A stretch of DNA of 64,000 nucleotides from Burkholderiales bacterium (GTDB lineage: Bacteria > Pseudomonadota > Gammaproteobacteria > Burkholderiales > SG8-41), in contig JAUXYA010000019.1 of NCBI GenBank assembly GCA_030684405.1, positions 62,001 to 126,000 of the forward strand, given 5' to 3'. The notes below the pieces were generated by a model. That model was given only the letters and a program-made list of their open reading frames with translations, was not told the DNA's origin and ran no database searches. Every line of letters begins with the position of its first letter. Within the stretch, counting starts at the first letter, position 1. Below, in pieces: positions 1 to 64,000 of the stretch. Position numbers and translations under genes: made by a program.

Positions 1-397
1 GGCGCTGATTTCCGGCCAGACCGACATCCAGTTTGCCAGCGTGTCCTCGGCGATACCGTTCATCAAGGCGGGACGGCTGCGCGGTCTGGGCGTGACTTCG
101 CCGGCGCGCATTCCCTCGCTGCCCGAGGTGCCGACCATTGCCGAGTCGGGACTGCCCGGTTATGCCGCGGTGGCCTGGTACGGGATCGTCGGTCCGGCGG
201 GCATTCCGGCACCTATCGTCGCCACGCTGAGCAAGGCCTCGCTTGATTCACTGGCCCAGCCCGACGTCGTCAAGCGGCTTGCCGCCTCCGGCGTCGACGT
301 CAATCCCGGAGGTCCCGAGGATTTCCGCAAACTGATCGAAGCTGAAATCCCGAAATGGGCCAAGGTGGTCAAGGACTCGGGCGCCCGGGCCGACTGA
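1..397 (+). CDS. Bug-family (TctC) substrate-binding protein, C-terminal part
   Basis: The gene enters from the left edge; the reading frame is open from base 2 and ends with TGA at 395-397, leaving about 131 residues. The sequence is the C-terminal lobe of a Bug/TctC periplasmic solute receptor: a GRLRGLGVTSPAR-type segment, then PEVPTIAESGLPGY and the usual AWYGIVGPAGIP stretch seen in this family. Such receptors capture carboxylates or other small organic acids for tripartite tricarboxylate transporters, though most are orphans. No TctA or TctB membrane gene is visible nearby. The ligand cannot be predicted. Confidence 0.88.
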   Translation, partial: ALISGQTDIQFASVSSAIPFIKAGRLRGLGVTSPARIPSLPEVPTIAESGLPGYAAVAWYGIVGPAGIPAPIVATLSKASLDSLAQPDVVKRLAASGVDVNPGGPEDFRKLIEAEIPKWAKVVKDSGARAD

Positions 398-421
398 GCC
401 GGGCTGTTCACAAACTACGGG

Positions 422-518
422 CCGTCATTCCGGACGCGCAGCGCGCGATCCGGAATCCAGAGGTGTTGTCTTCAGGGTTGCGTAAACCACTGGATTCCGG
501 CTTTCGCCGGAATGACGG
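422..518. repeat. Nested inverted repeat between convergent genes
   Basis: The ends are an exact inverted repeat (CCGTCATTCCGG at 422-433 against 507-518), and the inner parts also match (CCGGAATCCAG at 450-460 against 490-500). Each arm folds on itself as well: CCGG...CCGG hairpins at 430-453 and 497-510. The element sits between the end of a plus-strand gene and the end of a minus-strand gene. It may serve as a bidirectional terminator or be a REP/MITE-like dispersed element. There is no T-run typical of an intrinsic terminator. Confidence 0.75.
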
Positions 519-525
519 GGGAGAA

Positions 526-1497
526 TCAGCCGATCCTGACGACGATCTTGCCCACCATGCCGCTCGTGTCCATGCGCTCCTTCGCAGCAGGCAGTTCGTC
601 GAAGGAATAAACACTGTCGATCAGGGGCACAATGCGGGCGTCGGCCAGCGCCGGCAGCACGTCTCGCTTGAAACCGGCGGCGGCCTCGGCCTTGCCAGCG
701 GCGGGCAGGTGAGCGTTGGACACGCCGAAGATCTCCAGCCGCCAGGCATGCACGGCACCGAGGTCAATCTCCGCCTTGAACACGTTGTCGACATAACCCA
801 CAGTCGCCAGGCGGCCGCGGAAACCCAAAGTGCGCAGGCACTCGGCGAACACCGAGCCGCCGACACCGTTGATCACCAGGTCGACGCCCTTGCCGCCGGT
901 CAGTTCGCGCACCTGCGCGGCAAAATTCGGCTTGCGCGTGGCAATGCCGACATCAAGGCCGACGGCCTTCAGCTGTTCGAGTTTCTGCTGCGACCCGGAC
1001 GTGCCGATCGAGCGCGCGCCGATCAGTTTCGCAAGATGGATGCTCGCCACGCCGGCGCCGGAAGATGCGCCCATGATCAGCATGGTCTCGCCCTTCTGCA
1101 GCTTGCCGAACTGATGGATCATTTCCCAGGCCGTGATGTAGCTCACCGGCACCGCGGCGGCCTGCTCCCAGGACAGGCAGTCCGGCTTCATCATGATTTG
1201 CGCGGCATCCATCACCGCGTATTCGGCAAAACCGCCGCGCACACGGCCGAACACCGCATCACCGGCCTTGACGCCAGTCACACCATCACCGATCGCATGC
1301 ACGGTGCCCGATGCCTCGTTGCCGCCAAGTTTTTCCGGGCCACCATGCACTACACCGCCGACGAACATCTCGCCGCGGTTGAGCGCCGAGGCCTGCACCT
1401 TGATCAGGATCTCGCCGGCCTTGGGCTGTGGCTGCGGCACATCGCGGTATTCGAGGACGTTCTTGTGGTCCTTGGTGACAATCCAGCAGGATTTCAT
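526..1497 (-). CDS. Zinc-independent MDR-family NAD(P)H:quinone reductase-like oxidoreductase
   Basis: A 323-residue medium-chain dehydrogenase/reductase. The N-terminal GroES-like part carries the ASALNRGE motif, and the Rossmann part carries GASSGAGVASIHLAK (about residues 143-157), which binds NAD(P)H. The cysteine and histidine ligands of zinc alcohol dehydrogenases are absent, which fits the quinone oxidoreductase/enoyl reductase branch. Its usual role is two-electron reduction of quinones or alpha,beta-unsaturated carbonyls in the cytoplasm. It starts at the ATG at 1497 and lies 33 bp after a Bug-protein gene on the same strand, so the two may be co-transcribed. The substrate is unknown. 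Confidence 0.85.
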   Translation of the reverse strand: MKSCWIVTKDHKNVLEYRDVPQPQPKAGEILIKVQASALNRGEMFVGGVVHGGPEKLGGNEASGTVHAIGDGVTGVKAGDAVFGRVRGGFAEYAVMDAAQIMMKPDCLSWEQAAAVPVSYITAWEMIHQFGKLQKGETMLIMGASSGAGVASIHLAKLIGARSIGTSGSQQKLEQLKAVGLDVGIATRKPNFAAQVRELTGGKGVDLVINGVGGSVFAECLRTLGFRGRLATVGYVDNVFKAEIDLGAVHAWRLEIFGVSNAHLPAAGKAEAAAGFKRDVLPALADARIVPLIDSVYSFDELPAAKERMDTSGMVGKIVVRIG

Positions 1498-1530
1498 AAA
1501 ATATCCAATATAATCAAATACTTAATAAAC

Positions 1531-2526
1531 TTATTGCTCGGTACCCGCCTCGCGCACGATCGGACCCCAGCGCTGCAGTTCCTTCTGGATGAATTGCGTG
1601 GCGCGCTCAGGCGACGAGTTGGTCACTGGCTCCGCGCCGGCCCGGCGCAGGAAGTCCTGCATCTCGGCATTCGCCAGCACCTTCTGGTTGGCCTGATGCA
1701 GCACGTCAACGACGGGCTTCGGGGTGCCCGGCGCAAGGAAAATCGCATTGAAAGCCTGCACCACGAGTTCAGGCATGCCGGCTTCCGGTGCCGTCGGCAC
1801 ATCGGGCACCACCTTCAACCGCTCCTCGGCACAGATCGCCAGCATGCGCAGCCGTCCCTGCTTGTGGTACTCGAGCGGGGCCGGGCTGATCGTCGGCGTA
1901 TACATCGGAATGTGACCGGCGATGAGGTCGGTAAGGCCGGGACCGGCGCCCTTGTACGGCACGTGCACGATCTTCAGATCCCCGTTGAGCTTCTTGAACA
2001 GTTCGCCGGTGAGATGGGTGATGCTGCCGGTGCCCGCGGAGCCGAAGGACAGCTTGCCCGGATTGCGTTTCGCGAAAGCGATCAGTTCCTTGAGGTTCTT
2101 CACCGGCATCGACGGATGCACGGCAACGCCGGTGGGCACCAGCGTGATGATGCCCAGCGCGGTGAAATCCTTAAGCGGGTCATAACCGAGCTTGGGATTG
2201 CCCAGCGGGCTGAGTACATGCGTGGTGGTGTTGGCGATCAGCAGCGTGTAGCCGTCAGGCTTCGAGCGCGCGACTTCCGTTGCGCCGATTGCACCCGAAG
2301 CACCGGCGCGATTCTCGACGATCACGTTCTGCCCCAGCGCCTTCGACAGATCCTGCGCCCAGCGCCGGCCGATGATGTCGTTGACACCACCGGGCGCGAA
2401 GGGCACCACCAGGCGCAGCGTGCGCTCGGGGAATTTGCTCTGGGCGTGTGCGGCGCCATGCGTGAACTGCAGGGCAACCAGCGCGAACACCGCGAGGCCG
2501 CCGGAAATGATGGCGCGTGTGATCAT
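1531..2526 (-). CDS. Bug-family (TctC) tripartite tricarboxylate transporter substrate-binding protein
   Basis: A periplasmic receptor of 331 residues. The ATG at 2526 is chosen because GAGGAGAA lies just upstream and a signal peptide follows directly (MITRAIISGG then a hydrophobic stretch ending HGAAHA). Family marks are FPERTLRLVVPFAPGG at the mature N-terminus, VENRAGASGAIG, a GYTLL strand, GSAGTGS and HVPYKGAGP in the ligand loop region. Transport genes tctA/tctB are not present in the window, so it is an orphan receptor like most Bug proteins. The MDR oxidoreductase gene follows 33 bp downstream. The ligand is probably a small carboxylate, but this cannot be read from the sequence. Confidence 0.92.
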   Translation of the reverse strand: MITRAIISGGLAVFALVALQFTHGAAHAQSKFPERTLRLVVPFAPGGVNDIIGRRWAQDLSKALGQNVIVENRAGASGAIGATEVARSKPDGYTLLIANTTTHVLSPLGNPKLGYDPLKDFTALGIITLVPTGVAVHPSMPVKNLKELIAFAKRNPGKLSFGSAGTGSITHLTGELFKKLNGDLKIVHVPYKGAGPGLTDLIAGHIPMYTPTISPAPLEYHKQGRLRMLAICAEERLKVVPDVPTAPEAGMPELVVQAFNAIFLAPGTPKPVVDVLHQANQKVLANAEMQDFLRRAGAEPVTNSSPERATQFIQKELQRWGPIVREAGTEQ

Positions 2527-2646
2527 GAAGTTCTCCTCGTTTATTATTAGGCGACATCCCGAACGGGGCGCTGGGGCCTCGCGATCCTGACCTGCTCTTT
2601 CCCTGATGCTAATTGTTATCGTTTGCCCCTGCAACCGCGGCAGGCT

Positions 2647-5600
2647 TCAGGCGGTAGCGATCTCAAGTGTATCGCCGCTGGAAAACACCAGCATCGCCCG
2701 CACCGGCTTGTGCGGATACATCTGGCGCACAGCCTCAAGATAGCCCGCGACCTGTGTCTCGTAACGCGCCAGCAGCTGCGCGTCCTGCGGCAATGCGCCG
2801 GCTTTGTAATCGAGCACCCATAGTTCATCCTCGAACTCGACGAGGCGATCGATGCGCCGCAGCCCGCCTGCAGCGTCGACGCAAGCCGCTTCGTTTACAG
2901 CGCGCAGGTATTTGCCGGGTCTGAGGAAACGCACAAGCTCCGGACGGGCCAGCAGCCGCTGCGCGGCTTCCCACAGCGGTGCGAACTCCGCGGTCGTAAT
3001 GCCGAGCATCGCTTGCAGCGCCCCCGCCCCGGGCGCATCCGCTGCGGTCAGCCGCTCGAGCAGCCAGTGAAAGCGCGTGCCGAAACTCAGTCCTTCACCT
3101 TCCGCTTCGGAGATGCGCCGGCCCGTCGGCAACGCTTCGCCAAGTCGCGGATCCACAGCCGGCATCGCCGCGACATCGACCGCAGGCGGCCGAGAGTCGC
3201 CTTCGGCCATCGCGCCGTGTGCAACCCGGATTGAGACATCCGCCGATTTGATGCCGGATGCTGCGCAGACTGCACGCTGGATGCGCGCATGCCAGGATGT
3301 GTCCTGACCGCGGCCGGCGACGCCGCTGACGATCAGCGCCTGGCGCGCGCGAGTCATCGCAACGTATAGCAGGTTCAGGTCCTCGCGTTCGGCCAGCGCG
3401 GCCTCCTCTTCCATCTGCGCGCATTGCGCCGCGCTGAGCAGCGCCTTGCGCGTTCGCAGCGAAAATATCGAAGGCCGATCATCCTGCGGTGGCCACTGCA
3501 CCAGCACGTCGTAGCCACGGACCGGCTCCTGACCTGCCGCAGCATCGAGCAACCACACCACTGGCGACTCAAGGCCCTTGGCTCCATGCACGGTGAGGAT
3601 GCGCAGTGCGTTTCCGGCATCGCCAATGATGCCCTCATCCGGCGCATCCTCTGCCGGAGCGCTGCGCAGGTCGCCGAGTTCTGCGATGAACCGTGGCAGG
3701 CTGGGATAGCGGCCGGCATCGGCATCGAGCGCATGCCGGATGAATGCCTGCAAGTTGGCCGCCACCGCACCGCGCATCGCCTCCGGCACAGCGCAGGCGT
3801 AGCGCTCAAGAAGGGCGCCTTCGAAATAAATCCTGTCAAGTTGGTCGTGTACCGGCAGGGCATCTGCGCGGTCAAGCCACCGCGAAAGCAGTTCGTGGGC
3901 CCGCACCAGAGCCGGACTGCATGCGGAATCCGTCGCCAACACGCACAGGCGTCGCCACCAGCTTTCCCCGGTAGCAGACGCAATCGCAACGAGATCCTCA
4001 TCGTTGGCATCGAACAGCGGGGAGCGCAGCGCGTGCGCAAGATCGAGGTCGGAAAACGGCGAACTTAGGAAGCGCAGCACCGCAATGAGATCCTGCGCTT
4101 CCAGTGTATCAAGCAAGCCACCCTGGCGTGAGGTGACGAAAGGTATGCCGGCATGACGCAAGGCACGTTCATAAACGGCAAGATGTGTGCGCCGCCGCAC
4201 AAGCAGCATGATGTCGGCATGGCGTGCCTTGCGCAGACCGCCGTGTCCATCGTCCACCAGCCAGTGACTGACGATGTGATTCACGTGCCGCGCGAGCAGC
4301 GCAGCCTCTTCGTCGCGCCGCCGATCCTCCGCGTCATGCAGCGGCATCTGCAGCGGATTGCGCAGGCCTGAAACTCCCGTGGCGGCCTCGACCTCCTCCG
4401 CCACGGCGAGCGGTAGCACCTCAACCATGCCCGGCGTCTCGCGATGATGCGCCGTGTGCTCGGCATATCCGGCGAAACTGGGCTCTGCCCCGAACAGCCG
4501 GTTCACGACATTGATTACCGGTTGCGCGCAGCGCCGCGACTCATTCTGCGCGAGGCGCCGTGCGGCAAACTCCCGCGCCAGATAATCCTGCGCCAGCCCG
4601 AACAGGCGGGCTTCGGCACGGCGGAAACGGTAGATTGACTGCTTGGGATCGCCAACAACAAACAGCGAGGGTCTCGAGTCAGCTTCGGCGGAGGCATGGA
4701 GCCAGCTCTGCAGAGCCAGCCACTGCAGCGGATTGGTGTCCTGGAATTCGTCCACAAGGATATGGCGGTAGCGCGCATCGAGCTTGCAATGCATGTAAGC
4801 GGCGTGGTCGCTGACGCGCAGCAGTTCGCAGGCGTGCCATTCGATGTCGCCGTAGTCAATCGCCTGACGCTCGCTTTTCAGCGATTGGTAGGCCTTGAGC
4901 AGCGCCACACCGCAGTGCAGGCCGGCTTCGTTGAGCCGGTAGCTGTCCTGGTCGCAAAGGGCCTCACTTGCCGCACCGACGTGCTCACCGAGGCGGGCAT
5001 GCATTTCAAGCAGCCGCGCTTCGCCATCCGGACCGAGCCTCGCTGCCTGTGCAGCAGAAGCCTTGCGGCTGCGCAGCGCAGCGCCGGTCGCGGTATACAG
5101 CACATCCCGGACGCGTTCGAAGTCATCGCGTCGCGGCATCTCGGCGCCTTGCACCTGCCGCAACTCGGCCGCCAGCCTGCGGTCGGAGGGTGTATTGCGG
5201 TCGAGCAGGTCGGTGTACTCGAGAATCATCTTGCGGATTTCCGCATCGCCAAAAAACCCTGCAATGACATCGGCATCCGGTGCCATGCTCATGCGGGCGG
5301 CGAGCCGCGCCAGAGCAACCTCGACGGGACGATCCGAATCCCGCACATAAGCCCACCATTCCGCGCGGCGGCGCAGAAAGGCCGTCAGCAACCGGCGTGT
5401 ATTGTCCAGCCCGCATTCGCGGAACAGCAGTGTCAGGCCGCGCGCCGCCGGCGATTGCAAATCACCGGAGAGGCCGCTGGCAAAGCGCTCCCAGGCCTCG
5501 TCGACCAGCGCTGCGGTCTGCTCGACCAGCGTGACATCGCCGGGGACGCCGGCATCGAGTGGAGCACGACGCAGCAACTGCATGAACCAGCTGTGGAACG

Positions 5601-5964
5601 TGGTAATGGTGATCGGTGGCTGCGCGGTCAACAGTTGCTCGTAGAGGCTTCGAGCCCGCGGCAGCAGGGCAACGGCCTGCTGCCGTGATACCGAGCGTTC
5701 AACCAGAAAGTCGATCACCTCTTCTTCAGGCGCCGTTGCGATATGGTGCAGCCATTCGTGCAGCCGCGCTGCCATTTCCTGCGCCGCCTTGCGCGTGAAT
5801 GTCACGGAAAGGATCTCCGACGGCGCCGCACCCTCAAGCAGCAGGCGGACGATGCGCGATACCAGCAGCCAGGTCTTGCCGCTGCCGGCGCAGGCCTCTA
5901 TCACCACGCTTGCACCCGGATCGAGCGCAGCACGGTTGAGGTTCTCTCTGTCCACGCCGCTCAT
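2647..5964 (-). CDS. UvrD-family helicase/exonuclease, AddA-like
   Basis: A protein of 1105 residues, one partner of an AddAB/RexAB-like double-strand-break end-processing complex. Superfamily 1 helicase motifs appear in order: Walker A ACAGSGKT (residues 24-31), motif Ia VTFTRKAAQEM, motif II ILVDEFQDTNP, motif III GDPKQSIYRFRRA, motif V TVHGAKGLE and motif VI YVAMTRARQAL. Near the C-terminus ELWVLDYKAG matches the D...YK core of the RecB-type nuclease. The start at 5964 overlaps the addB-like stop by 4 bp (ATGA), showing translational coupling. A longer upstream reading frame exists but only shadows the neighbour. The expected role is helicase plus 3' strand cutting before RecA loading. Confidence 0.9.
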   Translation of the reverse strand: MSGVDRENLNRAALDPGASVVIEACAGSGKTWLLVSRIVRLLLEGAAPSEILSVTFTRKAAQEMAARLHEWLHHIATAPEEEVIDFLVERSVSRQQAVALLPRARSLYEQLLTAQPPITITTFHSWFMQLLRRAPLDAGVPGDVTLVEQTAALVDEAWERFASGLSGDLQSPAARGLTLLFRECGLDNTRRLLTAFLRRRAEWWAYVRDSDRPVEVALARLAARMSMAPDADVIAGFFGDAEIRKMILEYTDLLDRNTPSDRRLAAELRQVQGAEMPRRDDFERVRDVLYTATGAALRSRKASAAQAARLGPDGEARLLEMHARLGEHVGAASEALCDQDSYRLNEAGLHCGVALLKAYQSLKSERQAIDYGDIEWHACELLRVSDHAAYMHCKLDARYRHILVDEFQDTNPLQWLALQSWLHASAEADSRPSLFVVGDPKQSIYRFRRAEARLFGLAQDYLAREFAARRLAQNESRRCAQPVINVVNRLFGAEPSFAGYAEHTAHHRETPGMVEVLPLAVAEEVEAATGVSGLRNPLQMPLHDAEDRRRDEEAALLARHVNHIVSHWLVDDGHGGLRKARHADIMLLVRRRTHLAVYERALRHAGIPFVTSRQGGLLDTLEAQDLIAVLRFLSSPFSDLDLAHALRSPLFDANDEDLVAIASATGESWWRRLCVLATDSACSPALVRAHELLSRWLDRADALPVHDQLDRIYFEGALLERYACAVPEAMRGAVAANLQAFIRHALDADAGRYPSLPRFIAELGDLRSAPAEDAPDEGIIGDAGNALRILTVHGAKGLESPVVWLLDAAAGQEPVRGYDVLVQWPPQDDRPSIFSLRTRKALLSAAQCAQMEEEAALAEREDLNLLYVAMTRARQALIVSGVAGRGQDTSWHARIQRAVCAASGIKSADVSIRVAHGAMAEGDSRPPAVDVAAMPAVDPRLGEALPTGRRISEAEGEGLSFGTRFHWLLERLTAADAPGAGALQAMLGITTAEFAPLWEAAQRLLARPELVRFLRPGKYLRAVNEAACVDAAGGLRRIDRLVEFEDELWVLDYKAGALPQDAQLLARYETQVAGYLEAVRQMYPHKPVRAMLVFSSGDTLEIATA

Positions 5965-8696
5965 GGCCAGTAGTTGCGCCGGCACAAACCGCGCATATCG
6001 CAGTAATTGCACGTCACATCGATGCCTTGGGCCGGCAGCGCTGCGCCGGCACGCAACGCGTCGTACAGCTCGCCAAGCCGCGCACCCACTGCAGCGGGCA
6101 GTTGCGCCCAGTCGACCTCCGGCGCGACTGCGCCGACTTTCTCCTGCTCCAGCGACAGGAACAAGGCAGCCGCCACCGGCCCGCCCCACAGCAGTGCGTA
6201 GACCGGCAACTGCACATCCTCGCCGGCCAGTTCGGCCTTCCTGCGCAGCAAATCCTGCCGCTGGGTCTTGTAGTCGATCACCGCGACCGCGCCCTCCGGG
6301 CCAGCATCGATGCGGTCGATGCGGCCGTACAGCCGGAGCAGCACGCCCGACGGCGTAGTGATCGTGATTTCACGCCGGGCCTCGCCGTCATGCCAGCGCC
6401 AGCCCTCGGCCTCTCGCGCGCACTGCCAGTCGACGTATGCCGGAATCAGCGACCGCCAGCGTTCGAGCCAAGCCTGGGCAAGGTAGTTGCGGGATACCGC
6501 TGCCGCAAAGGCCGCAACGCTCAGCTGTTCCAGTTTCGCGCACGCCTCCGCTGTTCCAAGGGTAGCGGTGCGAGGATTATTTTTGTGAAAAGCATGCAGC
6601 ACATCGTGGACGATACGGCCGTAATCGGCCTTCTCGATCAACTCCTGCACGTCATCAATCTCGGCAAGGCCGAGCAGGTAACGGGCGTGGAACTGGTACG
6701 GGCAAGCCATCAGCGCGCTGTACGCGCTCGCCGAAATCGCTTCCGGCAGCAACTGACGCGATGCAGCCGGCGCCGGCGCAGCAGTGGCGGCAGGCAGGGC
6801 TCCGGTGTCCGACCGAACTGCTGCCGCGGCCAGCCTCGCGGCCAGTGCCAAATCCTCAAGGCCTTTGTCTTCGTAGGCAAGGCGGTGCAGCGCGTCAAGC
6901 CGCTCGAACTGGGGCGACAGCAGGTTCGGCTCGCCATCAATCGTGCGCTGCCAGGTCAGCATAACGCTGTCAGATGACGCCAGCAGCCCGGTCAGCGCAT
7001 CCTCGACATCCGCAATCCGGTCCATCTGCGTCGGCAATCCCAGTTGCGCGCGAACGCCCTGGTTGAAAAACAATCCGGGGTTGCCGGCGCCCGGAAGATG
7101 CGCAGCGTCGGCGCCGAGCATGAGCACGGCGTCGAAAATGCGCAGGCGTGCCGCAGGCAGGCTGAGAAACACGACCGGGCTCTCGATACGCCGGTCGACG
7201 AACGTCGCACCCTCGAGCTCGCCCGAGAGCCAGCGCCGCCATTCGGCAAAGCTCACGGCGAGCTTGCTGGCTGTCAGTTCCGTAGCGAGCCGCTCGAGCA
7301 GTGCCAGCAACTGCTGGCCGGCAGCGTCTGCAAGCAGGCCATCGTGTACGCCGATCTCGGCAAGGCTGTTGTGCAGCGCCTGCATCCAGCGCTGCAACGG
7401 GCGCCGGCCACGGCTCAACTCGGCAAGGCCTCGCTGTACGCGCACCAGCATCTGCCGCACCTCGGCATCTCCGCGCTCCTCGGCCAGCGCGAGGAATTGG
7501 GGCAGCCCGCTGATGACTCCGGCATCACGCACTTCGCGCTCGAGCCGCAGAACAGCTTGCTGCCGCTGCTCCCGCGGCCAGTCGTGGAACGCGAAAGGCG
7601 ACTTCACCAGGTCAAGCAGATCACGGTGATAACAATCGCCCGAGGCCACATCGAGCCAGCGCCCGATCACGGTCGCGGCACTGGTGGTCGAGAAAGCCCA
7701 GCCCGCCTCGTCACGCACCAGTACACCGGCACGTTCGAGCAGCGCGCGCGCGCGGCGCGCAACCAGGCGGTCGAGCACGATTACGGCGATGCGCCGCCGC
7801 CCCTCGAGCAGCCATTCACGCACGGTGACATCGGCTGCCTGCGCCTCCTGTTCGGCACTGGTCGCGCCAAAAAAGCGCAGGCGGCCCTGCAGCGGGCTGC
7901 TTTCTGCAGCGCTGCGCAGCGCTGCAGCGCGGTCCGGCAGCGTCTCCGGCGCCTGCGCGGAATCCGGCCAGGCCAGTGCCAGCGCGAGGCCCCTCCTGCC
8001 TACGCCGGTAGCGCACTCGAAGGAGTGCACCGGCGCCTGTGCGGCACAAGCTTCCAGAAACTCTTTCTCCGCTGGCGAAAGATCCTTCAACCCGGCAAGG
8101 TACAGTGGACCACGCCAGGTCCGCAGCAGCTGGGTGAGACGCATCTGGTACGCAGCCTCGGGATCAAGCGCCGCCGTGTCGGCGGCCACCAGATGCCATA
8201 GTTCATGCACCAACCGAGCCTCCAACTGCAGCGCGGCGCCGCGGCGCGTACGATAGGCAAGCTCCAGTTGCGCCGCAAAGTCCCGAACCGTTGCGGGGAG
8301 GATCACGGCATGGCGGGTCAACTCCTCAAACAGGGTCGTTAGCTCCCGTGAGACCGCCCAGAGATCCGCAGCAGGCAGCCATCCGCGCCCGGCCAGCGCT
8401 TCGTACAGCAGCGCCTCGCGTGCCGTGCGCGTTGCCACCGGCCGGTCAAGCACCACTTGCGAAGCCCATAACCTCAGCGTCGTCAGCTGTGGGAGCAGCA
8501 GTGGCCGACCGGCGGCCTGGTGCATGGCGCGTGCAATGTCGGCTGCGGCCCCCTGAACAGGTAACAGGATCATGGCATGACCGAGATCGGGCAGGCGTTG
8601 ACGCTCCTGATCGATCACGCATGCAGCAATCCGCTGCGGCAGTTCGCCGGCGGGGACGCGATGACAGATGATTCGGGAGTCCGTGGCTTCGGGCAC
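5961..8696 (-). CDS. PD-(D/E)XK nuclease family protein, AddB-like
   Basis: A protein of 911 residues, first gene of the addBA-like pair, starting at a GTG (8696) with only a weak ribosome site. The C-terminal nuclease domain has AVIDYKTQ (the D...YK core). Cysteines that could bind a 4Fe-4S cluster are one in LMACPYQFHAR and three in the C-terminal CNYCDMRGLCRR, the arrangement of AddB-type nucleases. The N-terminal two thirds resemble an inactivated helicase and have no clear Walker A. With the downstream AddA-like protein it should process double-strand breaks. Divergence from textbook AddB is high, as is common in betaproteobacteria, so the subunit name is by analogy. Confidence 0.85.
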   Translation of the reverse strand: MPEATDSRIICHRVPAGELPQRIAACVIDQERQRLPDLGHAMILLPVQGAAADIARAMHQAAGRPLLLPQLTTLRLWASQVVLDRPVATRTAREALLYEALAGRGWLPAADLWAVSRELTTLFEELTRHAVILPATVRDFAAQLELAYRTRRGAALQLEARLVHELWHLVAADTAALDPEAAYQMRLTQLLRTWRGPLYLAGLKDLSPAEKEFLEACAAQAPVHSFECATGVGRRGLALALAWPDSAQAPETLPDRAAALRSAAESSPLQGRLRFFGATSAEQEAQAADVTVREWLLEGRRRIAVIVLDRLVARRARALLERAGVLVRDEAGWAFSTTSAATVIGRWLDVASGDCYHRDLLDLVKSPFAFHDWPREQRQQAVLRLEREVRDAGVISGLPQFLALAEERGDAEVRQMLVRVQRGLAELSRGRRPLQRWMQALHNSLAEIGVHDGLLADAAGQQLLALLERLATELTASKLAVSFAEWRRWLSGELEGATFVDRRIESPVVFLSLPAARLRIFDAVLMLGADAAHLPGAGNPGLFFNQGVRAQLGLPTQMDRIADVEDALTGLLASSDSVMLTWQRTIDGEPNLLSPQFERLDALHRLAYEDKGLEDLALAARLAAAAVRSDTGALPAATAAPAPAASRQLLPEAISASAYSALMACPYQFHARYLLGLAEIDDVQELIEKADYGRIVHDVLHAFHKNNPRTATLGTAEACAKLEQLSVAAFAAAVSRNYLAQAWLERWRSLIPAYVDWQCAREAEGWRWHDGEARREITITTPSGVLLRLYGRIDRIDAGPEGAVAVIDYKTQRQDLLRRKAELAGEDVQLPVYALLWGGPVAAALFLSLEQEKVGAVAPEVDWAQLPAAVGARLGELYDALRAGAALPAQGIDVTCNYCDMRGLCRRNYWP

Positions 8697-8810
8697 TGAA
8701 ATGACAAAACTGGGAACGTAAGGTGGGCTGCAGGCGCCATCTTACGCAGCCAGCCCGTGAAACGAAAACGGCCCGCATCGCGAGCCGCAACATTGCAGGG
8801 CAACCGGGGA

Positions 8811-8850
8811 TTAGTTCTCGATCAAATGTTTCATGTCCATGACCTTGGTG
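8811..8850 (-). pseudogene. Degenerate copy of the fdxA 3' end
   Basis: Read on the minus strand, this stretch ends TKVMDMKHLIEN-stop. The true ferredoxin just upstream (8938-9261) ends [12 protein letters not shown]-stop. Over the last 38 bp the two match at about 29 positions by eye. No further ferredoxin sequence, such as cysteine motifs, is seen between 8851 and 8937. This looks like a partial tandem duplication left in the gap before the addB-like gene. Chance similarity is possible because the match is short. Confidence 0.45.
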
Positions 8851-8937
8851 CGGTCGCGGAAAGCGGAGCAGAGGCCCCGCGAACGCGGCTGCGACCGCAA
8901 AGCGAAGGCTGGACGCAAACCATGGACACAGGCGTGC

Positions 8938-9261
8938 TTATTTTTCGATCAGATGCTTTTTTTCTTTGACCTTGGCCCACTCGTCTGCGTCAGCCGGGGC
9001 ATCCTTCTTTTCGATGATGGGCTTCCATACCTTGGCCAGTTCCGCGTTCAGCGCGGTGAACTCCTGCTGGCCGTCCGGCACGTCATCTTCGGCAAATATG
9101 GCTTCCACCGGGCATTCAGCCACACACAGCGTGCAATCAATGCACTCGTCGGGATCGATGACGAGCATGTTCGGACCTTCGCGGAAACAGTCCACAGGGC
9201 AGACGTCGACGCAATCGGAGTATTTGCACTTGATGCAGGACTCGGTCACTACGTAAGTCAT
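8938..9261 (-). CDS. fdxA: 7Fe ferredoxin FdxA
   Basis: A 107-residue cytoplasmic electron carrier. The N-terminal part has the two cluster motifs of the 3Fe-4S/4Fe-4S family: C-x2-C-x4-C-x3-CPVDC and [13 protein letters not shown]. The acidic C-terminal region ([17 protein letters not shown] onward) is typical of the Azotobacter FdI/FdxA type. The start at 9261 has AGGAA upstream and gives the standard [10 protein letters not shown]-terminus; a slightly longer frame has no better support. It stands alone on the minus strand, divergent from trxA. A decayed copy of its 3' end follows it. Confidence 0.95.
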
Positions 9262-9457
9262 GGAAATTCCTGAAAACACTGCCTTGAAATGGCGGCAAAT
9301 GGCCGCATTTTACCAGATGCTGCGCGGCAATATGCAGTATGCACAGCTACGCCACGCTGCTTCCCAATGGCAGGGAATTTGGATAGCATAGTTCCATCCA
9401 TCCCTCGCCGCGGCTCCGTGGCGTCATCCCGTTTCCAATCTGAAGGCATAACCCCAT

Positions 9458-9784
9458 ATGAGTGAGCATATTCATCACGTGACAGATGATTCTTTCGACC
9501 CCGAAGTACTGCAATCTGCGACGCCGGTGCTGGTCGATTACTGGGCAGAGTGGTGCGGCCCCTGCAAGATGATCGCGCCCATCCTCGACGAAATCGCCCG
9601 GGATTACGCGGGCAAACTCAAGGTCGCCAAGCTCAACATCGACGAGAATCAGGCGACCCCGCCCAAGTACGGCATTCGCGGCATACCGACACTGATGCTT
9701 TTCAAGAATGGCTCGGTCGAAGCCACCAAGGTCGGCGCGCTGTCTAAATCCCAGCTGACCGCGTTTATTGACAGCCATATCTGA
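9458..9784 (+). CDS. trxA: Thioredoxin 1
   Basis: A 108-residue thioredoxin with the active site WCGPC (Cys33 and Cys36) in the usual [12 protein letters not shown] context, followed by [18 protein letters not shown] with the cis-proline of the fold. It reduces disulfides in cytoplasmic proteins, using NADPH through thioredoxin reductase. It lies 157 bp upstream of rho, a gene order conserved in many proteobacteria. The start at 9458 gives the normal length. The upstream ribosome site is weak (GAAGG further away than ideal). Confidence 0.97.
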
Positions 9785-9941
9785 ACTCTATAACCTTCCG
9801 CCAGCGCCTGACCACATAGCCGCTCCCGGCATCGAATAAAGAGCACGGCAGGCGCCGGCGAAGTTCTGGCAACACCCGCCGCCCTTCCCGCTTCACCCCC
9901 CTTTAATTCGTGTTTTCTTCCGCAATCAGCGCCCGAAGTCC

Positions 9942-11201
9942 ATGCATCTATCCGATCTGAAAAATCTGCACGTCGGCGAACTCGTCGACATGGCCGTCAA
10001 GAATGAAATTGACGGTGCCAACCGGCTGCGCAAGCAGGAACTCATTTTCGCGCTGCTAAAGAATCAGGCGAAAAAAGGGGAATCGATTTACGGCGGTGGC
10101 ACGCTCGAAGTGCTGCCCGACGGCTTCGGCTTCCTGCGCTCGCCCGACATTTCTTACCTGGCCGGCACCGATGACATCTACGTCTCGCCATCGCAGATCC
10201 GCCGCTTCAATCTGCACACGGGCGACACTATCGAGGGAGAAATCCGCACGCCCAAGGAAGGCGAGCGCTACTTCGCGCTGGTGAAAGTCGACAAGGTCAA
10301 CGACGATTCGCCGGAGAACTCCAAACACAAGATCCTGTTCGAGAACCTGACACCGTTTCACCCGACCGCACATCTCAAGCTCGAACGCGACATCAAGGCC
10401 GAGGAAAATTTCACCGGCCGCATCATCGACATCATCGCCCCCATCGGCAAGGGCCAGCGCGGCCTCATCGTGTCGCCGCCCAAGGCCGGCAAAACCGTGC
10501 TGATGCAGCACATTGCCCATGCCATCACCGCCAACCATCCCGAGGTCGTGCTGATCGTGTTGCTGATCGACGAGCGGCCGGAGGAGGTCACGGAGATGCA
10601 GCGCTCGGTGAAGGGCGAGGTGCTGTCTTCGACCTTCGACGAGCCTGCCAGCCGCCACGTGCAGGTCGCCGAAATGGTGATCGAAAAGGCCAAGCGCCTG
10701 GTGGAACACAAGAAGGACGTGGTGATCCTGCTCGACTCGATCACCCGCCTCGCACGCGCCTACAACACCGTGGTTCCGGCATCCGGCAAGGTGCTGACCG
10801 GCGGCGTCGATGCCAACGCACTGCAGCGTCCGAAGCGTTTTTTCGGTGCCGCGCGCAACGTCGAGGAGGGCGGCAGCCTGACCATCCTCGCCACCGCGCT
10901 TATCGACACCGGGTCGCGGATGGACGACGTCATCTACGAGGAGTTCAAGGGCACCGGCAACATGGAAATCCATCTTGACCGGCGCATGTACGAAAAACGC
11001 ATTTTCCCGGCAATCAACGTCAATCGCTCCGGCACCCGCCGCGAGGAACTGCTGGTGCCGAAGGACGTGCTGCAGAAAATCTGGGTATTGCGCAAACTTC
11101 TCTACCCCATGGATGAACTCGAGGCCACCGAGTTCCTGCTCGACAAGGTGCGCGCCACCAAGAGCAACGCCGATTTTTTCGACTCAATGCGCCGCGGCTG
11201 A
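9942..11201 (+). CDS. rho: Transcription termination factor Rho
   Basis: A 419-residue hexameric RNA helicase that ends transcription at Rho-dependent sites. Domains in order: an N-terminal helical part ([18 protein letters not shown]), the cold-shock-like primary RNA-binding fold with DGFGFLRSP (about residues 60-68), Walker A SPPKAGKT, Walker [17 protein letters not shown], and the Q/R-loop region with [21 protein letters not shown]. Length and sequence are standard. The 157-bp leader after trxA could carry autoregulation, which is known for rho, but no specific element was identified. Confidence 0.98.
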
Positions 11202-11384
11202 CGCCGCTGCCACGGTCGTACCCGGTAGCGCCGCCCACTTGCCGCTACCGCCAAATGGAATATTGGCCACCTTCGTCCTGTTGACGCAACATGGACGCTT
11301 GCGAAACCGCGGGACCCAATTTACCGTCCCCAGCCAAAGCCCGCGCAGCAGACTGCCAGGACAAAACCCAGCCGGGAGAACGCC

Positions 11385-11819
11385 ATGGTCATGATCCGAT
11401 ATCTGCTGCTGACCGTATTGCTGCTGATCGCCGGATGCGCGCAACTTCCTCCGCTTCCCGAGGATGCGGCGGCCAAACGGTTCGAGGCTCTGCCTGATCG
11501 TGCCGTCATCTATCTCGTCCGCCCCGCCCTGGATCCGCGTTTCACTGTCCCGGTAATCCTCAACGACCGCATGATCGGCTCCACTTATCACGGGACCTTC
11601 CTGCGCATTGAGGTTCCGGCCGGCAGGTATGTGTTGCGGGGCATGGCTGGCGACAGTGGCGCAATCGTCGTGGACGCTGCGGTCGGCCGGATTTATTACG
11701 TCGAACACCGCGCTTATGGTTACCGGACATTTACCGATTCCAGTTTCAGCGCGGTGGATCCCCGGCGTGGACAGGCCCTGGTTCGCGACGGGCAAATCAC
11801 CGCCTTGATCAGCTTTTGA
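11385..11819 (+). CDS. Small lipoprotein, DUF2846-like
   Basis: A 144-residue protein with a lipoprotein signal: a short hydrophobic helix ending LLIAGC, whose cysteine would be lipidated. The mature part, RAVIYLVRP...NDRMIGSTYHGTFLRIEVPAGRYVL, resembles the DUF2846 fold of small envelope lipoproteins with a beta-sandwich. GGGAGA lies 5 bases before the first ATG; a second ATG two codons later is also possible. It lies between rho and rpmE, with gaps of 183 and 94 bp, so it probably has its own promoter. The function is unknown. Confidence 0.75.
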   Translation: MVMIRYLLLTVLLLIAGCAQLPPLPEDAAAKRFEALPDRAVIYLVRPALDPRFTVPVILNDRMIGSTYHGTFLRIEVPAGRYVLRGMAGDSGAIVVDAAVGRIYYVEHRAYGYRTFTDSSFSAVDPRRGQALVRDGQITALISF

Positions 11820-11913
11820 ACCTTCGGATGCCTGCCCCTCTTGCCCTGAAGGGTCGTATCCCCGATAATTACGGGTTTCCCGCTCCGTTCGGGCACAAGT
11901 TCAGGATACCGCT

Positions 11914-12147
11914 ATGAAAGCCGATGCACACCCGGAATACCGTGAAATATCAATCACTTGCAGCTGCGGCAACAAGTGGCAAACCCGCTCGACCATGGGC
12001 AAGGATCTGAGCGTCGAGGTCTGCTCGGAATGCCACCCGTTCTACACCGGCAAACAAAAGACCCTGGACACCGCCGGTCGCATCGAGAAATTCAACCAGA
12101 AATACGGCAAAAAAACCCCAGCCAGTCCCAAGGTCCCCGCAGCCTGA
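11914..12147 (+). CDS. rpmE: Ribosomal protein bL31, zinc-binding form
   Basis: A 77-residue ribosomal protein. It has the four zinc ligands of the C+ type: Cys16, Cys18, Cys37 and Cys40 (CSCGNKW and [13 protein letters not shown]). [10 protein letters not shown] near the C-terminus is the usual rRNA-contact tail. Because it keeps all ligands it is the zinc-replete form, not the YkgM-like paralogue. A strong intrinsic terminator follows 23 bp after the stop codon. Confidence 0.97.
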
Positions 12148-12170
12148 TGCGGTTTGCATGATTCAATCAA

Positions 12171-12199
12171 GGGCAGCCCCACGGCTGCCTTTTGTTTTT
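12171..12199 (+). terminator. Intrinsic terminator of rpmE
   Basis: A GGCAGCC/GGCTGCC stem (12172-12178 and 12183-12189) with a CCAC loop is followed by TTTTGTTTTT. This is a classic Rho-independent terminator on the plus strand, placed just after rpmE and before the dehydrogenase gene. Confidence 0.9.
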
Positions 12200-12259
12200 G
12201 CAGCGCGGTTTTGGCAAACAGATACGCAAACGTATCCAGAGAAAACCAGGAGTTAAAAA

Positions 12260-13318
12260 ATGAAATCGTTCCGCATCGCCGTAATTCCCGGTGACGGCAT
12301 CGGCAAGGAAGTCATGCCAGAAGGCCTGCGCGTGCTTGAAGCTGTCGGCCGAAAATTCGACATCCAATTCAAGTTCGACGAATTCGACTGGAGCTGCGAC
12401 TATCATGCCAAGCACGGTCGCATGATGCCTGAGGACGGCCTCAGGCAGCTGGACAAGCATGACGCGGTGTATTTCGGCGCCGTGGGCTGGCCGGCCATGC
12501 TGCCCGATCACGTGTCGCTGTGGGGCCTGCTGATTCCCTTCCGCCGCGGCTACGACCAGTACGTCAACCTGCGCCCGGTGCGCCTGATGCCCGGCATGAA
12601 ATGTCCGCTCGCCGACCGCAAACCCGGCGATATCGATTTCTGGGTAGTGCGCGAAAACAGCGAAGGTGAATATTCCTCGGTGGGCGGCCGCATGTTCGAA
12701 GGCACCGACCGTGAATTCGTAACCCAACAGGCCATCTTTTCCCGCCAGGGCGTCGACCGCATCCTGAAATTTGCCTACGAACTGGCGCAAAAGCGCCCGA
12801 AAAAACATCTGACCTCTGCGACCAAGTCCAACGGTATCTCGATCTCCATGCCGTACTGGGACGAACGCGTGAAGGAGATGGCGGCAAAGTACCCGGACGT
12901 GAAGACCGACCAGTACCATATCGACATACTGACCGCGCACTTCGTGATGCACCCGGACTGGTTTGACGTGGTCGTAGCATCCAACCTCTTCGGCGACATC
13001 CTCTCCGACCTCGGCCCTGCGGCCACCGGCACCATCGGCATAGCCCCCTCGGCCAACATGAACCCGGAGAGGAAATTTCCCTCGCTGTTCGAGCCGGTGC
13101 ATGGCTCGGCACCGGACATCTACGGCAAAAAGATCGCCAACCCGGTCGGCATGATCTGGGCCGGCGCGATGATGCTGGACCACCTCGGCTGCGAGGACGC
13201 CGGCGCTGCCATCGTCAAAGCAATCGAAACCGCCCTCAGTGAAGGACCGAAGACGCCGGACCTCGGCGGCAAGGCGATGACCGCCGACCTCGGCAAGGCT
13301 GTCGCTGAAGCGATCTGA
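12260..13318 (+). CDS. Tartrate/D-malate dehydrogenase (isocitrate dehydrogenase family)
   Basis: A 352-residue NAD- and metal-dependent beta-decarboxylating dehydrogenase. It begins IAVIPGDGIGKEV, has a WGLLIPFRRGYDQYVNLRPVRL segment containing substrate-binding arginines, VVRENSEGEYS, and NLFGDILSDLGPAATGTIGIAPSANMNPE with the metal-binding aspartates. The pattern fits DmlA/TtuC, which oxidise D-malate, tartrate or 3-isopropylmalate analogues, rather than LeuB. AGGAG lies ahead of the ATG. Its stop codon is only 7 bp from the stop of the convergent gamma-glutamyltransferase gene. Exact substrate choice (tartrate or D-malate) cannot be decided here. Confidence 0.9.
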   Translation: MKSFRIAVIPGDGIGKEVMPEGLRVLEAVGRKFDIQFKFDEFDWSCDYHAKHGRMMPEDGLRQLDKHDAVYFGAVGWPAMLPDHVSLWGLLIPFRRGYDQYVNLRPVRLMPGMKCPLADRKPGDIDFWVVRENSEGEYSSVGGRMFEGTDREFVTQQAIFSRQGVDRILKFAYELAQKRPKKHLTSATKSNGISISMPYWDERVKEMAAKYPDVKTDQYHIDILTAHFVMHPDWFDVVVASNLFGDILSDLGPAATGTIGIAPSANMNPERKFPSLFEPVHGSAPDIYGKKIANPVGMIWAGAMMLDHLGCEDAGAAIVKAIETALSEGPKTPDLGGKAMTADLGKAVAEAI

Positions 13319-13325
13319 TCCGGAA

Positions 13326-14927
13326 TCAGTAGGCGGCCACCACGCCGTCACTGCGCGGGTCAGCACCGCCCTCCAGAATGCCGTCGGCACGCCGGATGAT
13401 CATACCGGCATGACCGACGGTTTCATCGTACGCGCCGATGATTTCGACATCATGTCCGCGGTCAGCCAGTTCCCGCACGACGCCGGTATCAAACCTTGAC
13501 TCGAGCTTGAGCGACTCACTTGCTTGCCCCCAGGTGCGCCCAAGCAGCCAGCGTGGAGCGCTGACTGCCGCCTGCACGGCCATCCCGTGTTCGATGGCAC
13601 GGGTGAACAGCGCACACTGGGTTTGCGGTTGGCCGTCGCCGCCCATCGTGCCGTAGACCACGGTTCGCCCGTCGTTGAGCCGCGCCAGCGCTGGATTTAG
13701 GGTGTGAAAGGGCTTACGCCCCGGTTCCAGCGTGTTGAGCGCTGCAGCATCCAGCGAAAAACTGCAGCCGCGGTTCTGCCAGTTGACGCCGCTGCCCGGA
13801 AGCACAATGCCGGAACCGAACTCGTGGTAGATGCTCTGGATAAACGATACTGCGCGTCCTGCGCCGTCGATCACGCCCATCCATACCGTATCCCCGGCCT
13901 GCGTGCGGCCGTCCCATGGCGCGGCACGGCGACGATCGATCTGTAATGCAAGACGCCGCACGTGATCCGGTGCCAGCAGCGTTTGTGCCGGTGTTTTCAT
14001 GTGGCGCGGGTCGGTCACCTGCGCGTCGCGCACTCCGAACGCCAGCTTGGTCGCTTCCACACAAAGGTGAACGTAATCGGCGCTGCCCTGGGACACGCTG
14101 CGAATATCGAGCGCGTCGAGGATCCCGAGGATCAGCAGCGACACCACGCCCTGCGTCGGTGGTGTCATGTTGCACAGGGTGCCTGCGCTGTGGGCCAGTT
14201 GCAGCGGATCAACCAGTTGCGCGCTGTGCGCCGCCAGGTCACGCGCGGTCAGCGGACTGTCGACCCGCGCCAGATCCTCGGCCATGGATTGCGCGAGTTC
14301 GCCGCGATAGAAGTCCTCCGTACCGGCCACCGCGATACGTTCGAGCGTGTCCGCCAGCCGCGACTGAAAAAAGCGGCTGGCGGCCGGGGGTGCGCCCCCG
14401 GCATCAAGAAAAGTCTCGGCAAAACCCGGCTGCGCATGCAGTTCACCCAGCTTCGCCGCCGTCAGCGAGGACTGGCTGGCCGTGACGGCAATGCCCTCGC
14501 GGGCATAGGTAACTGCATCGGCAAGTAATCGTGTCAGCGGCAGACGGCCGCCCAGCGCCTGCCGCGACAGAAGGTGCGCAGTGCCCCACCCGGAAATCGT
14601 GCCGGCGACAGTATTGGCTGCGACTCCGCCACGCGGCGGTATCGCCCGTGTCAGGCCGCGTTCAGCGTACCAGGCCCGAGAAGCCCGCTGTGCGGCGGCA
14701 CCGCAGGCATCAATCGCCCCCGGTGCCTCCCCGGGCACATGCAACAGCCAGAAGCTGTCGCCACCGATCGAGTTCATGTGCGGATACACCACCGCGATGG
14801 TCGCCGCAGCAGCAATCATTGCCTCAAGGGCATTACCCCCTTCGCGCAGCACGGCAAGCGCGGACTGCGCCGCCGCCGCGTGGGGCGCAACGGCCATGCC
14901 GCGGGTGGCGCAGGTTGAATGGATCAT
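13326..14927 (-). CDS. Gamma-glutamyltransferase family protein
   Basis: A 533-residue Ntn-hydrolase of the GGT family. The autocleavage/catalytic threonine is most likely Thr347 in GDTVWMGVID, which aligns with the TTHYSVVD of E. coli GGT. GSGIVLPGSGVNWQNRG matches the glycine-rich substrate loop. There is no signal peptide, so unlike periplasmic GGT it should act in the cytoplasm. It follows the TRAP permease gene by 34 bp on the same strand and is probably the last gene of that operon. That suggests it acts on whatever the transporter brings in, perhaps a gamma-glutamyl or amide compound. This link is inference. Confidence 0.85.
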   Translation of the reverse strand: MIHSTCATRGMAVAPHAAAAQSALAVLREGGNALEAMIAAAATIAVVYPHMNSIGGDSFWLLHVPGEAPGAIDACGAAAQRASRAWYAERGLTRAIPPRGGVAANTVAGTISGWGTAHLLSRQALGGRLPLTRLLADAVTYAREGIAVTASQSSLTAAKLGELHAQPGFAETFLDAGGAPPAASRFFQSRLADTLERIAVAGTEDFYRGELAQSMAEDLARVDSPLTARDLAAHSAQLVDPLQLAHSAGTLCNMTPPTQGVVSLLILGILDALDIRSVSQGSADYVHLCVEATKLAFGVRDAQVTDPRHMKTPAQTLLAPDHVRRLALQIDRRRAAPWDGRTQAGDTVWMGVIDGAGRAVSFIQSIYHEFGSGIVLPGSGVNWQNRGCSFSLDAAALNTLEPGRKPFHTLNPALARLNDGRTVVYGTMGGDGQPQTQCALFTRAIEHGMAVQAAVSAPRWLLGRTWGQASESLKLESRFDTGVVRELADRGHDVEIIGAYDETVGHAGMIIRRADGILEGGADPRSDGVVAAY

Positions 14928-14960
14928 TTTCCGGTCCCGCTCACGCGCATCGCCAGTCCG

Positions 14961-16286
14961 CTACCAGCCGATGGCCTTCGGCAGCCACAGCGCAAGCTGC
15001 GGAAACAGGAATACCAGCAGCACGGCCAGCATCTGCATGGCCACGAAGGGAATGACGCCCATATACATGTGGCGCGTGGTTACCTCCGGCGGCGCAACGC
15101 CGCGCAAAAAAAACAGCGCCCAGCCGAAAGGCGGCGTCAGGAAAGAGGTTTGCATGGTGATGCAGATCAGCATGCCCAGCCAGACCAGATCAACGCCCTG
15201 CTGCGCAAATATCGGCAGGAACAGCGGCACCGCGATATAGCTGATCTCGATCCACTCGATAAAAAAACCGAGCACGAAGATCAACAGGATCAGGAACAGG
15301 ATGTCGGTATTGACACCGCCGGGCAGAAACTCGAAAAGGTCGTTGATCAGGTCCTCGCCATGCAGCCCGCGGAACGACAGCGCAAACACCTGGGCGCAGA
15401 TCAGGATGAACATCATCATCGCGGTGATCTTGGCGGTTGACTGGCAGGTTTCACGCAGCACATTGAAGGAGAAACGGCCGGCAAAGGCCGTCACCAGGAC
15501 GGCGCCCAGGGCACCCATCGAGGCCGCCTCGGTCGGGGCCGCGACGCCGCCAATGATCGACCCCAGCACGGCCATCACCAGCAGCACCGGTGGCACAACC
15601 ACCTTGAAAAATCGGGTCCACAGTTCGCGCCGCGACACCGCGTCGCGCTCCTCTATCGGTATCGGCGGCACCAATTCCGGCTTCACCATGCCGATCACGA
15701 TGATGTACGTGCAGTAAATCGCAGCCAGCAGCATCCCCGGGATCACGGCGGCTGCAAACAGCGTGCCCACCGACAGCTGCAGGATGTCAGAAAGCAGGAT
15801 CAGGATCAGGCTCGGCGGAATGATCTGGCCCAGCGTACCGGAAGCGCAGATCGCACCACAGGCAATACCCGGATGGTAGCCCCGCTTGAGCAGCGTCGGC
15901 AGCGTCAGCAGGCCCAGCGTGATCACCGTCGCGCCGACAATACCGGTGGTCGCCCCCATCAGCACGCCCACCGCGATGATGCCGATCGCCATGCCGCCGC
16001 GCAGCCCGCCGGCAAGATGGCCAACGACATCAAGCAGGTCATCCGCCAGCCGCGATTTCTCCAGCATCACACCCATGAACACGAACAGTGGAATTGCCAG
16101 CCACTGGTAATTCGCCACAACACCGTAGATGCGCGCCGGGATCAGGTTGAACAAGTCGAAACCGAAACCGAGCGCACCAAAAACAAAACCCGTGGTGGCC
16201 AGCGTGAGTGCGACCGGCACCCCCATCATCAGCAGCGCAAAAAAAGCGGCGAGCATCAGCAGAACGAGGATTTCATCGCCGCTCAT
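14961..16286 (-). CDS. TRAP transporter large permease subunit (DctM)
   Basis: A 441-residue membrane protein with about a dozen hydrophobic helices, beginning MSGDEILVLLMLAAFF. GVPVALTLATTGF near the N-terminus and the ASGTLGQIIPPSLILILL re-entrant segment are hallmarks of the DctM family. It forms the Na+-driven channel of a tripartite ATP-independent periplasmic transporter. The start at 16286 overlaps the dctQ stop by 4 bp (ATGA); an upstream in-frame extension lies inside dctQ and is rejected. Confidence 0.94.
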   Translation of the reverse strand: MSGDEILVLLMLAAFFALLMMGVPVALTLATTGFVFGALGFGFDLFNLIPARIYGVVANYQWLAIPLFVFMGVMLEKSRLADDLLDVVGHLAGGLRGGMAIGIIAVGVLMGATTGIVGATVITLGLLTLPTLLKRGYHPGIACGAICASGTLGQIIPPSLILILLSDILQLSVGTLFAAAVIPGMLLAAIYCTYIIVIGMVKPELVPPIPIEERDAVSRRELWTRFFKVVVPPVLLVMAVLGSIIGGVAAPTEAASMGALGAVLVTAFAGRFSFNVLRETCQSTAKITAMMMFILICAQVFALSFRGLHGEDLINDLFEFLPGGVNTDILFLILLIFVLGFFIEWIEISYIAVPLFLPIFAQQGVDLVWLGMLICITMQTSFLTPPFGWALFFLRGVAPPEVTTRHMYMGVIPFVAMQMLAVLLVFLFPQLALWLPKAIGW

Positions 16287-16789
16287 GATCGTAGAGCCTT
16301 CAGTTTTTCCACCGTCCCCAGCGCGAGCGCCAGCGACTGCAGGATCATGAACAGAAATCCCAATGGAATCAATGCCTTGAGTGCCCACCTAAAGGGCAGA
16401 CCACCGGGATCCGAGGACTGCTCGCCGATCACCCAGGACTGCTGCACGTATTTCAGCGACAGCCAGATGATGACCAGCGAGATCACCATCGACAGCACTG
16501 CAGACAGCAGGTCCACATAAAGCTTCTTGCGCGGCGAGAAATTCGCATACAGCACGTCCACCCGCACGTGCTCGCCGTGCAAGAGCGCATAACTCATGCC
16601 GAAGAGAATCAAGGGTGCGAGCAGGTGCCATTCCAGTTCCTGCGCCCACACCGAGCCGTAACTGAACAAGTAACGCAGCAGTACGTTGGTCGCCATCAGC
16701 ACGACGATCACCAGCACGAGCCACGATGTGGCCCGTCCGGTAAGGTCGGTGAAACGCTCGATAAGTGCGCGCAGTCCCGGAACGGACAT
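16283..16789 (-). CDS. TRAP transporter small permease subunit (DctQ)
   Basis: A 168-residue integral membrane protein with four predicted helices. The LEWHLLAPLILFGMSYALLHGEHVRVDVLY segment contains the ELEWHL and GEHVRVDVLY patterns typical of DctQ subunits. It partners with the large permease encoded immediately after it (4-bp overlap) and with the receptor gene that ends just before it (gap of 3 bp). The three genes therefore form one tight operon, in the order receptor, small and large subunit. Confidence 0.93.
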   Translation of the reverse strand: MSVPGLRALIERFTDLTGRATSWLVLVIVVLMATNVLLRYLFSYGSVWAQELEWHLLAPLILFGMSYALLHGEHVRVDVLYANFSPRKKLYVDLLSAVLSMVISLVIIWLSLKYVQQSWVIGEQSSDPGGLPFRWALKALIPLGFLFMILQSLALALGTVEKLKALRS

Positions 16790-16792
16790 GGA

Positions 16793-17899
16793 TCAGCCGC
16801 GGATCTTGTTGTGGTAAACAGTCTCGCTGTAACCCGCCCAGGCATCGTACTTGACCTTGTAAGCCATGTACGAATCGTGCACCTTCTTCACCAACGGATC
16901 CTTGGCCACCGCCTCGGCCAGCACCTTGTTCGTCGTTTCGCGCAGCGCCTTGACCACCGCATCTGGCAGCGGACGGGCAATGACCTTCTGGTTTTTGACC
17001 AGGTCTTCCATGGCCTCGGCATTGGTGCGCTGGCACCAGGCCTCGCTGATCACGTTGCAAGCCGCGGACGCATTTTCGACAACCGCCTGCAGGTCCCGCG
17101 GCAGTTTCTCCCAGGCCGCCTTGTTGATGAGCAGTTCGGACACGGTCGCCGTCTCGTGCCAGCCGGTGGTGTAGTAATAACGGGCCGCCTTGTGCAGGCC
17201 CAGCCGCCGGTCTTGGTGCGGACCCACAAATTCGGCGGCATCAATCACCCCGCGCTCCAGCGCCGGAAAGATTTCTCCGCCTGGCAGCAGCTTCACGTCT
17301 ACACCCAGAGCAGCATAGACCTTGCCGGCAAGCCCCGGGATGCGCATCTTCAATCCCTTGAAATCGGCCACCGACTTTATTTCCTTCTTGAACCAGCCGG
17401 TCATCTGCACCCCGGTGTTGCCGCAGGGCATCGCCACCATGCCGAATGGCGCGTAGACCTCGTTCCACAACTGCTGGCCGCCACCGTCATAGAGCCAGCC
17501 GTTTATGCCTTGAAAATTCAGGCCGAAGGGCACGGCGGTGAAATACTGGGCAGCAAAGGTCTTGCCGGTCCAGAAATAGCTGTTGGCATGGTTCATCTCA
17601 ACCGTACCGGCGCGCACTGCATCAAATCCCTCGAGCGCAGGAATCAGTTCGCCCGCGCCGAACACCTGGATTTTCAGCCGGCCGCCGGACATCACGTCGA
17701 TGCGCCGAGCGAGATCGACTGCGCTGCCCGGACCGTCCATATAGAACGGTGCGCCCTTGGGATAGGCACTGGTCATTTTCCAGCTGAAGGTCTGAGACGA
17801 CTGCGCCCGGGCGATCATCGGGAAACCGGTGATCGCGGCACCGGTTGCGGCTACTGCACCGCCCTTGAGGAATTTTCTGCGGTTGGGGTTGTTTTTCAT
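16793..17899 (-). CDS. TRAP transporter substrate-binding protein (TakP-like)
   Basis: A 368-residue periplasmic receptor. It begins MKNNPNRRKFLKGG, a twin-arginine signal, followed by a hydrophobic stretch ending ARAQS. The family marks MRIPGLAGKVYAALGV, LLPGGEIFPALERGVIDAAEFVGP and the later YYYTTGWHE region resemble TakP, which binds alpha-keto acids, and related receptors. The ATG at 17899 is preferred over the one at 17905 because AGGAG then lies 7 bases upstream instead of 1. A hairpin with a T-run lies directly before the ribosome site. The ligand is unproven. Confidence 0.9.
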   Translation of the reverse strand: MKNNPNRRKFLKGGAVAATGAAITGFPMIARAQSSQTFSWKMTSAYPKGAPFYMDGPGSAVDLARRIDVMSGGRLKIQVFGAGELIPALEGFDAVRAGTVEMNHANSYFWTGKTFAAQYFTAVPFGLNFQGINGWLYDGGGQQLWNEVYAPFGMVAMPCGNTGVQMTGWFKKEIKSVADFKGLKMRIPGLAGKVYAALGVDVKLLPGGEIFPALERGVIDAAEFVGPHQDRRLGLHKAARYYYTTGWHETATVSELLINKAAWEKLPRDLQAVVENASAACNVISEAWCQRTNAEAMEDLVKNQKVIARPLPDAVVKALRETTNKVLAEAVAKDPLVKKVHDSYMAYKVKYDAWAGYSETVYHNKIRG

Positions 17900-17916
17900 G
17901 AACATGCTCCTGTATT

Positions 17917-17964
17917 AAAAAAATTTAGCGGGATGAAAGGGGGATATCCCCCCGCCCATCCCGC
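17917..17964 (-). terminator. Intrinsic terminator after cynS, in front of dctP
   Basis: On the minus strand GCGGGATG (17957-17964) pairs with CATCCCGC (17928-17935), with an inner run of five or more C pairing with G around ATAT. A T-run follows at 17917-17923. It ends transcripts coming from cynABDS. It lies less than 10 bases from the dctP ribosome site, so dctP transcripts must either start inside this short gap or read through the hairpin. Confidence 0.75.
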
Positions 17965-17988
17965 GAGATCCGCCTGGTGCCGGTGCTC

Positions 17989-18489
17989 TCAGTAGGTTTT
18001 GTACGACAGGTACTTTCCGCTCATCACGATCTTCACGCGGTCGCCATTGGGGTCTGGCTCGCGCTTGAGATCCATCTTGAAATCGATCGCACTCATGATG
18101 CCGTCGCCGAATTCCTCGTGAATCAGTTCCTTGAAGGTCGTGCCGTAAACATTGACCAGTTCGTAGAAGCGGTAGATCAGCGGATCAGTGGGCACCGCCG
18201 TCGGTAGCGAGCCCTTGTACGGCACCTGCTGCAGAAGCAGCACTGCATACGGCGGCAAACCGAGCAACTTGCCCGCAGCCTCGGCCTGGACCTTGGTCAT
18301 CTGCATCTGGCCGAGCAGCGCGGCAGTCGTCCACTCCTTGCTGGCGCCGACCGCCTTTGCGATCTTTGCCCAGGACAGTCCTTTCTTCAGCCTCGACTCG
18401 ACCACCATCTCGGTGACGTCGGTGCGCTTCATCGGTCTGCCCATGCTGGCTGTAACCAGCAGGGCTTCGGGTACATCGCTCTTCTTCAC
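17989..18489 (-). CDS. cynS: Cyanase (cyanate hydratase)
   Basis: A 166-residue enzyme that converts cyanate and bicarbonate to carbamate and CO2, releasing ammonia as a nitrogen source. The catalytic triad is visible as Arg107 and Glu110 (YRFYELVNVYG) and Ser133 (GIMSAIDF), with the same spacing as R96/E99/S122 of the E. coli enzyme. The N-terminal part is the usual HTH-like dimer domain. It starts at GTG with AGGAG 7 bases upstream. It is the last gene after a cyanate/nitrate-type ABC importer. The N-terminus is about 10 residues longer than in E. coli. No cynT (carbonic anhydrase) or cynR is adjacent. Confidence 0.96.
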   Translation of the reverse strand: MKKSDVPEALLVTASMGRPMKRTDVTEMVVESRLKKGLSWAKIAKAVGASKEWTTAALLGQMQMTKVQAEAAGKLLGLPPYAVLLLQQVPYKGSLPTAVPTDPLIYRFYELVNVYGTTFKELIHEEFGDGIMSAIDFKMDLKREPDPNGDRVKIVMSGKYLSYKTY

Positions 18490-18537
18490 GGCATTCTCCT
18501 TGTCATGGGGTTACGGTTGAACATGCATTACAGCGGC

Positions 18538-19440
18538 CTATTTCACGGCCACCAGCGGTTTTCCTGCCACCGGCAATGCCGCAGCCTCGGCCGGATCGAG
18601 GCCCGGCGTCACCAACGGGGGATGCCGCGGGTCGTGGCTGGCGGAGTCACCGGCAAAAGCTTTTGAGCGGTCCACCAGGAAGTCGATCAGGTGGTTGCGG
18701 ATGCGGTAGTAATGCGGGTGCTTGTGCAGATCGTGCCGGGTGCGGCTGCGCGGCATTGTGTTGACCACGATCTCGGCGATCTTGGCGTACGGGCCGTTGG
18801 TCATCAGCACGATCTTGTCTGCCAGCAGGATGGCTTCGTCGACATCGTGGGTGATCATGAACACCGTCTGCCGCGTCTCCGCGCAGATGCGCAGCACTTC
18901 CTCCTGCAACACGCCGCGGGTCAGCGCGTCGAGTGCCGAAAACGGCTCATCCATCAGCAGCATCTTTGGCTGAATCGACAGCGCGCGCGCAATGCCGACG
19001 CGCTGCTTCATGCCGCCCGACAGTTCCGCGGGACGTTTTTTCTCGGAGCCGGTCAGGTTGACCAGGTCGATGTACTGCTGGCAGTGCGCGCGAACCTTGT
19101 CTTTGCCCCATTCGGGCCAGCGCGAAGATACGGCGAAGGCGATGTTGCCCATCACCGTCAGCCAGGGCATCAGTGCATGGCTCTGGAAAATCACTGCGCG
19201 ATCAAGGCTGGGGCCGCTGACCTCGCGCCCGCCGACGAACACGTAACCTGAAGAAGTCTGGTCCAGTCCGGAGAGCACGTTGAGAATGGTGGTCTTGCCA
19301 CAGCCGGAATGGCCGATCAGGCAGACAAATTCGCCGGGATCAACGGAGAAGTGCAGGTTCTCGAACACCGTGGTTTCGGTGCCATCACGGCCGGTGAATT
19401 TTTTGCTGATGCCTTCGATGCGGATCAGGGGTTCACTCAT
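18538..19440 (-). CDS. cynD: Cyanate/nitrate-type ABC transporter ATP-binding protein
   Basis: About 300 residues. Walker [10 protein letters not shown], signature [16 protein letters not shown] and Walker [13 protein letters not shown] are intact, followed by the H-loop in MITHDVDEA. It belongs to the NrtD/SsuB/TauB group of importer ATPases. The start at 19440 is preferred over 19446, because AGGGG abuts the first ATG and is well spaced for the second. It lies 9 bp after the permease gene and 48 bp before cynS. It powers uptake of cyanate, nitrate or a related anion; cyanase in the operon favours cyanate. Confidence 0.92.
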
Positions 19441-19449
19441 GTTCATCCC

Positions 19450-20292
19450 CTATTCCGGAAACGTGACCAGGCGCGTCAGCTTCGCCATCATCAGGTCGAG
19501 CAACATGCCGACCACGCCGATGGCCAGTATCGCCGTCATGATGTTGGTGATCGACAGGTTGTTCCACTCGTTCCACACGAAGTAGCCGATGCCGGTGCCG
19601 CCGACCAGCATTTCCGCGGCGACAATCACCAGCCAGGCAATGCTGATGGAGATGCGCATGCCGGTCATGATCGTGGGTGCAGCAGCCGGCAGGATCACCC
19701 GGAAAGCGGTGCGCAACGATCCGACCTCCAGTGTGCGCGCAACGTTCAGCCACTCACGGCGCACGCCGGCGACGCCAAAGGCAGTGTTGATCAGCATCGG
19801 CCATACCGAGCAAATGAAAATCACGAAAATCGCCGACACTGCGCTGTCCTTCAGCGTAAACAGCGCCAGCGGCATCCACGCCAGCGGTGATATCGGCTTC
19901 AGCACCTGGATGAACGGGTCCAGCGCCCGATACACCGTTGGCGACATGCCGATCAGGAAACCCAGCGGCACCGCGACCAGCGCCGCCAGCAGGTAACCGG
20001 CCAGCACGCGGCCGATCGAGTAACCGAGCTGGATGCCAATGCCCTTGTCATTGGGACCACGGTCGTAGAACGGCTCGCTCAGGTGCTCCCCGAGCTTCCT
20101 GCCGAAATCAGCCGGCGACGGAAATGCCGATTTCTGCCCGGTGGCCGCCGCCGTGCCGACCAGCGCGGCATATTCCGAATCCACCGTCTGCGCGGCCGTT
20201 TTGGGCAGGGTCAGCGCATGCCAAACACCGATCATCACCAGCAGGATGGTCAGCGACAACATTGGAGCGCCCCAGCTTTTGAGTCGGTTCAT
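19450..20292 (-). CDS. cynB: Cyanate/nitrate-type ABC transporter permease
   Basis: A 280-residue inner-membrane protein with about six helices. The coupling-loop (EAA) region reads NVARTLEVGSLRTAFRVILPAAAPTI, standard for the NrtB/SsuC family. The periplasmic segment between the first two helices, with GPNDKGIGIQ, is similar to nitrate and cyanate permeases. AAGGACAAGG lies ahead of the ATG. It is located between the receptor gene (28-bp gap) and the ATPase gene. Confidence 0.92.
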   Translation of the reverse strand: MNRLKSWGAPMLSLTILLVMIGVWHALTLPKTAAQTVDSEYAALVGTAAATGQKSAFPSPADFGRKLGEHLSEPFYDRGPNDKGIGIQLGYSIGRVLAGYLLAALVAVPLGFLIGMSPTVYRALDPFIQVLKPISPLAWMPLALFTLKDSAVSAIFVIFICSVWPMLINTAFGVAGVRREWLNVARTLEVGSLRTAFRVILPAAAPTIMTGMRISISIAWLVIVAAEMLVGGTGIGYFVWNEWNNLSITNIMTAILAIGVVGMLLDLMMAKLTRLVTFPE

Positions 20293-20320
20293 TGCCTTGT
20301 CCTTTCGCGCCTCGCCGGCC

Positions 20321-21685
20321 TCAACGCTTGATGGCGAAACTGGCGAGATAGGCGTCCGGTTTGGCCGGATCGAACTCCTTGCCCATGACAGTGAATTTCT
20401 TGCTGGTGGTGGCGGGCGGCTTCATGCCGACTTCCTTCATCAGTCTCGCGGCGTCAGTGGCCAGATACACTTCGCGCGCCACCTTGGCGTAATCCACGTC
20501 GCCCTTGAGCTGGCCCCAACGCTTCATCTGGGTCAGGATCCAGACCGCAAACGAGTGCCAGGGGAAGGGGTCGAAATCGATGCGGTCGGGTTCCTTGCGG
20601 ATATTGCCGAGACCGTCGGCAAAGGTGCCGGTCAGCACCTGCTCGACCACCGTCACCGGCTGGTTGAGATAGTTGGCCGGCGCGATGGCCTCCGCGATCT
20701 GTTTGCGGTTTTCCTGCTTCGACGCAAAGGCCGTCGCTTCCATGATCGCTTTCAGCAACGCGCGGTAGGTGTTCGGCAACTTGGTGACAAATTCCCTGCT
20801 CGCCGCAAACGCGCAGCAGGGATGCCCCGCCCAGATGTCCTTGGTCAGGGTATGTATGTAGCCGACACCGTCATAAACCGCGCGCTGATTCACCGGATCC
20901 GGCGCAAGGAAGCCGTCGATGTTGTCGGCGCGCAGGTTGGCAACCATCTCGGGGGGCGGCACCGAGCGGATCTGCACATCCCTGTCCGGATCCAGGCCGT
21001 GTTCGGCAAGGAAATAACGCAGCAGGTAGTTGTGCATCGAGTAGTCGAAGGGCACGGCGAACTTGAAGCCCTTCCACGTCTTCGGATCCCTCCTGTCCTT
21101 GTGCTTGATGGCCAACGTGATCGCCTGGCCGTTGATATTCTCGACCGCAGGCATGGTGTAGGGAATCGGGCTCGAACCCACGCCCAACGAAATCGCCAGC
21201 GGCATCGGCGAGAGCATGTGCGCGGCGTCATATTCCTTATTGATGGTCTTGTCGCGGATCACCGCCCAGCCCGCAGTTTTAACGACATCGACATTGAGTC
21301 CCTGGCGCGCATAGAAACCCATCGGCTGCGACATGATGATCGGGGTCGCGCAGGTGATGGGGATGAAGCCGACCTTGAGTGATGTTTTTTCAAGCTTGCC
21401 GCTTTGCGCAAATGCCTCCTTCGCCATGCCCAGCGGGAAAAGCGTCGAAATCGCCGCCATCGCGGTACTGGCGCCCACCGCATTCAGAAAGCGCCGCCGC
21501 GTCGCATCGTGGGGAAACAGCGCACGCATCACTGCCGCTTCGACGACGCGGTTGCCCAGCGCTTCGCTGTCCGCCGTCTGTGCTGCCAGGTCGGCCTGGT
21601 GTGCGGCTTCGCTGTGATGGTGGCCACAGGAACAGCCCGTGGTCAAAGACGTGGCGGCGTCGAAGGGATCCTTGAATGCGGACAT
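20321..21685 (-). CDS. cynA: Cyanate/nitrate-type ABC transporter substrate-binding protein
   Basis: A 454-residue receptor of the NrtA/CynA class. The start at 21685 has GGAGA 8 bases upstream; the longer open frame beyond it shows no gene-like sequence. Before the twin-arginine signal (TRRRFLNAVGAS, around residue 61) there is an unusual N-terminal part with CSCGHHH at residues 18-24. The mature domain has KVGFIPITCATPIIMSQPMGFYA and YDAAHMLSPMPLAIS, typical anion-binding receptor segments. It is the first gene of cynABDS and sits under a strong sigma-54 promoter match. Confidence 0.9.
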   Translation of the reverse strand: MSAFKDPFDAATSLTTGCSCGHHHSEAAHQADLAAQTADSEALGNRVVEAAVMRALFPHDATRRRFLNAVGASTAMAAISTLFPLGMAKEAFAQSGKLEKTSLKVGFIPITCATPIIMSQPMGFYARQGLNVDVVKTAGWAVIRDKTINKEYDAAHMLSPMPLAISLGVGSSPIPYTMPAVENINGQAITLAIKHKDRRDPKTWKGFKFAVPFDYSMHNYLLRYFLAEHGLDPDRDVQIRSVPPPEMVANLRADNIDGFLAPDPVNQRAVYDGVGYIHTLTKDIWAGHPCCAFAASREFVTKLPNTYRALLKAIMEATAFASKQENRKQIAEAIAPANYLNQPVTVVEQVLTGTFADGLGNIRKEPDRIDFDPFPWHSFAVWILTQMKRWGQLKGDVDYAKVAREVYLATDAARLMKEVGMKPPATTSKKFTVMGKEFDPAKPDAYLASFAIKR

Positions 21686-21724
21686 GGTCGGTTCTCCGTG
21701 ATTTAGTTTTCCGCTTTCCCCTAT

Positions 21725-21741
21725 TGCAGCAAGCGTGCCAA
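21725..21741 (-). promoter_or_regulatory. Candidate sigma-54 promoter of cynABDS
   Basis: The minus strand reads TTGGCACGCTTGCTGCA. Against TGGCACG-N4-TTGCW it matches 11 of 12 fixed positions, with the GG and GC elements exactly at -24/-12 spacing. Transcription would begin near 21714, about 29 bases before the cynA ATG and just ahead of its ribosome site. Nitrogen-regulated uptake of cyanate fits this promoter class. No convincing NtrC site was seen upstream. Confidence 0.75.
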
Positions 21742-21971
21742 GCTGCGCGGGCAGCCCGAAATTGTTTGCAGCAGATTGTTTAACAAGGGAAATTTCTTTC
21801 ACTGCGGCGGTGAAGGCAGCACCAAGGCCAGCGTCATCGGGTCTGAAGCAGTGCGCGGCATGCCGCGCGACAGTGCATATCGGCACCCTTCCGGAGCATC
21901 GCGCACCAAGTCGGCGCGTGTCGTCCGCGCATGCCTGCGAATGCGATAATCCGTAGCGATAACAACAACGA

Positions 21972-23600
21972 GTGTCTGCCGTGAGCTTCGCCCTGCGTCC
22001 CCTGCTGATCACCCTCCTCTGCCTGGCCTGGCTGCTGCCGGGCCTCGTTGCCCACGACCCCTGGAAACCCGACGAGGCCTATACCTTCGGCGTGGTATTC
22101 GAAATCCTGCTGGGCGGCAGTTGGGTGATTCCGCAGATCGCCGGCGAAGCGTTCATTGAAAAACCACCGCTGTTCCACCTCGTTGCCGCGGCCAGCGCCT
22201 GGCTGTTCTCTCCGGTGCTGCCGCTGCACGACGGCGCGCGACTCTCAGCGGGACTCTGGATTGGACTGGCGCTGCTGTTCACTGCGCTCGCCTCGCGCGA
22301 ACTGAACGGACCGCGACACGGGCTCACCGCAGTGCTGCTCCTGCTCGGTTGCCTCGGCCTGGTGGTACGCGGCCACCAGTTGATCCCGGATGTCGCCACG
22401 CTGGCCGGGTTTGCGATGGCCTACTACAGTGCGGCACTGGCATTGCGCCGCGCTGCCGCAGGAGGCTTCTGGCTGGGCACGGCCTGGGGACTCATCTTCA
22501 TGACCCAGGGCATACCCGAAGCGGTGATGGCGACGGCCATCGCCGTGCTGCTGCCGGTGTTCAGTGCAGACTGGCGCAAGCGCAACTATGCCCTCACTCT
22601 CGGTGTCGCCTGTGCTGCGGCGCTGCCCTGGCTGTCAATCTGGCCACTGCTGCTGCACCAGCATGATCCCGCACTCTTTGCCGCCTGGGTCCAGGGCGAG
22701 AACCTTTCAAGGTTCTTCGGCACCCAGGACATGCTGGGCGGCCTCGGCTATTACCTGCGCACGCTGCCCTGGTACGCCTTTCCGGTGTGGCCCCTCGCCC
22801 TGTGGGCAGTGTGGCGCGCACACAAGATGCGACAGACCGGCACACCTGCGCTGGTGCTGCCGGTCCTCGGCTTTCTCGTCACCCTGCTGATGCTGGGCAG
22901 AGCGACGGAATCGCGGGAACTCTATGCCTTGCCGATGCTGGTGCCGCTGGCGCTGCTCGCGGTGCCCGGCGTCGATCTGCTGCGACGTGGCGCGGCCAAT
23001 GGCTGGTACTGGTTCAGCGTGATGGCCTTCACCTTCTTCATCCTTGTCGGCTGGTTCTACTGGGGCGCGCTGGAACTCGGCGTTCCGGCAAGACTGCACG
23101 CCCACCTTCACAGCATCCGCCCGGGCTACGATTTCGGCTTCCACGTGCTGCCCTTCGTTTTGGGGCTCGCCTACACCGCCGGCTGGTTCGTGCTGGTTGC
23201 GCGGCTGCCGCGTAACCCCGAGCAGCCGCTCGCCATCTGGGCCGGCGGAATCACCGCAGTCTGGGCGCTGCTCGCCACACTGTTCATCGGCTGGGTCGAT
23301 ACCACCAAGAGCTACCGCTCTGTGATCAGCGACATGCAGCGCGCGATGCCCGCACAGTACAACTGCATCGCCAGCCGCGACCTCGGTGAATCACAACGCG
23401 CGTTGCTGCATTACTTTGCCGGCATTCGCAGTGAGCGCCTGGAAACCAAGCCGCAATCCGCCTGCGACCTGCTGCTGGTGCAGGGCGTGCCACTCGACGA
23501 CATGATCCTGCCGCCGCAGTGGCAGAAAATCTGGGAAGGGCATCGCCCCGGCGACAAGGACGAGCGCCTGCGCCTGTACCGGCTGCAGCAGAAACTATAA
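21972..23600 (+). CDS. ArnT-like glycosyltransferase 39 family membrane protein
   Basis: A 542-residue polytopic membrane protein. The first periplasmic loop has DPWKPDEAYTFG, with the acidic catalytic pair of GT-C enzymes, and soon after EKPPLFHLVAA, the signature of the ArnT/PMT group. Such enzymes move a sugar from a polyprenyl-phosphate donor onto lipid A or a protein in the periplasm. It starts at GTG 21972, or possibly GTG 21981; neither has a clear ribosome site. hslO begins 7 bp after it, so the two are likely co-transcribed. The acceptor is unknown. Confidence 0.85.
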   Translation: MSAVSFALRPLLITLLCLAWLLPGLVAHDPWKPDEAYTFGVVFEILLGGSWVIPQIAGEAFIEKPPLFHLVAAASAWLFSPVLPLHDGARLSAGLWIGLALLFTALASRELNGPRHGLTAVLLLLGCLGLVVRGHQLIPDVATLAGFAMAYYSAALALRRAAAGGFWLGTAWGLIFMTQGIPEAVMATAIAVLLPVFSADWRKRNYALTLGVACAAALPWLSIWPLLLHQHDPALFAAWVQGENLSRFFGTQDMLGGLGYYLRTLPWYAFPVWPLALWAVWRAHKMRQTGTPALVLPVLGFLVTLLMLGRATESRELYALPMLVPLALLAVPGVDLLRRGAANGWYWFSVMAFTFFILVGWFYWGALELGVPARLHAHLHSIRPGYDFGFHVLPFVLGLAYTAGWFVLVARLPRNPEQPLAIWAGGITAVWALLATLFIGWVDTTKSYRSVISDMQRAMPAQYNCIASRDLGESQRALLHYFAGIRSERLETKPQSACDLLLVQGVPLDDMILPPQWQKIWEGHRPGDKDERLRLYRLQQKL

Positions 23601-23607
23601 TGCCGGC

Positions 23608-24477
23608 GTGAGCGACACTCTTCAGCGTTTCCTTTTCGAGCACGCACCGATCCGCGGCGAATTCGTGCAACTGTCGGCCACCTGGCAGGCCGTCACCGAG
23701 CGCCACGACTATCCGCCGCCATTGCGCCGCGCGCTCGGCGAGTTGATGGCCGCAGGCGCCCTGCTCGCAGCCACACTCAAATTCGACGGCCGGGTGCTGT
23801 TGCAGCTGCAGGGGAGCGGGCCGGTCAAGCTGATCGTCGTGGAATGCGCCGCCGGAAATGCGCTGCGCGCGACCGCAAAATGGGAAGGCGATGTTACCGA
23901 CGGCAATCTGCGTACCTTGCTCGGCGACGGCCGCTTTGCCATCAGCCTGCTTCCGGACTCCGGCCAGCAGGGATACCAGGGCATCGTGGACCTCGAGGCC
24001 GACAGCATCGCCGCCGCACTCGAGCATTACATGGCGGCTTCCGAACAGATCGAAACCCGGTTGTGGCTCGCCTGCGACGGACATCGCGCCGCCGGTTTGC
24101 TGATCCAGAAACTGCCGGAAAGCGGAGACGCCGACCTCGATGCCTGGCCGCGCATCGGCCACCTGGCCGGCACCGTGCAACCGCTGGAACTGCTGGGACT
24201 CGCGCCGCAGATACTCCTGCGCCGCCTGTTCCACGAGGAAGACCTGCGCGTGTTCGAACCGAAACCGGTGTATTTCCGCTGCTCCTGCTCGACCGAACGG
24301 GTGACCGGCATGCTGCGCATGCTCGGACGCGACGAAGTGCACAGCGTGATCGCCGAACGCGGTGAAGTCGAAGTGCGCTGCGAATTCTGCAACCGTCGTT
24401 ACGCCTTTGACGCCGTGGACAGCGAACAGATCTTTGCGCCCGTCCCCCCGGCGTCTGCCGACTCCACGCGCCACTGA
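23608..24477 (+). CDS. hslO: Redox-regulated chaperone Hsp33
   Basis: A 289-residue cytoplasmic holdase. The C-terminal zinc switch is present: CSCSTERV (C-x-C) and CEFCNRRY (C-x2-C). Oxidation of these four cysteines releases zinc and activates the chaperone. The N-terminal domain has the usual ALGELMAAGALLAATLKFDG and GQQGYQGIV motifs. It starts at GTG 23608 without a recognisable ribosome site, 7 bp after the glycosyltransferase gene, which suggests coupled translation. Confidence 0.96.
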   Translation: MSDTLQRFLFEHAPIRGEFVQLSATWQAVTERHDYPPPLRRALGELMAAGALLAATLKFDGRVLLQLQGSGPVKLIVVECAAGNALRATAKWEGDVTDGNLRTLLGDGRFAISLLPDSGQQGYQGIVDLEADSIAAALEHYMAASEQIETRLWLACDGHRAAGLLIQKLPESGDADLDAWPRIGHLAGTVQPLELLGLAPQILLRRLFHEEDLRVFEPKPVYFRCSCSTERVTGMLRMLGRDEVHSVIAERGEVEVRCEFCNRRYAFDAVDSEQIFAPVPPASADSTRH

Positions 24478-24612
24478 CCGCCGTCATGACGCATCGCGGC
24501 ATCGCCTCGACACTGTCATGGGTCGGGCGTAAACTTTGCTTTCCTCTCGATTGCCCGCTCCGCGCTTAGGCAATTTTTTATTATTTAAAATCAATAGCTT
24601 ATGGAGAACATA

Positions 24613-25803
24613 ATGGCAAATGGACGCGAAGTGGTCGTATTGAGCGGCGTGCGCACCGCGATTGGTGATTACGGCGGCGCACTGAAAGATGTCGCGCCCA
24701 CGGAGCTCGCCGGCCAGGTGGTCAAGGAAGCGGTCAGTCGGGCGAAGGTCGATCCGAAGCAGGTCGGGCAACTGGTCTTCGGTAATGTGATCCATGGCGA
24801 GGCCAAGGACATGTACTTCTCCCGCGTCGCCTGCATCAAGGGTGGACTGCCGCAGGAAACCACTGCACTGACCGTGAACCGCCTCTGCGGCAGCGGCCTG
24901 CAGGCGATCGTTTCCGCAGCCCAGGGCATCATGCTCGGTGACTGCGACCTGGCCCTCGGCGGCGGCGCCGAATCGATGAGCCGCGGCGGCTACCTGATGC
25001 CCACCCTGCGCTGGGGCCAGCGCATGAACGACGGCGGCGTCGTCGACATGATGGTCGGCGCGCTGACCGACCCCTTCGACACCGTGCACATGGGCATCAC
25101 CGCAGAAAACATCGCTGCGCAATGGAAAATCGGTCGCGAACAGCAGGATGAATTCGCCGTCGAAAGCCATCGTCGCGCACTGAACGCCATCGACAAGGGT
25201 TATTTCAAGGACCAGATCCTGCCCGTCGAACTCAAAACCCGCAAAGGCACGACACTGTTCGACAAGGACGAACATCCCCGCGCCGATGTCACCCTCGAAG
25301 GTCTCGCCAAGCTGCGCGCGGTGTTCAAGAAGGAAGGCGGCTCGGTTACCGCCGGCAACGCCTCCGGCATCAACGACGGCGCCGCTGCGGTGGTGATGAT
25401 GGAAAAGGAAGCCGCGCAAAAGGCAGGCCTCAAGCCAATGGCGCGGCTGGTCTCCTACGGGCTGGCCGGCGTCGACCCGAAGATCATGGGCATCGGCCCG
25501 GTGCCGGCGGTGCAGAACGCGCTGAAGCGCGCCGGCCTCAAGGTCGAGGACATGGACGTCATCGAATCTAACGAAGCCTTCGCGGTGCAGGCGCTGGCCG
25601 TGTCCTGCGACCTCAAGCTCGACCCGAACAAGACCAATCCCAATGGTGGCGCAGTGGGCCTCGGCCACCCGATCGGCGCCACCGGCGCAATCCTGACGGT
25701 CAAGGCCCTCTACGAGCTGCAGCGCACCGGCGGCCGCTATGCGCTGGTCACCATGTGCATCGGCGGCGGCCAGGGCATCGCAGCGGTATTCGAGCGCATG
25801 TAA
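24613..25803 (+). CDS. Acetyl-CoA acetyltransferase / beta-ketothiolase
   Basis: A 396-residue thiolase. Catalytic residues are Cys92 (NRLCGSGLQ), His352 (GHPIGATGA) and Cys382 (CIGGGQG). The ATG at 24613 is chosen because GGAG lies at the right distance; the ATG at 24601 overlaps that ribosome site. The sequence resembles BktB/PhaA-type enzymes, which condense or cleave acyl-CoA in polyhydroxyalkanoate or short fatty acid metabolism. It stands alone, with an AT-rich leader (24571-24600) and a hairpin terminator downstream. Confidence 0.95.
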   Translation: MANGREVVVLSGVRTAIGDYGGALKDVAPTELAGQVVKEAVSRAKVDPKQVGQLVFGNVIHGEAKDMYFSRVACIKGGLPQETTALTVNRLCGSGLQAIVSAAQGIMLGDCDLALGGGAESMSRGGYLMPTLRWGQRMNDGGVVDMMVGALTDPFDTVHMGITAENIAAQWKIGREQQDEFAVESHRRALNAIDKGYFKDQILPVELKTRKGTTLFDKDEHPRADVTLEGLAKLRAVFKKEGGSVTAGNASGINDGAAAVVMMEKEAAQKAGLKPMARLVSYGLAGVDPKIMGIGPVPAVQNALKRAGLKVEDMDVIESNEAFAVQALAVSCDLKLDPNKTNPNGGAVGLGHPIGATGAILTVKALYELQRTGGRYALVTMCIGGGQGIAAVFERM

Positions 25804-25834
25804 AACCCCGGAATGCCCGGCTGGCAGCCGGCAA

Positions 25835-25866
25835 GGCCCGCGTATCCGCAGGGTTCGCGGGCCTTT
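25835..25866 (+). terminator. Hairpin after the thiolase gene
   Basis: GGCCCGCG (25835-25842) pairs with CGCGGGCC (25856-25863), followed by a short T-run. A second small stem, CCGGCTG/CAGCCGG, lies just before it. It probably terminates the thiolase transcript ahead of the diguanylate cyclase gene. The T-run is short, so it may be a weak terminator. Confidence 0.6.
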
Positions 25867-25954
25867 GCGTTCTGAAGGGCTTCCATCCGGATTCAAGCCG
25901 CCCCACGGCGGCGATCCCGGCACAGGCCTGCCGGCAACTCCACACCATGACGAC

Positions 25955-27274
25955 ATGACAGAACCCTCAGACAGCGGTCTCGGCAAGCTTTCGACCCATG
26001 CCTTTGACATCTTCCAGCGCTTTCCGGCACCCCTGGCGCTGGTGGCAGCGGATGGCCCGGCGACCGTCAACCGGCAGTTCGGGCTGCAGCTTGACGAAAC
26101 CTGCCTCGAGACGGAGGCGGTGCGCGCCGTGGCTGGCAATCCCGGCGGACCCGGAGCCCGGCTGCGACTGGCCGGCAAGGACAATCGTGAAATCGACATG
26201 CATGTCAGCGCCGTGCGCGTGGAGAACCTCGCCCTTCTGGTGTTCGACGACACACCGGGTCCGGCCGCTGACGAACGCATGGCAGAACTGCAGCAGCGCA
26301 TCACCGAACTCGAGCGCAGCAGCAGCACCGACCATCTCACCGGCGCATGGAATCGTGCGCACCTCGACCGTATCATCGAGACCGAGCTTTCCCGCAGCCT
26401 GCGCTTCCGGCAGCCGTTGTCGCTGGTGCTGCTCGACATCGACCACTTCAAGCTGATCAACGACCACCACGGACACCAGGCCGGTGATGCCGTGCTGCGC
26501 GAGCTGGTGGCTGCCATCCGTGCCGGCATCCGCACTGCAGACCTGCTGTTCCGCTGGGGCGGTGAAGAGTTTGTCGTGCTCGCCACATCCACCAGCTACC
26601 GCAAGGCCGGCATCCTCGCCGAATCGCTGCGCACGAAAATCGCACAGCATCCCTTCCCCGCAATCGGGCAACTCACCGTAAGCCTCGGTGTTGCCGAACA
26701 CAACGGTAATGAAACGGCCGCCGCCTGGTTCACCAGGCTCGACGATGCTCTTTACGCCGCCAAGCGCGGGGGACGCAACCGGGTTTTCATCGCAGAGGGT
26801 GGCAACTCCGCATCATGGGATCGCGACTCCGGTCTCTCCGCGCTGCACCTGACCTGGCGCGAGGACTACGAATGCGGCCACCCGCTGATCGACGCCGAAC
26901 ACCGCGAGCTGTTCGAACTCGCGAATGTGCTGCTCGAAGCCGTCGTTTCCGCCAAGGATGCCCGCCCGGTGCTGGACCGGCTGATCGAACATGTACGCCA
27001 GCATTTTTCGGACGAGGAGGCAATTCTTGCTGAGCATGACTATCCCCGCCTCGAAGCACACCGCGCCGCACATGCCGGCCTGCTCGCCAAGGCAGCGGAA
27101 CTGCGCGCGCGCTTGGCAAACGACGATGCCGGCCTCGGCGCCGTCGTCGAATTCCTGGCAGGGGACGTGGTCGCGCGCCACCTGTTCACGGCGGACCGCG
27201 ACTTCTTTCCGCTGCTCGCAGGCCGGGCTGCGGGGGCCGTCGCAGGGAATGGTTGCCCTGTGGACAAAAATTAA
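25955..27274 (+). CDS. Diguanylate cyclase with C-terminal hemerythrin domain
   Basis: A 439-residue soluble signalling protein. An N-terminal PAS-like region (about 1-105) and a short coiled coil lead to a GGDEF domain (about 123-280). The active-site loop GGEEF is at 202-206, and the inhibitory I-site RTAD at 193-196 has the correct five-residue spacing. Residues about 298-425 form a hemerythrin with all seven di-iron ligands in place: H316, H350, E354, H369, H373, H409 and D414. It should make cyclic di-GMP in response to oxygen or redox state at the iron pair. The start at 25955 has no strong ribosome site. It may share a transcript with the Bug gene downstream. Confidence 0.92.
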   Translation: MTEPSDSGLGKLSTHAFDIFQRFPAPLALVAADGPATVNRQFGLQLDETCLETEAVRAVAGNPGGPGARLRLAGKDNREIDMHVSAVRVENLALLVFDDTPGPAADERMAELQQRITELERSSSTDHLTGAWNRAHLDRIIETELSRSLRFRQPLSLVLLDIDHFKLINDHHGHQAGDAVLRELVAAIRAGIRTADLLFRWGGEEFVVLATSTSYRKAGILAESLRTKIAQHPFPAIGQLTVSLGVAEHNGNETAAAWFTRLDDALYAAKRGGRNRVFIAEGGNSASWDRDSGLSALHLTWREDYECGHPLIDAEHRELFELANVLLEAVVSAKDARPVLDRLIEHVRQHFSDEEAILAEHDYPRLEAHRAAHAGLLAKAAELRARLANDDAGLGAVVEFLAGDVVARHLFTADRDFFPLLAGRAAGAVAGNGCPVDKN

Positions 27275-27318
27275 CGATCATTCCGGAACAAATAACATCC
27301 ACCGAGGAGGAATACCCC

Positions 27319-28290
27319 ATGCACACCCTGAAACTGCTGGCCGCGATGGTCGTGCCGGCACTGCTCGCCGCACCCCTGGCCCAGGCCCAGTCGTCCAAGT
27401 TCCCGGAAAAACCGATCCGCCTGATCATCGGCAGCGCTCCCGGCTCGGGACCGGACATCATTTCGCGCCTGCTCGCCGACCGGCTCTATGAAACCTGGAA
27501 ACAGCGTGTAGTCGTTGATTCACGGCCAGGCGCCGCCGGCGCAATCAGCGCCGACCTCACACTCGCGGCCGCGTCCGACGGCTACACTTGGATGATGCTG
27601 ACTTCGCAGCTGTTCGTCGCCTCGCAGGTTCTGGCCGACATCAAGTTCGACCTGCAACGTGACTTCCAATCGGTGTCGCTGATCGGCCTGACGCCCTTCG
27701 TGCTGCTCGCCAACAACCAGTTGCCGGCCAAGTCGCTGCAGGAAATGATCGATCTCGCAAAAAAATCGCCGGGCAAGATCCGCTACGGCTCGGCCGGAAC
27801 CGGGGCATCCGAGCACCTCTCGGGCGTGATGTTGAATCACTTGAGCGGCATCAACATGCTCCATGTGCCGTACAAGGGGGTCGCGCAGGCAATCACCGAC
27901 GCGCTCGCCAATGAAGTGCAGACCACCTACGCGGTTCTGCCCGCTGCGTTCCCGCACATTCAGGCCGGGCGGCTGCGCCCGCTGGGCGTGACGACGGCGA
28001 AGCGCGCGGCGCTGATTCCCGACGTGCCGGCGATTGGCGAAGTGGTACCAGGTTATTCGATGAACGCCTGGTACAGCATCGTCGCCCCGATCAAGGCACC
28101 GGCGCCGATCATGAACAGGGTGAGCAAGGAAATCGTGACCGCGGTGCGCGAGCCGGCCTTTGGCGAGCGGCTGAAGAACCTCGGTCTCGAGGTCGTCGGT
28201 GGCGACCGCGCTGCACTCGACGCCTGGCGCAACGAAGAGAACAAGCGCATCGTCGAACTGGTCCGGATTTCCGGGGCCAAGCAGAAATGA
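27319..28290 (+). CDS. Bug-family (TctC) substrate-binding protein
   Basis: A 323-residue periplasmic receptor. The ATG at 27319 follows GAGGAGG, and a clean signal peptide ends LAQAQS. Family marks: FPEKPIRLIIGSAPGSGPDI, VDSRPGAAGAIS, YGSAGTGASEHL and MLHVPYKG. It is an orphan receptor with no TctA/TctB genes nearby. A strong terminator follows 22 bp after the stop codon. The ligand is unknown. Confidence 0.93.
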   Translation: MHTLKLLAAMVVPALLAAPLAQAQSSKFPEKPIRLIIGSAPGSGPDIISRLLADRLYETWKQRVVVDSRPGAAGAISADLTLAAASDGYTWMMLTSQLFVASQVLADIKFDLQRDFQSVSLIGLTPFVLLANNQLPAKSLQEMIDLAKKSPGKIRYGSAGTGASEHLSGVMLNHLSGINMLHVPYKGVAQAITDALANEVQTTYAVLPAAFPHIQAGRLRPLGVTTAKRAALIPDVPAIGEVVPGYSMNAWYSIVAPIKAPAPIMNRVSKEIVTAVREPAFGERLKNLGLEVVGGDRAALDAWRNEENKRIVELVRISGAKQK

Positions 28291-28311
28291 CCGGTCGTTG
28301 AATGTCCTGAA

Positions 28312-28338
28312 ACGCCGCGCGCCGCGCGGCGTTTTTTT
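28312..28338 (+). terminator. Intrinsic terminator after Bug gene
   Basis: ACGCCGCGC (28312-28320) pairs with GCGCGGCGT (28324-28332) around a 3-base loop, followed by seven T. This is a strong Rho-independent terminator on the plus strand, between the Bug gene and the convergent AraC regulator gene. Confidence 0.93.
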
Positions 28339-28428
28339 GTCACTGAACTCGCACCCGCCGCTATTCGCCGTCCTGCTCGGCGCCGCCGCAGCGGTCCCCC
28401 GGGTAAGCACGGCTTTTACGAGGATTTC

Positions 28429-29265
28429 TCAGCCAGAACCACGCCGCACTGCAGCCGCAGGAACCGACGCTGCAAAATTTCTCGGTGCAACACCCAGCGC
28501 CCGGCGGAACATCGTTGAAAATGCCCCCGGACTCTCATAGCCGAGGTCGATGGCCACCGTGGTCACGGGCGTCCCGGCCGCGAGCCTGCGGATTGACTCA
28601 AGCAGGCGCGCCTGTTGTTTCCAGCGCGCGAAGGTAATGCCGGTTTCGTGCAGGAAACGCCGGTAGAGCGTGCGTGCGCTGGTCTGCATCGCGCCGGCAT
28701 CACTGGCGCTCGGCCGCCGCGTCGAGAGGTCAGCAAGGATGCGCTCACACAATTGCATAAGGTCCGCACTTTCGGGCAGCGGCAGATCGAGGGCGCAGGG
28801 CGGCAGGCGGCGGATTTCGGCGACCAGCAGTTGCATCAGCAGTCTGTCGGCACCGTCCGCGTCGTAATCTTCCGGCAGTGCCGCCGCGCGCACGATCAAT
28901 TCGCGGGCGAGCGGCGTTACTTCCAGCACCACGCAGGCCACGGGCATCGCAGCCGCGGCGGCTTCATCCAGATACAGGCTGCGCATCTCGACGGCACCGT
29001 ACATCTGGATTTCGTGCACCGTGCGCGCCGGCAGCCAAAGGGCGCGCGAAGGCGGCACGATCCAGGCATGGCGCGCACTGCGCACGCGCATGGTGCCGGC
29101 AACGGCAAAGGCAAACTGCGCACGGGTATGCCAGTGCGGCCGGATGTGGTGGCCCGACGAATACGCGGTACGGCGCATCACCAGCGACCGCGTCAGGTCG
29201 CCGATGACCGGATGCTCCAGCGCAACGGGCTCCGAACCGATTCGGCGGGAATGGCGCTTGTCCAT
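28429..29265 (-). CDS. AraC-family transcriptional regulator with cupin sensor
   Basis: A 278-residue regulator. The N-terminal half is a cupin (HIRPHWHTRAQFAFAVAGTMRV and later WLPARTVHEIQ) that would bind a small ligand. The C-terminal half has two helix-turn-helix units: SARTLYRRFLHETGITFARW, then TVAIDLGYESPGAFSTMFRRALG. It is divergent from the MFS transporter gene, whose start is only 65 bp away. The simplest reading is local control of that transporter. Confidence 0.9.
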   Translation of the reverse strand: MDKRHSRRIGSEPVALEHPVIGDLTRSLVMRRTAYSSGHHIRPHWHTRAQFAFAVAGTMRVRSARHAWIVPPSRALWLPARTVHEIQMYGAVEMRSLYLDEAAAAAMPVACVVLEVTPLARELIVRAAALPEDYDADGADRLLMQLLVAEIRRLPPCALDLPLPESADLMQLCERILADLSTRRPSASDAGAMQTSARTLYRRFLHETGITFARWKQQARLLESIRRLAAGTPVTTVAIDLGYESPGAFSTMFRRALGVAPRNFAASVPAAAVRRGSG

Positions 29266-29330
29266 TTTGAAGAAGTTTTAGGTAAATATTCGAAAGACAG
29301 ACGGTTCAGACTCTAGCAGAATCCCTGCCC

Positions 29331-30548
29331 ATGACAACCGCCACCGACACCGCTATCCCCGAGGCCGGTTTTTCCGCAACAGTGCGGGTGCTGCTGAACA
29401 CCGGCCACGCCATCGACCACATGTTCCTGCTGATCTTCGCCACCGCGGTGGCCACGATCGCAGTCGAGTTCGGCTTCGGCGACTGGACCGACCTGATGCC
29501 CTACAGTGTCGGCGCCTTTGCGCTGTTCGGACTCGGCGCGCTGCCCGCCGGCCGTCTCGGCGACCTCTGGGGCCGGCGCAACATGATGATCATCTTTTTC
29601 ATCGGCATGGGCCTGTCGGCGATGCTGGTGGCCGCCACGCAGAACGCCTGGCAGCTTGCCGCCGCGCTGACGCTGATGGGCGCCTTCGCCGCGATCTACC
29701 ACCCGGTGGGGATCCCGATGCTGGTGCAGAACGTGCCCAACCCGGGTGCGGTGATCGGGCTCAACGGGCTCGCCGGCAATCTCGGCATCGCGGTGGCCGC
29801 GCTGGTCACCGGCGTCCTCGTCAAATGGATCGGCTGGCGCGCGGCCTTCGTGATCCCCGGGATGATTGCGATTGCCTGCGGCATCGTGTTCGCAATGACC
29901 TGCCCGAAGGAAACCGAGGCACCAGCGAAACGCAAGGGTGGCAAGGCCAAGGTCACGCTGACGCCGCAAATGCTGATGCGCGCCTTCCTGGTGATGACTT
30001 CCGCTGCGGCAGTCAGCACCATCCTGTTCAACTTCACCACCAACGGTAATGCCCAATTGTTGGCCGAGCGCTTCAGGGGCGTCATCGAAGACCCCGCGAT
30101 GATCGGCGTACTGCTGGCAGTGATCTACACCATCGCCTCCTTTGCGCAGATCGTCGTCGGGCGCCTGATCGACCGGGTTCCCTTCAAGCCGCTGCAGCTG
30201 TGGATCTCGATCATCCAGATTCCACTGCTGATCTGGGCCGCGCATTCCCAGGACTGGGGGCTGTTCGTCGCGCTGCTCGCGGTGATGGTGTTCGTGTTCG
30301 GCGCGATTCCATTCACCGACGCGATGATCGTGCGCTACGTCGATGACCGCCTGCGCTCGCGCGTGGCCGGCATGCGCCTCACCGTCGCCTTCGGTTTCAG
30401 TTCGTTGGCGGTATGGATTCTCGGGCCGATGGTGAAAAGCATCGGCTTCGCCAACGCACTGTGGGTCATGGCCGGCATCGCCGCGCTGAAAGCCGCCATC
30501 GTTTGGCTGCTGCCGGACGAGCCGGCGTCCGCACCGGTAAAAACCTGA
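29331..30548 (+). CDS. Major facilitator superfamily transporter
   Basis: A 405-residue membrane protein with about 12 helices. The loop between helices 2 and 3 reads GRLGDLWGRRNMM, the MFS motif A. AAIYHPVGIPMLV and GLNGLAGNLGIAVAA resemble the fosmidomycin-resistance (Fsr) type of exporter. It is probably a drug/H+ antiporter or small-molecule exporter in the inner membrane. It is divergent from an AraC regulator gene. There is no clear ribosome site, so the start is somewhat uncertain. The substrate is unknown. Confidence 0.88.
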   Translation: MTTATDTAIPEAGFSATVRVLLNTGHAIDHMFLLIFATAVATIAVEFGFGDWTDLMPYSVGAFALFGLGALPAGRLGDLWGRRNMMIIFFIGMGLSAMLVAATQNAWQLAAALTLMGAFAAIYHPVGIPMLVQNVPNPGAVIGLNGLAGNLGIAVAALVTGVLVKWIGWRAAFVIPGMIAIACGIVFAMTCPKETEAPAKRKGGKAKVTLTPQMLMRAFLVMTSAAAVSTILFNFTTNGNAQLLAERFRGVIEDPAMIGVLLAVIYTIASFAQIVVGRLIDRVPFKPLQLWISIIQIPLLIWAAHSQDWGLFVALLAVMVFVFGAIPFTDAMIVRYVDDRLRSRVAGMRLTVAFGFSSLAVWILGPMVKSIGFANALWVMAGIAALKAAIVWLLPDEPASAPVKT

Positions 30549-30628
30549 GCTTGCTTGACCGGCAAATGGCGCGCCAATAAGCTGCGCCGCATGATCTTAA
30601 AATTATCAATAAAATCAAGTACTTATAT

Positions 30629-31375
30629 ATGGACTGGCTCGACATCACCCTGCTCACCTTGGCCGCCTTCGGCACTTCTGCGCTGACTGCTGTAGCCGGC
30701 GCCGGCGGCGGCACCATCCTGATCGCGCTGATGCTGCTGTTCATGCCGCCCGCCGCAGCCATTCCCGCACACGGCGTGGTGCAACTCGCCTCCAACACCT
30801 GGCGCGTGTGGCTGTTCCGCAAACACATGGCCTGGCCGCTGATCATCCGCTTCAGCCTGCTGTTGCCGCTGGGCGTATGGCTGGGACTGGAAATGTTCCA
30901 GGGCATGTCCAAGGAAGTGGTGCAGATACTGATCGGCTTCTTCGTGCTGCTGACGTTGTTTCTGCGTCACCTCAAGCGTTTCGCGCCGAAGGAATTTCCG
31001 CTGTGGGCCTTCATTCCGCTGGGCTTTGTCACCGGCGCTCTGAACATGATTGTCGGCGTCATCGCCCCGGTGCTCGGCGCGCTGATTATCCGCAAGGATC
31101 TGAAGAAGGAAGACGTCGTCGGCACGCTGGGCTTCTTCGGCTTTATCGGCAACCTGTTCAAGATCGTCGCCTTCACGATGATCGGCTTCAGTTTCGCCGA
31201 GTATGGCCTGATGCTGCTGCTGATGACCGTTGCCGTGGTCGTCGGCACCTCCTTTGGCAAGAAAGTGCTGACCGGTTTCAACGAGAAAACCTTCCTCATC
31301 GTGTTCAACACCATGCTCATCGCGCTGGCGCTGAAACTGATCGTGATCGACGGGCTGCGCGCGCTGATCGGCTAA
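30629..31375 (+). CDS. TSUP-family (TauE/SafE) membrane transporter
   Basis: A 248-residue membrane protein with about seven or eight helices. The duplicated family motif is visible as SALTAVAGAGGGTIL near the N-terminus and FVTGALNMIVGVIAPVLGALII in the middle. Members export or import sulfur-containing or organic anions such as sulfite or sulfoacetate. The ATG at 30629 sits in an AT-rich leader (TAAAATCAAGTACTTATAT) without an obvious ribosome site. It is followed by a hairpin shared with the convergent glycine-zipper gene. Confidence 0.88.
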   Translation: MDWLDITLLTLAAFGTSALTAVAGAGGGTILIALMLLFMPPAAAIPAHGVVQLASNTWRVWLFRKHMAWPLIIRFSLLLPLGVWLGLEMFQGMSKEVVQILIGFFVLLTLFLRHLKRFAPKEFPLWAFIPLGFVTGALNMIVGVIAPVLGALIIRKDLKKEDVVGTLGFFGFIGNLFKIVAFTMIGFSFAEYGLMLLLMTVAVVVGTSFGKKVLTGFNEKTFLIVFNTMLIALALKLIVIDGLRALIG

Positions 31376-31378
31376 TAA

Positions 31379-31406
31379 AACAAGGGTGGCCGCAGCCACC
31401 CTTGTT
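31379..31406. terminator. Bidirectional terminator
   Basis: AACAAGGGTGGC (31379-31390) is an exact inverted repeat of GCCACCCTTGTT (31395-31406), with a 4-base loop. T-rich sequence lies on both sides (TTTG on the plus strand, TTTTATTA on the minus strand). It separates the convergent TSUP and glycine-zipper genes. Confidence 0.85.
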
Positions 31407-31423
31407 TGCTGATGCCGGTCGCT

Positions 31424-32476
31424 TTAAGGGTTGCGCACCAGCGTGTTGTTCTCTACCTTAACCTTGTCACCCACCCTGAAGCCCGGATCAGTTTCAAAAG
31501 GAGTTGCCTGAGTGCCGCCACTTTCCAGACGGGTGATAACTTCGTAGTGCTTGGCGGTTTTCATGCGCTTTTCAACCTCGTTGCCGGCGTATGCGCCGCC
31601 CGCAGCACCGGCCACCGTGGCAATCTGTTTGCCCGAGCCGCCACCGACCTGGTGCCCGAGCAATGCACCCGCCAATCCCCCGGCAATCATGCCGAGATAG
31701 CTGCCGTCGCCTTTCACTTCGATCACATTGACCGCCTCGACCACGCCGCAGTTGGCGCAATACCGGGCCGCGCGCCGCTTGGGTGCGGTTGAAAGCAGCG
31801 GCTTGCCGAGAACCGCGTTTGTGCGACTGTCACCCAGACGCAGATTGGCAGTGACCTTGCTGTCCGTTACGATGCGGTCCCCGGACTTTATCGTGTAGTA
31901 GCCTTCATAAACGCCGGCCTGCGTTTCATCGAGAAAGGTTCTTCCCTTGACGCCGTCAATCCTGATGCTGGCTCTGGCACCCGGCGTGCCGTACACCGTG
32001 AACCCGAGATCCGAACCCGGAACCAGCTGGTTCGGCGCCACCTCAAAACGGTCGATCCGCGTCTTGCCGCCCGCAGCTGACGGCTTGGTCGCAGACACAA
32101 CCAGATACTCATCCAGCAGCATAGTCGCCACCTGGTTGCCTATCCGCAGATTGGCCGTAGCCTGGCTGTTGTTTGCAATGCGGTCCGCAGTCTTGATTGT
32201 GTAAATGCCCTCGTAGAATCCCACCTCCCGTTCCTCCAGCAGCAGCCGGCTGGTCGCGCCCGGAATGCTGATGATGGCGATGCCTCCGGGCGTTCCGTAC
32301 AAGGTGAAGTTCAGTTCGGTGCCGGTGCCAAGCTTGCGCACCTGCTTGACGTCAAAGCCGCCGATTCTAGGTGCCGCATTGGCATAAACCGACTGCTGGG
32401 CTGCTGCAGTCCCGGATACCAGGGACATGGGCAGCAAGGCGAACAGTGCAATGAATAATTTCTGATAAAAGTTCAT
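31424..32476 (-). CDS. Secreted protein with two tandem repeats and a glycine-zipper domain
   Basis: A 350-residue protein with a signal peptide ending GTAAAQ. Two copies of a domain of roughly 100 residues follow: the first contains LNFTLYGTPGG and VGFYEGIYTIKTADRI, the second LGFTVYGTPGAR and AGVYEGYYTIKSGDRI. Next comes a YCANCGVV motif and a glycine-zipper membrane segment (YLGMIAGGLAGALLGHQVGG and AGAAGGAYAGNEVEKRMK) of the SlyB/17-kDa antigen type. A C-terminal GFRVGDKVKVENNTLV piece ends it. The C-terminal half is homologous to the product at 33553-34074. It is probably an outer-membrane or periplasmic protein. The function of the repeats is unknown. Confidence 0.85.
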   Translation of the reverse strand: MNFYQKLFIALFALLPMSLVSGTAAAQQSVYANAAPRIGGFDVKQVRKLGTGTELNFTLYGTPGGIAIISIPGATSRLLLEEREVGFYEGIYTIKTADRIANNSQATANLRIGNQVATMLLDEYLVVSATKPSAAGGKTRIDRFEVAPNQLVPGSDLGFTVYGTPGARASIRIDGVKGRTFLDETQAGVYEGYYTIKSGDRIVTDSKVTANLRLGDSRTNAVLGKPLLSTAPKRRAARYCANCGVVEAVNVIEVKGDGSYLGMIAGGLAGALLGHQVGGGSGKQIATVAGAAGGAYAGNEVEKRMKTAKHYEVITRLESGGTQATPFETDPGFRVGDKVKVENNTLVRNP

Positions 32477-32516
32477 GATGTAGTCCCTTTTGTTTTAATG
32501 GGGAAAGAGGCTGGCT

Positions 32517-33050
32517 TTACAGCCTGCCCAGGTCCTGGATCGCATCGATGACCATGCCGGTACCGAGCGCAATCAGCAGAATGTCGCTGGCGACGCGCAC
32601 ATATCGGTAGCCGGCGGACGGCCGCTCCAACTGAATAACCAGCGCTTGCGGCACTTCGTGATAGACCACATCCCGTGGCAGCGGACGGCCGACAGTCCAT
32701 TTTTTTGCCTGTCCGGGCGGCATGCAGCCGTTGTTCTTTTTGGCCAATCCCGGAGGGCAGTGGCCCTTGCGGAACTGCTCGCCATAGTATTGATTGGCGA
32801 CGGTGCGATGCTTGTCGCCAAAGTATTCACCTGTCCTGTAGCGGGATTGTTCTTTGTCACGCGATGGGCGGTCGCCGGCATCGCGATGGCCGCTGTTGCC
32901 CTTGCCGGACCTCTCGCTATTCTGGGTTTTTTTGGCTTTGCCCTCTCCGGCGCCAGAAGGTTTTTCAGCGGCCGCATGGCCGATGCTCAGCGTTCCAACG
33001 ACAACTAGAGCCAACAGGCGATTCAAATTAAAAATAGTATGTTTCATCAT
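32517..33050 (-). CDS. RcnB/CigR-like periplasmic protein
   Basis: About 177 residues. A signal peptide ending GHAAAE is followed by a long charged, low-complexity linker rich in Lys, Ser, Gly and Arg. The C-terminal part has CPPGLAKKNNGCMPPGQAKK and GRPLPRDVVYHEVPQAL, then SAGYRYVRVASDILLIA and a final short hydrophobic stretch. This matches the RcnB/CigR-like family of small envelope proteins. The ATG at 33050 or 33047 is preferred over a longer frame starting at 33077. It lies 40 bp upstream of the repeat/glycine-zipper gene on the same strand and may share its transcript. Confidence 0.78.
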   Translation of the reverse strand: MMKHTIFNLNRLLALVVVGTLSIGHAAAEKPSGAGEGKAKKTQNSERSGKGNSGHRDAGDRPSRDKEQSRYRTGEYFGDKHRTVANQYYGEQFRKGHCPPGLAKKNNGCMPPGQAKKWTVGRPLPRDVVYHEVPQALVIQLERPSAGYRYVRVASDILLIALGTGMVIDAIQDLGRL

Positions 33051-33153
33051 TGTTCTCAAGAAAATGGAATCAGACAAAACGATCCTGATGTCGCGTTGCT
33101 AATAAGGCTTCCAGCTTCGATTTGCCCCGTGCCGGCCACTGTGGGAGTTGCCG

Positions 33154-33360
33154 TCAGCGCGACTTGGACCCGAACAGCAGTCCAGCCAGTCCCGCAACGG
33201 CAGCCGCGGTGCCGCCGACCATCATCCAGATCGCACGGTCGGTGGGTGCACCGGTAAACAGCCGCGAGAGGTCCGAACTGGTCGAATTCATTGCGCTGAC
33301 CCCGAACACCAGCAGCAGTACGCCGCCGGCCAGCAGTGCGAATGCGACGCCCCTGATCAT
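33154..33360 (-). CDS. DUF3185-like small membrane protein
   Basis: A 68-residue protein beginning MIRGVAFALLAGGVLLLVFG, with two hydrophobic helices separated by a polar loop (SAMNSTSSDLSRLFTGAPTDRAIW). The second helix is glycine- and alanine-rich. The pattern fits DUF3185. AGGACA lies 8 bases before the ATG at 33360; the longer open frame starting at 33489 is rejected because its extra residues are not gene-like and overlap the next gene. The function is unknown. The neighbours are other small envelope proteins. Confidence 0.8.
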   Translation of the reverse strand: MIRGVAFALLAGGVLLLVFGVSAMNSTSSDLSRLFTGAPTDRAIWMMVGGTAAAVAGLAGLLFGSKSR

Positions 33361-33382
33361 TGAAGTGTCCTCATGATGATGG

Positions 33383-33532
33383 TCACAGCGGGCGGCGTCC
33401 CTGGATAACCCGCAGCAGTATGACCACGACCGCAATAACCAGCAGCACGTGGATGAAACCGCCCATGGTGTAGGCGGACACGAATCCAAGCAGCCACAGA
33501 ATCAGCAGTACGACAGCGATGGTATAGAGCAT
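33383..33532 (-). CDS. lmo0937-type very small membrane protein
   Basis: A 49-residue protein with start ATG 33532 and stop TGA at 33383-33385. It begins MLYTIAVVLLILWLLGFVSAY, then TMGGFIHVLLVIAVVVILLRVIQGRRPL, giving two hydrophobic helices and a basic tail. This is the pattern of the lmo0937 family of short membrane proteins, often found in stress-related gene groups. AAAGGACAC lies just upstream. It is located between DUF3185 and a glycine-zipper gene on the same strand. Confidence 0.85.
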   Translation of the reverse strand: MLYTIAVVLLILWLLGFVSAYTMGGFIHVLLVIAVVVILLRVIQGRRPL

Positions 33533-33552
33533 TTTTAAGTGTCCTTTCCGGT

Positions 33553-34074
33553 TTAGTTTCGATGCATCACACCAGCGATGATTTTGACGTGGTCGCCCGT
33601 ATGCCAGGCTGCGGCATCGGCCAGGCGAATTACCGTGCTCGATCCGTCATCAAGCAGAACGGTAATTTCCCTTGCTTGAGTGGTCTTGATCTTTTTCTCG
33701 GCTTCGTTGCCCGCGCTCGTACCACCCACGGCACCCGCCAGAATCGCAATATCCCTGCCGCGGCCGCCACCCAACTGGAGACCAATCAGCCCGGCCACGA
33801 CGGCACCGCTGCCCTCGCTGCTGGTTTGGATGTCGCGCATTGAAACAATCACGCCGCAGCGGGCACAAAACGCCACAGGCAGGTTTCGCTGTGATTTAAG
33901 CGACGTCTTTGCGGCTGGGGCAACCCGCAGCTTGTCGTCAATGACCGCGACCGATTTCGGTATCCAGCCCATCATCCCCGCAATCACCGCCACGCTGAAC
34001 AGGATGACGGCAACTCCGGATATCCATGCCAGCAGCTGCAGGAGCTTGTACGGAGTGGCAGTCGATTCAGTCAC
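33553..34074 (-). CDS. Glycine-zipper membrane protein with C-x2-C-G motif
   Basis: A 173-residue protein. One N-terminal transmembrane helix (LLAWISGVAVILFSVAVIAG) is followed by a linker, FCARCGVIVSM, then a glycine-zipper region (VVAGLIGLQLGGGRGRDIAI and AGAVGGTSAGNEAEKKIK) and a short beta-rich tail (HTGDHVKIIAGVMHRN). From the two cysteines to the end it is clearly related to the C-terminal half of the protein at 31424-32476, but it has an inner-membrane anchor instead of a cleaved signal and repeats. The function is unknown, perhaps envelope integrity. Confidence 0.8.
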   Translation of the reverse strand: MTESTATPYKLLQLLAWISGVAVILFSVAVIAGMMGWIPKSVAVIDDKLRVAPAAKTSLKSQRNLPVAFCARCGVIVSMRDIQTSSEGSGAVVAGLIGLQLGGGRGRDIAILAGAVGGTSAGNEAEKKIKTTQAREITVLLDDGSSTVIRLADAAAWHTGDHVKIIAGVMHRN

Positions 34075-34257
34075 GGGAGTTTCCTCATTTCCTGTTCAGT
34101 GCCTCCACCTCGAGCTGGACACCGTAGTGACCGCAAGGAAGAAGTGCGGACGGAATCTCCGGCGCTACTCGCCGAAACCCAGACGCGGGTGTGATTGTCC
34201 ACCCGGCCCACCAATCTTTCCGTGCGCGAGCGCACAGACCACCGCAAGGGATTCAGG

Positions 34258-34292
34258 CAAAAAAATCCCGGTGGTGAAACTCCACCACCGGG
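34258..34292 (-). terminator. Intrinsic terminator on minus strand, no obvious gene before it
   Basis: CCCGGTGGTG (34267-34276) pairs with CACCACCGGG (34283-34292). On the minus strand the hairpin is followed directly by ATTTTTTT. It would end a minus-strand transcript that begins to its right, yet no minus-strand gene is recognisable there. It may be the end of a small RNA or an attenuator in the leader of the glycine-zipper gene. Confidence 0.7.
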
Positions 34293-34367
34293 TCAATTAC
34301 GGCTGATGCCCGACAGGGAAGGGGGCGGACACCCGACGCGAACATCTCACGGCCTGGCACTGTCTTC

Positions 34368-34383
34368 TGTACGCTATCGCACA
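34368..34383. promoter_or_regulatory. Palindrome TGTACG-CTAT-CGCACA
   Basis: A perfect match to the recurring TGTNCG-N4-CGNACA site, followed by T as in most copies. It lies 149 bp before a possible small gene at 34532 and about 290 bp before the minus-strand gene at 33553-34074. It is the leftmost intergenic copy in the window. Confidence 0.65.
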
Positions 34384-34531
34384 TAGCGTCAACTAATCGT
34401 CCCGGCCTCTGGGCGCCAGGTGCAGGATTAAGCGGGTGGCCTATGTTGGCGTCCGCACGGACTTACAACAGCAGTGTTTGTAGATTGCCGCTTGCATTCC
34501 CACGTATGCCGGAAAAAGAGAGCCATTGATT

Positions 34532-34780
34532 ATGAACACAAAAGAAGACCGCCTTGCTATCCTGCGCCGGGAAAACGACACCGGTCCGACTCCCGGAAAA
34601 TACCAAAGAACCAGGAAGACGCAGGTAAATCTGCAAAAGATCCCCATCGTCAGCAAGCCAGCCAGTCGAACTGTCGCCACGGGCAGCAATCCGCCCTTGC
34701 CTAAGCCCCGGAGCCCTGTCGTTACCGGAACTGCCAACGGAAGCCAACGCCGGCCAAAACTTCCGCGCATACCTTCCTGA
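34532..34780 (+). CDS. Possible small basic protein, unrecognised
   Basis: An open frame of 82 residues beginning MNTKEDRLAILRREN. The product would be strongly basic and proline-rich, with no hydrophobic segment and no family I recognise. A purine-rich AAAGAGAG stretch lies about 13 bases upstream, too far for an ideal ribosome site. It lies downstream of the palindrome at 34368 and upstream of DUF3096 on the same strand. It could be a real small gene or chance. Confidence 0.35.
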   Translation: MNTKEDRLAILRRENDTGPTPGKYQRTRKTQVNLQKIPIVSKPASRTVATGSNPPLPKPRSPVVTGTANGSQRRPKLPRIPS

Positions 34781-34837
34781 AAAGTGTTGTTCCACAAAAA
34801 ACCGAAACCCGTACGAACTTAAACAAGGAACGATCCC

Positions 34838-34990
34838 ATGAATCTGCACTTGAGCATAGGCCCGCTGATGTCCCTGATTGCGGGCATCCTAATTCTGGTG
34901 ATGCCGCGACTGCTGAATTACATCGTCGCAATCTATCTGATCATCATCGGTCTGATCGGGCTCTTCGGTGGCGGCAACCTCCGCCTCTGA
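34838..34990 (+). CDS. DUF3096-like small membrane protein
   Basis: A 50-residue protein beginning MNLHLSIGPLMSLIAGILIL, with two short hydrophobic helices, a PRLLNYIVAIYLIIIGLIGL segment and a glycine-rich end. This is the DUF3096 pattern. AAGGAA lies 9 bases before the ATG. Its stop codon overlaps the next ATG (TGATG), so the DUF1840 gene is probably translated from the same message. Confidence 0.85.
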   Translation: MNLHLSIGPLMSLIAGILILVMPRLLNYIVAIYLIIIGLIGLFGGGNLRL

Positions 34991-35331
34991 TGCCTGAACC
35001 TGACGGGAAGCCTGTAAAGAAAATGCTGATCAAGTTTCGCAGCACGGCAGCCGGCAACATCACCATGTTCAGCAATGTCGCAATGACCCTGCTGAAGATG
35101 ACGGGACATAGCGGGACTGTTCCCGGTGCATTTTCCGAGAGCGACATTCCGCATGCACTGGCCAGTCTCCGCACGATACTGGACTCCCCTGCCGGAAAAA
35201 CCGAAGCCACTCTCCCTGACGATGACGGATCCATTCAGCGAGTCAGCCTGCAACAGCGGGCATACCCGCTGATTCAAATGCTGGCCGCCGCCTCCGCGGA
35301 GGGCGGCAGTGTGACTTGGGATCGCGAGTAG
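34990..35331 (+). CDS. DUF1840 domain protein
   Basis: A protein of 113 residues, or 102 if translation begins at the internal ATG at 35023, where the family's usual MLIKFRS N-terminus starts. Features typical of DUF1840 are AAGNITMFSNVAMTLLKMTG, HSGTVPGAF and the C-terminal VSLQQRAYPLIQMLAAA. It is soluble and cytoplasmic, of unknown function. The TGATG overlap with the DUF3096 gene favours the longer start by reinitiation, but the family pattern favours the shorter one. Confidence 0.82.
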   Translation: MPEPDGKPVKKMLIKFRSTAAGNITMFSNVAMTLLKMTGHSGTVPGAFSESDIPHALASLRTILDSPAGKTEATLPDDDGSIQRVSLQQRAYPLIQMLAAASAEGGSVTWDRE

Positions 35332-35541
35332 GGCTGCGAATCCCCTACGGCTGAATCGCAGCTTTTGCTTCTTAGACCACTGCGTACTCCAGCGCACCGA
35401 CCGCTGCCCATGCTAGAGACACACTGCAATCCCTTTTTCGGTGCATCGGATACCGATCGACGAATCGGCAAGTGTATTTGCAATGCCGTTCACCGGGACT
35501 CACACCAGGGAAAGATCATCACTGGAAGCTTCATACAGCAA

Positions 35542-36237
35542 ATGGCCATCACACGGGGCAACAGCCTCCTCGCCGCCCTTCCTGACAAGGAGTATCAGAA
35601 ACTCCTTCCCAGCCTGGAACCGGTCTCACTGACTTTCGGGGAAACCATCTACGATCCGGGAGCTCAAATCCGGCATGTCTATTTTCCCACCGATTCACTG
35701 ATATCACTCTTGACTCTGGTTGAAGGGCACCTGGCCCTGGAAGTGGGGCTGATCGGCCGCGAAGGGATGCTCGGTGTCTCCCTGGCGCTGGGCATCAACG
35801 TCTCACCGGTACGCGCAATAGTGCAAGGCACGGGCATCGCCCAGCGGATGAAGGCCAGTCGATTTCTCCTGGAATTCAAGCGCAGCGCAGCGATGCAACG
35901 GGAGATATTCCGCTATACCCATACCCTGATGGCCCAGGTCACCCAGACCGCCGCATGCAACCGCTTTCACGTGGTTGAGGCACGTTTGGCCCGCTGGTTG
36001 CTCATGACGCGCGACCGAGTGCAGTCGGAAACATTCCGGCTGACCCAGGAATTCCTTGCACACATGCTCGGTGTACGACGGGTCGGGGTGACCAAGGCGG
36101 CGAGCGCCCTGCAGCGACAAGGTTTGATCAGATACAGCCGCGGCAATATCACAATAATCGACGGCAAGCGCCTAGAAGCAGCCGCCTGCCCGTGTTACGA
36201 GATCGTCAAGGATATGCACGACGGCGCGCCCGGCTGA
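35542..36237 (+). CDS. Crp/Fnr-family transcriptional regulator
   Basis: A 231-residue regulator. An N-terminal cyclic-nucleotide-binding-like domain (VYFPTDSLISLL, EVGLIGREGMLGVSLALG) leads to a dimer helix and a C-terminal winged helix (TQEFLAHMLGVRRVGVTKAASALQRQGLIRYSRG). The phosphate-binding GE...R pattern of true cAMP receptors is not conserved, so the ligand may differ. The recognition helix RRVGVTKAASALQ lacks the Glu181 of E. coli CRP. Start 35542 matches the N-terminus of the paralogue at 41300 (NSLLAALPD against NRLLAALPD), although its ribosome site is weak. It may bind the palindrome found in this part of the window. Confidence 0.88.
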   Translation: MAITRGNSLLAALPDKEYQKLLPSLEPVSLTFGETIYDPGAQIRHVYFPTDSLISLLTLVEGHLALEVGLIGREGMLGVSLALGINVSPVRAIVQGTGIAQRMKASRFLLEFKRSAAMQREIFRYTHTLMAQVTQTAACNRFHVVEARLARWLLMTRDRVQSETFRLTQEFLAHMLGVRRVGVTKAASALQRQGLIRYSRGNITIIDGKRLEAAACPCYEIVKDMHDGAPG

Positions 36238-36345
36238 GAACCGGGACTGGCAACATAAAGCCCGGCACGGGATCGACCGTAACCGGGCAGGCATATCAAA
36301 CAGGCCGGTCAGACAGGATGCAGCCGTCTGACGGCCCGCCCCCGT

Positions 36346-36927
36346 TCAGGTCCTGCCGTGACGTGCCTTGGCATCTGCAATGCAGCGGTCCTTGGCTCCA
36401 CCGGAGAAGGATCCGCATCTCTCCCTCGCAACCGCATAATCCGCATCACGCTTTTCTTCAGCCGCATCCTTGCGCGCATCCGTTGATTTTTCACGGGCTA
36501 CATTCCTGGCCTCCGCGGTTTTCATCTGCGCCTTGGCATCGGCAATCGCTGATGTTTGTGCGGCCTTGGCCTCTTTCACGCAGACATCCTTGGCGTTGCC
36601 GGCGTGGTCATCACATTTTTCCCGGGCCACGGCATACCCGGAATCCGCCCTTGCGACCTGTGCGGCGTAGGTGTTTTTATGATTGGGCTTGTAACGCGAC
36701 TCAAGATCAGCTTCGGCAACCCTTTCCTTGCCCTTGGCTTCGGCCTGGCAAACATCCTTGGCATTGGCAGAGTACGAATCACAGGCAGCCTTTGCGGCCT
36801 TGAACTCGGCAGCGATGCCATCCTTGTGCGACTTGTACTGGTCCTTCGACATTACCTGCGCCATGGCGCCAGCGCTGAATGCAAAACTGATCGCCACCGA
36901 AATGGCACTGATACTGAGCTTGTTCAT
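36346..36927 (-). CDS. Secreted protein with three Cys-pair repeats
   Basis: A 193-residue protein with a signal peptide (MNKLSISAISVAISFAFSAG ending AMAQ) and AGGAT before the ATG at 36927. Three copies of a C-x10-C unit are visible: CDSYSANAKDVC, CDDHAGNAKDVC and CGSFSGGAKDRC, each followed by an Ala/Lys-rich helix (EAKG, EAKA, DAKA). The intervening parts are highly charged and helical. It is probably periplasmic, with disulfides inside each unit. Similar proteins occur as hypothetical genes in betaproteobacteria; I do not recognise a function. Confidence 0.75.
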   Translation of the reverse strand: MNKLSISAISVAISFAFSAGAMAQVMSKDQYKSHKDGIAAEFKAAKAACDSYSANAKDVCQAEAKGKERVAEADLESRYKPNHKNTYAAQVARADSGYAVAREKCDDHAGNAKDVCVKEAKAAQTSAIADAKAQMKTAEARNVAREKSTDARKDAAEEKRDADYAVARERCGSFSGGAKDRCIADAKARHGRT

Positions 36928-37026
36928 GGGTAAATCCTTTGATGTCCTGATTGATTCAAATTCGATTGACACGCGCAACACAGCGACTCCGGGAACTTGC
37001 CGGAGGAATAACCCCCGGCAACACCT

Positions 37027-37245
37027 TTACAGGGGGCGCTTGCTTTCTTCCTGGCTGTCCTGCCAGGCGGAGAGCTGTTTTTCGGCCTCATCCTTCGAGA
37101 TGCCGTACGCCTCCTGAATGCGGCCGGCGAGGTGTTCACGCTTTCCTGCGATCACGTCCAGCTGATCATCGGTAATTTTGCCCCACTGTTGCTGGACATT
37201 GCCCTTGAACTGCTTCCAGTCACCTTCAATGCGATCCCAATTCAT
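37027..37245 (-). CDS. CsbD-family stress protein
   Basis: A 72-residue hydrophilic protein. It starts MNWDRIEGDWKQFKGNVQQQ and continues WGKITDDQLDVIAGKREHL, the standard CsbD pattern; the C-terminal half has GRIQEAYGISKDEAEKQLSAW. AGGAG lies 6 bases before the ATG. CsbD proteins are abundant under general stress and their molecular role is unclear. It lies 100 bp upstream of the Cys-pair repeat gene, on the same strand. Confidence 0.92.
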   Translation of the reverse strand: MNWDRIEGDWKQFKGNVQQQWGKITDDQLDVIAGKREHLAGRIQEAYGISKDEAEKQLSAWQDSQEESKRPL

Positions 37246-37410
37246 GATGATTACTCCTGACATTCGTTGACTTTCGGAGCCGGACCTGCGTCCGGCTGCA
37301 ATGGCGGGATGACCCCAAACCGTATGTCCGGGCCGCTCATTACAGCGGTCATCATCGCTTCAGCCAACGCCCGTGCACCGTACGCTGGCACTCAGAGCAG
37401 AGTTCGACCG

Positions 37411-37426
37411 CGTGCGACAACGTACG
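37411..37426. promoter_or_regulatory. Imperfect palindrome CGTGCG-ACAA-CGTACG
   Basis: It matches TGTNCG-N4-CGNACA at 8 of 10 fixed positions; the two outermost bases differ. It lies 57 bp before the PAS-GGDEF gene. It is listed as a possible weaker member of the site family and could be chance. Confidence 0.3.
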
Positions 37427-37483
37427 GAGCAGGACGCAGCACTTCGGCATCATGCATTCAGTACAGTCTGCAGGAATCCCGTC

Positions 37484-38560
37484 ATGAGCAAGCACGCAGA
37501 AACTACGAAACAAACCGCACATCGGCTCGGGCGCGGCAAATGGCAACCGCTTGCATCCGCCGACCAGCCGTCCGAAAACCCTCCGTCCCAAGTGCTGCGC
37601 GCTGTCACAGAACGCAAAGCAATCGACGAAGTCCCTCCCATGGACAAGGAGCTTGCACGGCTCGCGCTCTCGGCCATCGGCGATTCGGTGCTCTGCGTGG
37701 ATATCTCGGGCTGCGTCAGTTATCTCAACGCAATCGCCGAAAAGCTGACCGGGTGGACACTTGCGGAAGCGCAGGGACTGCCTTTCGCCAGCATATTCAG
37801 GGTCATGGACGGCACAACGGGAATGCCACCCGCTGAAGATCCGGTCCGGTGCGCGATTCAGCAGGGCAAGACGTGCCGCCTTCCGCCGAACAGCGTCATC
37901 CTGCGGCGCGACGGCACAAGAATCGCTGTGGAGGATTCCGTCTCCCCCATTTCCGGAAACGACGGCAGAGTAATCGGTGCCGTCATGGTTTGCCGTGACG
38001 TCAGCGCCGCTCGCGCTGAAGAAAATGCGTTGCGCCATCGTGCGCATCACGATTTTCTGACCGACCTGCCGAATGCCGTGCTGCTCAACGACCGGATCAC
38101 CCAGTCAATAGCCATGGCCCGCCGTTACAACAAGAAGCTCGCCGTTCTCTTCATGGACCTCGATGACTTCAAGTTGATCAATGACACCCGCGGCCATGCA
38201 ATCGGCGACCAGTTGCTGCGGTCAGTGGCGTCCCGGCTGAAGGCAAGCACCCGGAAGTCGGATACGGTAAGCCGCAAAGGCGGAGATGAGTTCGTAATCC
38301 TGCTTTCCGAAATTACACATGCCGAGGATGCCGCGCACAGCGCACAGAAAATCATCTCGGCCATGACGGCTGTACACCGGATATCCGGGCTTAAGCTACC
38401 GGTCAGCGCCAGCATTGGAATAAGCATTTACCCACTCGATGGACTGGATGCGGAAACCTTGCTGAAATCCGCTGACGAGGCCATGTACCAGGCGAAAAAG
38501 GACGGGCGTGGCCGCTACTGCTTCTCGAAATTCCAGACTGATGGGGTTTCCGCCTCCTGA
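37484..38560 (+). CDS. PAS-GGDEF diguanylate cyclase
   Basis: A 358-residue protein. A PAS domain (about 57-175, with SVLCVDISGCVSYLNAIAEKLTGW) precedes a GGDEF domain. The active site GGDEF is at 266-270 and the I-site RKSD at 257-260, so it should make cyclic di-GMP and be feedback-inhibited. There are no membrane helices. The start at 37484 has CAGGAA 7 bases upstream; the longer frame beginning at 37373 overlaps an imperfect regulatory palindrome and is less likely. Its placement between stress genes and polysaccharide genes fits a role in surface polymer control. Confidence 0.88.
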   Translation: MSKHAETTKQTAHRLGRGKWQPLASADQPSENPPSQVLRAVTERKAIDEVPPMDKELARLALSAIGDSVLCVDISGCVSYLNAIAEKLTGWTLAEAQGLPFASIFRVMDGTTGMPPAEDPVRCAIQQGKTCRLPPNSVILRRDGTRIAVEDSVSPISGNDGRVIGAVMVCRDVSAARAEENALRHRAHHDFLTDLPNAVLLNDRITQSIAMARRYNKKLAVLFMDLDDFKLINDTRGHAIGDQLLRSVASRLKASTRKSDTVSRKGGDEFVILLSEITHAEDAAHSAQKIISAMTAVHRISGLKLPVSASIGISIYPLDGLDAETLLKSADEAMYQAKKDGRGRYCFSKFQTDGVSAS

Positions 38561-38621
38561 ACGCAGACTGCCGCGGCAGATCTAGAAACGAAACGCGGGG
38601 ATCGCTCCCGCGCGATGAACA

Positions 38622-38930
38622 CTATCGGCCTGGCAATTCCCGAATCAGGACAATCGAATCTTTCCTGTTTTTGGCAAGGTCGCTGGCAAAATCACAACCG
38701 GCCTGGCGCTCCTCGAACGAGGCCAGTGGATGTTCAAAATCGCCGGCATATACATCCCACTGGCCGCCGGCACGGGATGCAACCAGCACGAAGGGCGAGG
38801 CGTCCTGCGCGGCAGATGGTGGAGTCGGCGCGGGAGTGCCGGTCTTGCCGCCGACAAAGCTTGCCGCATTCGCTCCGGGAATCAGGCGAAACAGATTTGC
38901 AAAGCACTTCCTGAGGGTGGGAAATTCCAT
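38622..38930 (-). CDS. Hypothetical protein, DUF2188-like C-terminus
   Basis: A 102-residue protein. The N-terminal third is poorly ordered, with a proline-rich patch (TGTPAPTPPSAAQ). The C-terminal half, WDVYAGDFEHPLASFEERQ then ASDLAKNRKDSIVLIRE, resembles the short alpha-beta DUF2188 fold. It ends 15 bp before the CsbD-like stop on the same strand. The function is unknown and the family call is tentative. Confidence 0.55.
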   Translation of the reverse strand: MEFPTLRKCFANLFRLIPGANAASFVGGKTGTPAPTPPSAAQDASPFVLVASRAGGQWDVYAGDFEHPLASFEERQAGCDFASDLAKNRKDSIVLIRELPGR

Positions 38931-38945
38931 GAGCCTGTCATCGCT

Positions 38946-39167
38946 CTACTGGCCCGGAATATTCCAGCGGCGGTTGCGACGCACGAAGTCATTGAGCTGC
39001 TGCTGCGCCACTTCCTTGTTGAAACCGTAGCGTTCCTGCGCCCGGCCTGCTCTCTGCATGCGCCGGCCCTCATCCACCATCCGGGGATCCGCAATCAGCC
39101 GGCCCCAGCTTTCGCGCAGGGCGCCGTGGACGAGCTTCCATCTGCCTGTGAGTCGATCGTGGTTCAT
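38946..39167 (-). CDS. CsbD-like stress protein
   Basis: A 73-residue hydrophilic protein beginning MNHDRLTGRWKLVHGALRE. It keeps the CsbD layout (WGRLIADPRMVDEGRRMQR, then RAQERYGFNKEVAQQQLNDF) but is more basic than the CsbD at 37027. GGAGG lies about 12 bases upstream of the ATG. It appears to be the first gene of a two-gene minus-strand unit with the hypothetical gene at 38622. Confidence 0.75.
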   Translation of the reverse strand: MNHDRLTGRWKLVHGALRESWGRLIADPRMVDEGRRMQRAGRAQERYGFNKEVAQQQLNDFVRRNRRWNIPGQ

Positions 39168-39290
39168 GGCATCAGTATCCTCCGTCGTGTGCGCGCCCAT
39201 CTGTACGCTGACTCACGGTTCCCGAATTCCGCATTCAAAACCGGCGGTGCAGCACCCGGCACAAGACTATCCCTGCACGAGGGCCCGGTA

Positions 39291-39306
39291 TGTTCGGTGT
39301 CGCACA
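39291..39306. promoter_or_regulatory. Palindrome TGTTCG-GTGT-CGCACA upstream of pgi
   Basis: A perfect match to TGTNCG-N4-CGNACA with symmetric A/T flanks. It lies 79 bp before the chosen GTG start of pgi and about 120 bp from the CsbD-like gene on the other strand, so it could control either one. Confidence 0.65.
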
Positions 39307-39385
39307 TACCGGGCATGGCTACGGAACCATGCTGTGCCCCCTGCACCACTGCCTTGCAACTCAACATCAACCCAAGGATCTGCCC

Positions 39386-41071
39386 GTGGCCCCGGATGAT
39401 CACCGACTCCCCGAACAGGACACTGCGGCAAGAGTGCCTGTCAACGCACAACCTCCATCATTGACCGAGCGCCCCGCCTGGCAATCGCTACAACAGCATT
39501 TCGAAACCCATCACGATCTTCAGCTGCAACGCCTCTTCGCCGACGACCCGCTGCGCGGGCACCGCTTCAGCGCCGAAGCCGCAGGCATTCATCTCGATTA
39601 CTCAAAGAATCTGGTAACCGCCGAAACGATCGACCTGTTGCTGAAACTTGCGGAAGAGTGCGGTCTGCGCAAGCGCATAAATGCAATGTTCAATGGAGAA
39701 AAAATCAACGTCACTGAAAATCGTGCCGTCCTCCATGTGGCCCTGCGCTCGACTGCGGGAACACGGGTTGTTGTCGATGGCAGAAATATCGTTCCCGACG
39801 TCCACGCCATGCTGGAAAAGATGTCGGCACTGGCGGAAGACGTGCGCAGCGGCCGCTGGCTCGGGTACACCGGGAAACGGATACGCCATGTCGTCAACAT
39901 CGGCATCGGCGGCTCCGACCTGGGGCCGGCCATGGCCCATGAAGCGCTGCGGCATTACAGCCAGGCCGGCCTGGACTTCCATTTTGTTTCCAATGTCGAC
40001 GGGACCGATTTTTCGGAAGCGACAAGGGGAATGGACGCAGCGGAAACCCTGTTCATCATCTGCTCAAAAACCTTCACGACAGCCGAAACGCTGGTCAACG
40101 CCCGCACTGCCCGTCGCTGGTGCCTGGATCAGCTCAGTGACAGCGATGCCGTGCGCAGGCACTTTGTCGCGGTATCGGCAAACGTTGCAGAGGTTGTCCG
40201 TTTCGGCATCGACATTGACAATGTATTCGGACTCCCGGACTGGGTTGGCGGACGTTACTCGATTTGTTCGGCGATCGGCCTCTCGACCATGATTTCGGTG
40301 GGGGCAGACAATTTCCGCTCCATGCTCGAAGGCTTTCGCGCCATGGACGAGCACTTTCAGACCGCGCCCTTCGACCGCAACCTGCCAGTACTGATGGGCC
40401 TGCTCGCAGTCTGGTACAACAATTTTTTCGGCAGCCAGACGACTGCGATGCTGCCTTACGATCAATACCTGAAACGCCTGCCCGCCTACCTTCAGCAGTT
40501 GAGCATGGAAAGCAACGGCAAATCCGTCACCATGGACGGCGTCCCCGTAAACTACCGCACGGCTCCCGCCTGCTGGGGGGGGCCGGGGAGTAATGGCCAA
40601 CATTCGTTTTACCAGCTCCTGCACCAGGGCACCACGCTGATCCCCTGTGACTTCATCGGTTTCTGCCGTTCACTGAATCCGCTGCCCCACCATCACGACT
40701 TCCTGATGGCCAACCTCTTCGCCCAATCCGCAGCGCTTGCCTTCGGCTCGACGGAACGGCCCGCGGTTTCAGGCAGCACCGGGCATCAGTTGAATGCGCA
40801 TCGTTATATCGCAGGCAACCGCCCCAGCAATACGTTGCTAGTCGAAAAACTGACCCCTGCAACGCTGGGCGCGCTGATTGCCCTGTATGAGCACAGCATC
40901 TTTACCCAAGGCGCAATCTGGAACATCAATTCTTTTGATCAATGGGGTGTTGAATTGGGCAAGGTTCTGGCACAGCGCATGCTTCCGGAGTTTGAAAATA
41001 ACGGCATATCTCCCGCGGTACACGACAGCTCTACAGAGGCGCTAATCGGGCGTTATCTCCGCGACCGATGA
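39386..41071 (+). CDS. pgi: Glucose-6-phosphate isomerase
   Basis: A 561-residue enzyme that interconverts glucose-6-phosphate and fructose-6-phosphate. Signatures: [43 protein letters not shown] with the catalytic region, and the C-terminal [12 protein letters not shown] start at 39386 is chosen because AAGGAT lies 7 bases ahead and a regulatory palindrome sits further upstream; an ATG at 39290 would overlap that palindrome. It stands next to surface-polymer genes, so it may be a dedicated copy that feeds the fructose-6-phosphate and glucose branches of nucleotide-sugar synthesis. The remaining central-metabolism genes are not nearby. Confidence 0.94.
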
Positions 41072-41152
41072 CATGACACCGGATCGGACTTTTTTGCTGG
41101 CGGGATATTGTCGGGCTCGCCCTATCGAATTCCCTGATTCAAAGAAACCTTA

Positions 41153-41191
41153 TGTACGGCAACGAACTCACGCAGTGTACGTAAACGCACA
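41153..41191. promoter_or_regulatory. Two tandem palindromes upstream of the crp-like gene
   Basis: TGTACG-TAAA-CGCACA at 41176-41191 is a perfect match. TGTACG-GCAA-CGAACT at 41153-41168 has one mismatch. Their starts are 23 bp apart, about two helical turns. The gene at 41300 begins 108 bp downstream, so self-control of this regulator is plausible. Confidence 0.65.
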
Positions 41192-41299
41192 TACCTGCTG
41201 CTTGGCGATGGCTAGAGTTGCTGCACACCCTTCAAATCATTACGGCACGCATCTTCAGCGGCATCAAAGTGTGTTCCGCGGATCAAAAAGGTCATCGCC

Positions 41300-42133
41300 A
41301 TGATCTCCGTTCAGCATTCACCGAGACAAAATCGTTTACTTGCCGCTCTGCCAGACTCCGAATATGAACAAATGCTGCCCGAACTGGAACTGATGCCTCT
41401 GCCACTTGGCTGGGCCCTTTATGAAACAGGCAGCAGGCAGAACAGCGTTTACTTCCCGACTGACAGCGTGGTTTCCCTGATTTACATGACTGCCAACGGC
41501 AATCTCACCGAGATCGCCGTTACCGGCAATGACGGCCTCGTGGGCATACCCCTGGTAACAGGCGGCGACGCAACTCTCGGACGTGCCGTGGTACGCAGTG
41601 CGGGCTTTGCCTACCGGCTGAATTATTCATTTCTGAAAAAGGGATTCAGGCAGGGCGGTCCGCTGCAGGACATGCTGTTGCGTTACACACAGTCGCTGAT
41701 GACGCAGATTTCCCAAAACGCCGTGTGCAACCGCCACCATAACGTTGAGCAACGCTTGTGCCGCTGGCTGCTGATGAGCATGGATCGTCTGCCATCAAAC
41801 CAGTTGGTCACCACGCAGGAACTGATCGCCCGTATGCTCGGCGTGCGACGGGAGGGTGTCACAGAAGCTGCAGGGCGCCTGCAGGAAAAGGGAATAATCA
41901 GATACAGCCGCGGCCGCGTCACGATTCTCGACCGCCCCAAGCTGGAACGCTGGGTATGCGAATGTTACGCAGTGGTCAGGAGGGAAACTGATCGGCTGCT
42001 GGCACCGCGCTCACAATCTCGCGTTCCGTACACCCGGAACACGACCTTGCCTCAACGCGAACAAACATCCGCTCCTGTGTACGCAAACGCACATCGCCCC
42101 CCGCAAGCACGGAACATGATTGCCAAAGGGTGA
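41300..42133 (+). CDS. Crp/Fnr-family transcriptional regulator
   Basis: A 277-residue regulator, paralogous to that at 35542. The sensor domain (VYFPTDSVVSLIYM, EIAVTGNDGLVGIPLVTGG) and the winged helix (TQELIARMLGVRREGVTEAAGRLQEKGIIRYSRG) are intact. The recognition helix keeps Arg-Glu at the CRP 180/181 positions (RREGVTEAAGRLQ). An extra C-terminal tail of about 40 residues is basic and unordered; its DNA contains the next palindrome at 42078. AAAGG precedes the ATG. Two palindromes lie upstream. It is the best candidate for the factor that binds these sites. Confidence 0.9.
   Translation: MISVQHSPRQNRLLAALPDSEYEQMLPELELMPLPLGWALYETGSRQNSVYFPTDSVVSLIYMTANGNLTEIAVTGNDGLVGIPLVTGGDATLGRAVVRSAGFAYRLNYSFLKKGFRQGGPLQDMLLRYTQSLMTQISQNAVCNRHHNVEQRLCRWLLMSMDRLPSNQLVTTQELIARMLGVRREGVTEAAGRLQEKGIIRYSRGRVTILDRPKLERWVCECYAVVRRETDRLLAPRSQSRVPYTRNTTLPQREQTSAPVYANAHRPPQARNMIAKG
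42078..42093. promoter_or_regulatory. Palindrome TGTACG-CAAA-CGCACA before the PEP-CTERM gene
   Basis: A perfect copy of the site, almost identical to the one at 41176. It lies inside the last 60 bp of the crp-like reading frame and 129 bp before the PEP-CTERM gene start. It probably serves a promoter for the PEP-CTERM/transglycosylase pair. Confidence 0.65.
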
Positions 42134-42222
42134 TGAAACAAATCGCCACACCCTACACACAGAGGCCGCAGGCCAGCAGGCAACGGCATATCAAATCCCA
42201 GATATTGCTCCACGGAGAAAAC

Positions 42223-42906
42223 ATGAAACGCAGTGCCCCACTGAAAGTCGCTACCGCAATCCTGCTAATGTCAGCACTGCAACCGGCTCTGGCAACCACC
42301 ATCACTTTTGACGAATATTCGGCAAACAACAGCAACAGTGCGCTCTCCAGTCTGTATGCGCCGCTGGGCGTGACTTTCGGCGGCAGCAATTCAGGCATCT
42401 GGGACGGTCTGTCCGCCGGTGACATTGGAAACTGGGCACTGGAAGGCAGCAACGGTTCGGCATTCCTGGGAAATAACGGCTTCAACAATGGCGGTTCGTA
42501 TGTCACCAGCATTTATTTCGAGACACTGATGTCGAATGTTTCATTCGACGTTTCCCGATCGAACGGGTCCGCTGCGGGGCAATCGCTGATAGCCTCTGCC
42601 TATAACGGTTCAGACCTGCTTTCATCACAGACGATTTTGCTGGGCGCAGTGAACAGCTGGACATCCATCGCATTTGGATATGGCAGCATCAGCAGCCTGA
42701 TCATTACCGGATCGACCACCGGATTTTCACCTTTCGGCCTCGACAACCTGCAGTTCAACAATACAGTGCTCGGCGGGCTCGACCTCGGCGACAACAATGT
42801 GACAGCGATACCAGAACCCGAAACCTACGCCCTGATGCTCGCCGGCCTCGGATTGCTTGGCGTCGTCGCCAGGCGTCGCAGGAGTCAACCGCCAGTCAGC
42901 GCTTGA
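42223..42906 (+). CDS. PEP-CTERM sorting-domain protein
   Basis: A 227-residue exported protein. GGAG lies 6 bases before the ATG at 42223, and the signal peptide runs from MKRSAPLKVATAILLM to ALQPALA. The mature part is rich in Ser, Asn and Gly with a beta-sandwich look (TITFDEYSANNSNS, SIYFETLMSNVSFDVS). The C-terminus is a full sorting signal: IPEPETYALMLAGLGLLGVVARRRR, split here as PEP motif, hydrophobic helix and basic end. It should be cut by the exosortase encoded at 57663. The transglycosylase gene starts 1 bp after its stop codon. The in-frame extension upstream has no ribosome site. Confidence 0.93.
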   Translation: MKRSAPLKVATAILLMSALQPALATTITFDEYSANNSNSALSSLYAPLGVTFGGSNSGIWDGLSAGDIGNWALEGSNGSAFLGNNGFNNGGSYVTSIYFETLMSNVSFDVSRSNGSAAGQSLIASAYNGSDLLSSQTILLGAVNSWTSIAFGYGSISSLIITGSTTGFSPFGLDNLQFNNTVLGGLDLGDNNVTAIPEPETYALMLAGLGLLGVVARRRRSQPPVSA

Positions 42907-42907
42907 C

Positions 42908-43597
42908 ATGCGGGCATCCGGACGGCGCGCCGCGCTGTTCCTGCTGATCTGCGTCGCGACTCCGGGCAGTGCCGCTGCGACTGAGGCATTCCGTGTCAAT
43001 GACCACGTTTTTAAGACACCTGCCGTAGGACCCCGGCAGTTTCCCAATCAAAAATTTTCCGGATTGATCGAAGCGGCTGCGCGAAAAGCCGCACTTAATC
43101 CGGCGTTGGTTCATGCAATCATCGCAGTTGAATCCGGATACAACCCGGAGGCGCGCTCCCCGAAAGGCGCCATCGGACTGATGCAGCTCATGCCGGCAAC
43201 GGCTTCCCGTTTCGGCGTCACCGATCCCGCCAGTTCACCAGAAGCCAATCTGCGTGCCGGTACGCGTTATCTGCGCTACCTGATGCAGCTCTTTGATGAC
43301 CAGCTCGAGCTTGTCCTCGCCGCCTACAATGCCGGCGAACATGCGGTAATGCGTCACGGCAACCGCATCCCGCCCTTTCGTGAAACACAGAAATATGTGC
43401 CCGCCGTAATGGCGCGCTACCACGAATGGCGAGAACCCGCCAAGCCGCCCCCAACGCCTGCAACCCCGACATCGGCGCCACCGCCCCGGACCAGCATCAT
43501 TTACATGCCGGGCACGTCTTTCATGCCGGAGCCTGCGGAAAACGCAGTCTATCGATTGATCGTTCCGCCTTATTACGGAATCGCGGCCGCCCGTTAA
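42908..43597 (+). CDS. Lytic transglycosylase, SLT family
   Basis: A 229-residue protein with an N-terminal signal (RRAALFLLICVATPGSAAA). The catalytic domain has AIIAVESGYNPEARSPKGAIGLMQLMPATA with the catalytic glutamate in VESGYNP, and later LAAYNAGEHAV. A proline-rich stretch (PAKPPPTPATPTSAPPPRTS) follows before a short C-terminal tail. It cleaves peptidoglycan glycan strands in the periplasm. Its start is 1 bp after the PEP-CTERM stop, so the pair is probably one unit, perhaps opening the wall for export of the sorted protein or polysaccharide. Its stop codon overlaps that of manC on the other strand (TTAA). Confidence 0.9.
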   Translation: MRASGRRAALFLLICVATPGSAAATEAFRVNDHVFKTPAVGPRQFPNQKFSGLIEAAARKAALNPALVHAIIAVESGYNPEARSPKGAIGLMQLMPATASRFGVTDPASSPEANLRAGTRYLRYLMQLFDDQLELVLAAYNAGEHAVMRHGNRIPPFRETQKYVPAVMARYHEWREPAKPPPTPATPTSAPPPRTSIIYMPGTSFMPEPAENAVYRLIVPPYYGIAAAR

Positions 43598-45030
43598 TTC
43601 CTGCCGAATGTGTCTTCGAAGCGAACGATATCGTCCTCGCCGAGATAGGTTCCGGACTGCACCTCGATGATTTCCAGCGGCACCTTTCCGGGATTCTGCA
43701 GGCGGTGCCGGGTTCCCAGCGGGATGTATGTCGACTGGTTCTCGGAGACCAAAAAGGATTCATCACCGCGGGTGACCTGTGCGGTGCCATGGACCACGAT
43801 CCAGTGTTCGGCCCGATGGTGATGCATCTGCAGAGACAGTGCCGCGCCCGGATTCACCACGATCCGCTTCACCTGAAAGCGGCTGCCGGCGTCAACGCTG
43901 TCGTAATAGCCCCACGGCCTGTGAATCTTGCGATGCGCATCGGCCTCGCTTCGACCCTCGAGTTTCAGTTTCGCAACAATCTGTTTGACCTGCTGCATGC
44001 AGCTCTTGTGCGCCACCAGCACGGCATCGGGGGTTTCCACGACGACCATGTCGGTCAGGCCGATGCAGGCCACCATGCGTGATTGCGAGATTGCCAGCGT
44101 GCCGCGGGTATCTATGGCCATTACGTCGCCGCGCAGCAGATTTCCGTCTCCGTCCCTGGGGCTGATCCGCCACAGCGCATCCCATGCCCCTACGTCGGAC
44201 CAACCCGCTTCGAGCGGGATCACCACTCCGGTGCCCGCGGGCAGTTTCTCCATCACCGCATAATCGATGGAATCGGCCGGACAGGCGGAAAACTCGGCCA
44301 TGCCCACACGCAGAAAATCATGGTCCACGGCACGCTGCGAAAATGCACTGCGGCAGGCCTTCAGCACGTCAGGCCGCTGTGCGCCGAGTTGTGCGATCCA
44401 TACCGAGGCCCGCATCATGAATATTCCCGAATTCCACAGATAATCTCCGGAATCGAGATATCCCTGCGCGGTCTCGATATCCGGCTTTTCCACGAATTCG
44501 ATAATCTCCCGCGCAGCACTCCCGCCGGGCAGCGCTGCGGTGCGGATGTAACCGTAACCGGATTCGGCGTGATCGGGTCGCACTCCGAAAGCGACGACCT
44601 TCCCGGCAAGGGCCTGCGCGACGCCCGCAGACACGGCAAGACGGAACCTGTCGATCGCGCCAATGAAATGGTCTGCGGGCATCACCACCAGCACAGGGTC
44701 ATCACCGCCCTCCAGTGCGAGCAAGGCCGCCAGCGTCAGCGCCGGCGCAGTATTGCGGCCTGCCGGCTCAAGGATGACCGTCGCCCGGGTATGCCCCGCC
44801 TCGTGCAGCTGTCCTGCTACTATGAAGCGCCCGCTTTCGTTGCCGACAACGATGGTTTCCAGGATCGTTTCACCGGCGCAGGAGGGTGCGCCAGACAGCC
44901 TGTTTGCGGTCGCCTGCAGCATCGTCTCATCCCCGAAAAAGGCAAGCAGCTGCTTTGGATATTGTTCCCGGGAAAGCGGCCACAAGCGCGTACCAGAGCC
45001 GCCACACAGGATGACCGGTTGCAGACTCAC
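43594..45030 (-). CDS. manC: Mannose-1-phosphate guanylyltransferase / mannose-6-phosphate isomerase
   Basis: A 478-residue bifunctional enzyme that makes GDP-mannose. The N-terminal nucleotidyltransferase starts with VILCGGSGTRLWPLSREQYPKQ (signature and activating lysine) and has VMPADHFIG and FVEKPD. The C-terminal cupin isomerase has RPWGYYDSVD and HHHRAEHWIVVHGTAQV with metal-binding histidines. The start is GTG 45030 with GAGAGGTG upstream. It is the last gene of the minus-strand nucleotide-sugar operon. Confidence 0.95.
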   Translation of the reverse strand: MSLQPVILCGGSGTRLWPLSREQYPKQLLAFFGDETMLQATANRLSGAPSCAGETILETIVVGNESGRFIVAGQLHEAGHTRATVILEPAGRNTAPALTLAALLALEGGDDPVLVVMPADHFIGAIDRFRLAVSAGVAQALAGKVVAFGVRPDHAESGYGYIRTAALPGGSAAREIIEFVEKPDIETAQGYLDSGDYLWNSGIFMMRASVWIAQLGAQRPDVLKACRSAFSQRAVDHDFLRVGMAEFSACPADSIDYAVMEKLPAGTGVVIPLEAGWSDVGAWDALWRISPRDGDGNLLRGDVMAIDTRGTLAISQSRMVACIGLTDMVVVETPDAVLVAHKSCMQQVKQIVAKLKLEGRSEADAHRKIHRPWGYYDSVDAGSRFQVKRIVVNPGAALSLQMHHHRAEHWIVVHGTAQVTRGDESFLVSENQSTYIPLGTRHRLQNPGKVPLEIIEVQSGTYLGEDDIVRFEDTFGRN

Positions 45031-45064
45031 CGGACACCTCTCAGAAAGGCCCGCAGGGCGCTCA

Positions 45065-46087
45065 TCAGGCGTTCTCCGCGGCCCAACGCTGCCAGCGCCA
45101 GGTATCCGCGCACATGGCTTCGATACCCAACTGGGCCCGCCACCCCAGCGTCGTCAGGGCAACTGAGGGATCGGCAACATATTCCGCTATGTCGCCCTCA
45201 CGTCGCGCCACCACGCGGCAAGGGACAGGGCGGCCGCTGGCCTCGGCAAACGCGCGGACCATCTCCATTACACTGTGGCCGCGACCGGTACCCAGGTTCA
45301 CGGCAAGCAGGCCGCCATCCGCTTCCAGCACATCCAATGCGGCAAGATGGCCGCGCGCAAGGTCGGTGACATGGACATAATCACGCACTCCGCTGCCGTC
45401 CGCAGTCGGATAATCATTGCCGTACACCTGCAGCTCCTTGAGCCTGCCGATCGCCACCTGGGCGATATACGGCATCAGGTTGTTAGGCGTCCCGCTGGGG
45501 TCTTCGCCGATCAACCCGGAAGGGTGAGCGCCCACGGGATTGAAGTAACGCAACAGTGCAACGCGCCATTCGGGATCCGCCGCCGCCAGATCACGAAGAA
45601 TGAGCTCGACCATCATTTTTGAGCGGCCGTAGGGATTGACGGGGGACAATGGCAAGTCCTCCCGAAATCTTACAAATGGCGGCTCGCCGTAGACGGTAGC
45701 CGACGACGAAAACACGATGGTTTTGATTCCGGCTTCCGCCATGCATTCGAGCAGGACGATGCTGCCCGAGACATTGTTGTCGTAATACTCAAGCGGGCGT
45801 GCAACCGACTCGCCGACGGCCTTCAGTCCGGAAAAATGGACGACTGCGCTGAAGCGCATTTCGCGCATCAGGTCGCGCAGTCCACCGCGATCGCGGACAT
45901 CGAGCTGCGCGAACCCGGGCCGCCGTCCGGATATGCGCTCGATGCGGTCCAGCACCGATGCCTTGCTGTTGCGCAGATTGTCGATGACAAACACCTCGCG
46001 GTCCGCCGCAAGCAACTCGACAACAGCATGGGATCCCACATAACCGGTGCCTCCGGTGACCAGGATCGCCGGTCGGGTCGTGTTCAT
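45065..46087 (-). CDS. galE: UDP-glucose 4-epimerase
   Basis: A 340-residue short-chain dehydrogenase-type epimerase. NAD-binding VTGGTGYVGSHAVVELL is at the N-terminus, FSSSATVYG carries the catalytic serine/threonine region, and NPYGRSKMMVE the YxxxK pair. It interconverts UDP-glucose and UDP-galactose. The ATG at 46087 is chosen for the clean N-terminus; the longer frame overlaps the previous gene. The gap to manC is 34 bp and to the nucleotidyltransferase gene 31 bp. Confidence 0.93.
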   Translation of the reverse strand: MNTTRPAILVTGGTGYVGSHAVVELLAADREVFVIDNLRNSKASVLDRIERISGRRPGFAQLDVRDRGGLRDLMREMRFSAVVHFSGLKAVGESVARPLEYYDNNVSGSIVLLECMAEAGIKTIVFSSSATVYGEPPFVRFREDLPLSPVNPYGRSKMMVELILRDLAAADPEWRVALLRYFNPVGAHPSGLIGEDPSGTPNNLMPYIAQVAIGRLKELQVYGNDYPTADGSGVRDYVHVTDLARGHLAALDVLEADGGLLAVNLGTGRGHSVMEMVRAFAEASGRPVPCRVVARREGDIAEYVADPSVALTTLGWRAQLGIEAMCADTWRWQRWAAENA

Positions 46088-46118
46088 CACGCGCCGATCC
46101 GGCAAATGCAAGAAGCAG

Positions 46119-47297
46119 TCACAGCTGAGCTGCGACAGAGGCGGTGGCCCGCGCGGCCTCCGCCGCTTCCCCGGCGACCAGCGTGGGCACGGGAACACCA
46201 GCGCGCGCATCACGCCAGGTCTGGCGACCGCTTGCCTCCGCCACATGCACGGAATTGCCGTCACGATCAGCCGCATAGTTTCCGCATACGATCATGTCAT
46301 CAAACTCGCTTGCGGGCTGTACGCAGGTGTAGTCAAACAACACACTGCGCGAAAGCCGGCTGCCGGCGCACACGCGGCTGCCATTACCGATCCAGGTCGG
46401 CCCGATAATAGTCACCCCGGACTCGATTTCGCAGCCCGATCCGATATAGACCGGTCCGCGAATGGTGGTTCCGTTCCAGTCTATGCGCGTGTTAAGTCCG
46501 GCCCAGACCCCTCTGCGGATCTGTTGTCCAGGCATGGTGAATTCCGCCATACCGCCCTGCATCACTCGCTGTAGTGCCGACCAGTAATCAGACACCTTGC
46601 CGATGTCAATCCAGCTGAAGTCCCGCTTCTGCGCGAAAAACGGCAGACCGCGCTTCACCAGCAGCGGAAACAGTTCTGAGCCGATGTCGAACGATTGCCC
46701 TGACGGAATCTGCTCCAGCACCGAAGGCTCGAACAAATAAATGCCGGTGCTCGCCCAGCGCGACAGCGCAGCCGTTGGCGCGGGTTTTTCCTGGAAGGAA
46801 TTGATGCGGCCGTTGCTGTCGGTCACCACAATGCCGTAATCGGAGACCTGCTCCGGCCGGACCGCCTTGACGATCAGGCTGGCATCGGCGCCGTTACGGT
46901 GGTGTTCCGCCAGCGCAGCATGCAGGTCGAGATCGACAATCGCATCGCCGCAGAGCACCAGGGTCGTATCATCGAAAAATCCGCTGAAATCCTGGATCTT
47001 CTTCAGCCCGCCGGCAGACCCCACAGGCTGCGGTACGATGACCCCGTCCACCATCGTTCCCTCGAACGAATAACCGATCTGCACGCCAAAGCGCCGACCG
47101 TCTCCGAAATACTGCTCGATTTTCTCGTGCAGGTAGCTGACGTTGATCATGATTTCCCGTACGTCGTAACGTGCCAGGTATTCGATCAGATACTCCAGCA
47201 CCGGCTTGCCCAGTATCGGTATCATCGGTTTCGGCAGTTCGTAGGTGAGCGGACGCACCCGGGTGCCTTTTCCGGCCGCGAGAATCATCGCTTTCAT
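46119..47297 (-). CDS. Sugar-phosphate nucleotidyltransferase with hexapeptide domain
   Basis: A 392-residue enzyme. The N-terminal catalytic part has MILAAGKGTRVRPLTYELPKPMIPI, LVLCGDAIVDLDL and SFQEKPAP. The C-terminal third is a left-handed beta-helix (hexapeptide) region with GPVYIGSGCEIESGVTIIGPTWIG. This layout is shared by mannose-1-phosphate guanylyltransferases and glucose-1-phosphate thymidylyl/uridylyltransferases of the GlmU/GDP-mannose pyrophosphorylase type. Which nucleotide and sugar it uses cannot be decided by eye. GGGGAGA precedes the ATG. It lies between rmlD and galE. Confidence 0.85.
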   Translation of the reverse strand: MKAMILAAGKGTRVRPLTYELPKPMIPILGKPVLEYLIEYLARYDVREIMINVSYLHEKIEQYFGDGRRFGVQIGYSFEGTMVDGVIVPQPVGSAGGLKKIQDFSGFFDDTTLVLCGDAIVDLDLHAALAEHHRNGADASLIVKAVRPEQVSDYGIVVTDSNGRINSFQEKPAPTAALSRWASTGIYLFEPSVLEQIPSGQSFDIGSELFPLLVKRGLPFFAQKRDFSWIDIGKVSDYWSALQRVMQGGMAEFTMPGQQIRRGVWAGLNTRIDWNGTTIRGPVYIGSGCEIESGVTIIGPTWIGNGSRVCAGSRLSRSVLFDYTCVQPASEFDDMIVCGNYAADRDGNSVHVAEASGRQTWRDARAGVPVPTLVAGEAAEAARATASVAAQL

Positions 47298-47348
47298 CGC
47301 ATGTCTCCCCGCCTGTTTTTTCCCACCGCCATACGCCGGGATTGATGT

Positions 47349-48317
47349 TCAGCCACGGGCGGCGATCCATGCGGGATTCAGGGTTCCGACGCGGGCAGCA
47401 CGGGCGCCGCCGGCGAGGAGTTCCGCCAGGCACAGCTGCATGCCGACATGCCAATGCTGCCTGCGCAGGCCGTAACGCTGCGCAAGTCTCGCGCAGTTCA
47501 GCCGCGAGTTCGCCGGCCTTGGCGCCGGCAAGGGATAATCAGCCGTGGTGATGGGCAAGACATCCCGGCAGGGCGGAGCTGCCGAAGAGACACCGGGCGC
47601 GGGAGGCGCACTTGCCGCAGCAACAATGGCGCTGGCAAAACCATGCCAGCTCGTTGCACCGGCAGCGGTCAGATGAAACAACCCGCTCTCGAAACAATTC
47701 AAGCGTCGACGGGCGATGTCCTGGCGCAGGATCATGGCTGTGGATTCCGCAACAAGGCGGGCGGAAGTTGGTGCACCAAACTGATCCGCGACCACGCGAA
47801 TTTGAGTGCCTTCTGCGGCAAGGCGCAGCATGGTGCGCAGGAAATTCCTGCCGTGCGCCGCATAAATCCAACTGGTCCTGAGGATCAGGTAATCGCCTCC
47901 GGCCTGTTGCACCGCACGTTCTCCGGCCAGCTTGCTGCGGCCATAGGCGCTCAGGGGATTCACCGGATCATGCTCGACATACGCGCCTTCCTTGCGGCCG
48001 TCGAATACGTAGTCGGATGAATAATGCACATACAAAGCGCCCTGGCGACGCGCCTCTTCCGCCATGACTCCCGGAGCCTCCGCGTTAACCCGCATGGCAA
48101 CTTTCTGCTCTGTCTCGGCCTTGTCCACGGCCGTATAGGCAGCTGCATTGATGACGATTGTCGGACGCACGACGTTCATGACGTTGAGCAGGCCCCGCGG
48201 CTGCGTCAGGTCGCATTGCGTACGATCGACAATATGAAGATCGCCGAGTGGCGGCAACACACGCACCAGTTCGCGGCCGATCTGTCCGGTACTGCCGAAG
48301 AGCAGTATCTTGCTCAT
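47349..48317 (-). CDS. rmlD: dTDP-4-dehydrorhamnose reductase
   Basis: A 322-residue SDR enzyme for the last step to dTDP-L-rhamnose. It has LLFGSTGQIGRELVRVL, INAAAYTAVDKAE, SSDYVFDG and the YGRSKLAGE active-site pair. The start at 48317 overlaps the rmlC stop by 4 bp (ATGA). The C-terminus is somewhat longer than average (LLAGGARAARVGTLNP...). It is part of the rmlBACD order. Confidence 0.94.
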   Translation of the reverse strand: MSKILLFGSTGQIGRELVRVLPPLGDLHIVDRTQCDLTQPRGLLNVMNVVRPTIVINAAAYTAVDKAETEQKVAMRVNAEAPGVMAEEARRQGALYVHYSSDYVFDGRKEGAYVEHDPVNPLSAYGRSKLAGERAVQQAGGDYLILRTSWIYAAHGRNFLRTMLRLAAEGTQIRVVADQFGAPTSARLVAESTAMILRQDIARRRLNCFESGLFHLTAAGATSWHGFASAIVAAASAPPAPGVSSAAPPCRDVLPITTADYPLPAPRPANSRLNCARLAQRYGLRRQHWHVGMQLCLAELLAGGARAARVGTLNPAWIAARG

Positions 48318-48859
48318 GCGAACACCTCCGCGGCGCCCAGTGCCAGCCCCTGCGCATCCTTGGCCGACAACAGCGGAGCACCCTGCAACGGCCAGTCGAT
48401 CGCCAGCTGCGGGTCGTCCCAACGGATACAGCGCTCGTGCTCAGGGGCCCAGTAATCCGTTGTTTTATATAGAAATTCCGCCATTTCCGAGAGCACCAGA
48501 AAGCCATGCGCATACCCCGGCGGCACCCACAGGTGCCGCTTGTTTTCAGCCGACAGCTGCACGCCGGTCCAGCGGCCGAAATCCGGCGACGAACGACGCA
48601 AGTCAACGACAACATCGAACACCTCGCCCGCGATCACGCGCACCAGCTTCCCCTGAGGTTGGCGGATCTGGTAATGCAGACCGCGCAGCACGCCCTTGAC
48701 GGACCGCGAATGGTTGTCCTGCACAAATTCAGCCCGGGCGCCCGTGAGTTGTTCGAAACGCCGGGCGTTGTAACTTTCGAAAAAAAATCCGCGCTCGTCG
48801 CCGAACACCTTGGGCTCGATGACCGCCGCACGGGGAAGACCCAATTCAGCAATATCCAT
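48314..48859 (-). CDS. rmlC: dTDP-4-dehydrorhamnose 3,5-epimerase
   Basis: A 181-residue cupin enzyme. It has VIEPKVFGDERGFFFESYNARRF, then FVQDNHSRSVKGVLRGLHYQ with the catalytic histidine, and WVPPGYAHGFLVLSE. It converts dTDP-4-keto-6-deoxyglucose to the L-lyxo epimer. One base separates its start from the rmlA stop codon and its own stop overlaps rmlD by 4 bp. Confidence 0.96.
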   Translation of the reverse strand: MDIAELGLPRAAVIEPKVFGDERGFFFESYNARRFEQLTGARAEFVQDNHSRSVKGVLRGLHYQIRQPQGKLVRVIAGEVFDVVVDLRRSSPDFGRWTGVQLSAENKRHLWVPPGYAHGFLVLSEMAEFLYKTTDYWAPEHERCIRWDDPQLAIDWPLQGAPLLSAKDAQGLALGAAEVFA

Positions 48860-48860
48860 T

Positions 48861-49745
48861 TCAGAACACCTTTTCGCGGGTCAAGCCCATCAGGTAACGG
48901 CCATAACCGTTTTTGGCGAGCGGTTGCGCCAGGGACAGAAGCGCGTCGTTGTCGATCCAGCCGCTGCGCCATGCAATTTCTTCCGGACAGCACACCTTGA
49001 GTCCCTGCCGCTTCTCGATGGTTGAAATGAACAGCGAAGCGTCGATCAGCGACTCGTGGGTTCCGGTGTCTAGCCAGGCATGGCCACGCCCCATCACCAT
49101 CACGTCGAGCTCGCCGCGTTCGAGATAACAACGATTGACATCGGTGATTTCAAGCTCGCCGCGGTGTGAAGGCTTGAGTCCGGCGGCGATATCGAGAACC
49201 TGCGGGTCGTAAAAGTACAGACCGGTGACCGCATAACGCGATTTGGGATGTTCGGGTTTCTCTTCGAGACTGACCGCCTTGCCGTCAGCGTCGAACTCGA
49301 CCACGCCGTAACGCTCGGGATCCGCCACCGGGTATGCAAATACCGTCGCGCCTTCAAGGCGGGAGGATGCGGCGCGCAGGTCATTGGCGAATTCATGCCC
49401 GTAAAAGATGTTGTCACCCAGCACCAGCGCCGAATGACGGTCACCGACAAAATCCCGGCCTATGACATAGGCCTGCGCCAGTCCGTCCGGGCTCGGCTGC
49501 ACCGCATACTGCAGGCTGAGGCCCCATTGACTGCCGCTGCCCAGCAGCTGCTGGAATCGCGGCGTATCCTGCGGCGTCGATATGATCAGGACGTCCCGGA
49601 TTCCGGCAAGCATCAGCGTCGCCAGCGGATAATAGATCATCGGTTTATCGTGGATCGGCAGCAGTTGCTTGGATACCGCGATGGTGACGGGATACAACCG
49701 TGTGCCCGACCCTCCGGCCAGGATGATGCCGGCGCGTTCACTCAT
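48861..49745 (-). CDS. rmlA: Glucose-1-phosphate thymidylyltransferase
   Basis: A 294-residue enzyme. [22 protein letters not shown] is the nucleotide-binding signature, with [27 protein letters not shown] and the C-terminal RSGWID...YL pattern of RmlA. It makes dTDP-glucose. The start at 49745 overlaps the rmlB stop by 4 bp; the longer frame upstream is inside rmlB. Confidence 0.96.
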
Positions 49746-50806
49746 CCCCTCGCCTCGTAATTGCGGGTGATCCAGTGCTGGTAGGCCCCGCTTTGCACGT
49801 TGTCCGTCCATTCCCGGTTCGCCAGATACCAATCGACGGTCTTGCGCAGGCCGCTCGCGAAGGATTCCACCGCGCTCCAGGCCAGCGCATACTCGGCCTT
49901 GCCGGGATCGATCGCATAGCGGCGATCATGTCCGGGCCGGTCCTTCACAAATGTGATCAGCCTTGAATAGGGTCCGGCGCGGTCGGGATGCAGTTCATCC
50001 AGCAATTCACAAACACCCTTGACGACCTCCAGCGCAGAGACTTCGTTGCGACCGCCAATGTTGTAAACCTCTCCCGGCACACCGCCTTCAAGCACGGCCT
50101 GCAGTGCCGAGCAGTGATCGCCGACGTAGAGCCAGTCGCGCACGCTCATCCCGTCGCCATAGACCGGCAATGGCTTCCCGCAGAGTGCGTTCGTAATGGC
50201 GAGCGGGATCAGTTTCTCCGGAAACTGCCGTGGACCGTAATTGTTCGAGCAGTTGCTGACGAGGACCGGCAGACCATAGGTGTGATGCCACGCGCGGACC
50301 AGGTGATCGGCCGCGGCCTTGGATGCCGAGTACGGGCTGTTCGGCCGATAACAAGAATTTTCGGTAAATGCCGGGTCGTCATGTTCGAGCGAGCCGTAAA
50401 CTTCGTCGGTCGAGACGTTGAGGAAGCGGAAATCGTCCCTGTCGGCGCCGCTCAGGCCGCTCCAGTAAGAGCGCGCCGCTTCGAGCAATGTGAAAGTGCC
50501 GAAGACATTGGTCTGGATAAAGGCGTCGGGACCGTGAATTGACCGGTCAACATGGGACTCTGCCGCGAAGTGCACGACGGCCCGAGGCGCGTACCTGCGC
50601 AGCAGGCGATCGACCAGTTTGCGATCCTTGATGTCGCCGCAGACAAAGTCGTATCGTGCATCGCCTTGCAGGGAGGCCAGATTATCCGCGTTCCCGGCGT
50701 AAGTCAGTGCATCGAGATTGACTACCGCCTCATCGCCCCTGCGCATCCATTCGAGAATAAAGTTGGCGCCGATGAAACCCGCACCCCCGGTAACCAATAT
50801 CGTCAT
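49742..50806 (-). CDS. rmlB: dTDP-glucose 4,6-dehydratase
   Basis: A 354-residue SDR enzyme. NAD motif [22 protein letters not shown] with the catalytic Thr-Asp-Glu, and [11 protein letters not shown] with the Tyr-Lys pair are present. It is the first gene of the minus-strand sugar operon, followed by rmlA, rmlC, rmlD, the nucleotidyltransferase, galE and manC with very small gaps. The region upstream (to 51120) is shared with the plus-strand exosortase-associated operon and holds a regulatory palindrome 118 bp from this start. Confidence 0.96.
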
Positions 50807-51120
50807 GCATCAATCCTAGAGTTAGATTCAGTCGCCATGACCGGCGCCCGGCTGCCAGCTGCGCCGCAGAAAACAACGCAACACTTGATCTGCGCGGATT
50901 GTCGTGGTGCGACCCCGAAGTTTCTGTTCGCTATCGCACATACGTCAAAGGCGAACCTCCCGTACTTTCGCCGCTCCCAGCTTCAAGCTCATCCACTCCT
51001 CAAACCGGCGCCTTGCAGCCAGAAAGCTGTTACCCAACCATGTCCACGAAGCAGATGTCCGGCATGTCCCCTGCGAACGCCGGCCTTGCCACCCGATCCA
51101 GCCTGCTCCGGGGATAGCTC
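50807..51120. other. Divergent promoter region, rml and eps operons
   Basis: A 314-bp gap without a gene, between the starts of rmlB (minus) and the CPBP protease gene (plus). It holds the palindrome at 50925-50940. No clear -35/-10 pair stands out. A short open frame on the plus strand (from 50899) is not gene-like. Confidence 0.6.
50925..50940. promoter_or_regulatory. Palindrome TGTTCG-CTAT-CGCACA between rmlB and the eps operon
   Basis: A perfect match to TGTNCG-N4-CGNACA, with the same CTAT core as the copies at 34368 and 53325. It is located 118 bp from rmlB and 180 bp from the CPBP gene, so one bound protein could influence both directions. Confidence 0.7.
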
Positions 51121-51819
51121 ATGGAGCACGCTCTCGTATCGGCCAGGCCGGTGAACCAAGCTGCCGTCCGGATCATTCCCTTTGCCACCTTCATTGCTTT
51201 CATCATCCTGGGCTCCGCGGCGGGCGATTGGCTGCAGTCGCTAGGTCTCGACACGCGCTGGCTTTACGCCGCGCGGGCAGTTACTGTCGGCTGCCTGTTG
51301 CTGTTCTTCTGGCGCCATTTCAAGGAACTGCATGATTTCACCGGCATCAGCGGCCTGCAGATCATTTCTGCCACGGCCGCCGGCATCGTGGTGTTTGTGC
51401 TGTGGATCAACCTCGACCAGCCCTGGGCAAGTACGGGACAACCTGCAGCATTCAATCCTGTACAACCGGAGGGCGCCGAACTCGACTGGGTTCTGGTATT
51501 CTTCCGGCTGCTCGGCATGGTCATTGTGGTTCCGATCATGGAGGAACTGTTCTGGAGGTCGTATTTGCTGCGCCGGGTGGACGCACAGGATTTCCTGGCA
51601 CGCAGTCCAGCACGAGCCAGCGTCTACGCGATCCTGATCAGTTCAGCCCTGTTCGCATCCGAGCACAACCAGTGGCTGGCCGGCCTGCTGGCCGGTCTGG
51701 TGTATACCGTCATCTACATGCGCACCCGCAATCTATGGCTTCCGGTCATCAGTCATGCTGTAACCAATGCCCTGCTGGGCTGGTGGATACTCGCAACCGG
51801 CCAGTGGCATTTCTGGTGA
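51121..51819 (+). CDS. Exosortase-associated CPBP (CAAX-like) intramembrane protease
   Basis: A 232-residue membrane protein with about seven helices. The CPBP motifs are visible: Glu141-Glu142 with Arg146 (MEELFWRSYLLR), His182 (ASEHNQWLAG) and His212/Asn216 (SHAVTNALLG). Proteins of this kind accompany exosortases and PEP-CTERM loci, though their substrate is unproven. GGGGA lies 7 bases before the ATG. Its stop overlaps the epsL start by 4 bases (GTGA). Confidence 0.87.
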   Translation: MEHALVSARPVNQAAVRIIPFATFIAFIILGSAAGDWLQSLGLDTRWLYAARAVTVGCLLLFFWRHFKELHDFTGISGLQIISATAAGIVVFVLWINLDQPWASTGQPAAFNPVQPEGAELDWVLVFFRLLGMVIVVPIMEELFWRSYLLRRVDAQDFLARSPARASVYAILISSALFASEHNQWLAGLLAGLVYTVIYMRTRNLWLPVISHAVTNALLGWWILATGQWHFW

Positions 51820-53054
51820 GTTCCCGGGACTCGATCCCGGTGGCCGCCTGCCGGCGAGCCATGGCGGTCGCGTGCATTGCAGCGATCGCAGCAATGCCGC
51901 CTGCCGCAATGGCGCAATCAGGCGGCGGATCAACGGAGGCTACCGGCGACGCCATCGATGTGGTGGTAGGTACTGATATCAGCCACGATTCAAATCTTTT
52001 CCGTCAGCCGTCTTCCGCACAGCGAACGTCCGACACGATCACTGCCTCGTTCATCGGACTGCGACTCGACAAGCAGTACTCCCTGCAGCGATTCCAGTTC
52101 GACATCACTCAATCCGCACTGCGTTACGCGCGCACCTCTTACCTCAACTTCAACGCCCTGGACTATCGGGGTGCATGGATATGGCAGATCGGTTCACGGG
52201 TTTCGGGCACGATCGGCGCCGACCGCAGGGAATCCCTGGTGCCGTTCGAGGATGTCCGCAATCCCGGAAACCCCACGCGCAACATCCGTGTAGGCGAAAA
52301 CCGGTTCTTCAACCTTGATGCGCGCGCCTTCGCCGACTGGCACCTGCTGCTGGGCGTCTCCGAATCATCGCAAACCAGCGAACGGGCCATCGAAATCCAG
52401 CCGGACTTCGACGCAACATCGCGCGAGGCCGGAATCAGGTATGCCCCTCCTTCAGGCAATTCGATTGCGGTTGTCCAGCGATCAACATCCGGCGACTACG
52501 TGAATCAGAGCAGCAGCCTCGTTCTGGGCACTGGTTACAAGCAGGATGAGACTGAGCTGAAAGTTCAATGGACGCCTACCGGCAAGTCAAGCCTGAATGG
52601 TCGGCTCACGCGCTTGAGCCGCTCGCATGAGCGCGCGGGCCAGCGCGACTTCTCGGGAACGGCCGCCGAGCTCATTTATTCCTGGGCGACGACCGGAAAA
52701 CTGGATATGAAATTCATCGCGAAGCGCGATATCGCCCCTTATCAGGACCCTTCCGGCAGTTTCGTGGTCAACAACACGCTCTCCGTTTTGCCCACCTGGA
52801 AAATTACTGAAAAAACTGTCGCCCGCCTGCTCGCCGCGCAGACCACCTCAAAATTTTCCGGCTACGCCACCGGACCGGCGGTTGGCCCCGCCCGCAGCGA
52901 AACCCTTCGTCTCGTCGAACTGGGTGTCGACTGGTCGCCTGTCAGCCGCATGGTCATCGGCGCCAGCGTGCTGCGCCAGGCCAGGGATTCCAATATCCCG
53001 GCCTTCGCGTTTGAAAACACCATCCTAAGAATCACTGCCGCATACCGTTTCTGA
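51816..53054 (+). CDS. epsL: Outer-membrane beta-barrel EpsL
   Basis: About 412 residues from a GTG at 51816 that overlaps the previous stop (GTGA); an ATG at 51861 is an alternative. The signal peptide runs MAVACIAAIAAMPPAAMAQS. The rest alternates polar and aromatic strands typical of a large beta-barrel: VVVGTDISHDSNLFRQPSS, FQFDITQSALRYA, a repeated strand-turn layout and a final aromatic residue (TAAYRF). This is the XrtB-linked EpsL type, thought to help polysaccharide leave through the outer membrane. Confidence 0.85.
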   Translation: MSSRDSIPVAACRRAMAVACIAAIAAMPPAAMAQSGGGSTEATGDAIDVVVGTDISHDSNLFRQPSSAQRTSDTITASFIGLRLDKQYSLQRFQFDITQSALRYARTSYLNFNALDYRGAWIWQIGSRVSGTIGADRRESLVPFEDVRNPGNPTRNIRVGENRFFNLDARAFADWHLLLGVSESSQTSERAIEIQPDFDATSREAGIRYAPPSGNSIAVVQRSTSGDYVNQSSSLVLGTGYKQDETELKVQWTPTGKSSLNGRLTRLSRSHERAGQRDFSGTAAELIYSWATTGKLDMKFIAKRDIAPYQDPSGSFVVNNTLSVLPTWKITEKTVARLLAAQTTSKFSGYATGPAVGPARSETLRLVELGVDWSPVSRMVIGASVLRQARDSNIPAFAFENTILRITAAYRF

Positions 53055-53462
53055 GGCTGACGACGGTTTAGGGCGCCTGACAAAATGAAACGCGCGATGC
53101 GCTGACACAATTTTGGCAGGTGGCAAGGAGCAGTCCGCAGCGAATATCGGCAATATTCGCAAGGGCTGGGACGCCGCCTCCGGCCAACATCGCCCGAGCC
53201 CGGCGAGAGCTCGAAAAATTCAACAGCTTCATCGGGTTACACCCAGCTCTCACTGCATCTTGCGCTGCCACGCCGCGCAATAGCGGATCGTCCAATGGCC
53301 TCGTTCACGCGCCCCGGCCCAGTATGTGCGCTATCGAACAGAGTCTCCAACACCTCGCGACTAAGCTGCGACCTGTTCGAACGGCGCTGTCTACGCCTTG
53401 CGCGCGATCAGTGCCGGGGCACCGTTCAGAAGCGATTGAGTTCAACTTTTGGCCCTATACAC
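53055..53462 (+). other. Non-coding gap before epsD with palindrome
   Basis: A 408-bp region between epsL and epsD. It contains the palindrome at 53325-53340, 122 bp before epsD. An open frame across it (53120-53668) overlaps epsD in another frame and is not gene-like. The gap and site suggest that epsD starts a new transcript instead of simply continuing from epsL. Confidence 0.6.
53325..53340. promoter_or_regulatory. Palindrome TGTGCG-CTAT-CGAACA upstream of epsD
   Basis: A perfect match to TGTNCG-N4-CGNACA. The stronger half (TGTGCG, complement of CGCACA) is on the left here, the reverse of the other copies. It lies 122 bp before the epsD start. Confidence 0.7.
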
Positions 53463-54566
53463 ATGAATACCAGTCGCCCGATCAGAGCTTCCGTGTTGCC
53501 GCTTCTTCTCGCCTTCATCGGCGGCTGCGGAACAGGAGAAGACAAACCCGTCGCCACCCAGGTTGCCGCGAAAGTAAACGCAGCCGAGATCACGGTCTCA
53601 CAGGTCAACAACGTGCTCTCGAAAACGCCCAACGTAACCCCTGCAACCGAGCAGCGCGTCAAGCGTGAAATCCTTGACAACCTGATCGACCAGGAACTGG
53701 CGAAGCAAAAGGCCATCGAGAACAAACTTGATCGCACGCCGAATGTTCTCCAGATGCTGGAAGCCGCAAAAACGGAAATTCTGGCCCGGGCCTACCTCGA
53801 AAGCATCGCCACCAGCCAGCCCAAGGCAACGCCGGAGGAAGTCAGGAACTATTACAACGAACACCCGAATCTGTTCGAGCGGCGCCGCATCTACAACCTC
53901 GAGGAGATTGCGCTCCCTGCCCGGGAAGGCCTGTCCGAAACTCTGCGACAGCAGGCAGCGAAGGTGCGCAACCTGCAGGAACTGGCGACCTGGCTGCGGG
54001 CGCGTGAAATCAACTTCACCGCTAACAACGGAGTGCGTGCAGCCGAGCAGATCCCTCTTGAATACCTGGAGAAAATACAGTCGATGAAGGACGGCGAGAT
54101 CCGTGTCTTCGAATTGCGCGAAGGTATCCAGGTCATACGGCTGTTGGCAAGTCGGCAGATTCCCCTGAGCGAAACGGCCGCCGCGCCGAAAATTCGCCAG
54201 TTCCTGTACATGCAGCGCTCGAACACATCAATCGCCAGCGGCATGAAGGACGTCAAAGCGCAGGCAAAAATCGAATACATCGGCGAGTTCCTGGTGCCGG
54301 CGGCCGAAGCTGAAGCCAACGCCCGGATTAAGCTTGAAGCGGATGCCAAGGCGGAACTTGAGGCCAGCGCCAAAGCGGAGGCAGAAGCCGCCGAGAAGGA
54401 CCGCGAACGGGCCCGAGCCGGCCTGGAAGCCGAGCAGCGCGCTGATGCGATCGCCAAGGCACGTGCAGAAGCCGAATTGGCGCGCCGTGCGGCTGAAGCA
54501 AACGCATCCGCCACACCGCAGAAACCCTCGACAATAACCCTCGAAAAAGGCGTGCGCGGACTGTGA
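53463..54566 (+). CDS. epsD: EpsD-family peptidyl-prolyl isomerase lipoprotein
   Basis: A 367-residue lipoprotein: signal MNTSRPIRASVLPLLLAF ending IGGCG, with the cysteine at the lipobox. A SurA-like N-terminal helical part (VKREILDNLIDQELAKQKAI) is followed by a parvulin-type region, PEEVRNYYNEHPNLFERRRIYNLEEIA onward. The last 70 or so residues are an Ala/Glu/Lys/Arg coiled coil (EADAKAELEASAKAEAEAA...). It probably helps outer-membrane components of the Eps machine fold. The ribosome site is weak. Its stop overlaps the epsE start (GTGA). Confidence 0.87.
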   Translation: MNTSRPIRASVLPLLLAFIGGCGTGEDKPVATQVAAKVNAAEITVSQVNNVLSKTPNVTPATEQRVKREILDNLIDQELAKQKAIENKLDRTPNVLQMLEAAKTEILARAYLESIATSQPKATPEEVRNYYNEHPNLFERRRIYNLEEIALPAREGLSETLRQQAAKVRNLQELATWLRAREINFTANNGVRAAEQIPLEYLEKIQSMKDGEIRVFELREGIQVIRLLASRQIPLSETAAAPKIRQFLYMQRSNTSIASGMKDVKAQAKIEYIGEFLVPAAEAEANARIKLEADAKAELEASAKAEAEAAEKDRERARAGLEAEQRADAIAKARAEAELARRAAEANASATPQKPSTITLEKGVRGL

Positions 54567-55369
54567 AAAACATACTGATCGCCGCTGCCCTGGCATTCCT
54601 TGCTGCAACATTCACTACCGGGGCGGCCGCACAAAACAAGCCTGTCGAATACAGACTGGGAGACGGCGACAGCATTCGCGTGCTGGTGTTCCAGAACCCG
54701 GAACTGACGCTTGAAACACGGGTTACCGAAAGCGGAACGATCACCTACCCGCTCATTGGCAACCTGGCTATCGGTGGCATGACCATACCCGGCGCCGAAC
54801 AGGCCATCGCCAAAGCGCTTAGCGACGGCGGATTCATTCAGCGGCCGCAGGTAAACATCGTGCTGCTGCAAAACCGCGGCAACCAGGTATCAGTACTCGG
54901 CCAGGTCGGACGCCCGGGTCGATACGCGCTCGAAACCTTCACCACCCGGCTGTCGGAGATGATCGCAATCGCCGGCGGGATAGGCCCGATCGGAGCCGAT
55001 ACGGCAATCGTTACCGGCATGCGTGAAGGCAAGCCATTCCGTATGGAAATAGACATTGCCGGCATGTTCCTCAACAACCATCTGCAGGACGACGTCGTGG
55101 TCGCCGGCGGCGATGTCATCTTCATCCAGCGTCAGCCGATGTACTACATCTATGGCCAGGTGCAACGTGCAGGTTCGTTTCGAATTGAACGCAACATGAC
55201 GATTCGCCAGGCTCTCGCGTCCAGTGGCGGCCTTACGGCACGCGGCACTGAACGCAGGCTTGGCGTGTACCGCCGCGGCATCAACGACCGTATCGAGTTC
55301 TTGATAACGGATATGAACGAGTCGGTACGGGCAAACGACGTACTTTATGTTCGCGAAAGCCTGTTTTGA
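54563..55369 (+). CDS. epsE: Polysaccharide export protein EpsE (Wza/OPX family)
   Basis: A 268-residue outer-membrane export protein with a cleavable signal (ending TTGAAAQ). The poly-export motif YRLGDGDSIRVLVFQNPEL is followed by SLBB-type units (QVSVLGQVGRPGRYALET and YIYGQVQRAGSFRIERNMTIRQAL). It lacks a lipobox cysteine, unlike Wza. The GTG start overlaps the epsD stop by 4 bases. It works with EpsF and EpsG in the envelope-spanning secretion complex. Confidence 0.94.
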   Translation: MKNILIAAALAFLAATFTTGAAAQNKPVEYRLGDGDSIRVLVFQNPELTLETRVTESGTITYPLIGNLAIGGMTIPGAEQAIAKALSDGGFIQRPQVNIVLLQNRGNQVSVLGQVGRPGRYALETFTTRLSEMIAIAGGIGPIGADTAIVTGMREGKPFRMEIDIAGMFLNNHLQDDVVVAGGDVIFIQRQPMYYIYGQVQRAGSFRIERNMTIRQALASSGGLTARGTERRLGVYRRGINDRIEFLITDMNESVRANDVLYVRESLF

Positions 55370-55379
55370 GGTCATCACA

Positions 55380-56765
55380 ATGATCGGTTTCAACCCGCTG
55401 CAGATTCTGTTGATCCTCAAGGCTCATTACAGGATCGCACTGATCACATTTCTCGTCGTTACCGCGATCGGCGTCGCCGTAACGCTGATGGCTCCCAAAC
55501 AATACGTGGCCACCACCGACATCGTATTCGATGTCAAATCAACCGATCCGGTGATCGGCCAGCTGCTGCCGGTGCTGCCGGGTTACATGGCCACCCAGAT
55601 CGAAATCATCAACAGCGAACGCGTTGCGCAACGGGTCGTCAAGACTACCCGGCTGGATGAAAGCCCGTCGATTCAGGCCGACTGGAAAAAGGAAACGAAC
55701 GGACAGGGCAACATCGAAGCCTGGGTCGGTAAACTCCTGCTGAGGAAGCTGGCGGTTACTGGTTCGCGCGACACCAGCATCCTCCACATCGCATACAGCA
55801 GTACCGATCCCGCATTTGCGGTTGCCATCGCCAATGCATTTGCCCAGGCTTACCTCGACGCCAACATCGAACTGCGGGTCGATCCGGCACGTCAGCATGC
55901 GCGCTGGTTCGAGGTCCAGGGAAAATCCCTGCGCGACAATCTGGAAAAGGCCCAGGCCAGAGTGTCCGATTTCCAGCAGGAGAACAGCATCGTCACCAAG
56001 GATGAGCAGTACGATGCTGAAATGACCAAGCTCGGCGAGCTGACCAGTCAGCTCGCCAGCGCGATTGGCCGGACTGCCGATGCGCAAAGCAAGCAGAAGT
56101 CCGGATCGGATGCGCTGCCCGAGGTCACCACCAACTCGGTGATCATGGGGCTGCGCAGCGACATTGCCCGTCTCGAAGGCAAGCTGCAGGAGGCGGCAGG
56201 CAATCTCGGCAAAAACCACCCCCAGTATCAGCGCATGGCCTCCGAACTCGACGCTCTGAAGCGGCAGCAGGATGTGGAAACCCTGCGGGTCACCCGGGGC
56301 TTTGCCAGCACGAAATCAGTCAGCAGGGACAACGAAGCAGAACTCCGCGCAGCCATTGCGGCGCAGGAGAAAAAACTGCTGGATTTCAAATCCCGCCGCA
56401 ACCAGCTCGCGGTACTGCAGCGTGACGTTGACGCCGCCAAATCCGCCTACGACACGGTAACCAGCCGCTTCAACCAGAGCAGCCTGGAAAGCCAATTGAC
56501 GCAGGCCAGCGCCTCCGTGCTCAGCTACGCCTCTCAGCCGACAAAGCCGTCCTTTCCCAATGTGCCCAAGGGATTGCTGGTTGCAGTCGGGGCGGGATTG
56601 CTGCTCGGCATCGGCGCGGCATTTCTGATCGAACTTCTGGCCCGACGTGTGAGGTGCACCGATGACCTTACGCAGTCGGTGGATTACCCCTTGCTGTCCG
56701 TAATCAGTAAGCGGCAGGACAGCAAGCTGGGCAGACTCCTTTTCTGGCAACGCAAGCCAGCATGA
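55380..56765 (+). CDS. epsF: Chain-length determinant protein EpsF (Wzz family)
   Basis: A 461-residue inner-membrane protein with a Wzz layout: N-terminal helix (YRIALITFLVVTAIGVAVTL), a large periplasmic coiled-coil region (DNLEKAQARVSDFQQENSIV, and a later QRDVDAAKSAYDTVTSRF), and a second helix near the C-terminus (GLLVAVGAGLLLGIGAAFLI). GAGG lies 8 bases before the ATG at 55380; the longer frame overlaps epsE. It controls polymer length. Its stop overlaps the epsG start by 4 bases. Confidence 0.92.
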   Translation: MIGFNPLQILLILKAHYRIALITFLVVTAIGVAVTLMAPKQYVATTDIVFDVKSTDPVIGQLLPVLPGYMATQIEIINSERVAQRVVKTTRLDESPSIQADWKKETNGQGNIEAWVGKLLLRKLAVTGSRDTSILHIAYSSTDPAFAVAIANAFAQAYLDANIELRVDPARQHARWFEVQGKSLRDNLEKAQARVSDFQQENSIVTKDEQYDAEMTKLGELTSQLASAIGRTADAQSKQKSGSDALPEVTTNSVIMGLRSDIARLEGKLQEAAGNLGKNHPQYQRMASELDALKRQQDVETLRVTRGFASTKSVSRDNEAELRAAIAAQEKKLLDFKSRRNQLAVLQRDVDAAKSAYDTVTSRFNQSSLESQLTQASASVLSYASQPTKPSFPNVPKGLLVAVGAGLLLGIGAAFLIELLARRVRCTDDLTQSVDYPLLSVISKRQDSKLGRLLFWQRKPA

Positions 56766-57661
56766 AAATGACCACAGAACAAAGCAACGTCATTCCCGTC
56801 GGTACAGGACTTGTGGTGCCGCGCAGTGAGCGCATCATCGGTGCCATTCTCGTACAGGCGGGGCGGCTGACCTCCGACGGAACCGAAAGAATCATGAAAC
56901 TGCAGCGCGAGCAGGGACTGCGTTTCGGGGATGCCGGCATCCAGCTCGGGCTGATTACCGCCGAAGATCTTTCGCTGGCGCTGGCACGCCAGTTTGACTG
57001 CCCCTACCTGCTGCAAGGTGATAGCGAGGTCAGCGAAAAAGTTGTCGCGGCCTACAATCCTTTCGGTCAAGAGGCACTGTCACTGAGCGCCTTGCGCGGC
57101 CAGCTCATGCTGCGCCTGTTCAACCCTGTAAACGACGGCAAGACGCTTGCCGTCATCAGTGCCGGCCGTCACGACGGACGCAGTTTTCTGGCGTCGAATC
57201 TTGCCGTGGTGTTTTCCCAGCTCGGCCTTAAAACCCTGTTGATCGATGCCGACATGCGCCACCCGGTGCAGCACGGCCTGTTCGGTCTGGAAAATCGCAA
57301 CGGCCTGTCTGCCATGCTCGCGGGCCGCAGTTCGACGGACGCGGCAATCCAGCATGTCGCCGGATTGCCCACGCTCTCGGTCTTGCCCGCTGGCGCACAG
57401 CCTCCCAATCCGCTTGAACTGCTGGCGCGACCGCTTTTTCCGGCGATTCTGGCAAGCCTCGTAGCGGAATTCGAAATCATCCTGCTCGATTCACCCGCAA
57501 TCACGGAATATGCCGATGCGCAGAACATCTCCGCACAGGCCGGCGCCGCCCTGATTGTCGCGCGCAAGAACATCAGCCGCATTGCGCAGGTTCGCAGTAC
57601 CGCCAAAACGGTAAGTGACTGCGGAGCCACGGTCGTCGGCACCGTGCTCAACGATTACTAG
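56762..57661 (+). CDS. epsG: EpsG tyrosine-kinase-like ATPase
   Basis: A 299-residue cytoplasmic partner of EpsF. The N-terminal part resembles the GspE/MshE N-domain (LVQAGRLTSDGTERIMKLQR). The ATPase part has a modified Walker A (SAGRHDGRSFLASNLAVVFS, with Arg where Lys is usual), Walker A' LLIDADMRHP and a third motif IILLDSPAI. No tyrosine cluster is present at the C-terminus, which ends GTVLNDY. It belongs to the BY-kinase-like EpsG group of the XrtB loci. The ATG overlaps the epsF stop (ATGA). Confidence 0.9.
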   Translation: MKMTTEQSNVIPVGTGLVVPRSERIIGAILVQAGRLTSDGTERIMKLQREQGLRFGDAGIQLGLITAEDLSLALARQFDCPYLLQGDSEVSEKVVAAYNPFGQEALSLSALRGQLMLRLFNPVNDGKTLAVISAGRHDGRSFLASNLAVVFSQLGLKTLLIDADMRHPVQHGLFGLENRNGLSAMLAGRSSTDAAIQHVAGLPTLSVLPAGAQPPNPLELLARPLFPAILASLVAEFEIILLDSPAITEYADAQNISAQAGAALIVARKNISRIAQVRSTAKTVSDCGATVVGTVLNDY

Positions 57662-57662
57662 G

Positions 57663-58550
57663 GTGACGTCTATGCCTTCCGCAGCCAGCTCCGGAACGCC
57701 GGGACTGCTCCCCATTCGGCTTGAATGGCTGGCCGTCCTCGCGGGCTTGCTGTTGTTATACCTGCCGACGTTCTACGAGGCGGGCACCACCTTCTGGCAA
57801 TCCGACGAACACGCCCACGCCCCGATCATCCTTGCGGTGGTGCTGTGGCTGGCCTGGAGACAACGCGCGGCGATGCTGGATGCCCCGATCGACCGCCGCT
57901 CCGTAGCCGGTATCGCGGCACTGCTGTTCGGCTTGTTGCTGTATGTCGTGGGACGGTCGCAGGATATTTCCCTGCTTGAAATCGGATCGCTTATCCCCGT
58001 GGTCGCCGGAACACTGCTGGCATTGCGCGGCCCGCAGGCCCTGCGCGCCTGGTGGTTTCCACTGCTGTTCGTGGCATTCATGCTGCCACTACCCGGGTTC
58101 TTCGTCGATGCGCTGACCGGGCCGCTGAAGCAATATATATCCGTCATTGTTGAGCAGGTGCTGTACACCGCCGGCTATCCCATAGCCCGGACCGGAGTGA
58201 TGCTAACCATCGGCCAGTACCAGATGCTGGTGGCCGATGCCTGCTCGGGCCTCAACACGATGTTCAGTCTCTCCGCACTCGGACTGCTTTTCATGTATCT
58301 GACCGCACGCGCCAGCGTTCTGCACAATGCCATCATGCTGGTAGGCATCCTGCCCATCGCTTTTGTCGCCAATATTGTCCGCGTGCTGGTTCTGATGCTC
58401 GTCACCTACCATTTTGGCGACGAGGCCGGGCAGGGCTATCTCCATGGTGCCGCCGGAGTCGTATTGCTGATGTCATCGCTTACCGTGCTGCTGGCATTGG
58501 ACGCTTTTCTGGCGTGGGTGATCAGGCCCGTAAAGAAAAGCCGCGGCTGA
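57663..58550 (+). CDS. xrtB: Exosortase B
   Basis: A 295-residue inner-membrane protease with about eight helices. The catalytic set is present: Cys194 (VADACSGLNTMFSL), Arg240 (FVANIVRVLVLML) and His261 (YLHGAAG). It cuts PEP-CTERM proteins such as the one at 42223 and may attach them to a surface polymer. A GTG at 57663 or an ATG at 57672 can start it. It is located directly after epsG and before the O-antigen ligase gene. The EpsI partner usually found next to exosortases of this type is not adjacent. Confidence 0.94.
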   Translation: MTSMPSAASSGTPGLLPIRLEWLAVLAGLLLLYLPTFYEAGTTFWQSDEHAHAPIILAVVLWLAWRQRAAMLDAPIDRRSVAGIAALLFGLLLYVVGRSQDISLLEIGSLIPVVAGTLLALRGPQALRAWWFPLLFVAFMLPLPGFFVDALTGPLKQYISVIVEQVLYTAGYPIARTGVMLTIGQYQMLVADACSGLNTMFSLSALGLLFMYLTARASVLHNAIMLVGILPIAFVANIVRVLVLMLVTYHFGDEAGQGYLHGAAGVVLLMSSLTVLLALDAFLAWVIRPVKKSRG

Positions 58551-58551
58551 A

Positions 58552-60141
58552 ATGCCCGAGCACCTTAAGGCCCTGATCGTCATCCTTGCGCTGGCCGGCG
58601 CCACATTCGCTTTTGCAAAGGCTCCTGCGTGCGCATCAGGAACCGCCCCGGCGGACTTCTCCCGGCGCCGCAATCTGTGGCTGGGCATCACAGCGGTCTC
58701 GTTTCTCGCTCACGACTTCTGGATCTACATCGTTGTGTCGGCGGTCATGCTGGCACTGGCCGTGCAGCGGGAGCCGGACAAGCTGACGATGTATTTCTTC
58801 CTGCTCTTCGCGGTGCCGGCGATCCCGGCGCAGATCACCGGACTGGGCGTAATACAGCATTTCTTCACCATCGATTACCTGAGGCTGCTTGCGCTGATCA
58901 TCCTGCTCCCGGCTTACCTCTTCCTACGCAAGCAAGCGCATGCCGCACCCTTCGGCAGCACCTTGCCGGACAAGCTGATCGCCGGCTTTCTGATACTGCA
59001 GGTGCTGCTGATGCTGTCGATCAGCAGCTTCACCAATACCTTGCGCATAGGTGTGTTCTATGCCTTCATTGACGCATTCCTGCCCTACTATGTGGCAAGC
59101 CGCGCACCAATAAGTATTCGCAATTTTCGGGAAGCGATCACCGGATTCGTGCTGGCAGCGCTGCTGCTCAGCAGCATAGGCGCCTTCGAATTCACGCGGC
59201 ATTGGCTGCTCTACGCCAGCCTCGACAAGGTGTTGGGCTCACCCTGGGATCTCGGCGATTACCTCGCGCGGGGCGGGGAAGGCACCGACTTGCGCGCTCA
59301 GGGCACGACCGGTCAGCCAATCCCTTTCGGCTACGTGATGGCGGTTGCCATCGGATTCCTGCTTTATCTGAAAAGACATGCCGTCCGACCGGTCGCCTGG
59401 CATATGGGTCTGGCGCTGCTGGCTTTGGGTCTGTTTTCCTCACTATCGCGCGGCCCCTGGATAGGCGCCGCGGCCATGGTCGTAATCTTCATCGCTGCTG
59501 GTCCCGCACCGCTCAAGGGGTTCGCCCGGCTCGGATTGCTCTCCTTGCTATTAATCCCTCTGGTGCTCGCCACGACGAGTGGTCAAAAGATCGCAGAACT
59601 CCTGCCCTTCATCGGCTCTGCCAGCACCGACAACGTGGACTACCGCCAGAGACTCGCGGAAATTTCAATGCAGGTGATCATGGAGAACCCTTTTTTCGGC
59701 GCCTTCGACTATTTCTATTCCCCTGCGATGCAGGAACTGCGTCAAGGGCAGGGCATCATCGACATCGTCAATACCTATCTTGCAATCGGACTCGGCAGCG
59801 GCCTCGTCGGGCTGGCGCTGTTTGCGGGGTTTTTTGTGACGGTGGCAATCGGCATATTCAAGGGCATGAGACTGCGTGCCGACCGCAACGACGAATCCTA
59901 TGCGCTGGGCCAGTGTCTGCTCGCCACACTGCTCGGCATCATGGTCATGATCGCCACGGTCAGCAGCATTACCGTGATCCCGGTGATCTACTGGTCAGTT
60001 GCCGGACTTGGCGTCGCCTACGCGAGGATGTTGCGCAAGACCGCACCGGTCGTGGCTGGAGAAACGACAAGCAGCACAGGCGCACCGCAAGCTGACAACC
60101 GTTTTCCTGCATGGCGCCGGCCGGCGGGGCATCAGCCATGA
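58552..60141 (+). CDS. O-antigen ligase/polymerase-like membrane protein
   Basis: A 529-residue polytopic membrane protein with about 12 helices and one large periplasmic loop (LARGGEGTDLRAQGTTGQP before GYVMAVAIGFLLYL). The RGPWIGAAAMVV and the later FDYFYSPAMQELRQGQGI region fit the Wzy_C/O-antigen ligase family. It probably polymerises the exopolysaccharide repeat units. Its ATG is 1 bp after the xrtB stop. Confidence 0.83.
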   Translation: MPEHLKALIVILALAGATFAFAKAPACASGTAPADFSRRRNLWLGITAVSFLAHDFWIYIVVSAVMLALAVQREPDKLTMYFFLLFAVPAIPAQITGLGVIQHFFTIDYLRLLALIILLPAYLFLRKQAHAAPFGSTLPDKLIAGFLILQVLLMLSISSFTNTLRIGVFYAFIDAFLPYYVASRAPISIRNFREAITGFVLAALLLSSIGAFEFTRHWLLYASLDKVLGSPWDLGDYLARGGEGTDLRAQGTTGQPIPFGYVMAVAIGFLLYLKRHAVRPVAWHMGLALLALGLFSSLSRGPWIGAAAMVVIFIAAGPAPLKGFARLGLLSLLLIPLVLATTSGQKIAELLPFIGSASTDNVDYRQRLAEISMQVIMENPFFGAFDYFYSPAMQELRQGQGIIDIVNTYLAIGLGSGLVGLALFAGFFVTVAIGIFKGMRLRADRNDESYALGQCLLATLLGIMVMIATVSSITVIPVIYWSVAGLGVAYARMLRKTAPVVAGETTSSTGAPQADNRFPAWRRPAGHQP

Positions 60142-60213
60142 ACTGCGAACACTTCACCCATCCTGCGGACTTCGGCATGACCGACATGCGGCAGCCCGCG
60201 CACCGGCCATGCC

Positions 60214-61593
60214 ATGGCTGACCGCGCGCTCCCCACGCTGACCCAACGCGCCTTTCGCGCGGGAGGATGGAGTTTTGCCGGTTTCGGCCTCGGCCAGGCC
60301 ATGCGGCTGGGCGGCAATCTGGTGATGACCCGGCTGCTCGCCCCGGAGATGTTCGGTGTCATCGCAGTCGCCACTATGGTCACCATCACTCTGGCCATGT
60401 TGTCCGACATCGGTTTACAGCAGAACATCGTGCAAAGCCGCCGCGGTGACGATCCCGCCTTTCTTGATACGGCCTGGGTCGTCCAGATTGCCCGTGGCGG
60501 CGTCTTGTGGCTCGCCGCATTGCTGCTCGCAGGTGCACTCTACCTTGCGAATCTGCGCGGTCTGCTGCCGCCACAGTCAGCGTACGCAGCTCCGGTGCTG
60601 CCGGCGGTCATTGCGGCGACTGCGCTGTCTGCAGTGATTGCCGGTTTTTCGTCCACAAAAATTGCCTCGGCCTACCGCCATTTCCGGCAACAGCGTGTGG
60701 TCCAGATCGAGGTGATCTCCCAAGCCACGGCTTTGGTGACAATGGTCGTGCTCGGCATCGCCACCCGTTCGATCTGGGCGCTGGTTGCCGGCGGGCTCGT
60801 CGCCACGCTGATGGTGACAGTCATGAGCCACCTCTGGATGGACGGGGTATCAAACCGTTTTCGTTACGAAAAAAAAGCACTGGGCGAACTCATCAGCTTC
60901 GGCAAGTGGATATTCATTTCTTCCGCCGTCGGCATCCTCGCCATAAATGGCGACCGCATTCTCCTTGGCGTTTATGTCGATGCACACACGCTGGGCTTGT
61001 ATGCCATTGCCGTCCTGATCGTGGCGTCGATCGAAGGGCTGCTCGGCCGCCTCTTTGCCACCGTTTCCCTGCCCGCATTGAGCGAAGTCGCGCGGACCGG
61101 ACCGGCAGGTTTGCGCAAGGCCTACTACAGGATGCGCACCCCGGGCGACCTGCTGCTGCTGTTCCTCTGTGGTCTGCTGTTTGCCGCAGGCGACCTGGTG
61201 ATCGACCTGCTCTATGACCCGCGCTATTCCACGGCCGGCGACATGCTGAAAATTCTCTCCTTGTCGCTGTTTACGGTCCGCTTTGGAGTGGCTCACCAGA
61301 TTTATCTCGCGCTGGGCATTCCACGATTTCTCGCGATCATCAATACCGTCCGCTTCATCACGCTGTTCAGTCTGGTTCCCCTGCTGCACTACCATGCCGG
61401 GCTGCAGGCCGCGATCTGGGGCATCGCCCTCCATGCGCTGGCGACCCTGCCCTTCATCTTCTACTTCAATGCGAAGCTGGGACTGAACGACTTTCGCCGT
61501 GAACTCCAAGTACTCGTCGCTCTGCCGGTCGGAATCCTCTGCGGCGGCCTGTTGACCATGCTGCTCGAACAACGGTTGCCGTCATGGACATGA
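60214..61593 (+). CDS. Polysaccharide flippase (Wzx-like)
   Basis: A 459-residue membrane protein of the oligosaccharide flippase family with about 12 to 14 helices: LTQRAFRAGGWSFAGFGLGQ, TRLLAPEMFGVIAVATMV and later GEL-type helices including FGKWIFISSAVGILAINGDR. It moves lipid-linked repeat units across the inner membrane. The gap to the preceding gene (60142-60213) has no gene. It overlaps the methyltransferase gene by 10 bp. Confidence 0.87.
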   Translation: MADRALPTLTQRAFRAGGWSFAGFGLGQAMRLGGNLVMTRLLAPEMFGVIAVATMVTITLAMLSDIGLQQNIVQSRRGDDPAFLDTAWVVQIARGGVLWLAALLLAGALYLANLRGLLPPQSAYAAPVLPAVIAATALSAVIAGFSSTKIASAYRHFRQQRVVQIEVISQATALVTMVVLGIATRSIWALVAGGLVATLMVTVMSHLWMDGVSNRFRYEKKALGELISFGKWIFISSAVGILAINGDRILLGVYVDAHTLGLYAIAVLIVASIEGLLGRLFATVSLPALSEVARTGPAGLRKAYYRMRTPGDLLLLFLCGLLFAAGDLVIDLLYDPRYSTAGDMLKILSLSLFTVRFGVAHQIYLALGIPRFLAIINTVRFITLFSLVPLLHYHAGLQAAIWGIALHALATLPFIFYFNAKLGLNDFRRELQVLVALPVGILCGGLLTMLLEQRLPSWT

Positions 61594-62636
61594 CCGCCGG
61601 CATGCAGCAGTCCATCGGCGGAATTCGTGTCGAGCCACGCCCGTCATGCATGATCTGCGGCAGTGACGGTGAACCGCTGTATGACGCACTCCTTGACCAT
61701 CAGTATGGTGTATCGGGCCAGTGGTCACTGCGGAAATGCCGCAGCAAGATCTGTGGCCTCGTGTGGCAGGACCCGATGATCACCGCAGGCGATCTGCCGC
61801 TCGCCTACAAAAGTTACTACACACACGGCAACCCGAGTTCCTTCAGTTCAGACAACTTCTGGGGCAGGTCCTTTTCGTTTCTCGACCGCAGAATCGCGTC
61901 AGTGCTGGGCCTGGTGCCGGAACGAAACCGCTACCGGAACGGCTTCCTCGACGATTGTCCGCCCGGCAGCCTGCTTGACATAGGCTGCGGTAACGGTGAC
62001 TTCGCCGCAAACATGCGGCTCCAGGGATGGTCGGTTCGAGGCACCGACGCAGACCCGGAAGCTGCCGGAGCCGTTGCCCGGACTCACGGCTTCGAAGTTG
62101 ACGTCGGTGAACTGACCGACCTCGCTTACCCGGGTGAATCACTGGACGCAGTCACAGCCAGGCATGTCATCGAACACATCCGCGAGCCGGAAGCATTCCT
62201 GCGCGAATGCTGGCGCATCCTGAAACCCGGGGGGCGACTGGTTCTGGTGACGCCCAATGTGGCCAGTCTGGGTCATCAGATTTATCGCCAGCACTGGCAA
62301 GGCCTGGAGCCGCCGCGCCATATGTTCCTGTACGACACTCGCACGCTGCACGCCCTGGCCCGCAGCTGCGATATTGAATCGTTGTCGCTTTTTTCCACCG
62401 CGCAGGGTGCAAGCTACATTTTCCGCAGCAGCGAGCGGATCCGCGTGGGCCACTATGACGCTGCGCGATCATTTGCCCGCACGCTGCTGAAATACTGGTA
62501 CTGGCTGTTCCTCGAGGTCCGCGCGCTGCGCAACGGACGTATGAGTTGCGGTGAAGAACTCGTGCTGATCGCGGACAAGCCGCATCCGACAGGCGCGCCC
62601 GTGCCGCGAACTTCCCTGCGAACGCAGACATGCTGA
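61584..62636 (+). CDS. SAM-dependent methyltransferase
   Basis: A 350-residue cytoplasmic enzyme. The SAM motif is GSLLDIGCGNGDFAANM, with AVTARHVIEHIREP and LKPGGRLVLVTPN further on. The N-terminal segment has two cysteine pairs that could bind zinc: CMICGSD and the C...C of RKCRSKICGLV. It may methylate a sugar of the polysaccharide. It overlaps the flippase gene by 10 bp and the acyltransferase gene by 7 bp. Confidence 0.86.
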   Translation: MDMTAGMQQSIGGIRVEPRPSCMICGSDGEPLYDALLDHQYGVSGQWSLRKCRSKICGLVWQDPMITAGDLPLAYKSYYTHGNPSSFSSDNFWGRSFSFLDRRIASVLGLVPERNRYRNGFLDDCPPGSLLDIGCGNGDFAANMRLQGWSVRGTDADPEAAGAVARTHGFEVDVGELTDLAYPGESLDAVTARHVIEHIREPEAFLRECWRILKPGGRLVLVTPNVASLGHQIYRQHWQGLEPPRHMFLYDTRTLHALARSCDIESLSLFSTAQGASYIFRSSERIRVGHYDAARSFARTLLKYWYWLFLEVRALRNGRMSCGEELVLIADKPHPTGAPVPRTSLRTQTC

Positions 62637-63241
62637 TGTCCCTGATCAGACGTGTTCTTCGTCATTGTGCACACCGACATGGCTCGTTGCGCGGCCTCTA
62701 CGTCCGTATTTGCAATCCGACCGGGCACGAGTATTCAGGCTATCTGAAAAAGTGGGGCAAGCTGCACGCGATGGGGAACCATTGCGCAATCAACTCCGGC
62801 GTCGTATTCACCGATCCGGCTTATGTAAGCCTCGGCAACAATGTCCATATGGCCGACTGCACCCTGATCGGTCACGATGCTTCGGTTGCCATGCTTTACG
62901 GGGCAACCGGCGCAAGGCTGGAATCAGTCGGAAAAATTGTCATCAATGACAATGTGTTCATCGGCCACGGCGCCATTGTTCTGCACGGAGTCACCATCGG
63001 CCCCAATGCCATAGTCGGCGCCGGCGCAGTGGTAGTCCGGGACGTCGCCCCCGGTGACATCGTCGGTGGAGTACCGGCAAGAGCCATTTCAACAGTCGCC
63101 AGCCTCACCAGCCGATTGCAGCGCGAAACCGAGCTATTGCCTTGGGCGCGGATTATTCGCGAGCGCAAGGGCTACTTTGACCCGGCAGTGGAGCCCGAAC
63201 TGGTCAGGCAGCGCGTCATGCATTTCTTCGCGGACCGGTGA
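62630..63241 (+). CDS. Hexapeptide-repeat acyltransferase
   Basis: A 203-residue left-handed beta-helix enzyme. Hexapeptide repeats run through VVFTDPAYVSLGNNVHMADC and INDNVFIGHGAIVLHGVTIGPNAIVGAGAVVV, with DIVGGVPARAI as the typical end cap. Such enzymes O- or N-acetylate sugars. Here it probably decorates the exopolysaccharide. It overlaps its neighbours on both sides (7 bp and a GTGA). Confidence 0.88.
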   Translation: MLMSLIRRVLRHCAHRHGSLRGLYVRICNPTGHEYSGYLKKWGKLHAMGNHCAINSGVVFTDPAYVSLGNNVHMADCTLIGHDASVAMLYGATGARLESVGKIVINDNVFIGHGAIVLHGVTIGPNAIVGAGAVVVRDVAPGDIVGGVPARAISTVASLTSRLQRETELLPWARIIRERKGYFDPAVEPELVRQRVMHFFADR

Positions 63242-64000
63242 CGGACAAGGCCATGGACGCCACCGCGATCCTCGTCAATTTCAACACCGAAGGCCTGTTG
63301 CGTGAGGCCATCGGCAGGCTGCAAAACGCCGCAACGCAGCTGTCGCTGAAAATCGCCATCGTCGACAACGCCTCGAAGGACAATTCGGTCGCGCTGATCA
63401 AAAGCGAGTTTCCCACCTGCCACCTGATCGCCAACACCACCAATGTCGGCTTCGGCCGTGCCAATAACCAGGCGCTGGATCTGGTCGAAGGCCGTTACGT
63501 GCTGCTGCTCAATACCGATGCTTTTGTTTCGAGAGAAACACTATATAAAACAATTACTTACATGGACACTCATCCGCGTTGCGGCGTCCTCGGCGTGAAA
63601 CTGGTGGGACGTGACGGTGCACTCCAGCCTTCAGCCCGCTACTTCCCGACACCATGGAATCTGTTCCTCGCGCGCACCGGCCTCAACCGCCTGTTCAGCA
63701 GCGTACGCCTGGTCGACGACATGACCTGGGATCACGCATCGGTACGCCAGTGCGACTGGGTCCCCGGTTGCTATTTTTTGGTACGCAAAGCGGTCATCGA
63801 CCAGATCGGCCTGTTTGATCCACGTTATTTCCTCTACTACGAAGAAATCGATCACTGCCTGGCCGCGCGCCGGGCCGGGTGGGAAGTGACTTTTTTCGCC
63901 GACACCACCGTCGTCCACATCGGTGGCGAAAGCGCGAAAACCACGGGTGAAATCACCGCCGGCGGCCGCCAGATCGAAGCGATGCAGATCGAAAGCGAGT
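63238..64000 (+). CDS. Glycosyltransferase family 2 protein, cut by the window end
   Basis: At least 254 residues from a GTG at 63238 that overlaps the previous stop (GTGA); an ATG at 63253 is an alternative. It shows a GT-A fold: AILVNFNTEGLLREAI, IVDNASKDNS, NTTNVGFGRANNQAL, the LLLNTDAF metal-binding region and WVPGCYFLVRKAVIDQIGLFD. This is the rhamnosyltransferase-like type, consistent with the rml genes nearby. No stop codon is reached before base 64000. Confidence 0.9.
   Translation, partial: MTDKAMDATAILVNFNTEGLLREAIGRLQNAATQLSLKIAIVDNASKDNSVALIKSEFPTCHLIANTTNVGFGRANNQALDLVEGRYVLLLNTDAFVSRETLYKTITYMDTHPRCGVLGVKLVGRDGALQPSARYFPTPWNLFLARTGLNRLFSSVRLVDDMTWDHASVRQCDWVPGCYFLVRKAVIDQIGLFDPRYFLYYEEIDHCLAARRAGWEVTFFADTTVVHIGGESAKTTGEITAGGRQIEAMQIESE

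Follow-up and report, generated by a model that had tools for sequence, protein, structure and literature searches.

A CRP-length palindrome with a CG core as the predicted operator of a Crp/Fnr-type regulator clade in a Burkholderiales bacterium

What is the 16-bp palindrome TGTNCG-N4-CGNACA doing in this stretch of a Burkholderiales genome, where it recurs among genes for regulators, PEP-CTERM proteins and exopolysaccharide (EPS)? We think it very probable that a clade of Crp/Fnr-type regulators uses the motif as its operator; its members would activate in the class II manner and, as paralogues, share stress, envelope and EPS targets, here with PEP-CTERM genes added. In the 64-kb stretch of DNA that was analysed (the window), seven perfect copies occur where 0.11 are expected, and none of 100 dinucleotide shuffles reached seven. 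Of the 1,024 dyads with this architecture TGTNCG is the most frequent (seven copies, runner-up three), and a scan of spacers from 0 to 10 gave seven copies at spacer 4, one at spacer 7 and none elsewhere. The genome holds 27 perfect copies vs 3 of the backwards control; allowing one mismatch the figures are 214 vs 141, a comparison of use for counts only. An earlier note had proposed a motif as long as a CRP site but with a CG core; it is a real candidate regulatory element. The six perfect copies given there (34368, 39291, 41176, 42078, 50925 and 53325) all lie at those coordinates, as do a one-mismatch copy at 41153 and a two-mismatch copy at 37411; as a full set the six are incomplete, a seventh at 4186 having been overlooked. 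Additional one-mismatch copies lie at 26886, 34221, 51650 and 57384. The copies were also said to stand outside the main body of genes, which has to be corrected twice: 42078 is within the C-terminal tail of a crp-like ORF (41300-42133), past the part shared with its paralogues, and 39291 is inside the longest pgi ORF call, but probably ahead of the true pgi start. Judged on fetched genome stretches (coding fraction 0.87) and our own gene calls, 16 of the 27 genome copies are outside coding frames, or 19 if 39291, 42078 and C6:47151, the last at a doubtful gene start, are counted. The features of the window are as follows, with the offset of each -10-like hexamer taken from the centre of its site.

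4186-4201, plus strand: perfect match inside a long coding frame, GC-rich core; lacks a -10-like partner and probably arose by chance
33553-34074: gene with a weak glycine-zipper match, under the Pfam cut-off; target side of 34221
34221-34236, minus strand: one-mismatch candidate operator, GACAAT at +29.5, facing gene 33553-34074
34368-34383, plus strand: perfect candidate operator; candidate targets, as a putative operon by gene order only, are 34532-34780 (no family), DUF3096, DUF1840 and regulator 35542
34838-34990, plus strand: DUF3096 small protein
35542-36237, plus strand: Crp-like regulator, recognition helix RRVGVTKAA
37027-37245, minus strand: CsbD-like protein; upstream only the two-mismatch site 37411, whose -10-like partner faces the opposite way
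37411-37426, plus strand: two-mismatch candidate operator with CATCAT at +29.5 in the direction of the GGDEF gene
37484-38560, plus strand: PAS-GGDEF protein (diguanylate cyclase domain)
38946-39200, minus strand: CsbD-like protein, likely target of 39291
39291-39306, minus strand: perfect candidate operator; the CsbD side has TAGTCT at +29.5, the pgi side the weaker CATGCT
41153-41168, plus strand: one-mismatch copy, upstream member of a tandem pair
41176-41191, plus strand: perfect candidate operator before regulator 41300, TAGAGT (41213-41218) at +29.5
41300-42133, plus strand: Crp-like regulator P0002, recognition helix RREGVTEAA
42078-42093, plus strand: perfect candidate operator with CATGAT (42115-42120) at +29.5 in the direction of the PEP-CTERM gene
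42223-42906, plus strand: PEP-CTERM protein
49742-50806, minus strand: nucleotide-sugar dehydratase/epimerase-like gene, named by eye from sequence
50925-50940, unstranded: perfect candidate operator that separates two divergent genes, with GACAAT at +29.5 (minus) and TACTTT at +30.5 (plus)
51151-51819, plus strand: CAAX-protease-like (Rce1-like) membrane protein
53325-53340, plus strand: perfect candidate operator with TAAGCT (53362-53367) at +29.5 in the direction of the PPIC-domain gene
53463-54566, plus strand: PPIC-type peptidyl-prolyl isomerase (epsD of the earlier note)

Two assignments look different in this layout: 39291 had been given to pgi, and its stronger -10-like partner points to the minus-strand CsbD gene; 34368 has no -10-like partner on either side. 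A DUF3096 gene adjoins a site also in G003 (L143, by Pfam) and, by eye, in G007 (L124).

The spacing seen in the list recurs well beyond the window. Of 101 oriented sites, 40 have a -10-like hexamer, picked by a set of base weights, whose first base is exactly 29.5 bp from the centre of the site, against a mean of 2.9% for other offsets and 16% in the reverse orientation; the other 61 have no such hexamer at +29.5. The gene-called portion of this sample excludes sites flanked within 300 bp by a gene on each side, and nearly identical segments were collapsed into one. By subset the counts are 13/28 in the own genome, 23/55 in the family and 4/18 in other families of the order, the last being no higher than the best other offset there. 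We rely on the own-genome subset because the binomial test assumes independence, which homologous promoters break. When control patterns were run alongside, the motif gave 29 hits; AGTNCG (19), TCTNCG (14) and TGANCG (22) are unclean controls because each is separated from the motif by two changes and overlaps with it, and the other four gave 4-9. Class II activators bind with the site centre at -41.5. The +29.5 spacing is that position, and these are predicted promoters. It is unlikely that the proteins act at these sites mainly as repressors or autoregulators, as one might suspect from the regulators' own promoters, where placement is most regular (27 of 43 sites are 80-145 bp ahead of the start of the tblastn match) and where P0002 has its tandem pair; the exact -10-like spacing, with the operator in the place of the -35 element, is the layout of a class II activator.

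If class II activation is the preferred reading, what would be activated? The motif-bearing gene set comprises CsbD, BON, SOD, catalase, PRC-barrel, regulator and EPS genes, and the targets that recur in two or more genera are CsbD, BON, DUF3096, SOD and the regulators' own genes. Of 17 CsbD matches (13 over the Pfam cut-off), seven have a perfect site upstream and nine a site with at most one mismatch, while eight control patterns gave no perfect site and 0-1 with at most one mismatch. Genomes for this search, and for the PEP-CTERM comparison in relatives, were chosen by regulator count. The earlier note had tied the motif to surface-polymer genes; it does precede PEP-CTERM and EPS genes, but the regulon is wider than was claimed and takes in many stress genes. 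It had further envisaged that the two regulators of the window run a regulon reserved for sugar supply, exopolysaccharide and PEP-CTERM sorting, a reading that we now find rather improbable. It would account well for the home genome, where the 1,500 bp preceding the PEP motif contain a perfect or one-mismatch site in seven of eight PEP-CTERM genes, and for the sites that precede PPIC (epsD-like), bacterial sugar transferase (L019), dehydratase-like and CAAX-protease-like genes. The enrichment extends to the congener G032, with a site at four of seven PEP-CTERM genes, but stops at G023, G054 and a second congener, G056, with a site at 0/13 in a count made independent of gene starts, in which three of the 13 genes gave only 71, 635 and 696 bp. 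We have therefore rejected general control of PEP-CTERM genes by the motif. G003, G007 and G011 carry 6-9 regulator matches and 12-24 motif copies with no PEP-CTERM match at all, many targets are stress genes, and six more intact paralogues are encoded outside the window, all of which speak against dedication.

The two regulators of the window are Crp/Fnr-like, as had been stated, and they belong to a set of eight intact paralogues in the genome. HTH_Crp_2 (PF13545) is above cut-off in all eight; cNMP_binding (PF00027) is above cut-off in two, below it in four and without a match in the two window regulators. An AlphaFold2 model of P0002 (pLDDT 75) retrieved only Crp/Fnr proteins among the 50 Foldseek matches listed (best E 4.7e-12, TM 0.57). 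In CRP, according to PMC11253593, Arg180 reads G2, and Arg185 and Glu181 read the G4:C4 pair. By an alignment made by eye, P0002 keeps the equivalents of Arg180 and Glu181 and has Glu in place of Arg185, in line with a constant TGT and a variable fourth base. That fourth base is never C in the 18 of 27 genome copies on which the matrix was built; the absence is partly selection, because C is present in four of the nine copies left out (eight in coding frames and the intergenic C36:178853).

Across 60 family genomes, including our own, motif number follows regulator number (rho 0.66; backwards control 0.03), and in within-genus permutations that excluded our own genome 0/20,000 reached the observed value, against 4,231/20,000 for the control pattern. 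NtrC-like proteins gave a rho of 0.09, a weak comparison in which counts are lower bounds. At the level of the order (118 genomes) rho is 0.43, yet the control pattern itself gives 0.23. In the upstream regions of 59 regulators TGTNCG leads all 1,024 dyads (18 vs 2 for the next); with the correlation in the family, this upholds the proposed link to crp-like genes. Outside the family but within the order, 36 genomes had a match, and of the 18 regulators fetched from them 12 lie within 400 bp of a perfect or one-mismatch site, a perfect one in seven cases; seven permuted patterns gave 0-2 and none perfect in the same test. The association is not universal. Among 41 regulators checked, 20 lack any perfect or one-mismatch site, including five of our own eight and all four from named contigs (Nitrosospira, Nitrosovibrio, Nitrospira). 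Only two of the five own paralogues with the RREG core have such a site directly upstream; for those on C4 and C19 the site has two mismatches, and C5:197790 has none at its start. One might propose that an unrelated regulator owns the motif and that its genes merely co-occur with the Crp-like clade, as G074 (31 copies) and G155 (19 copies), both without a detected clade member, could suggest; we hold this to be very unlikely, given that the motif is the dominant dyad right upstream of the regulators in several families, has the length of a CRP site and the -41.5 placement, and meets a protein with the Arg180/Glu181 equivalents kept. A dispersed repeat, an RNA hairpin or chance enrichment can be set aside almost entirely, even in a GC-rich genome and with an average of 5.0 copies (control 3.5) in 30 regulator-free family genomes, because the genome has 27 copies to the control's 3, the 18 aligned sites show no similarity beyond the 16 bp and an outer T/A, and pairing between positions 4 and 13 is possible in just four of them, observations on which we dropped the repeat and hairpin readings.

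The motif, its placement, its spacing to -10-like hexamers and its association with the regulators can be read directly from the sequences, and we infer binding, activation rather than repression, and sharing among paralogues. In the operator model that we favor, a dimer of a clade member, mostly with the recognition-helix core RREG[VI]T, would bind TGTNCG-N4-CGNACA centred at -41.5 and activate sigma-70 promoters in a class II manner, with the operator replacing the -35 element. Several paralogues would control themselves or one another and have common targets in stress and envelope proteins (CsbD, BON, PRC-barrel, SOD, catalase) and EPS genes, to which most PEP-CTERM genes would have been added in this genome and one congener. 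Compared with E. coli CRP, the fold, the HTH_Crp_2 domain, the 16-bp dyad with TGT...ACA ends and the Arg180/Glu181 equivalents are alike, and the predicted site centre matches that of class II CRP/FNR-dependent promoters. Unlike the CRP operator TGTGA-N6-TCACA, the half-site is TGTNCG, with CG at positions 5-6 rather than A at position 5; the Glu at the Arg185 position, a cNMP domain weak or unrecognised in six of eight paralogues, and eight intact paralogues in one genome also set this system apart. Clp of Xanthomonas and Bcam1349 of Burkholderia are Crp-type EPS regulators, likewise tied to exopolysaccharide and biofilm. We did not find a published description of this operator or regulon in the titles and abstract openings of the open-licence literature. 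The survey of CRP/FNR target motifs by Matsui et al. 2013 could already contain it.

As in PEP-CTERM regulation by PrsK/PrsR/sigma-54, described in PMC1569441 and, for Aquincola pepA, PMC9850573, a common cis element stands upstream of most PEP-CTERM genes, near EPS genes. Unlike in that system, PrsR (TIGR02915) was not found over its cut-off in the genome (best 385.6 bits, cut-off 502.6), no close -24/-12 sigma-54 box was found up to 400 bp before the eight PEP-CTERM genes (best 2-4 mismatches in 10, in a search without a shuffle control), and the layout is of the sigma-70 type with a Crp-like regulator. We tentatively speculate, at somewhat less than even confidence, that this is a many-sensors-one-operator circuit, in which up to 10 paralogues per genome, with a common helix core and more diverged sensors, would use one altered CRP operator as an order-wide stress and envelope activator that captured PEP-CTERM genes here and in a congener in place of PrsK/PrsR/sigma-54. 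Haft et al. 2006 (PMC1569441) expected more PEP-CTERM regulators and DNA motifs still to be discovered, and the motif, as a possible second route of PEP-CTERM control, may fill that gap. For a putative stress and biofilm regulon there is now an operator, a layout of the promoter and a clade of regulators that can be put to the test, and the paralogue set would lend itself well to the question of how duplicated regulators divide or share one operator.

All the copies of the 16-bp dyad TGTNCG-N4-CGNACA that the earlier note had claimed for the window (six perfect, a one-mismatch copy at 41153 and a two-mismatch copy at 37411) are present, together with a seventh perfect copy at 4186 that lies within a coding frame. 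Shuffled window sequence yields 0.11 copies. Within the window TGTNCG leads all 1,024 dyads of this shape with 7 copies (next 3), and a spacer of 4 gives 7 copies where the remaining spacers from 0 to 10 combined give one. The whole-genome scan that the note called for makes the signal stronger than reported: our 3.74-Mb genome (37 contigs) holds 27 copies versus 3 of the same pattern read backwards. Eight fall at C5:96-139 kb, on the contig whose positions 62001-126000 are the window, the ninth copy there being window 4186; four are on the 43-kb contig C4, two each on C6 and C33, and the remaining 10 are scattered. By our own gene calls, 16 of the 27 lie outside coding frames (19 if three doubtful cases are included), and coding sequence makes up a fraction of 0.87 of the stretches fetched from this genome.

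Both Crp-like regulators of the window, P0001 (35542) and P0002 (41300), have an HTH_Crp_2 domain and belong to a group of eight intact paralogues in this genome; a ninth P0002-type regulator is a remnant at L020:2010-2234 (C6:40009-40209) with a TGA inside the matched stretch. A cNMP domain scores above cut-off in 2/8 paralogues, and a search of P0001 and P0002 for it gave zero matches in either. The predicted P0002 structure (pLDDT 75, from an alignment of six proteins) resembles Crp/Fnr structures. Five of the eight share the helix core RREG[VI]T, and their mean identity to one another is 54% over the sensor part, 66% over the HTH domain and 75% over the recognition helix (13 residues); three named-contig relatives (Nitrosospira, Nitrosovibrio) have RRESVT. 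According to the available text of PMC11253593, E. coli CRP reads G2 by Arg180 and the G4:C4 pair by Arg185 and Glu181. Aligned by eye, P0002 retains the equivalents of Arg180 and Glu181 but has Glu at that of Arg185. The fourth base over 36 half-sites (18 matrix sites) is T in 14, G in 12 and A in 10, and C is found in four of the 9 genome copies outside this matrix, and in relatives.

Across 60 family genomes (own included), motif number rises with the number of P0002-type matches at E 1e-25: the 30 genomes without a match average 5.0 motif copies (control pattern, read backwards, 3.5), the mean is 18.8 (control 4.3) in the 10 genomes with at least five, and the Spearman correlation is 0.66 versus 0.03 for the control. 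In a within-genus permutation excluding our own genome, 0/20,000 reach the observed value, and 4,231/20,000 for the control pattern. Over the order as a whole the relation is weaker (118 genomes, with our own and one congener dropped; rho 0.43, control 0.23). No P0002-type regulator was detected in G155 (19 copies) or in G074, a genome from another family of the order with 31 copies versus 2 of the control, and in G074 an operator of the same kind may be used by another factor.

Many of the regulator genes are themselves preceded by the motif. Up to 400 bp was scanned ahead of 41 regulator genes, of which 8 are our own, 4 come from named contigs and 29 are best matches of family genomes. A site with no more than one mismatch precedes 21 of them and a perfect site 9; in total there are 10 perfect and 25 one-mismatch-or-better sites, where seven permuted patterns reach 0-1 and 0-3. 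In the order's other families, 12/18 regulators have a site with at most one mismatch and 7/18 a perfect site (permuted patterns 0-2 and 0), and TGTNCG is the top dyad over 59 regulator upstreams (18 vs 2). Three of our eight are directly preceded by a site with at most one mismatch (41300, C5:144330, C14:72882), and the regulator at C4:41468 by a two-mismatch site whose hexamer TATATC lies at +29.5, the distance in bp from site centre to hexamer start. The same 400 bp of the four named-contig relatives held no site with at most one mismatch.

This spacing recurs. The scan took 101 sites that have at most one mismatch and lie no more than 300 bp from a gene or regulator start, and covered offsets +12.5 to +131.5 for a -10-like hexamer scored with general weights; in 40 of the sites the hexamer is at exactly +29.5 (next offset 12%, mean 3%). 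By subset the fractions are 13/28 in our own genome, 23/55 in the family and 4/18 in other families, the last no better than its best other offset. In our own stretches there are 29 sites with up to two mismatches that have the hexamer at +29.5 (a gene start follows in 24), and 3-14 that have it at ten other offsets. A hexamer at +29.5 would place the site centre at -41.5 from the inferred transcript start, and a centre at -41.5 is the class II position of CRP. No such hexamer was found at +29.5 from the 34368 site; candidate window promoters with the layout are as follows.

34221, promoter
37411, promoter, GGDEF gene
39291, promoter, CsbD gene
41176, promoter, regulator gene
42078, promoter, PEP-CTERM gene
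50925, promoter, dehydratase-like gene
53325, promoter, PPIC gene

Judged from sequence, the Crp-like regulators are very probably class II activators acting on an altered CRP operator, from which they would activate transcription. The PAS-GGDEF gene at 37484-38560 has a two-mismatch operator and a properly spaced -10-like hexamer, hinting at a possible link of the operator system to c-di-GMP.

CsbD and PEP-CTERM genes were picked by gene family rather than starting from sites. Seventeen CsbD matches (13 above cut-off) in six regulator-bearing genomes have a perfect site in 7/17 and one with at most one mismatch in 9/17, and eight control patterns at these genes give 0 and 0-1, respectively; six hand-picked regulator-free genomes yielded no CsbD match (0/6). 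The enrichment at PEP-CTERM genes proposed in the earlier note holds in part. In our own genome the 1,500 bp preceding the PEP motif contain a site with no more than one mismatch at 7/8 genes, and at 6/8 such a site is within 350 bp of the start, with the perfect site C4:38227 counted twice for two divergent genes; each of the remaining two genes has a two-mismatch site and, at +29.5 from it, a -10-like hexamer, and the hexamer is above threshold in 5/8. The congener G032 has sites at 4/7, and none was found at the PEP-CTERM genes of G023 (0/6), the congener G056 (0/4) or G054 (0/3), 0/13 in all; two regulator-free genomes combined give 1/11. These per-genome site counts support the predicted PEP-CTERM control only in our own genome and one congener. 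In 13 proteobacteria, Haft et al. 2006 (PMC1569441, in its available text) linked PEP-CTERM genes to PrsK/PrsR and a sigma-54 element, and anticipated that more regulators exist. Our genome differs from that system: it has no PrsR above cut-off, and no close match to a sigma-54 box precedes its 8 PEP-CTERM genes. Searches of open-licence papers, by title and abstract opening, turned up no description of the motif, nor of PEP-CTERM or CsbD genes under a Crp-like regulator.

Genes adjoining sites, listed here without enrichment statistics, encode in our genome CsbD, SOD, catalase, PRC-barrel, BON, KaiC, COX2, LemA, TPS-secretion, Na/H exchanger, PAS histidine kinase, sugar transferase, PEP-CTERM and ice-binding proteins. 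In G007 and G003, where some matches lie inside coding frames, they encode regulators, CsbD, BON, DUF3096, DUF3309, entericidin, SOD, ice-binding, MlaC, PAS histidine kinase, transaldolase and GH15 trehalase-like proteins. Ice-binding-like proteins adjoin motif copies in two genera (L017:17024-17857, with a PEP-CTERM tail, and L130:2796-3677). Upstream of a KaiC-family gene are two perfect copies 24 bp apart (L027:5323 and 5347; C33:57822, 57846), and that gene is followed by a pair of small genes, resembling kaiB copies by eye, and by a sensor-like gene resembling a kinase. In two genera (L045:11236-14528 and L125:5904-8653) a Crp-like regulator adjoins a PAS histidine kinase with a receiver domain, the kinase gene being preceded by a one-mismatch site; this may point to a coupling of the Crp-like regulators with two-component systems. 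The regulon that the earlier note had drawn around sugar supply, exopolysaccharide and PEP-CTERM sorting keeps its EPS genes but changes in scope: it would be a stress and envelope regulon that includes EPS genes, and into which PEP-CTERM genes have been drawn in our own genome and one congener.
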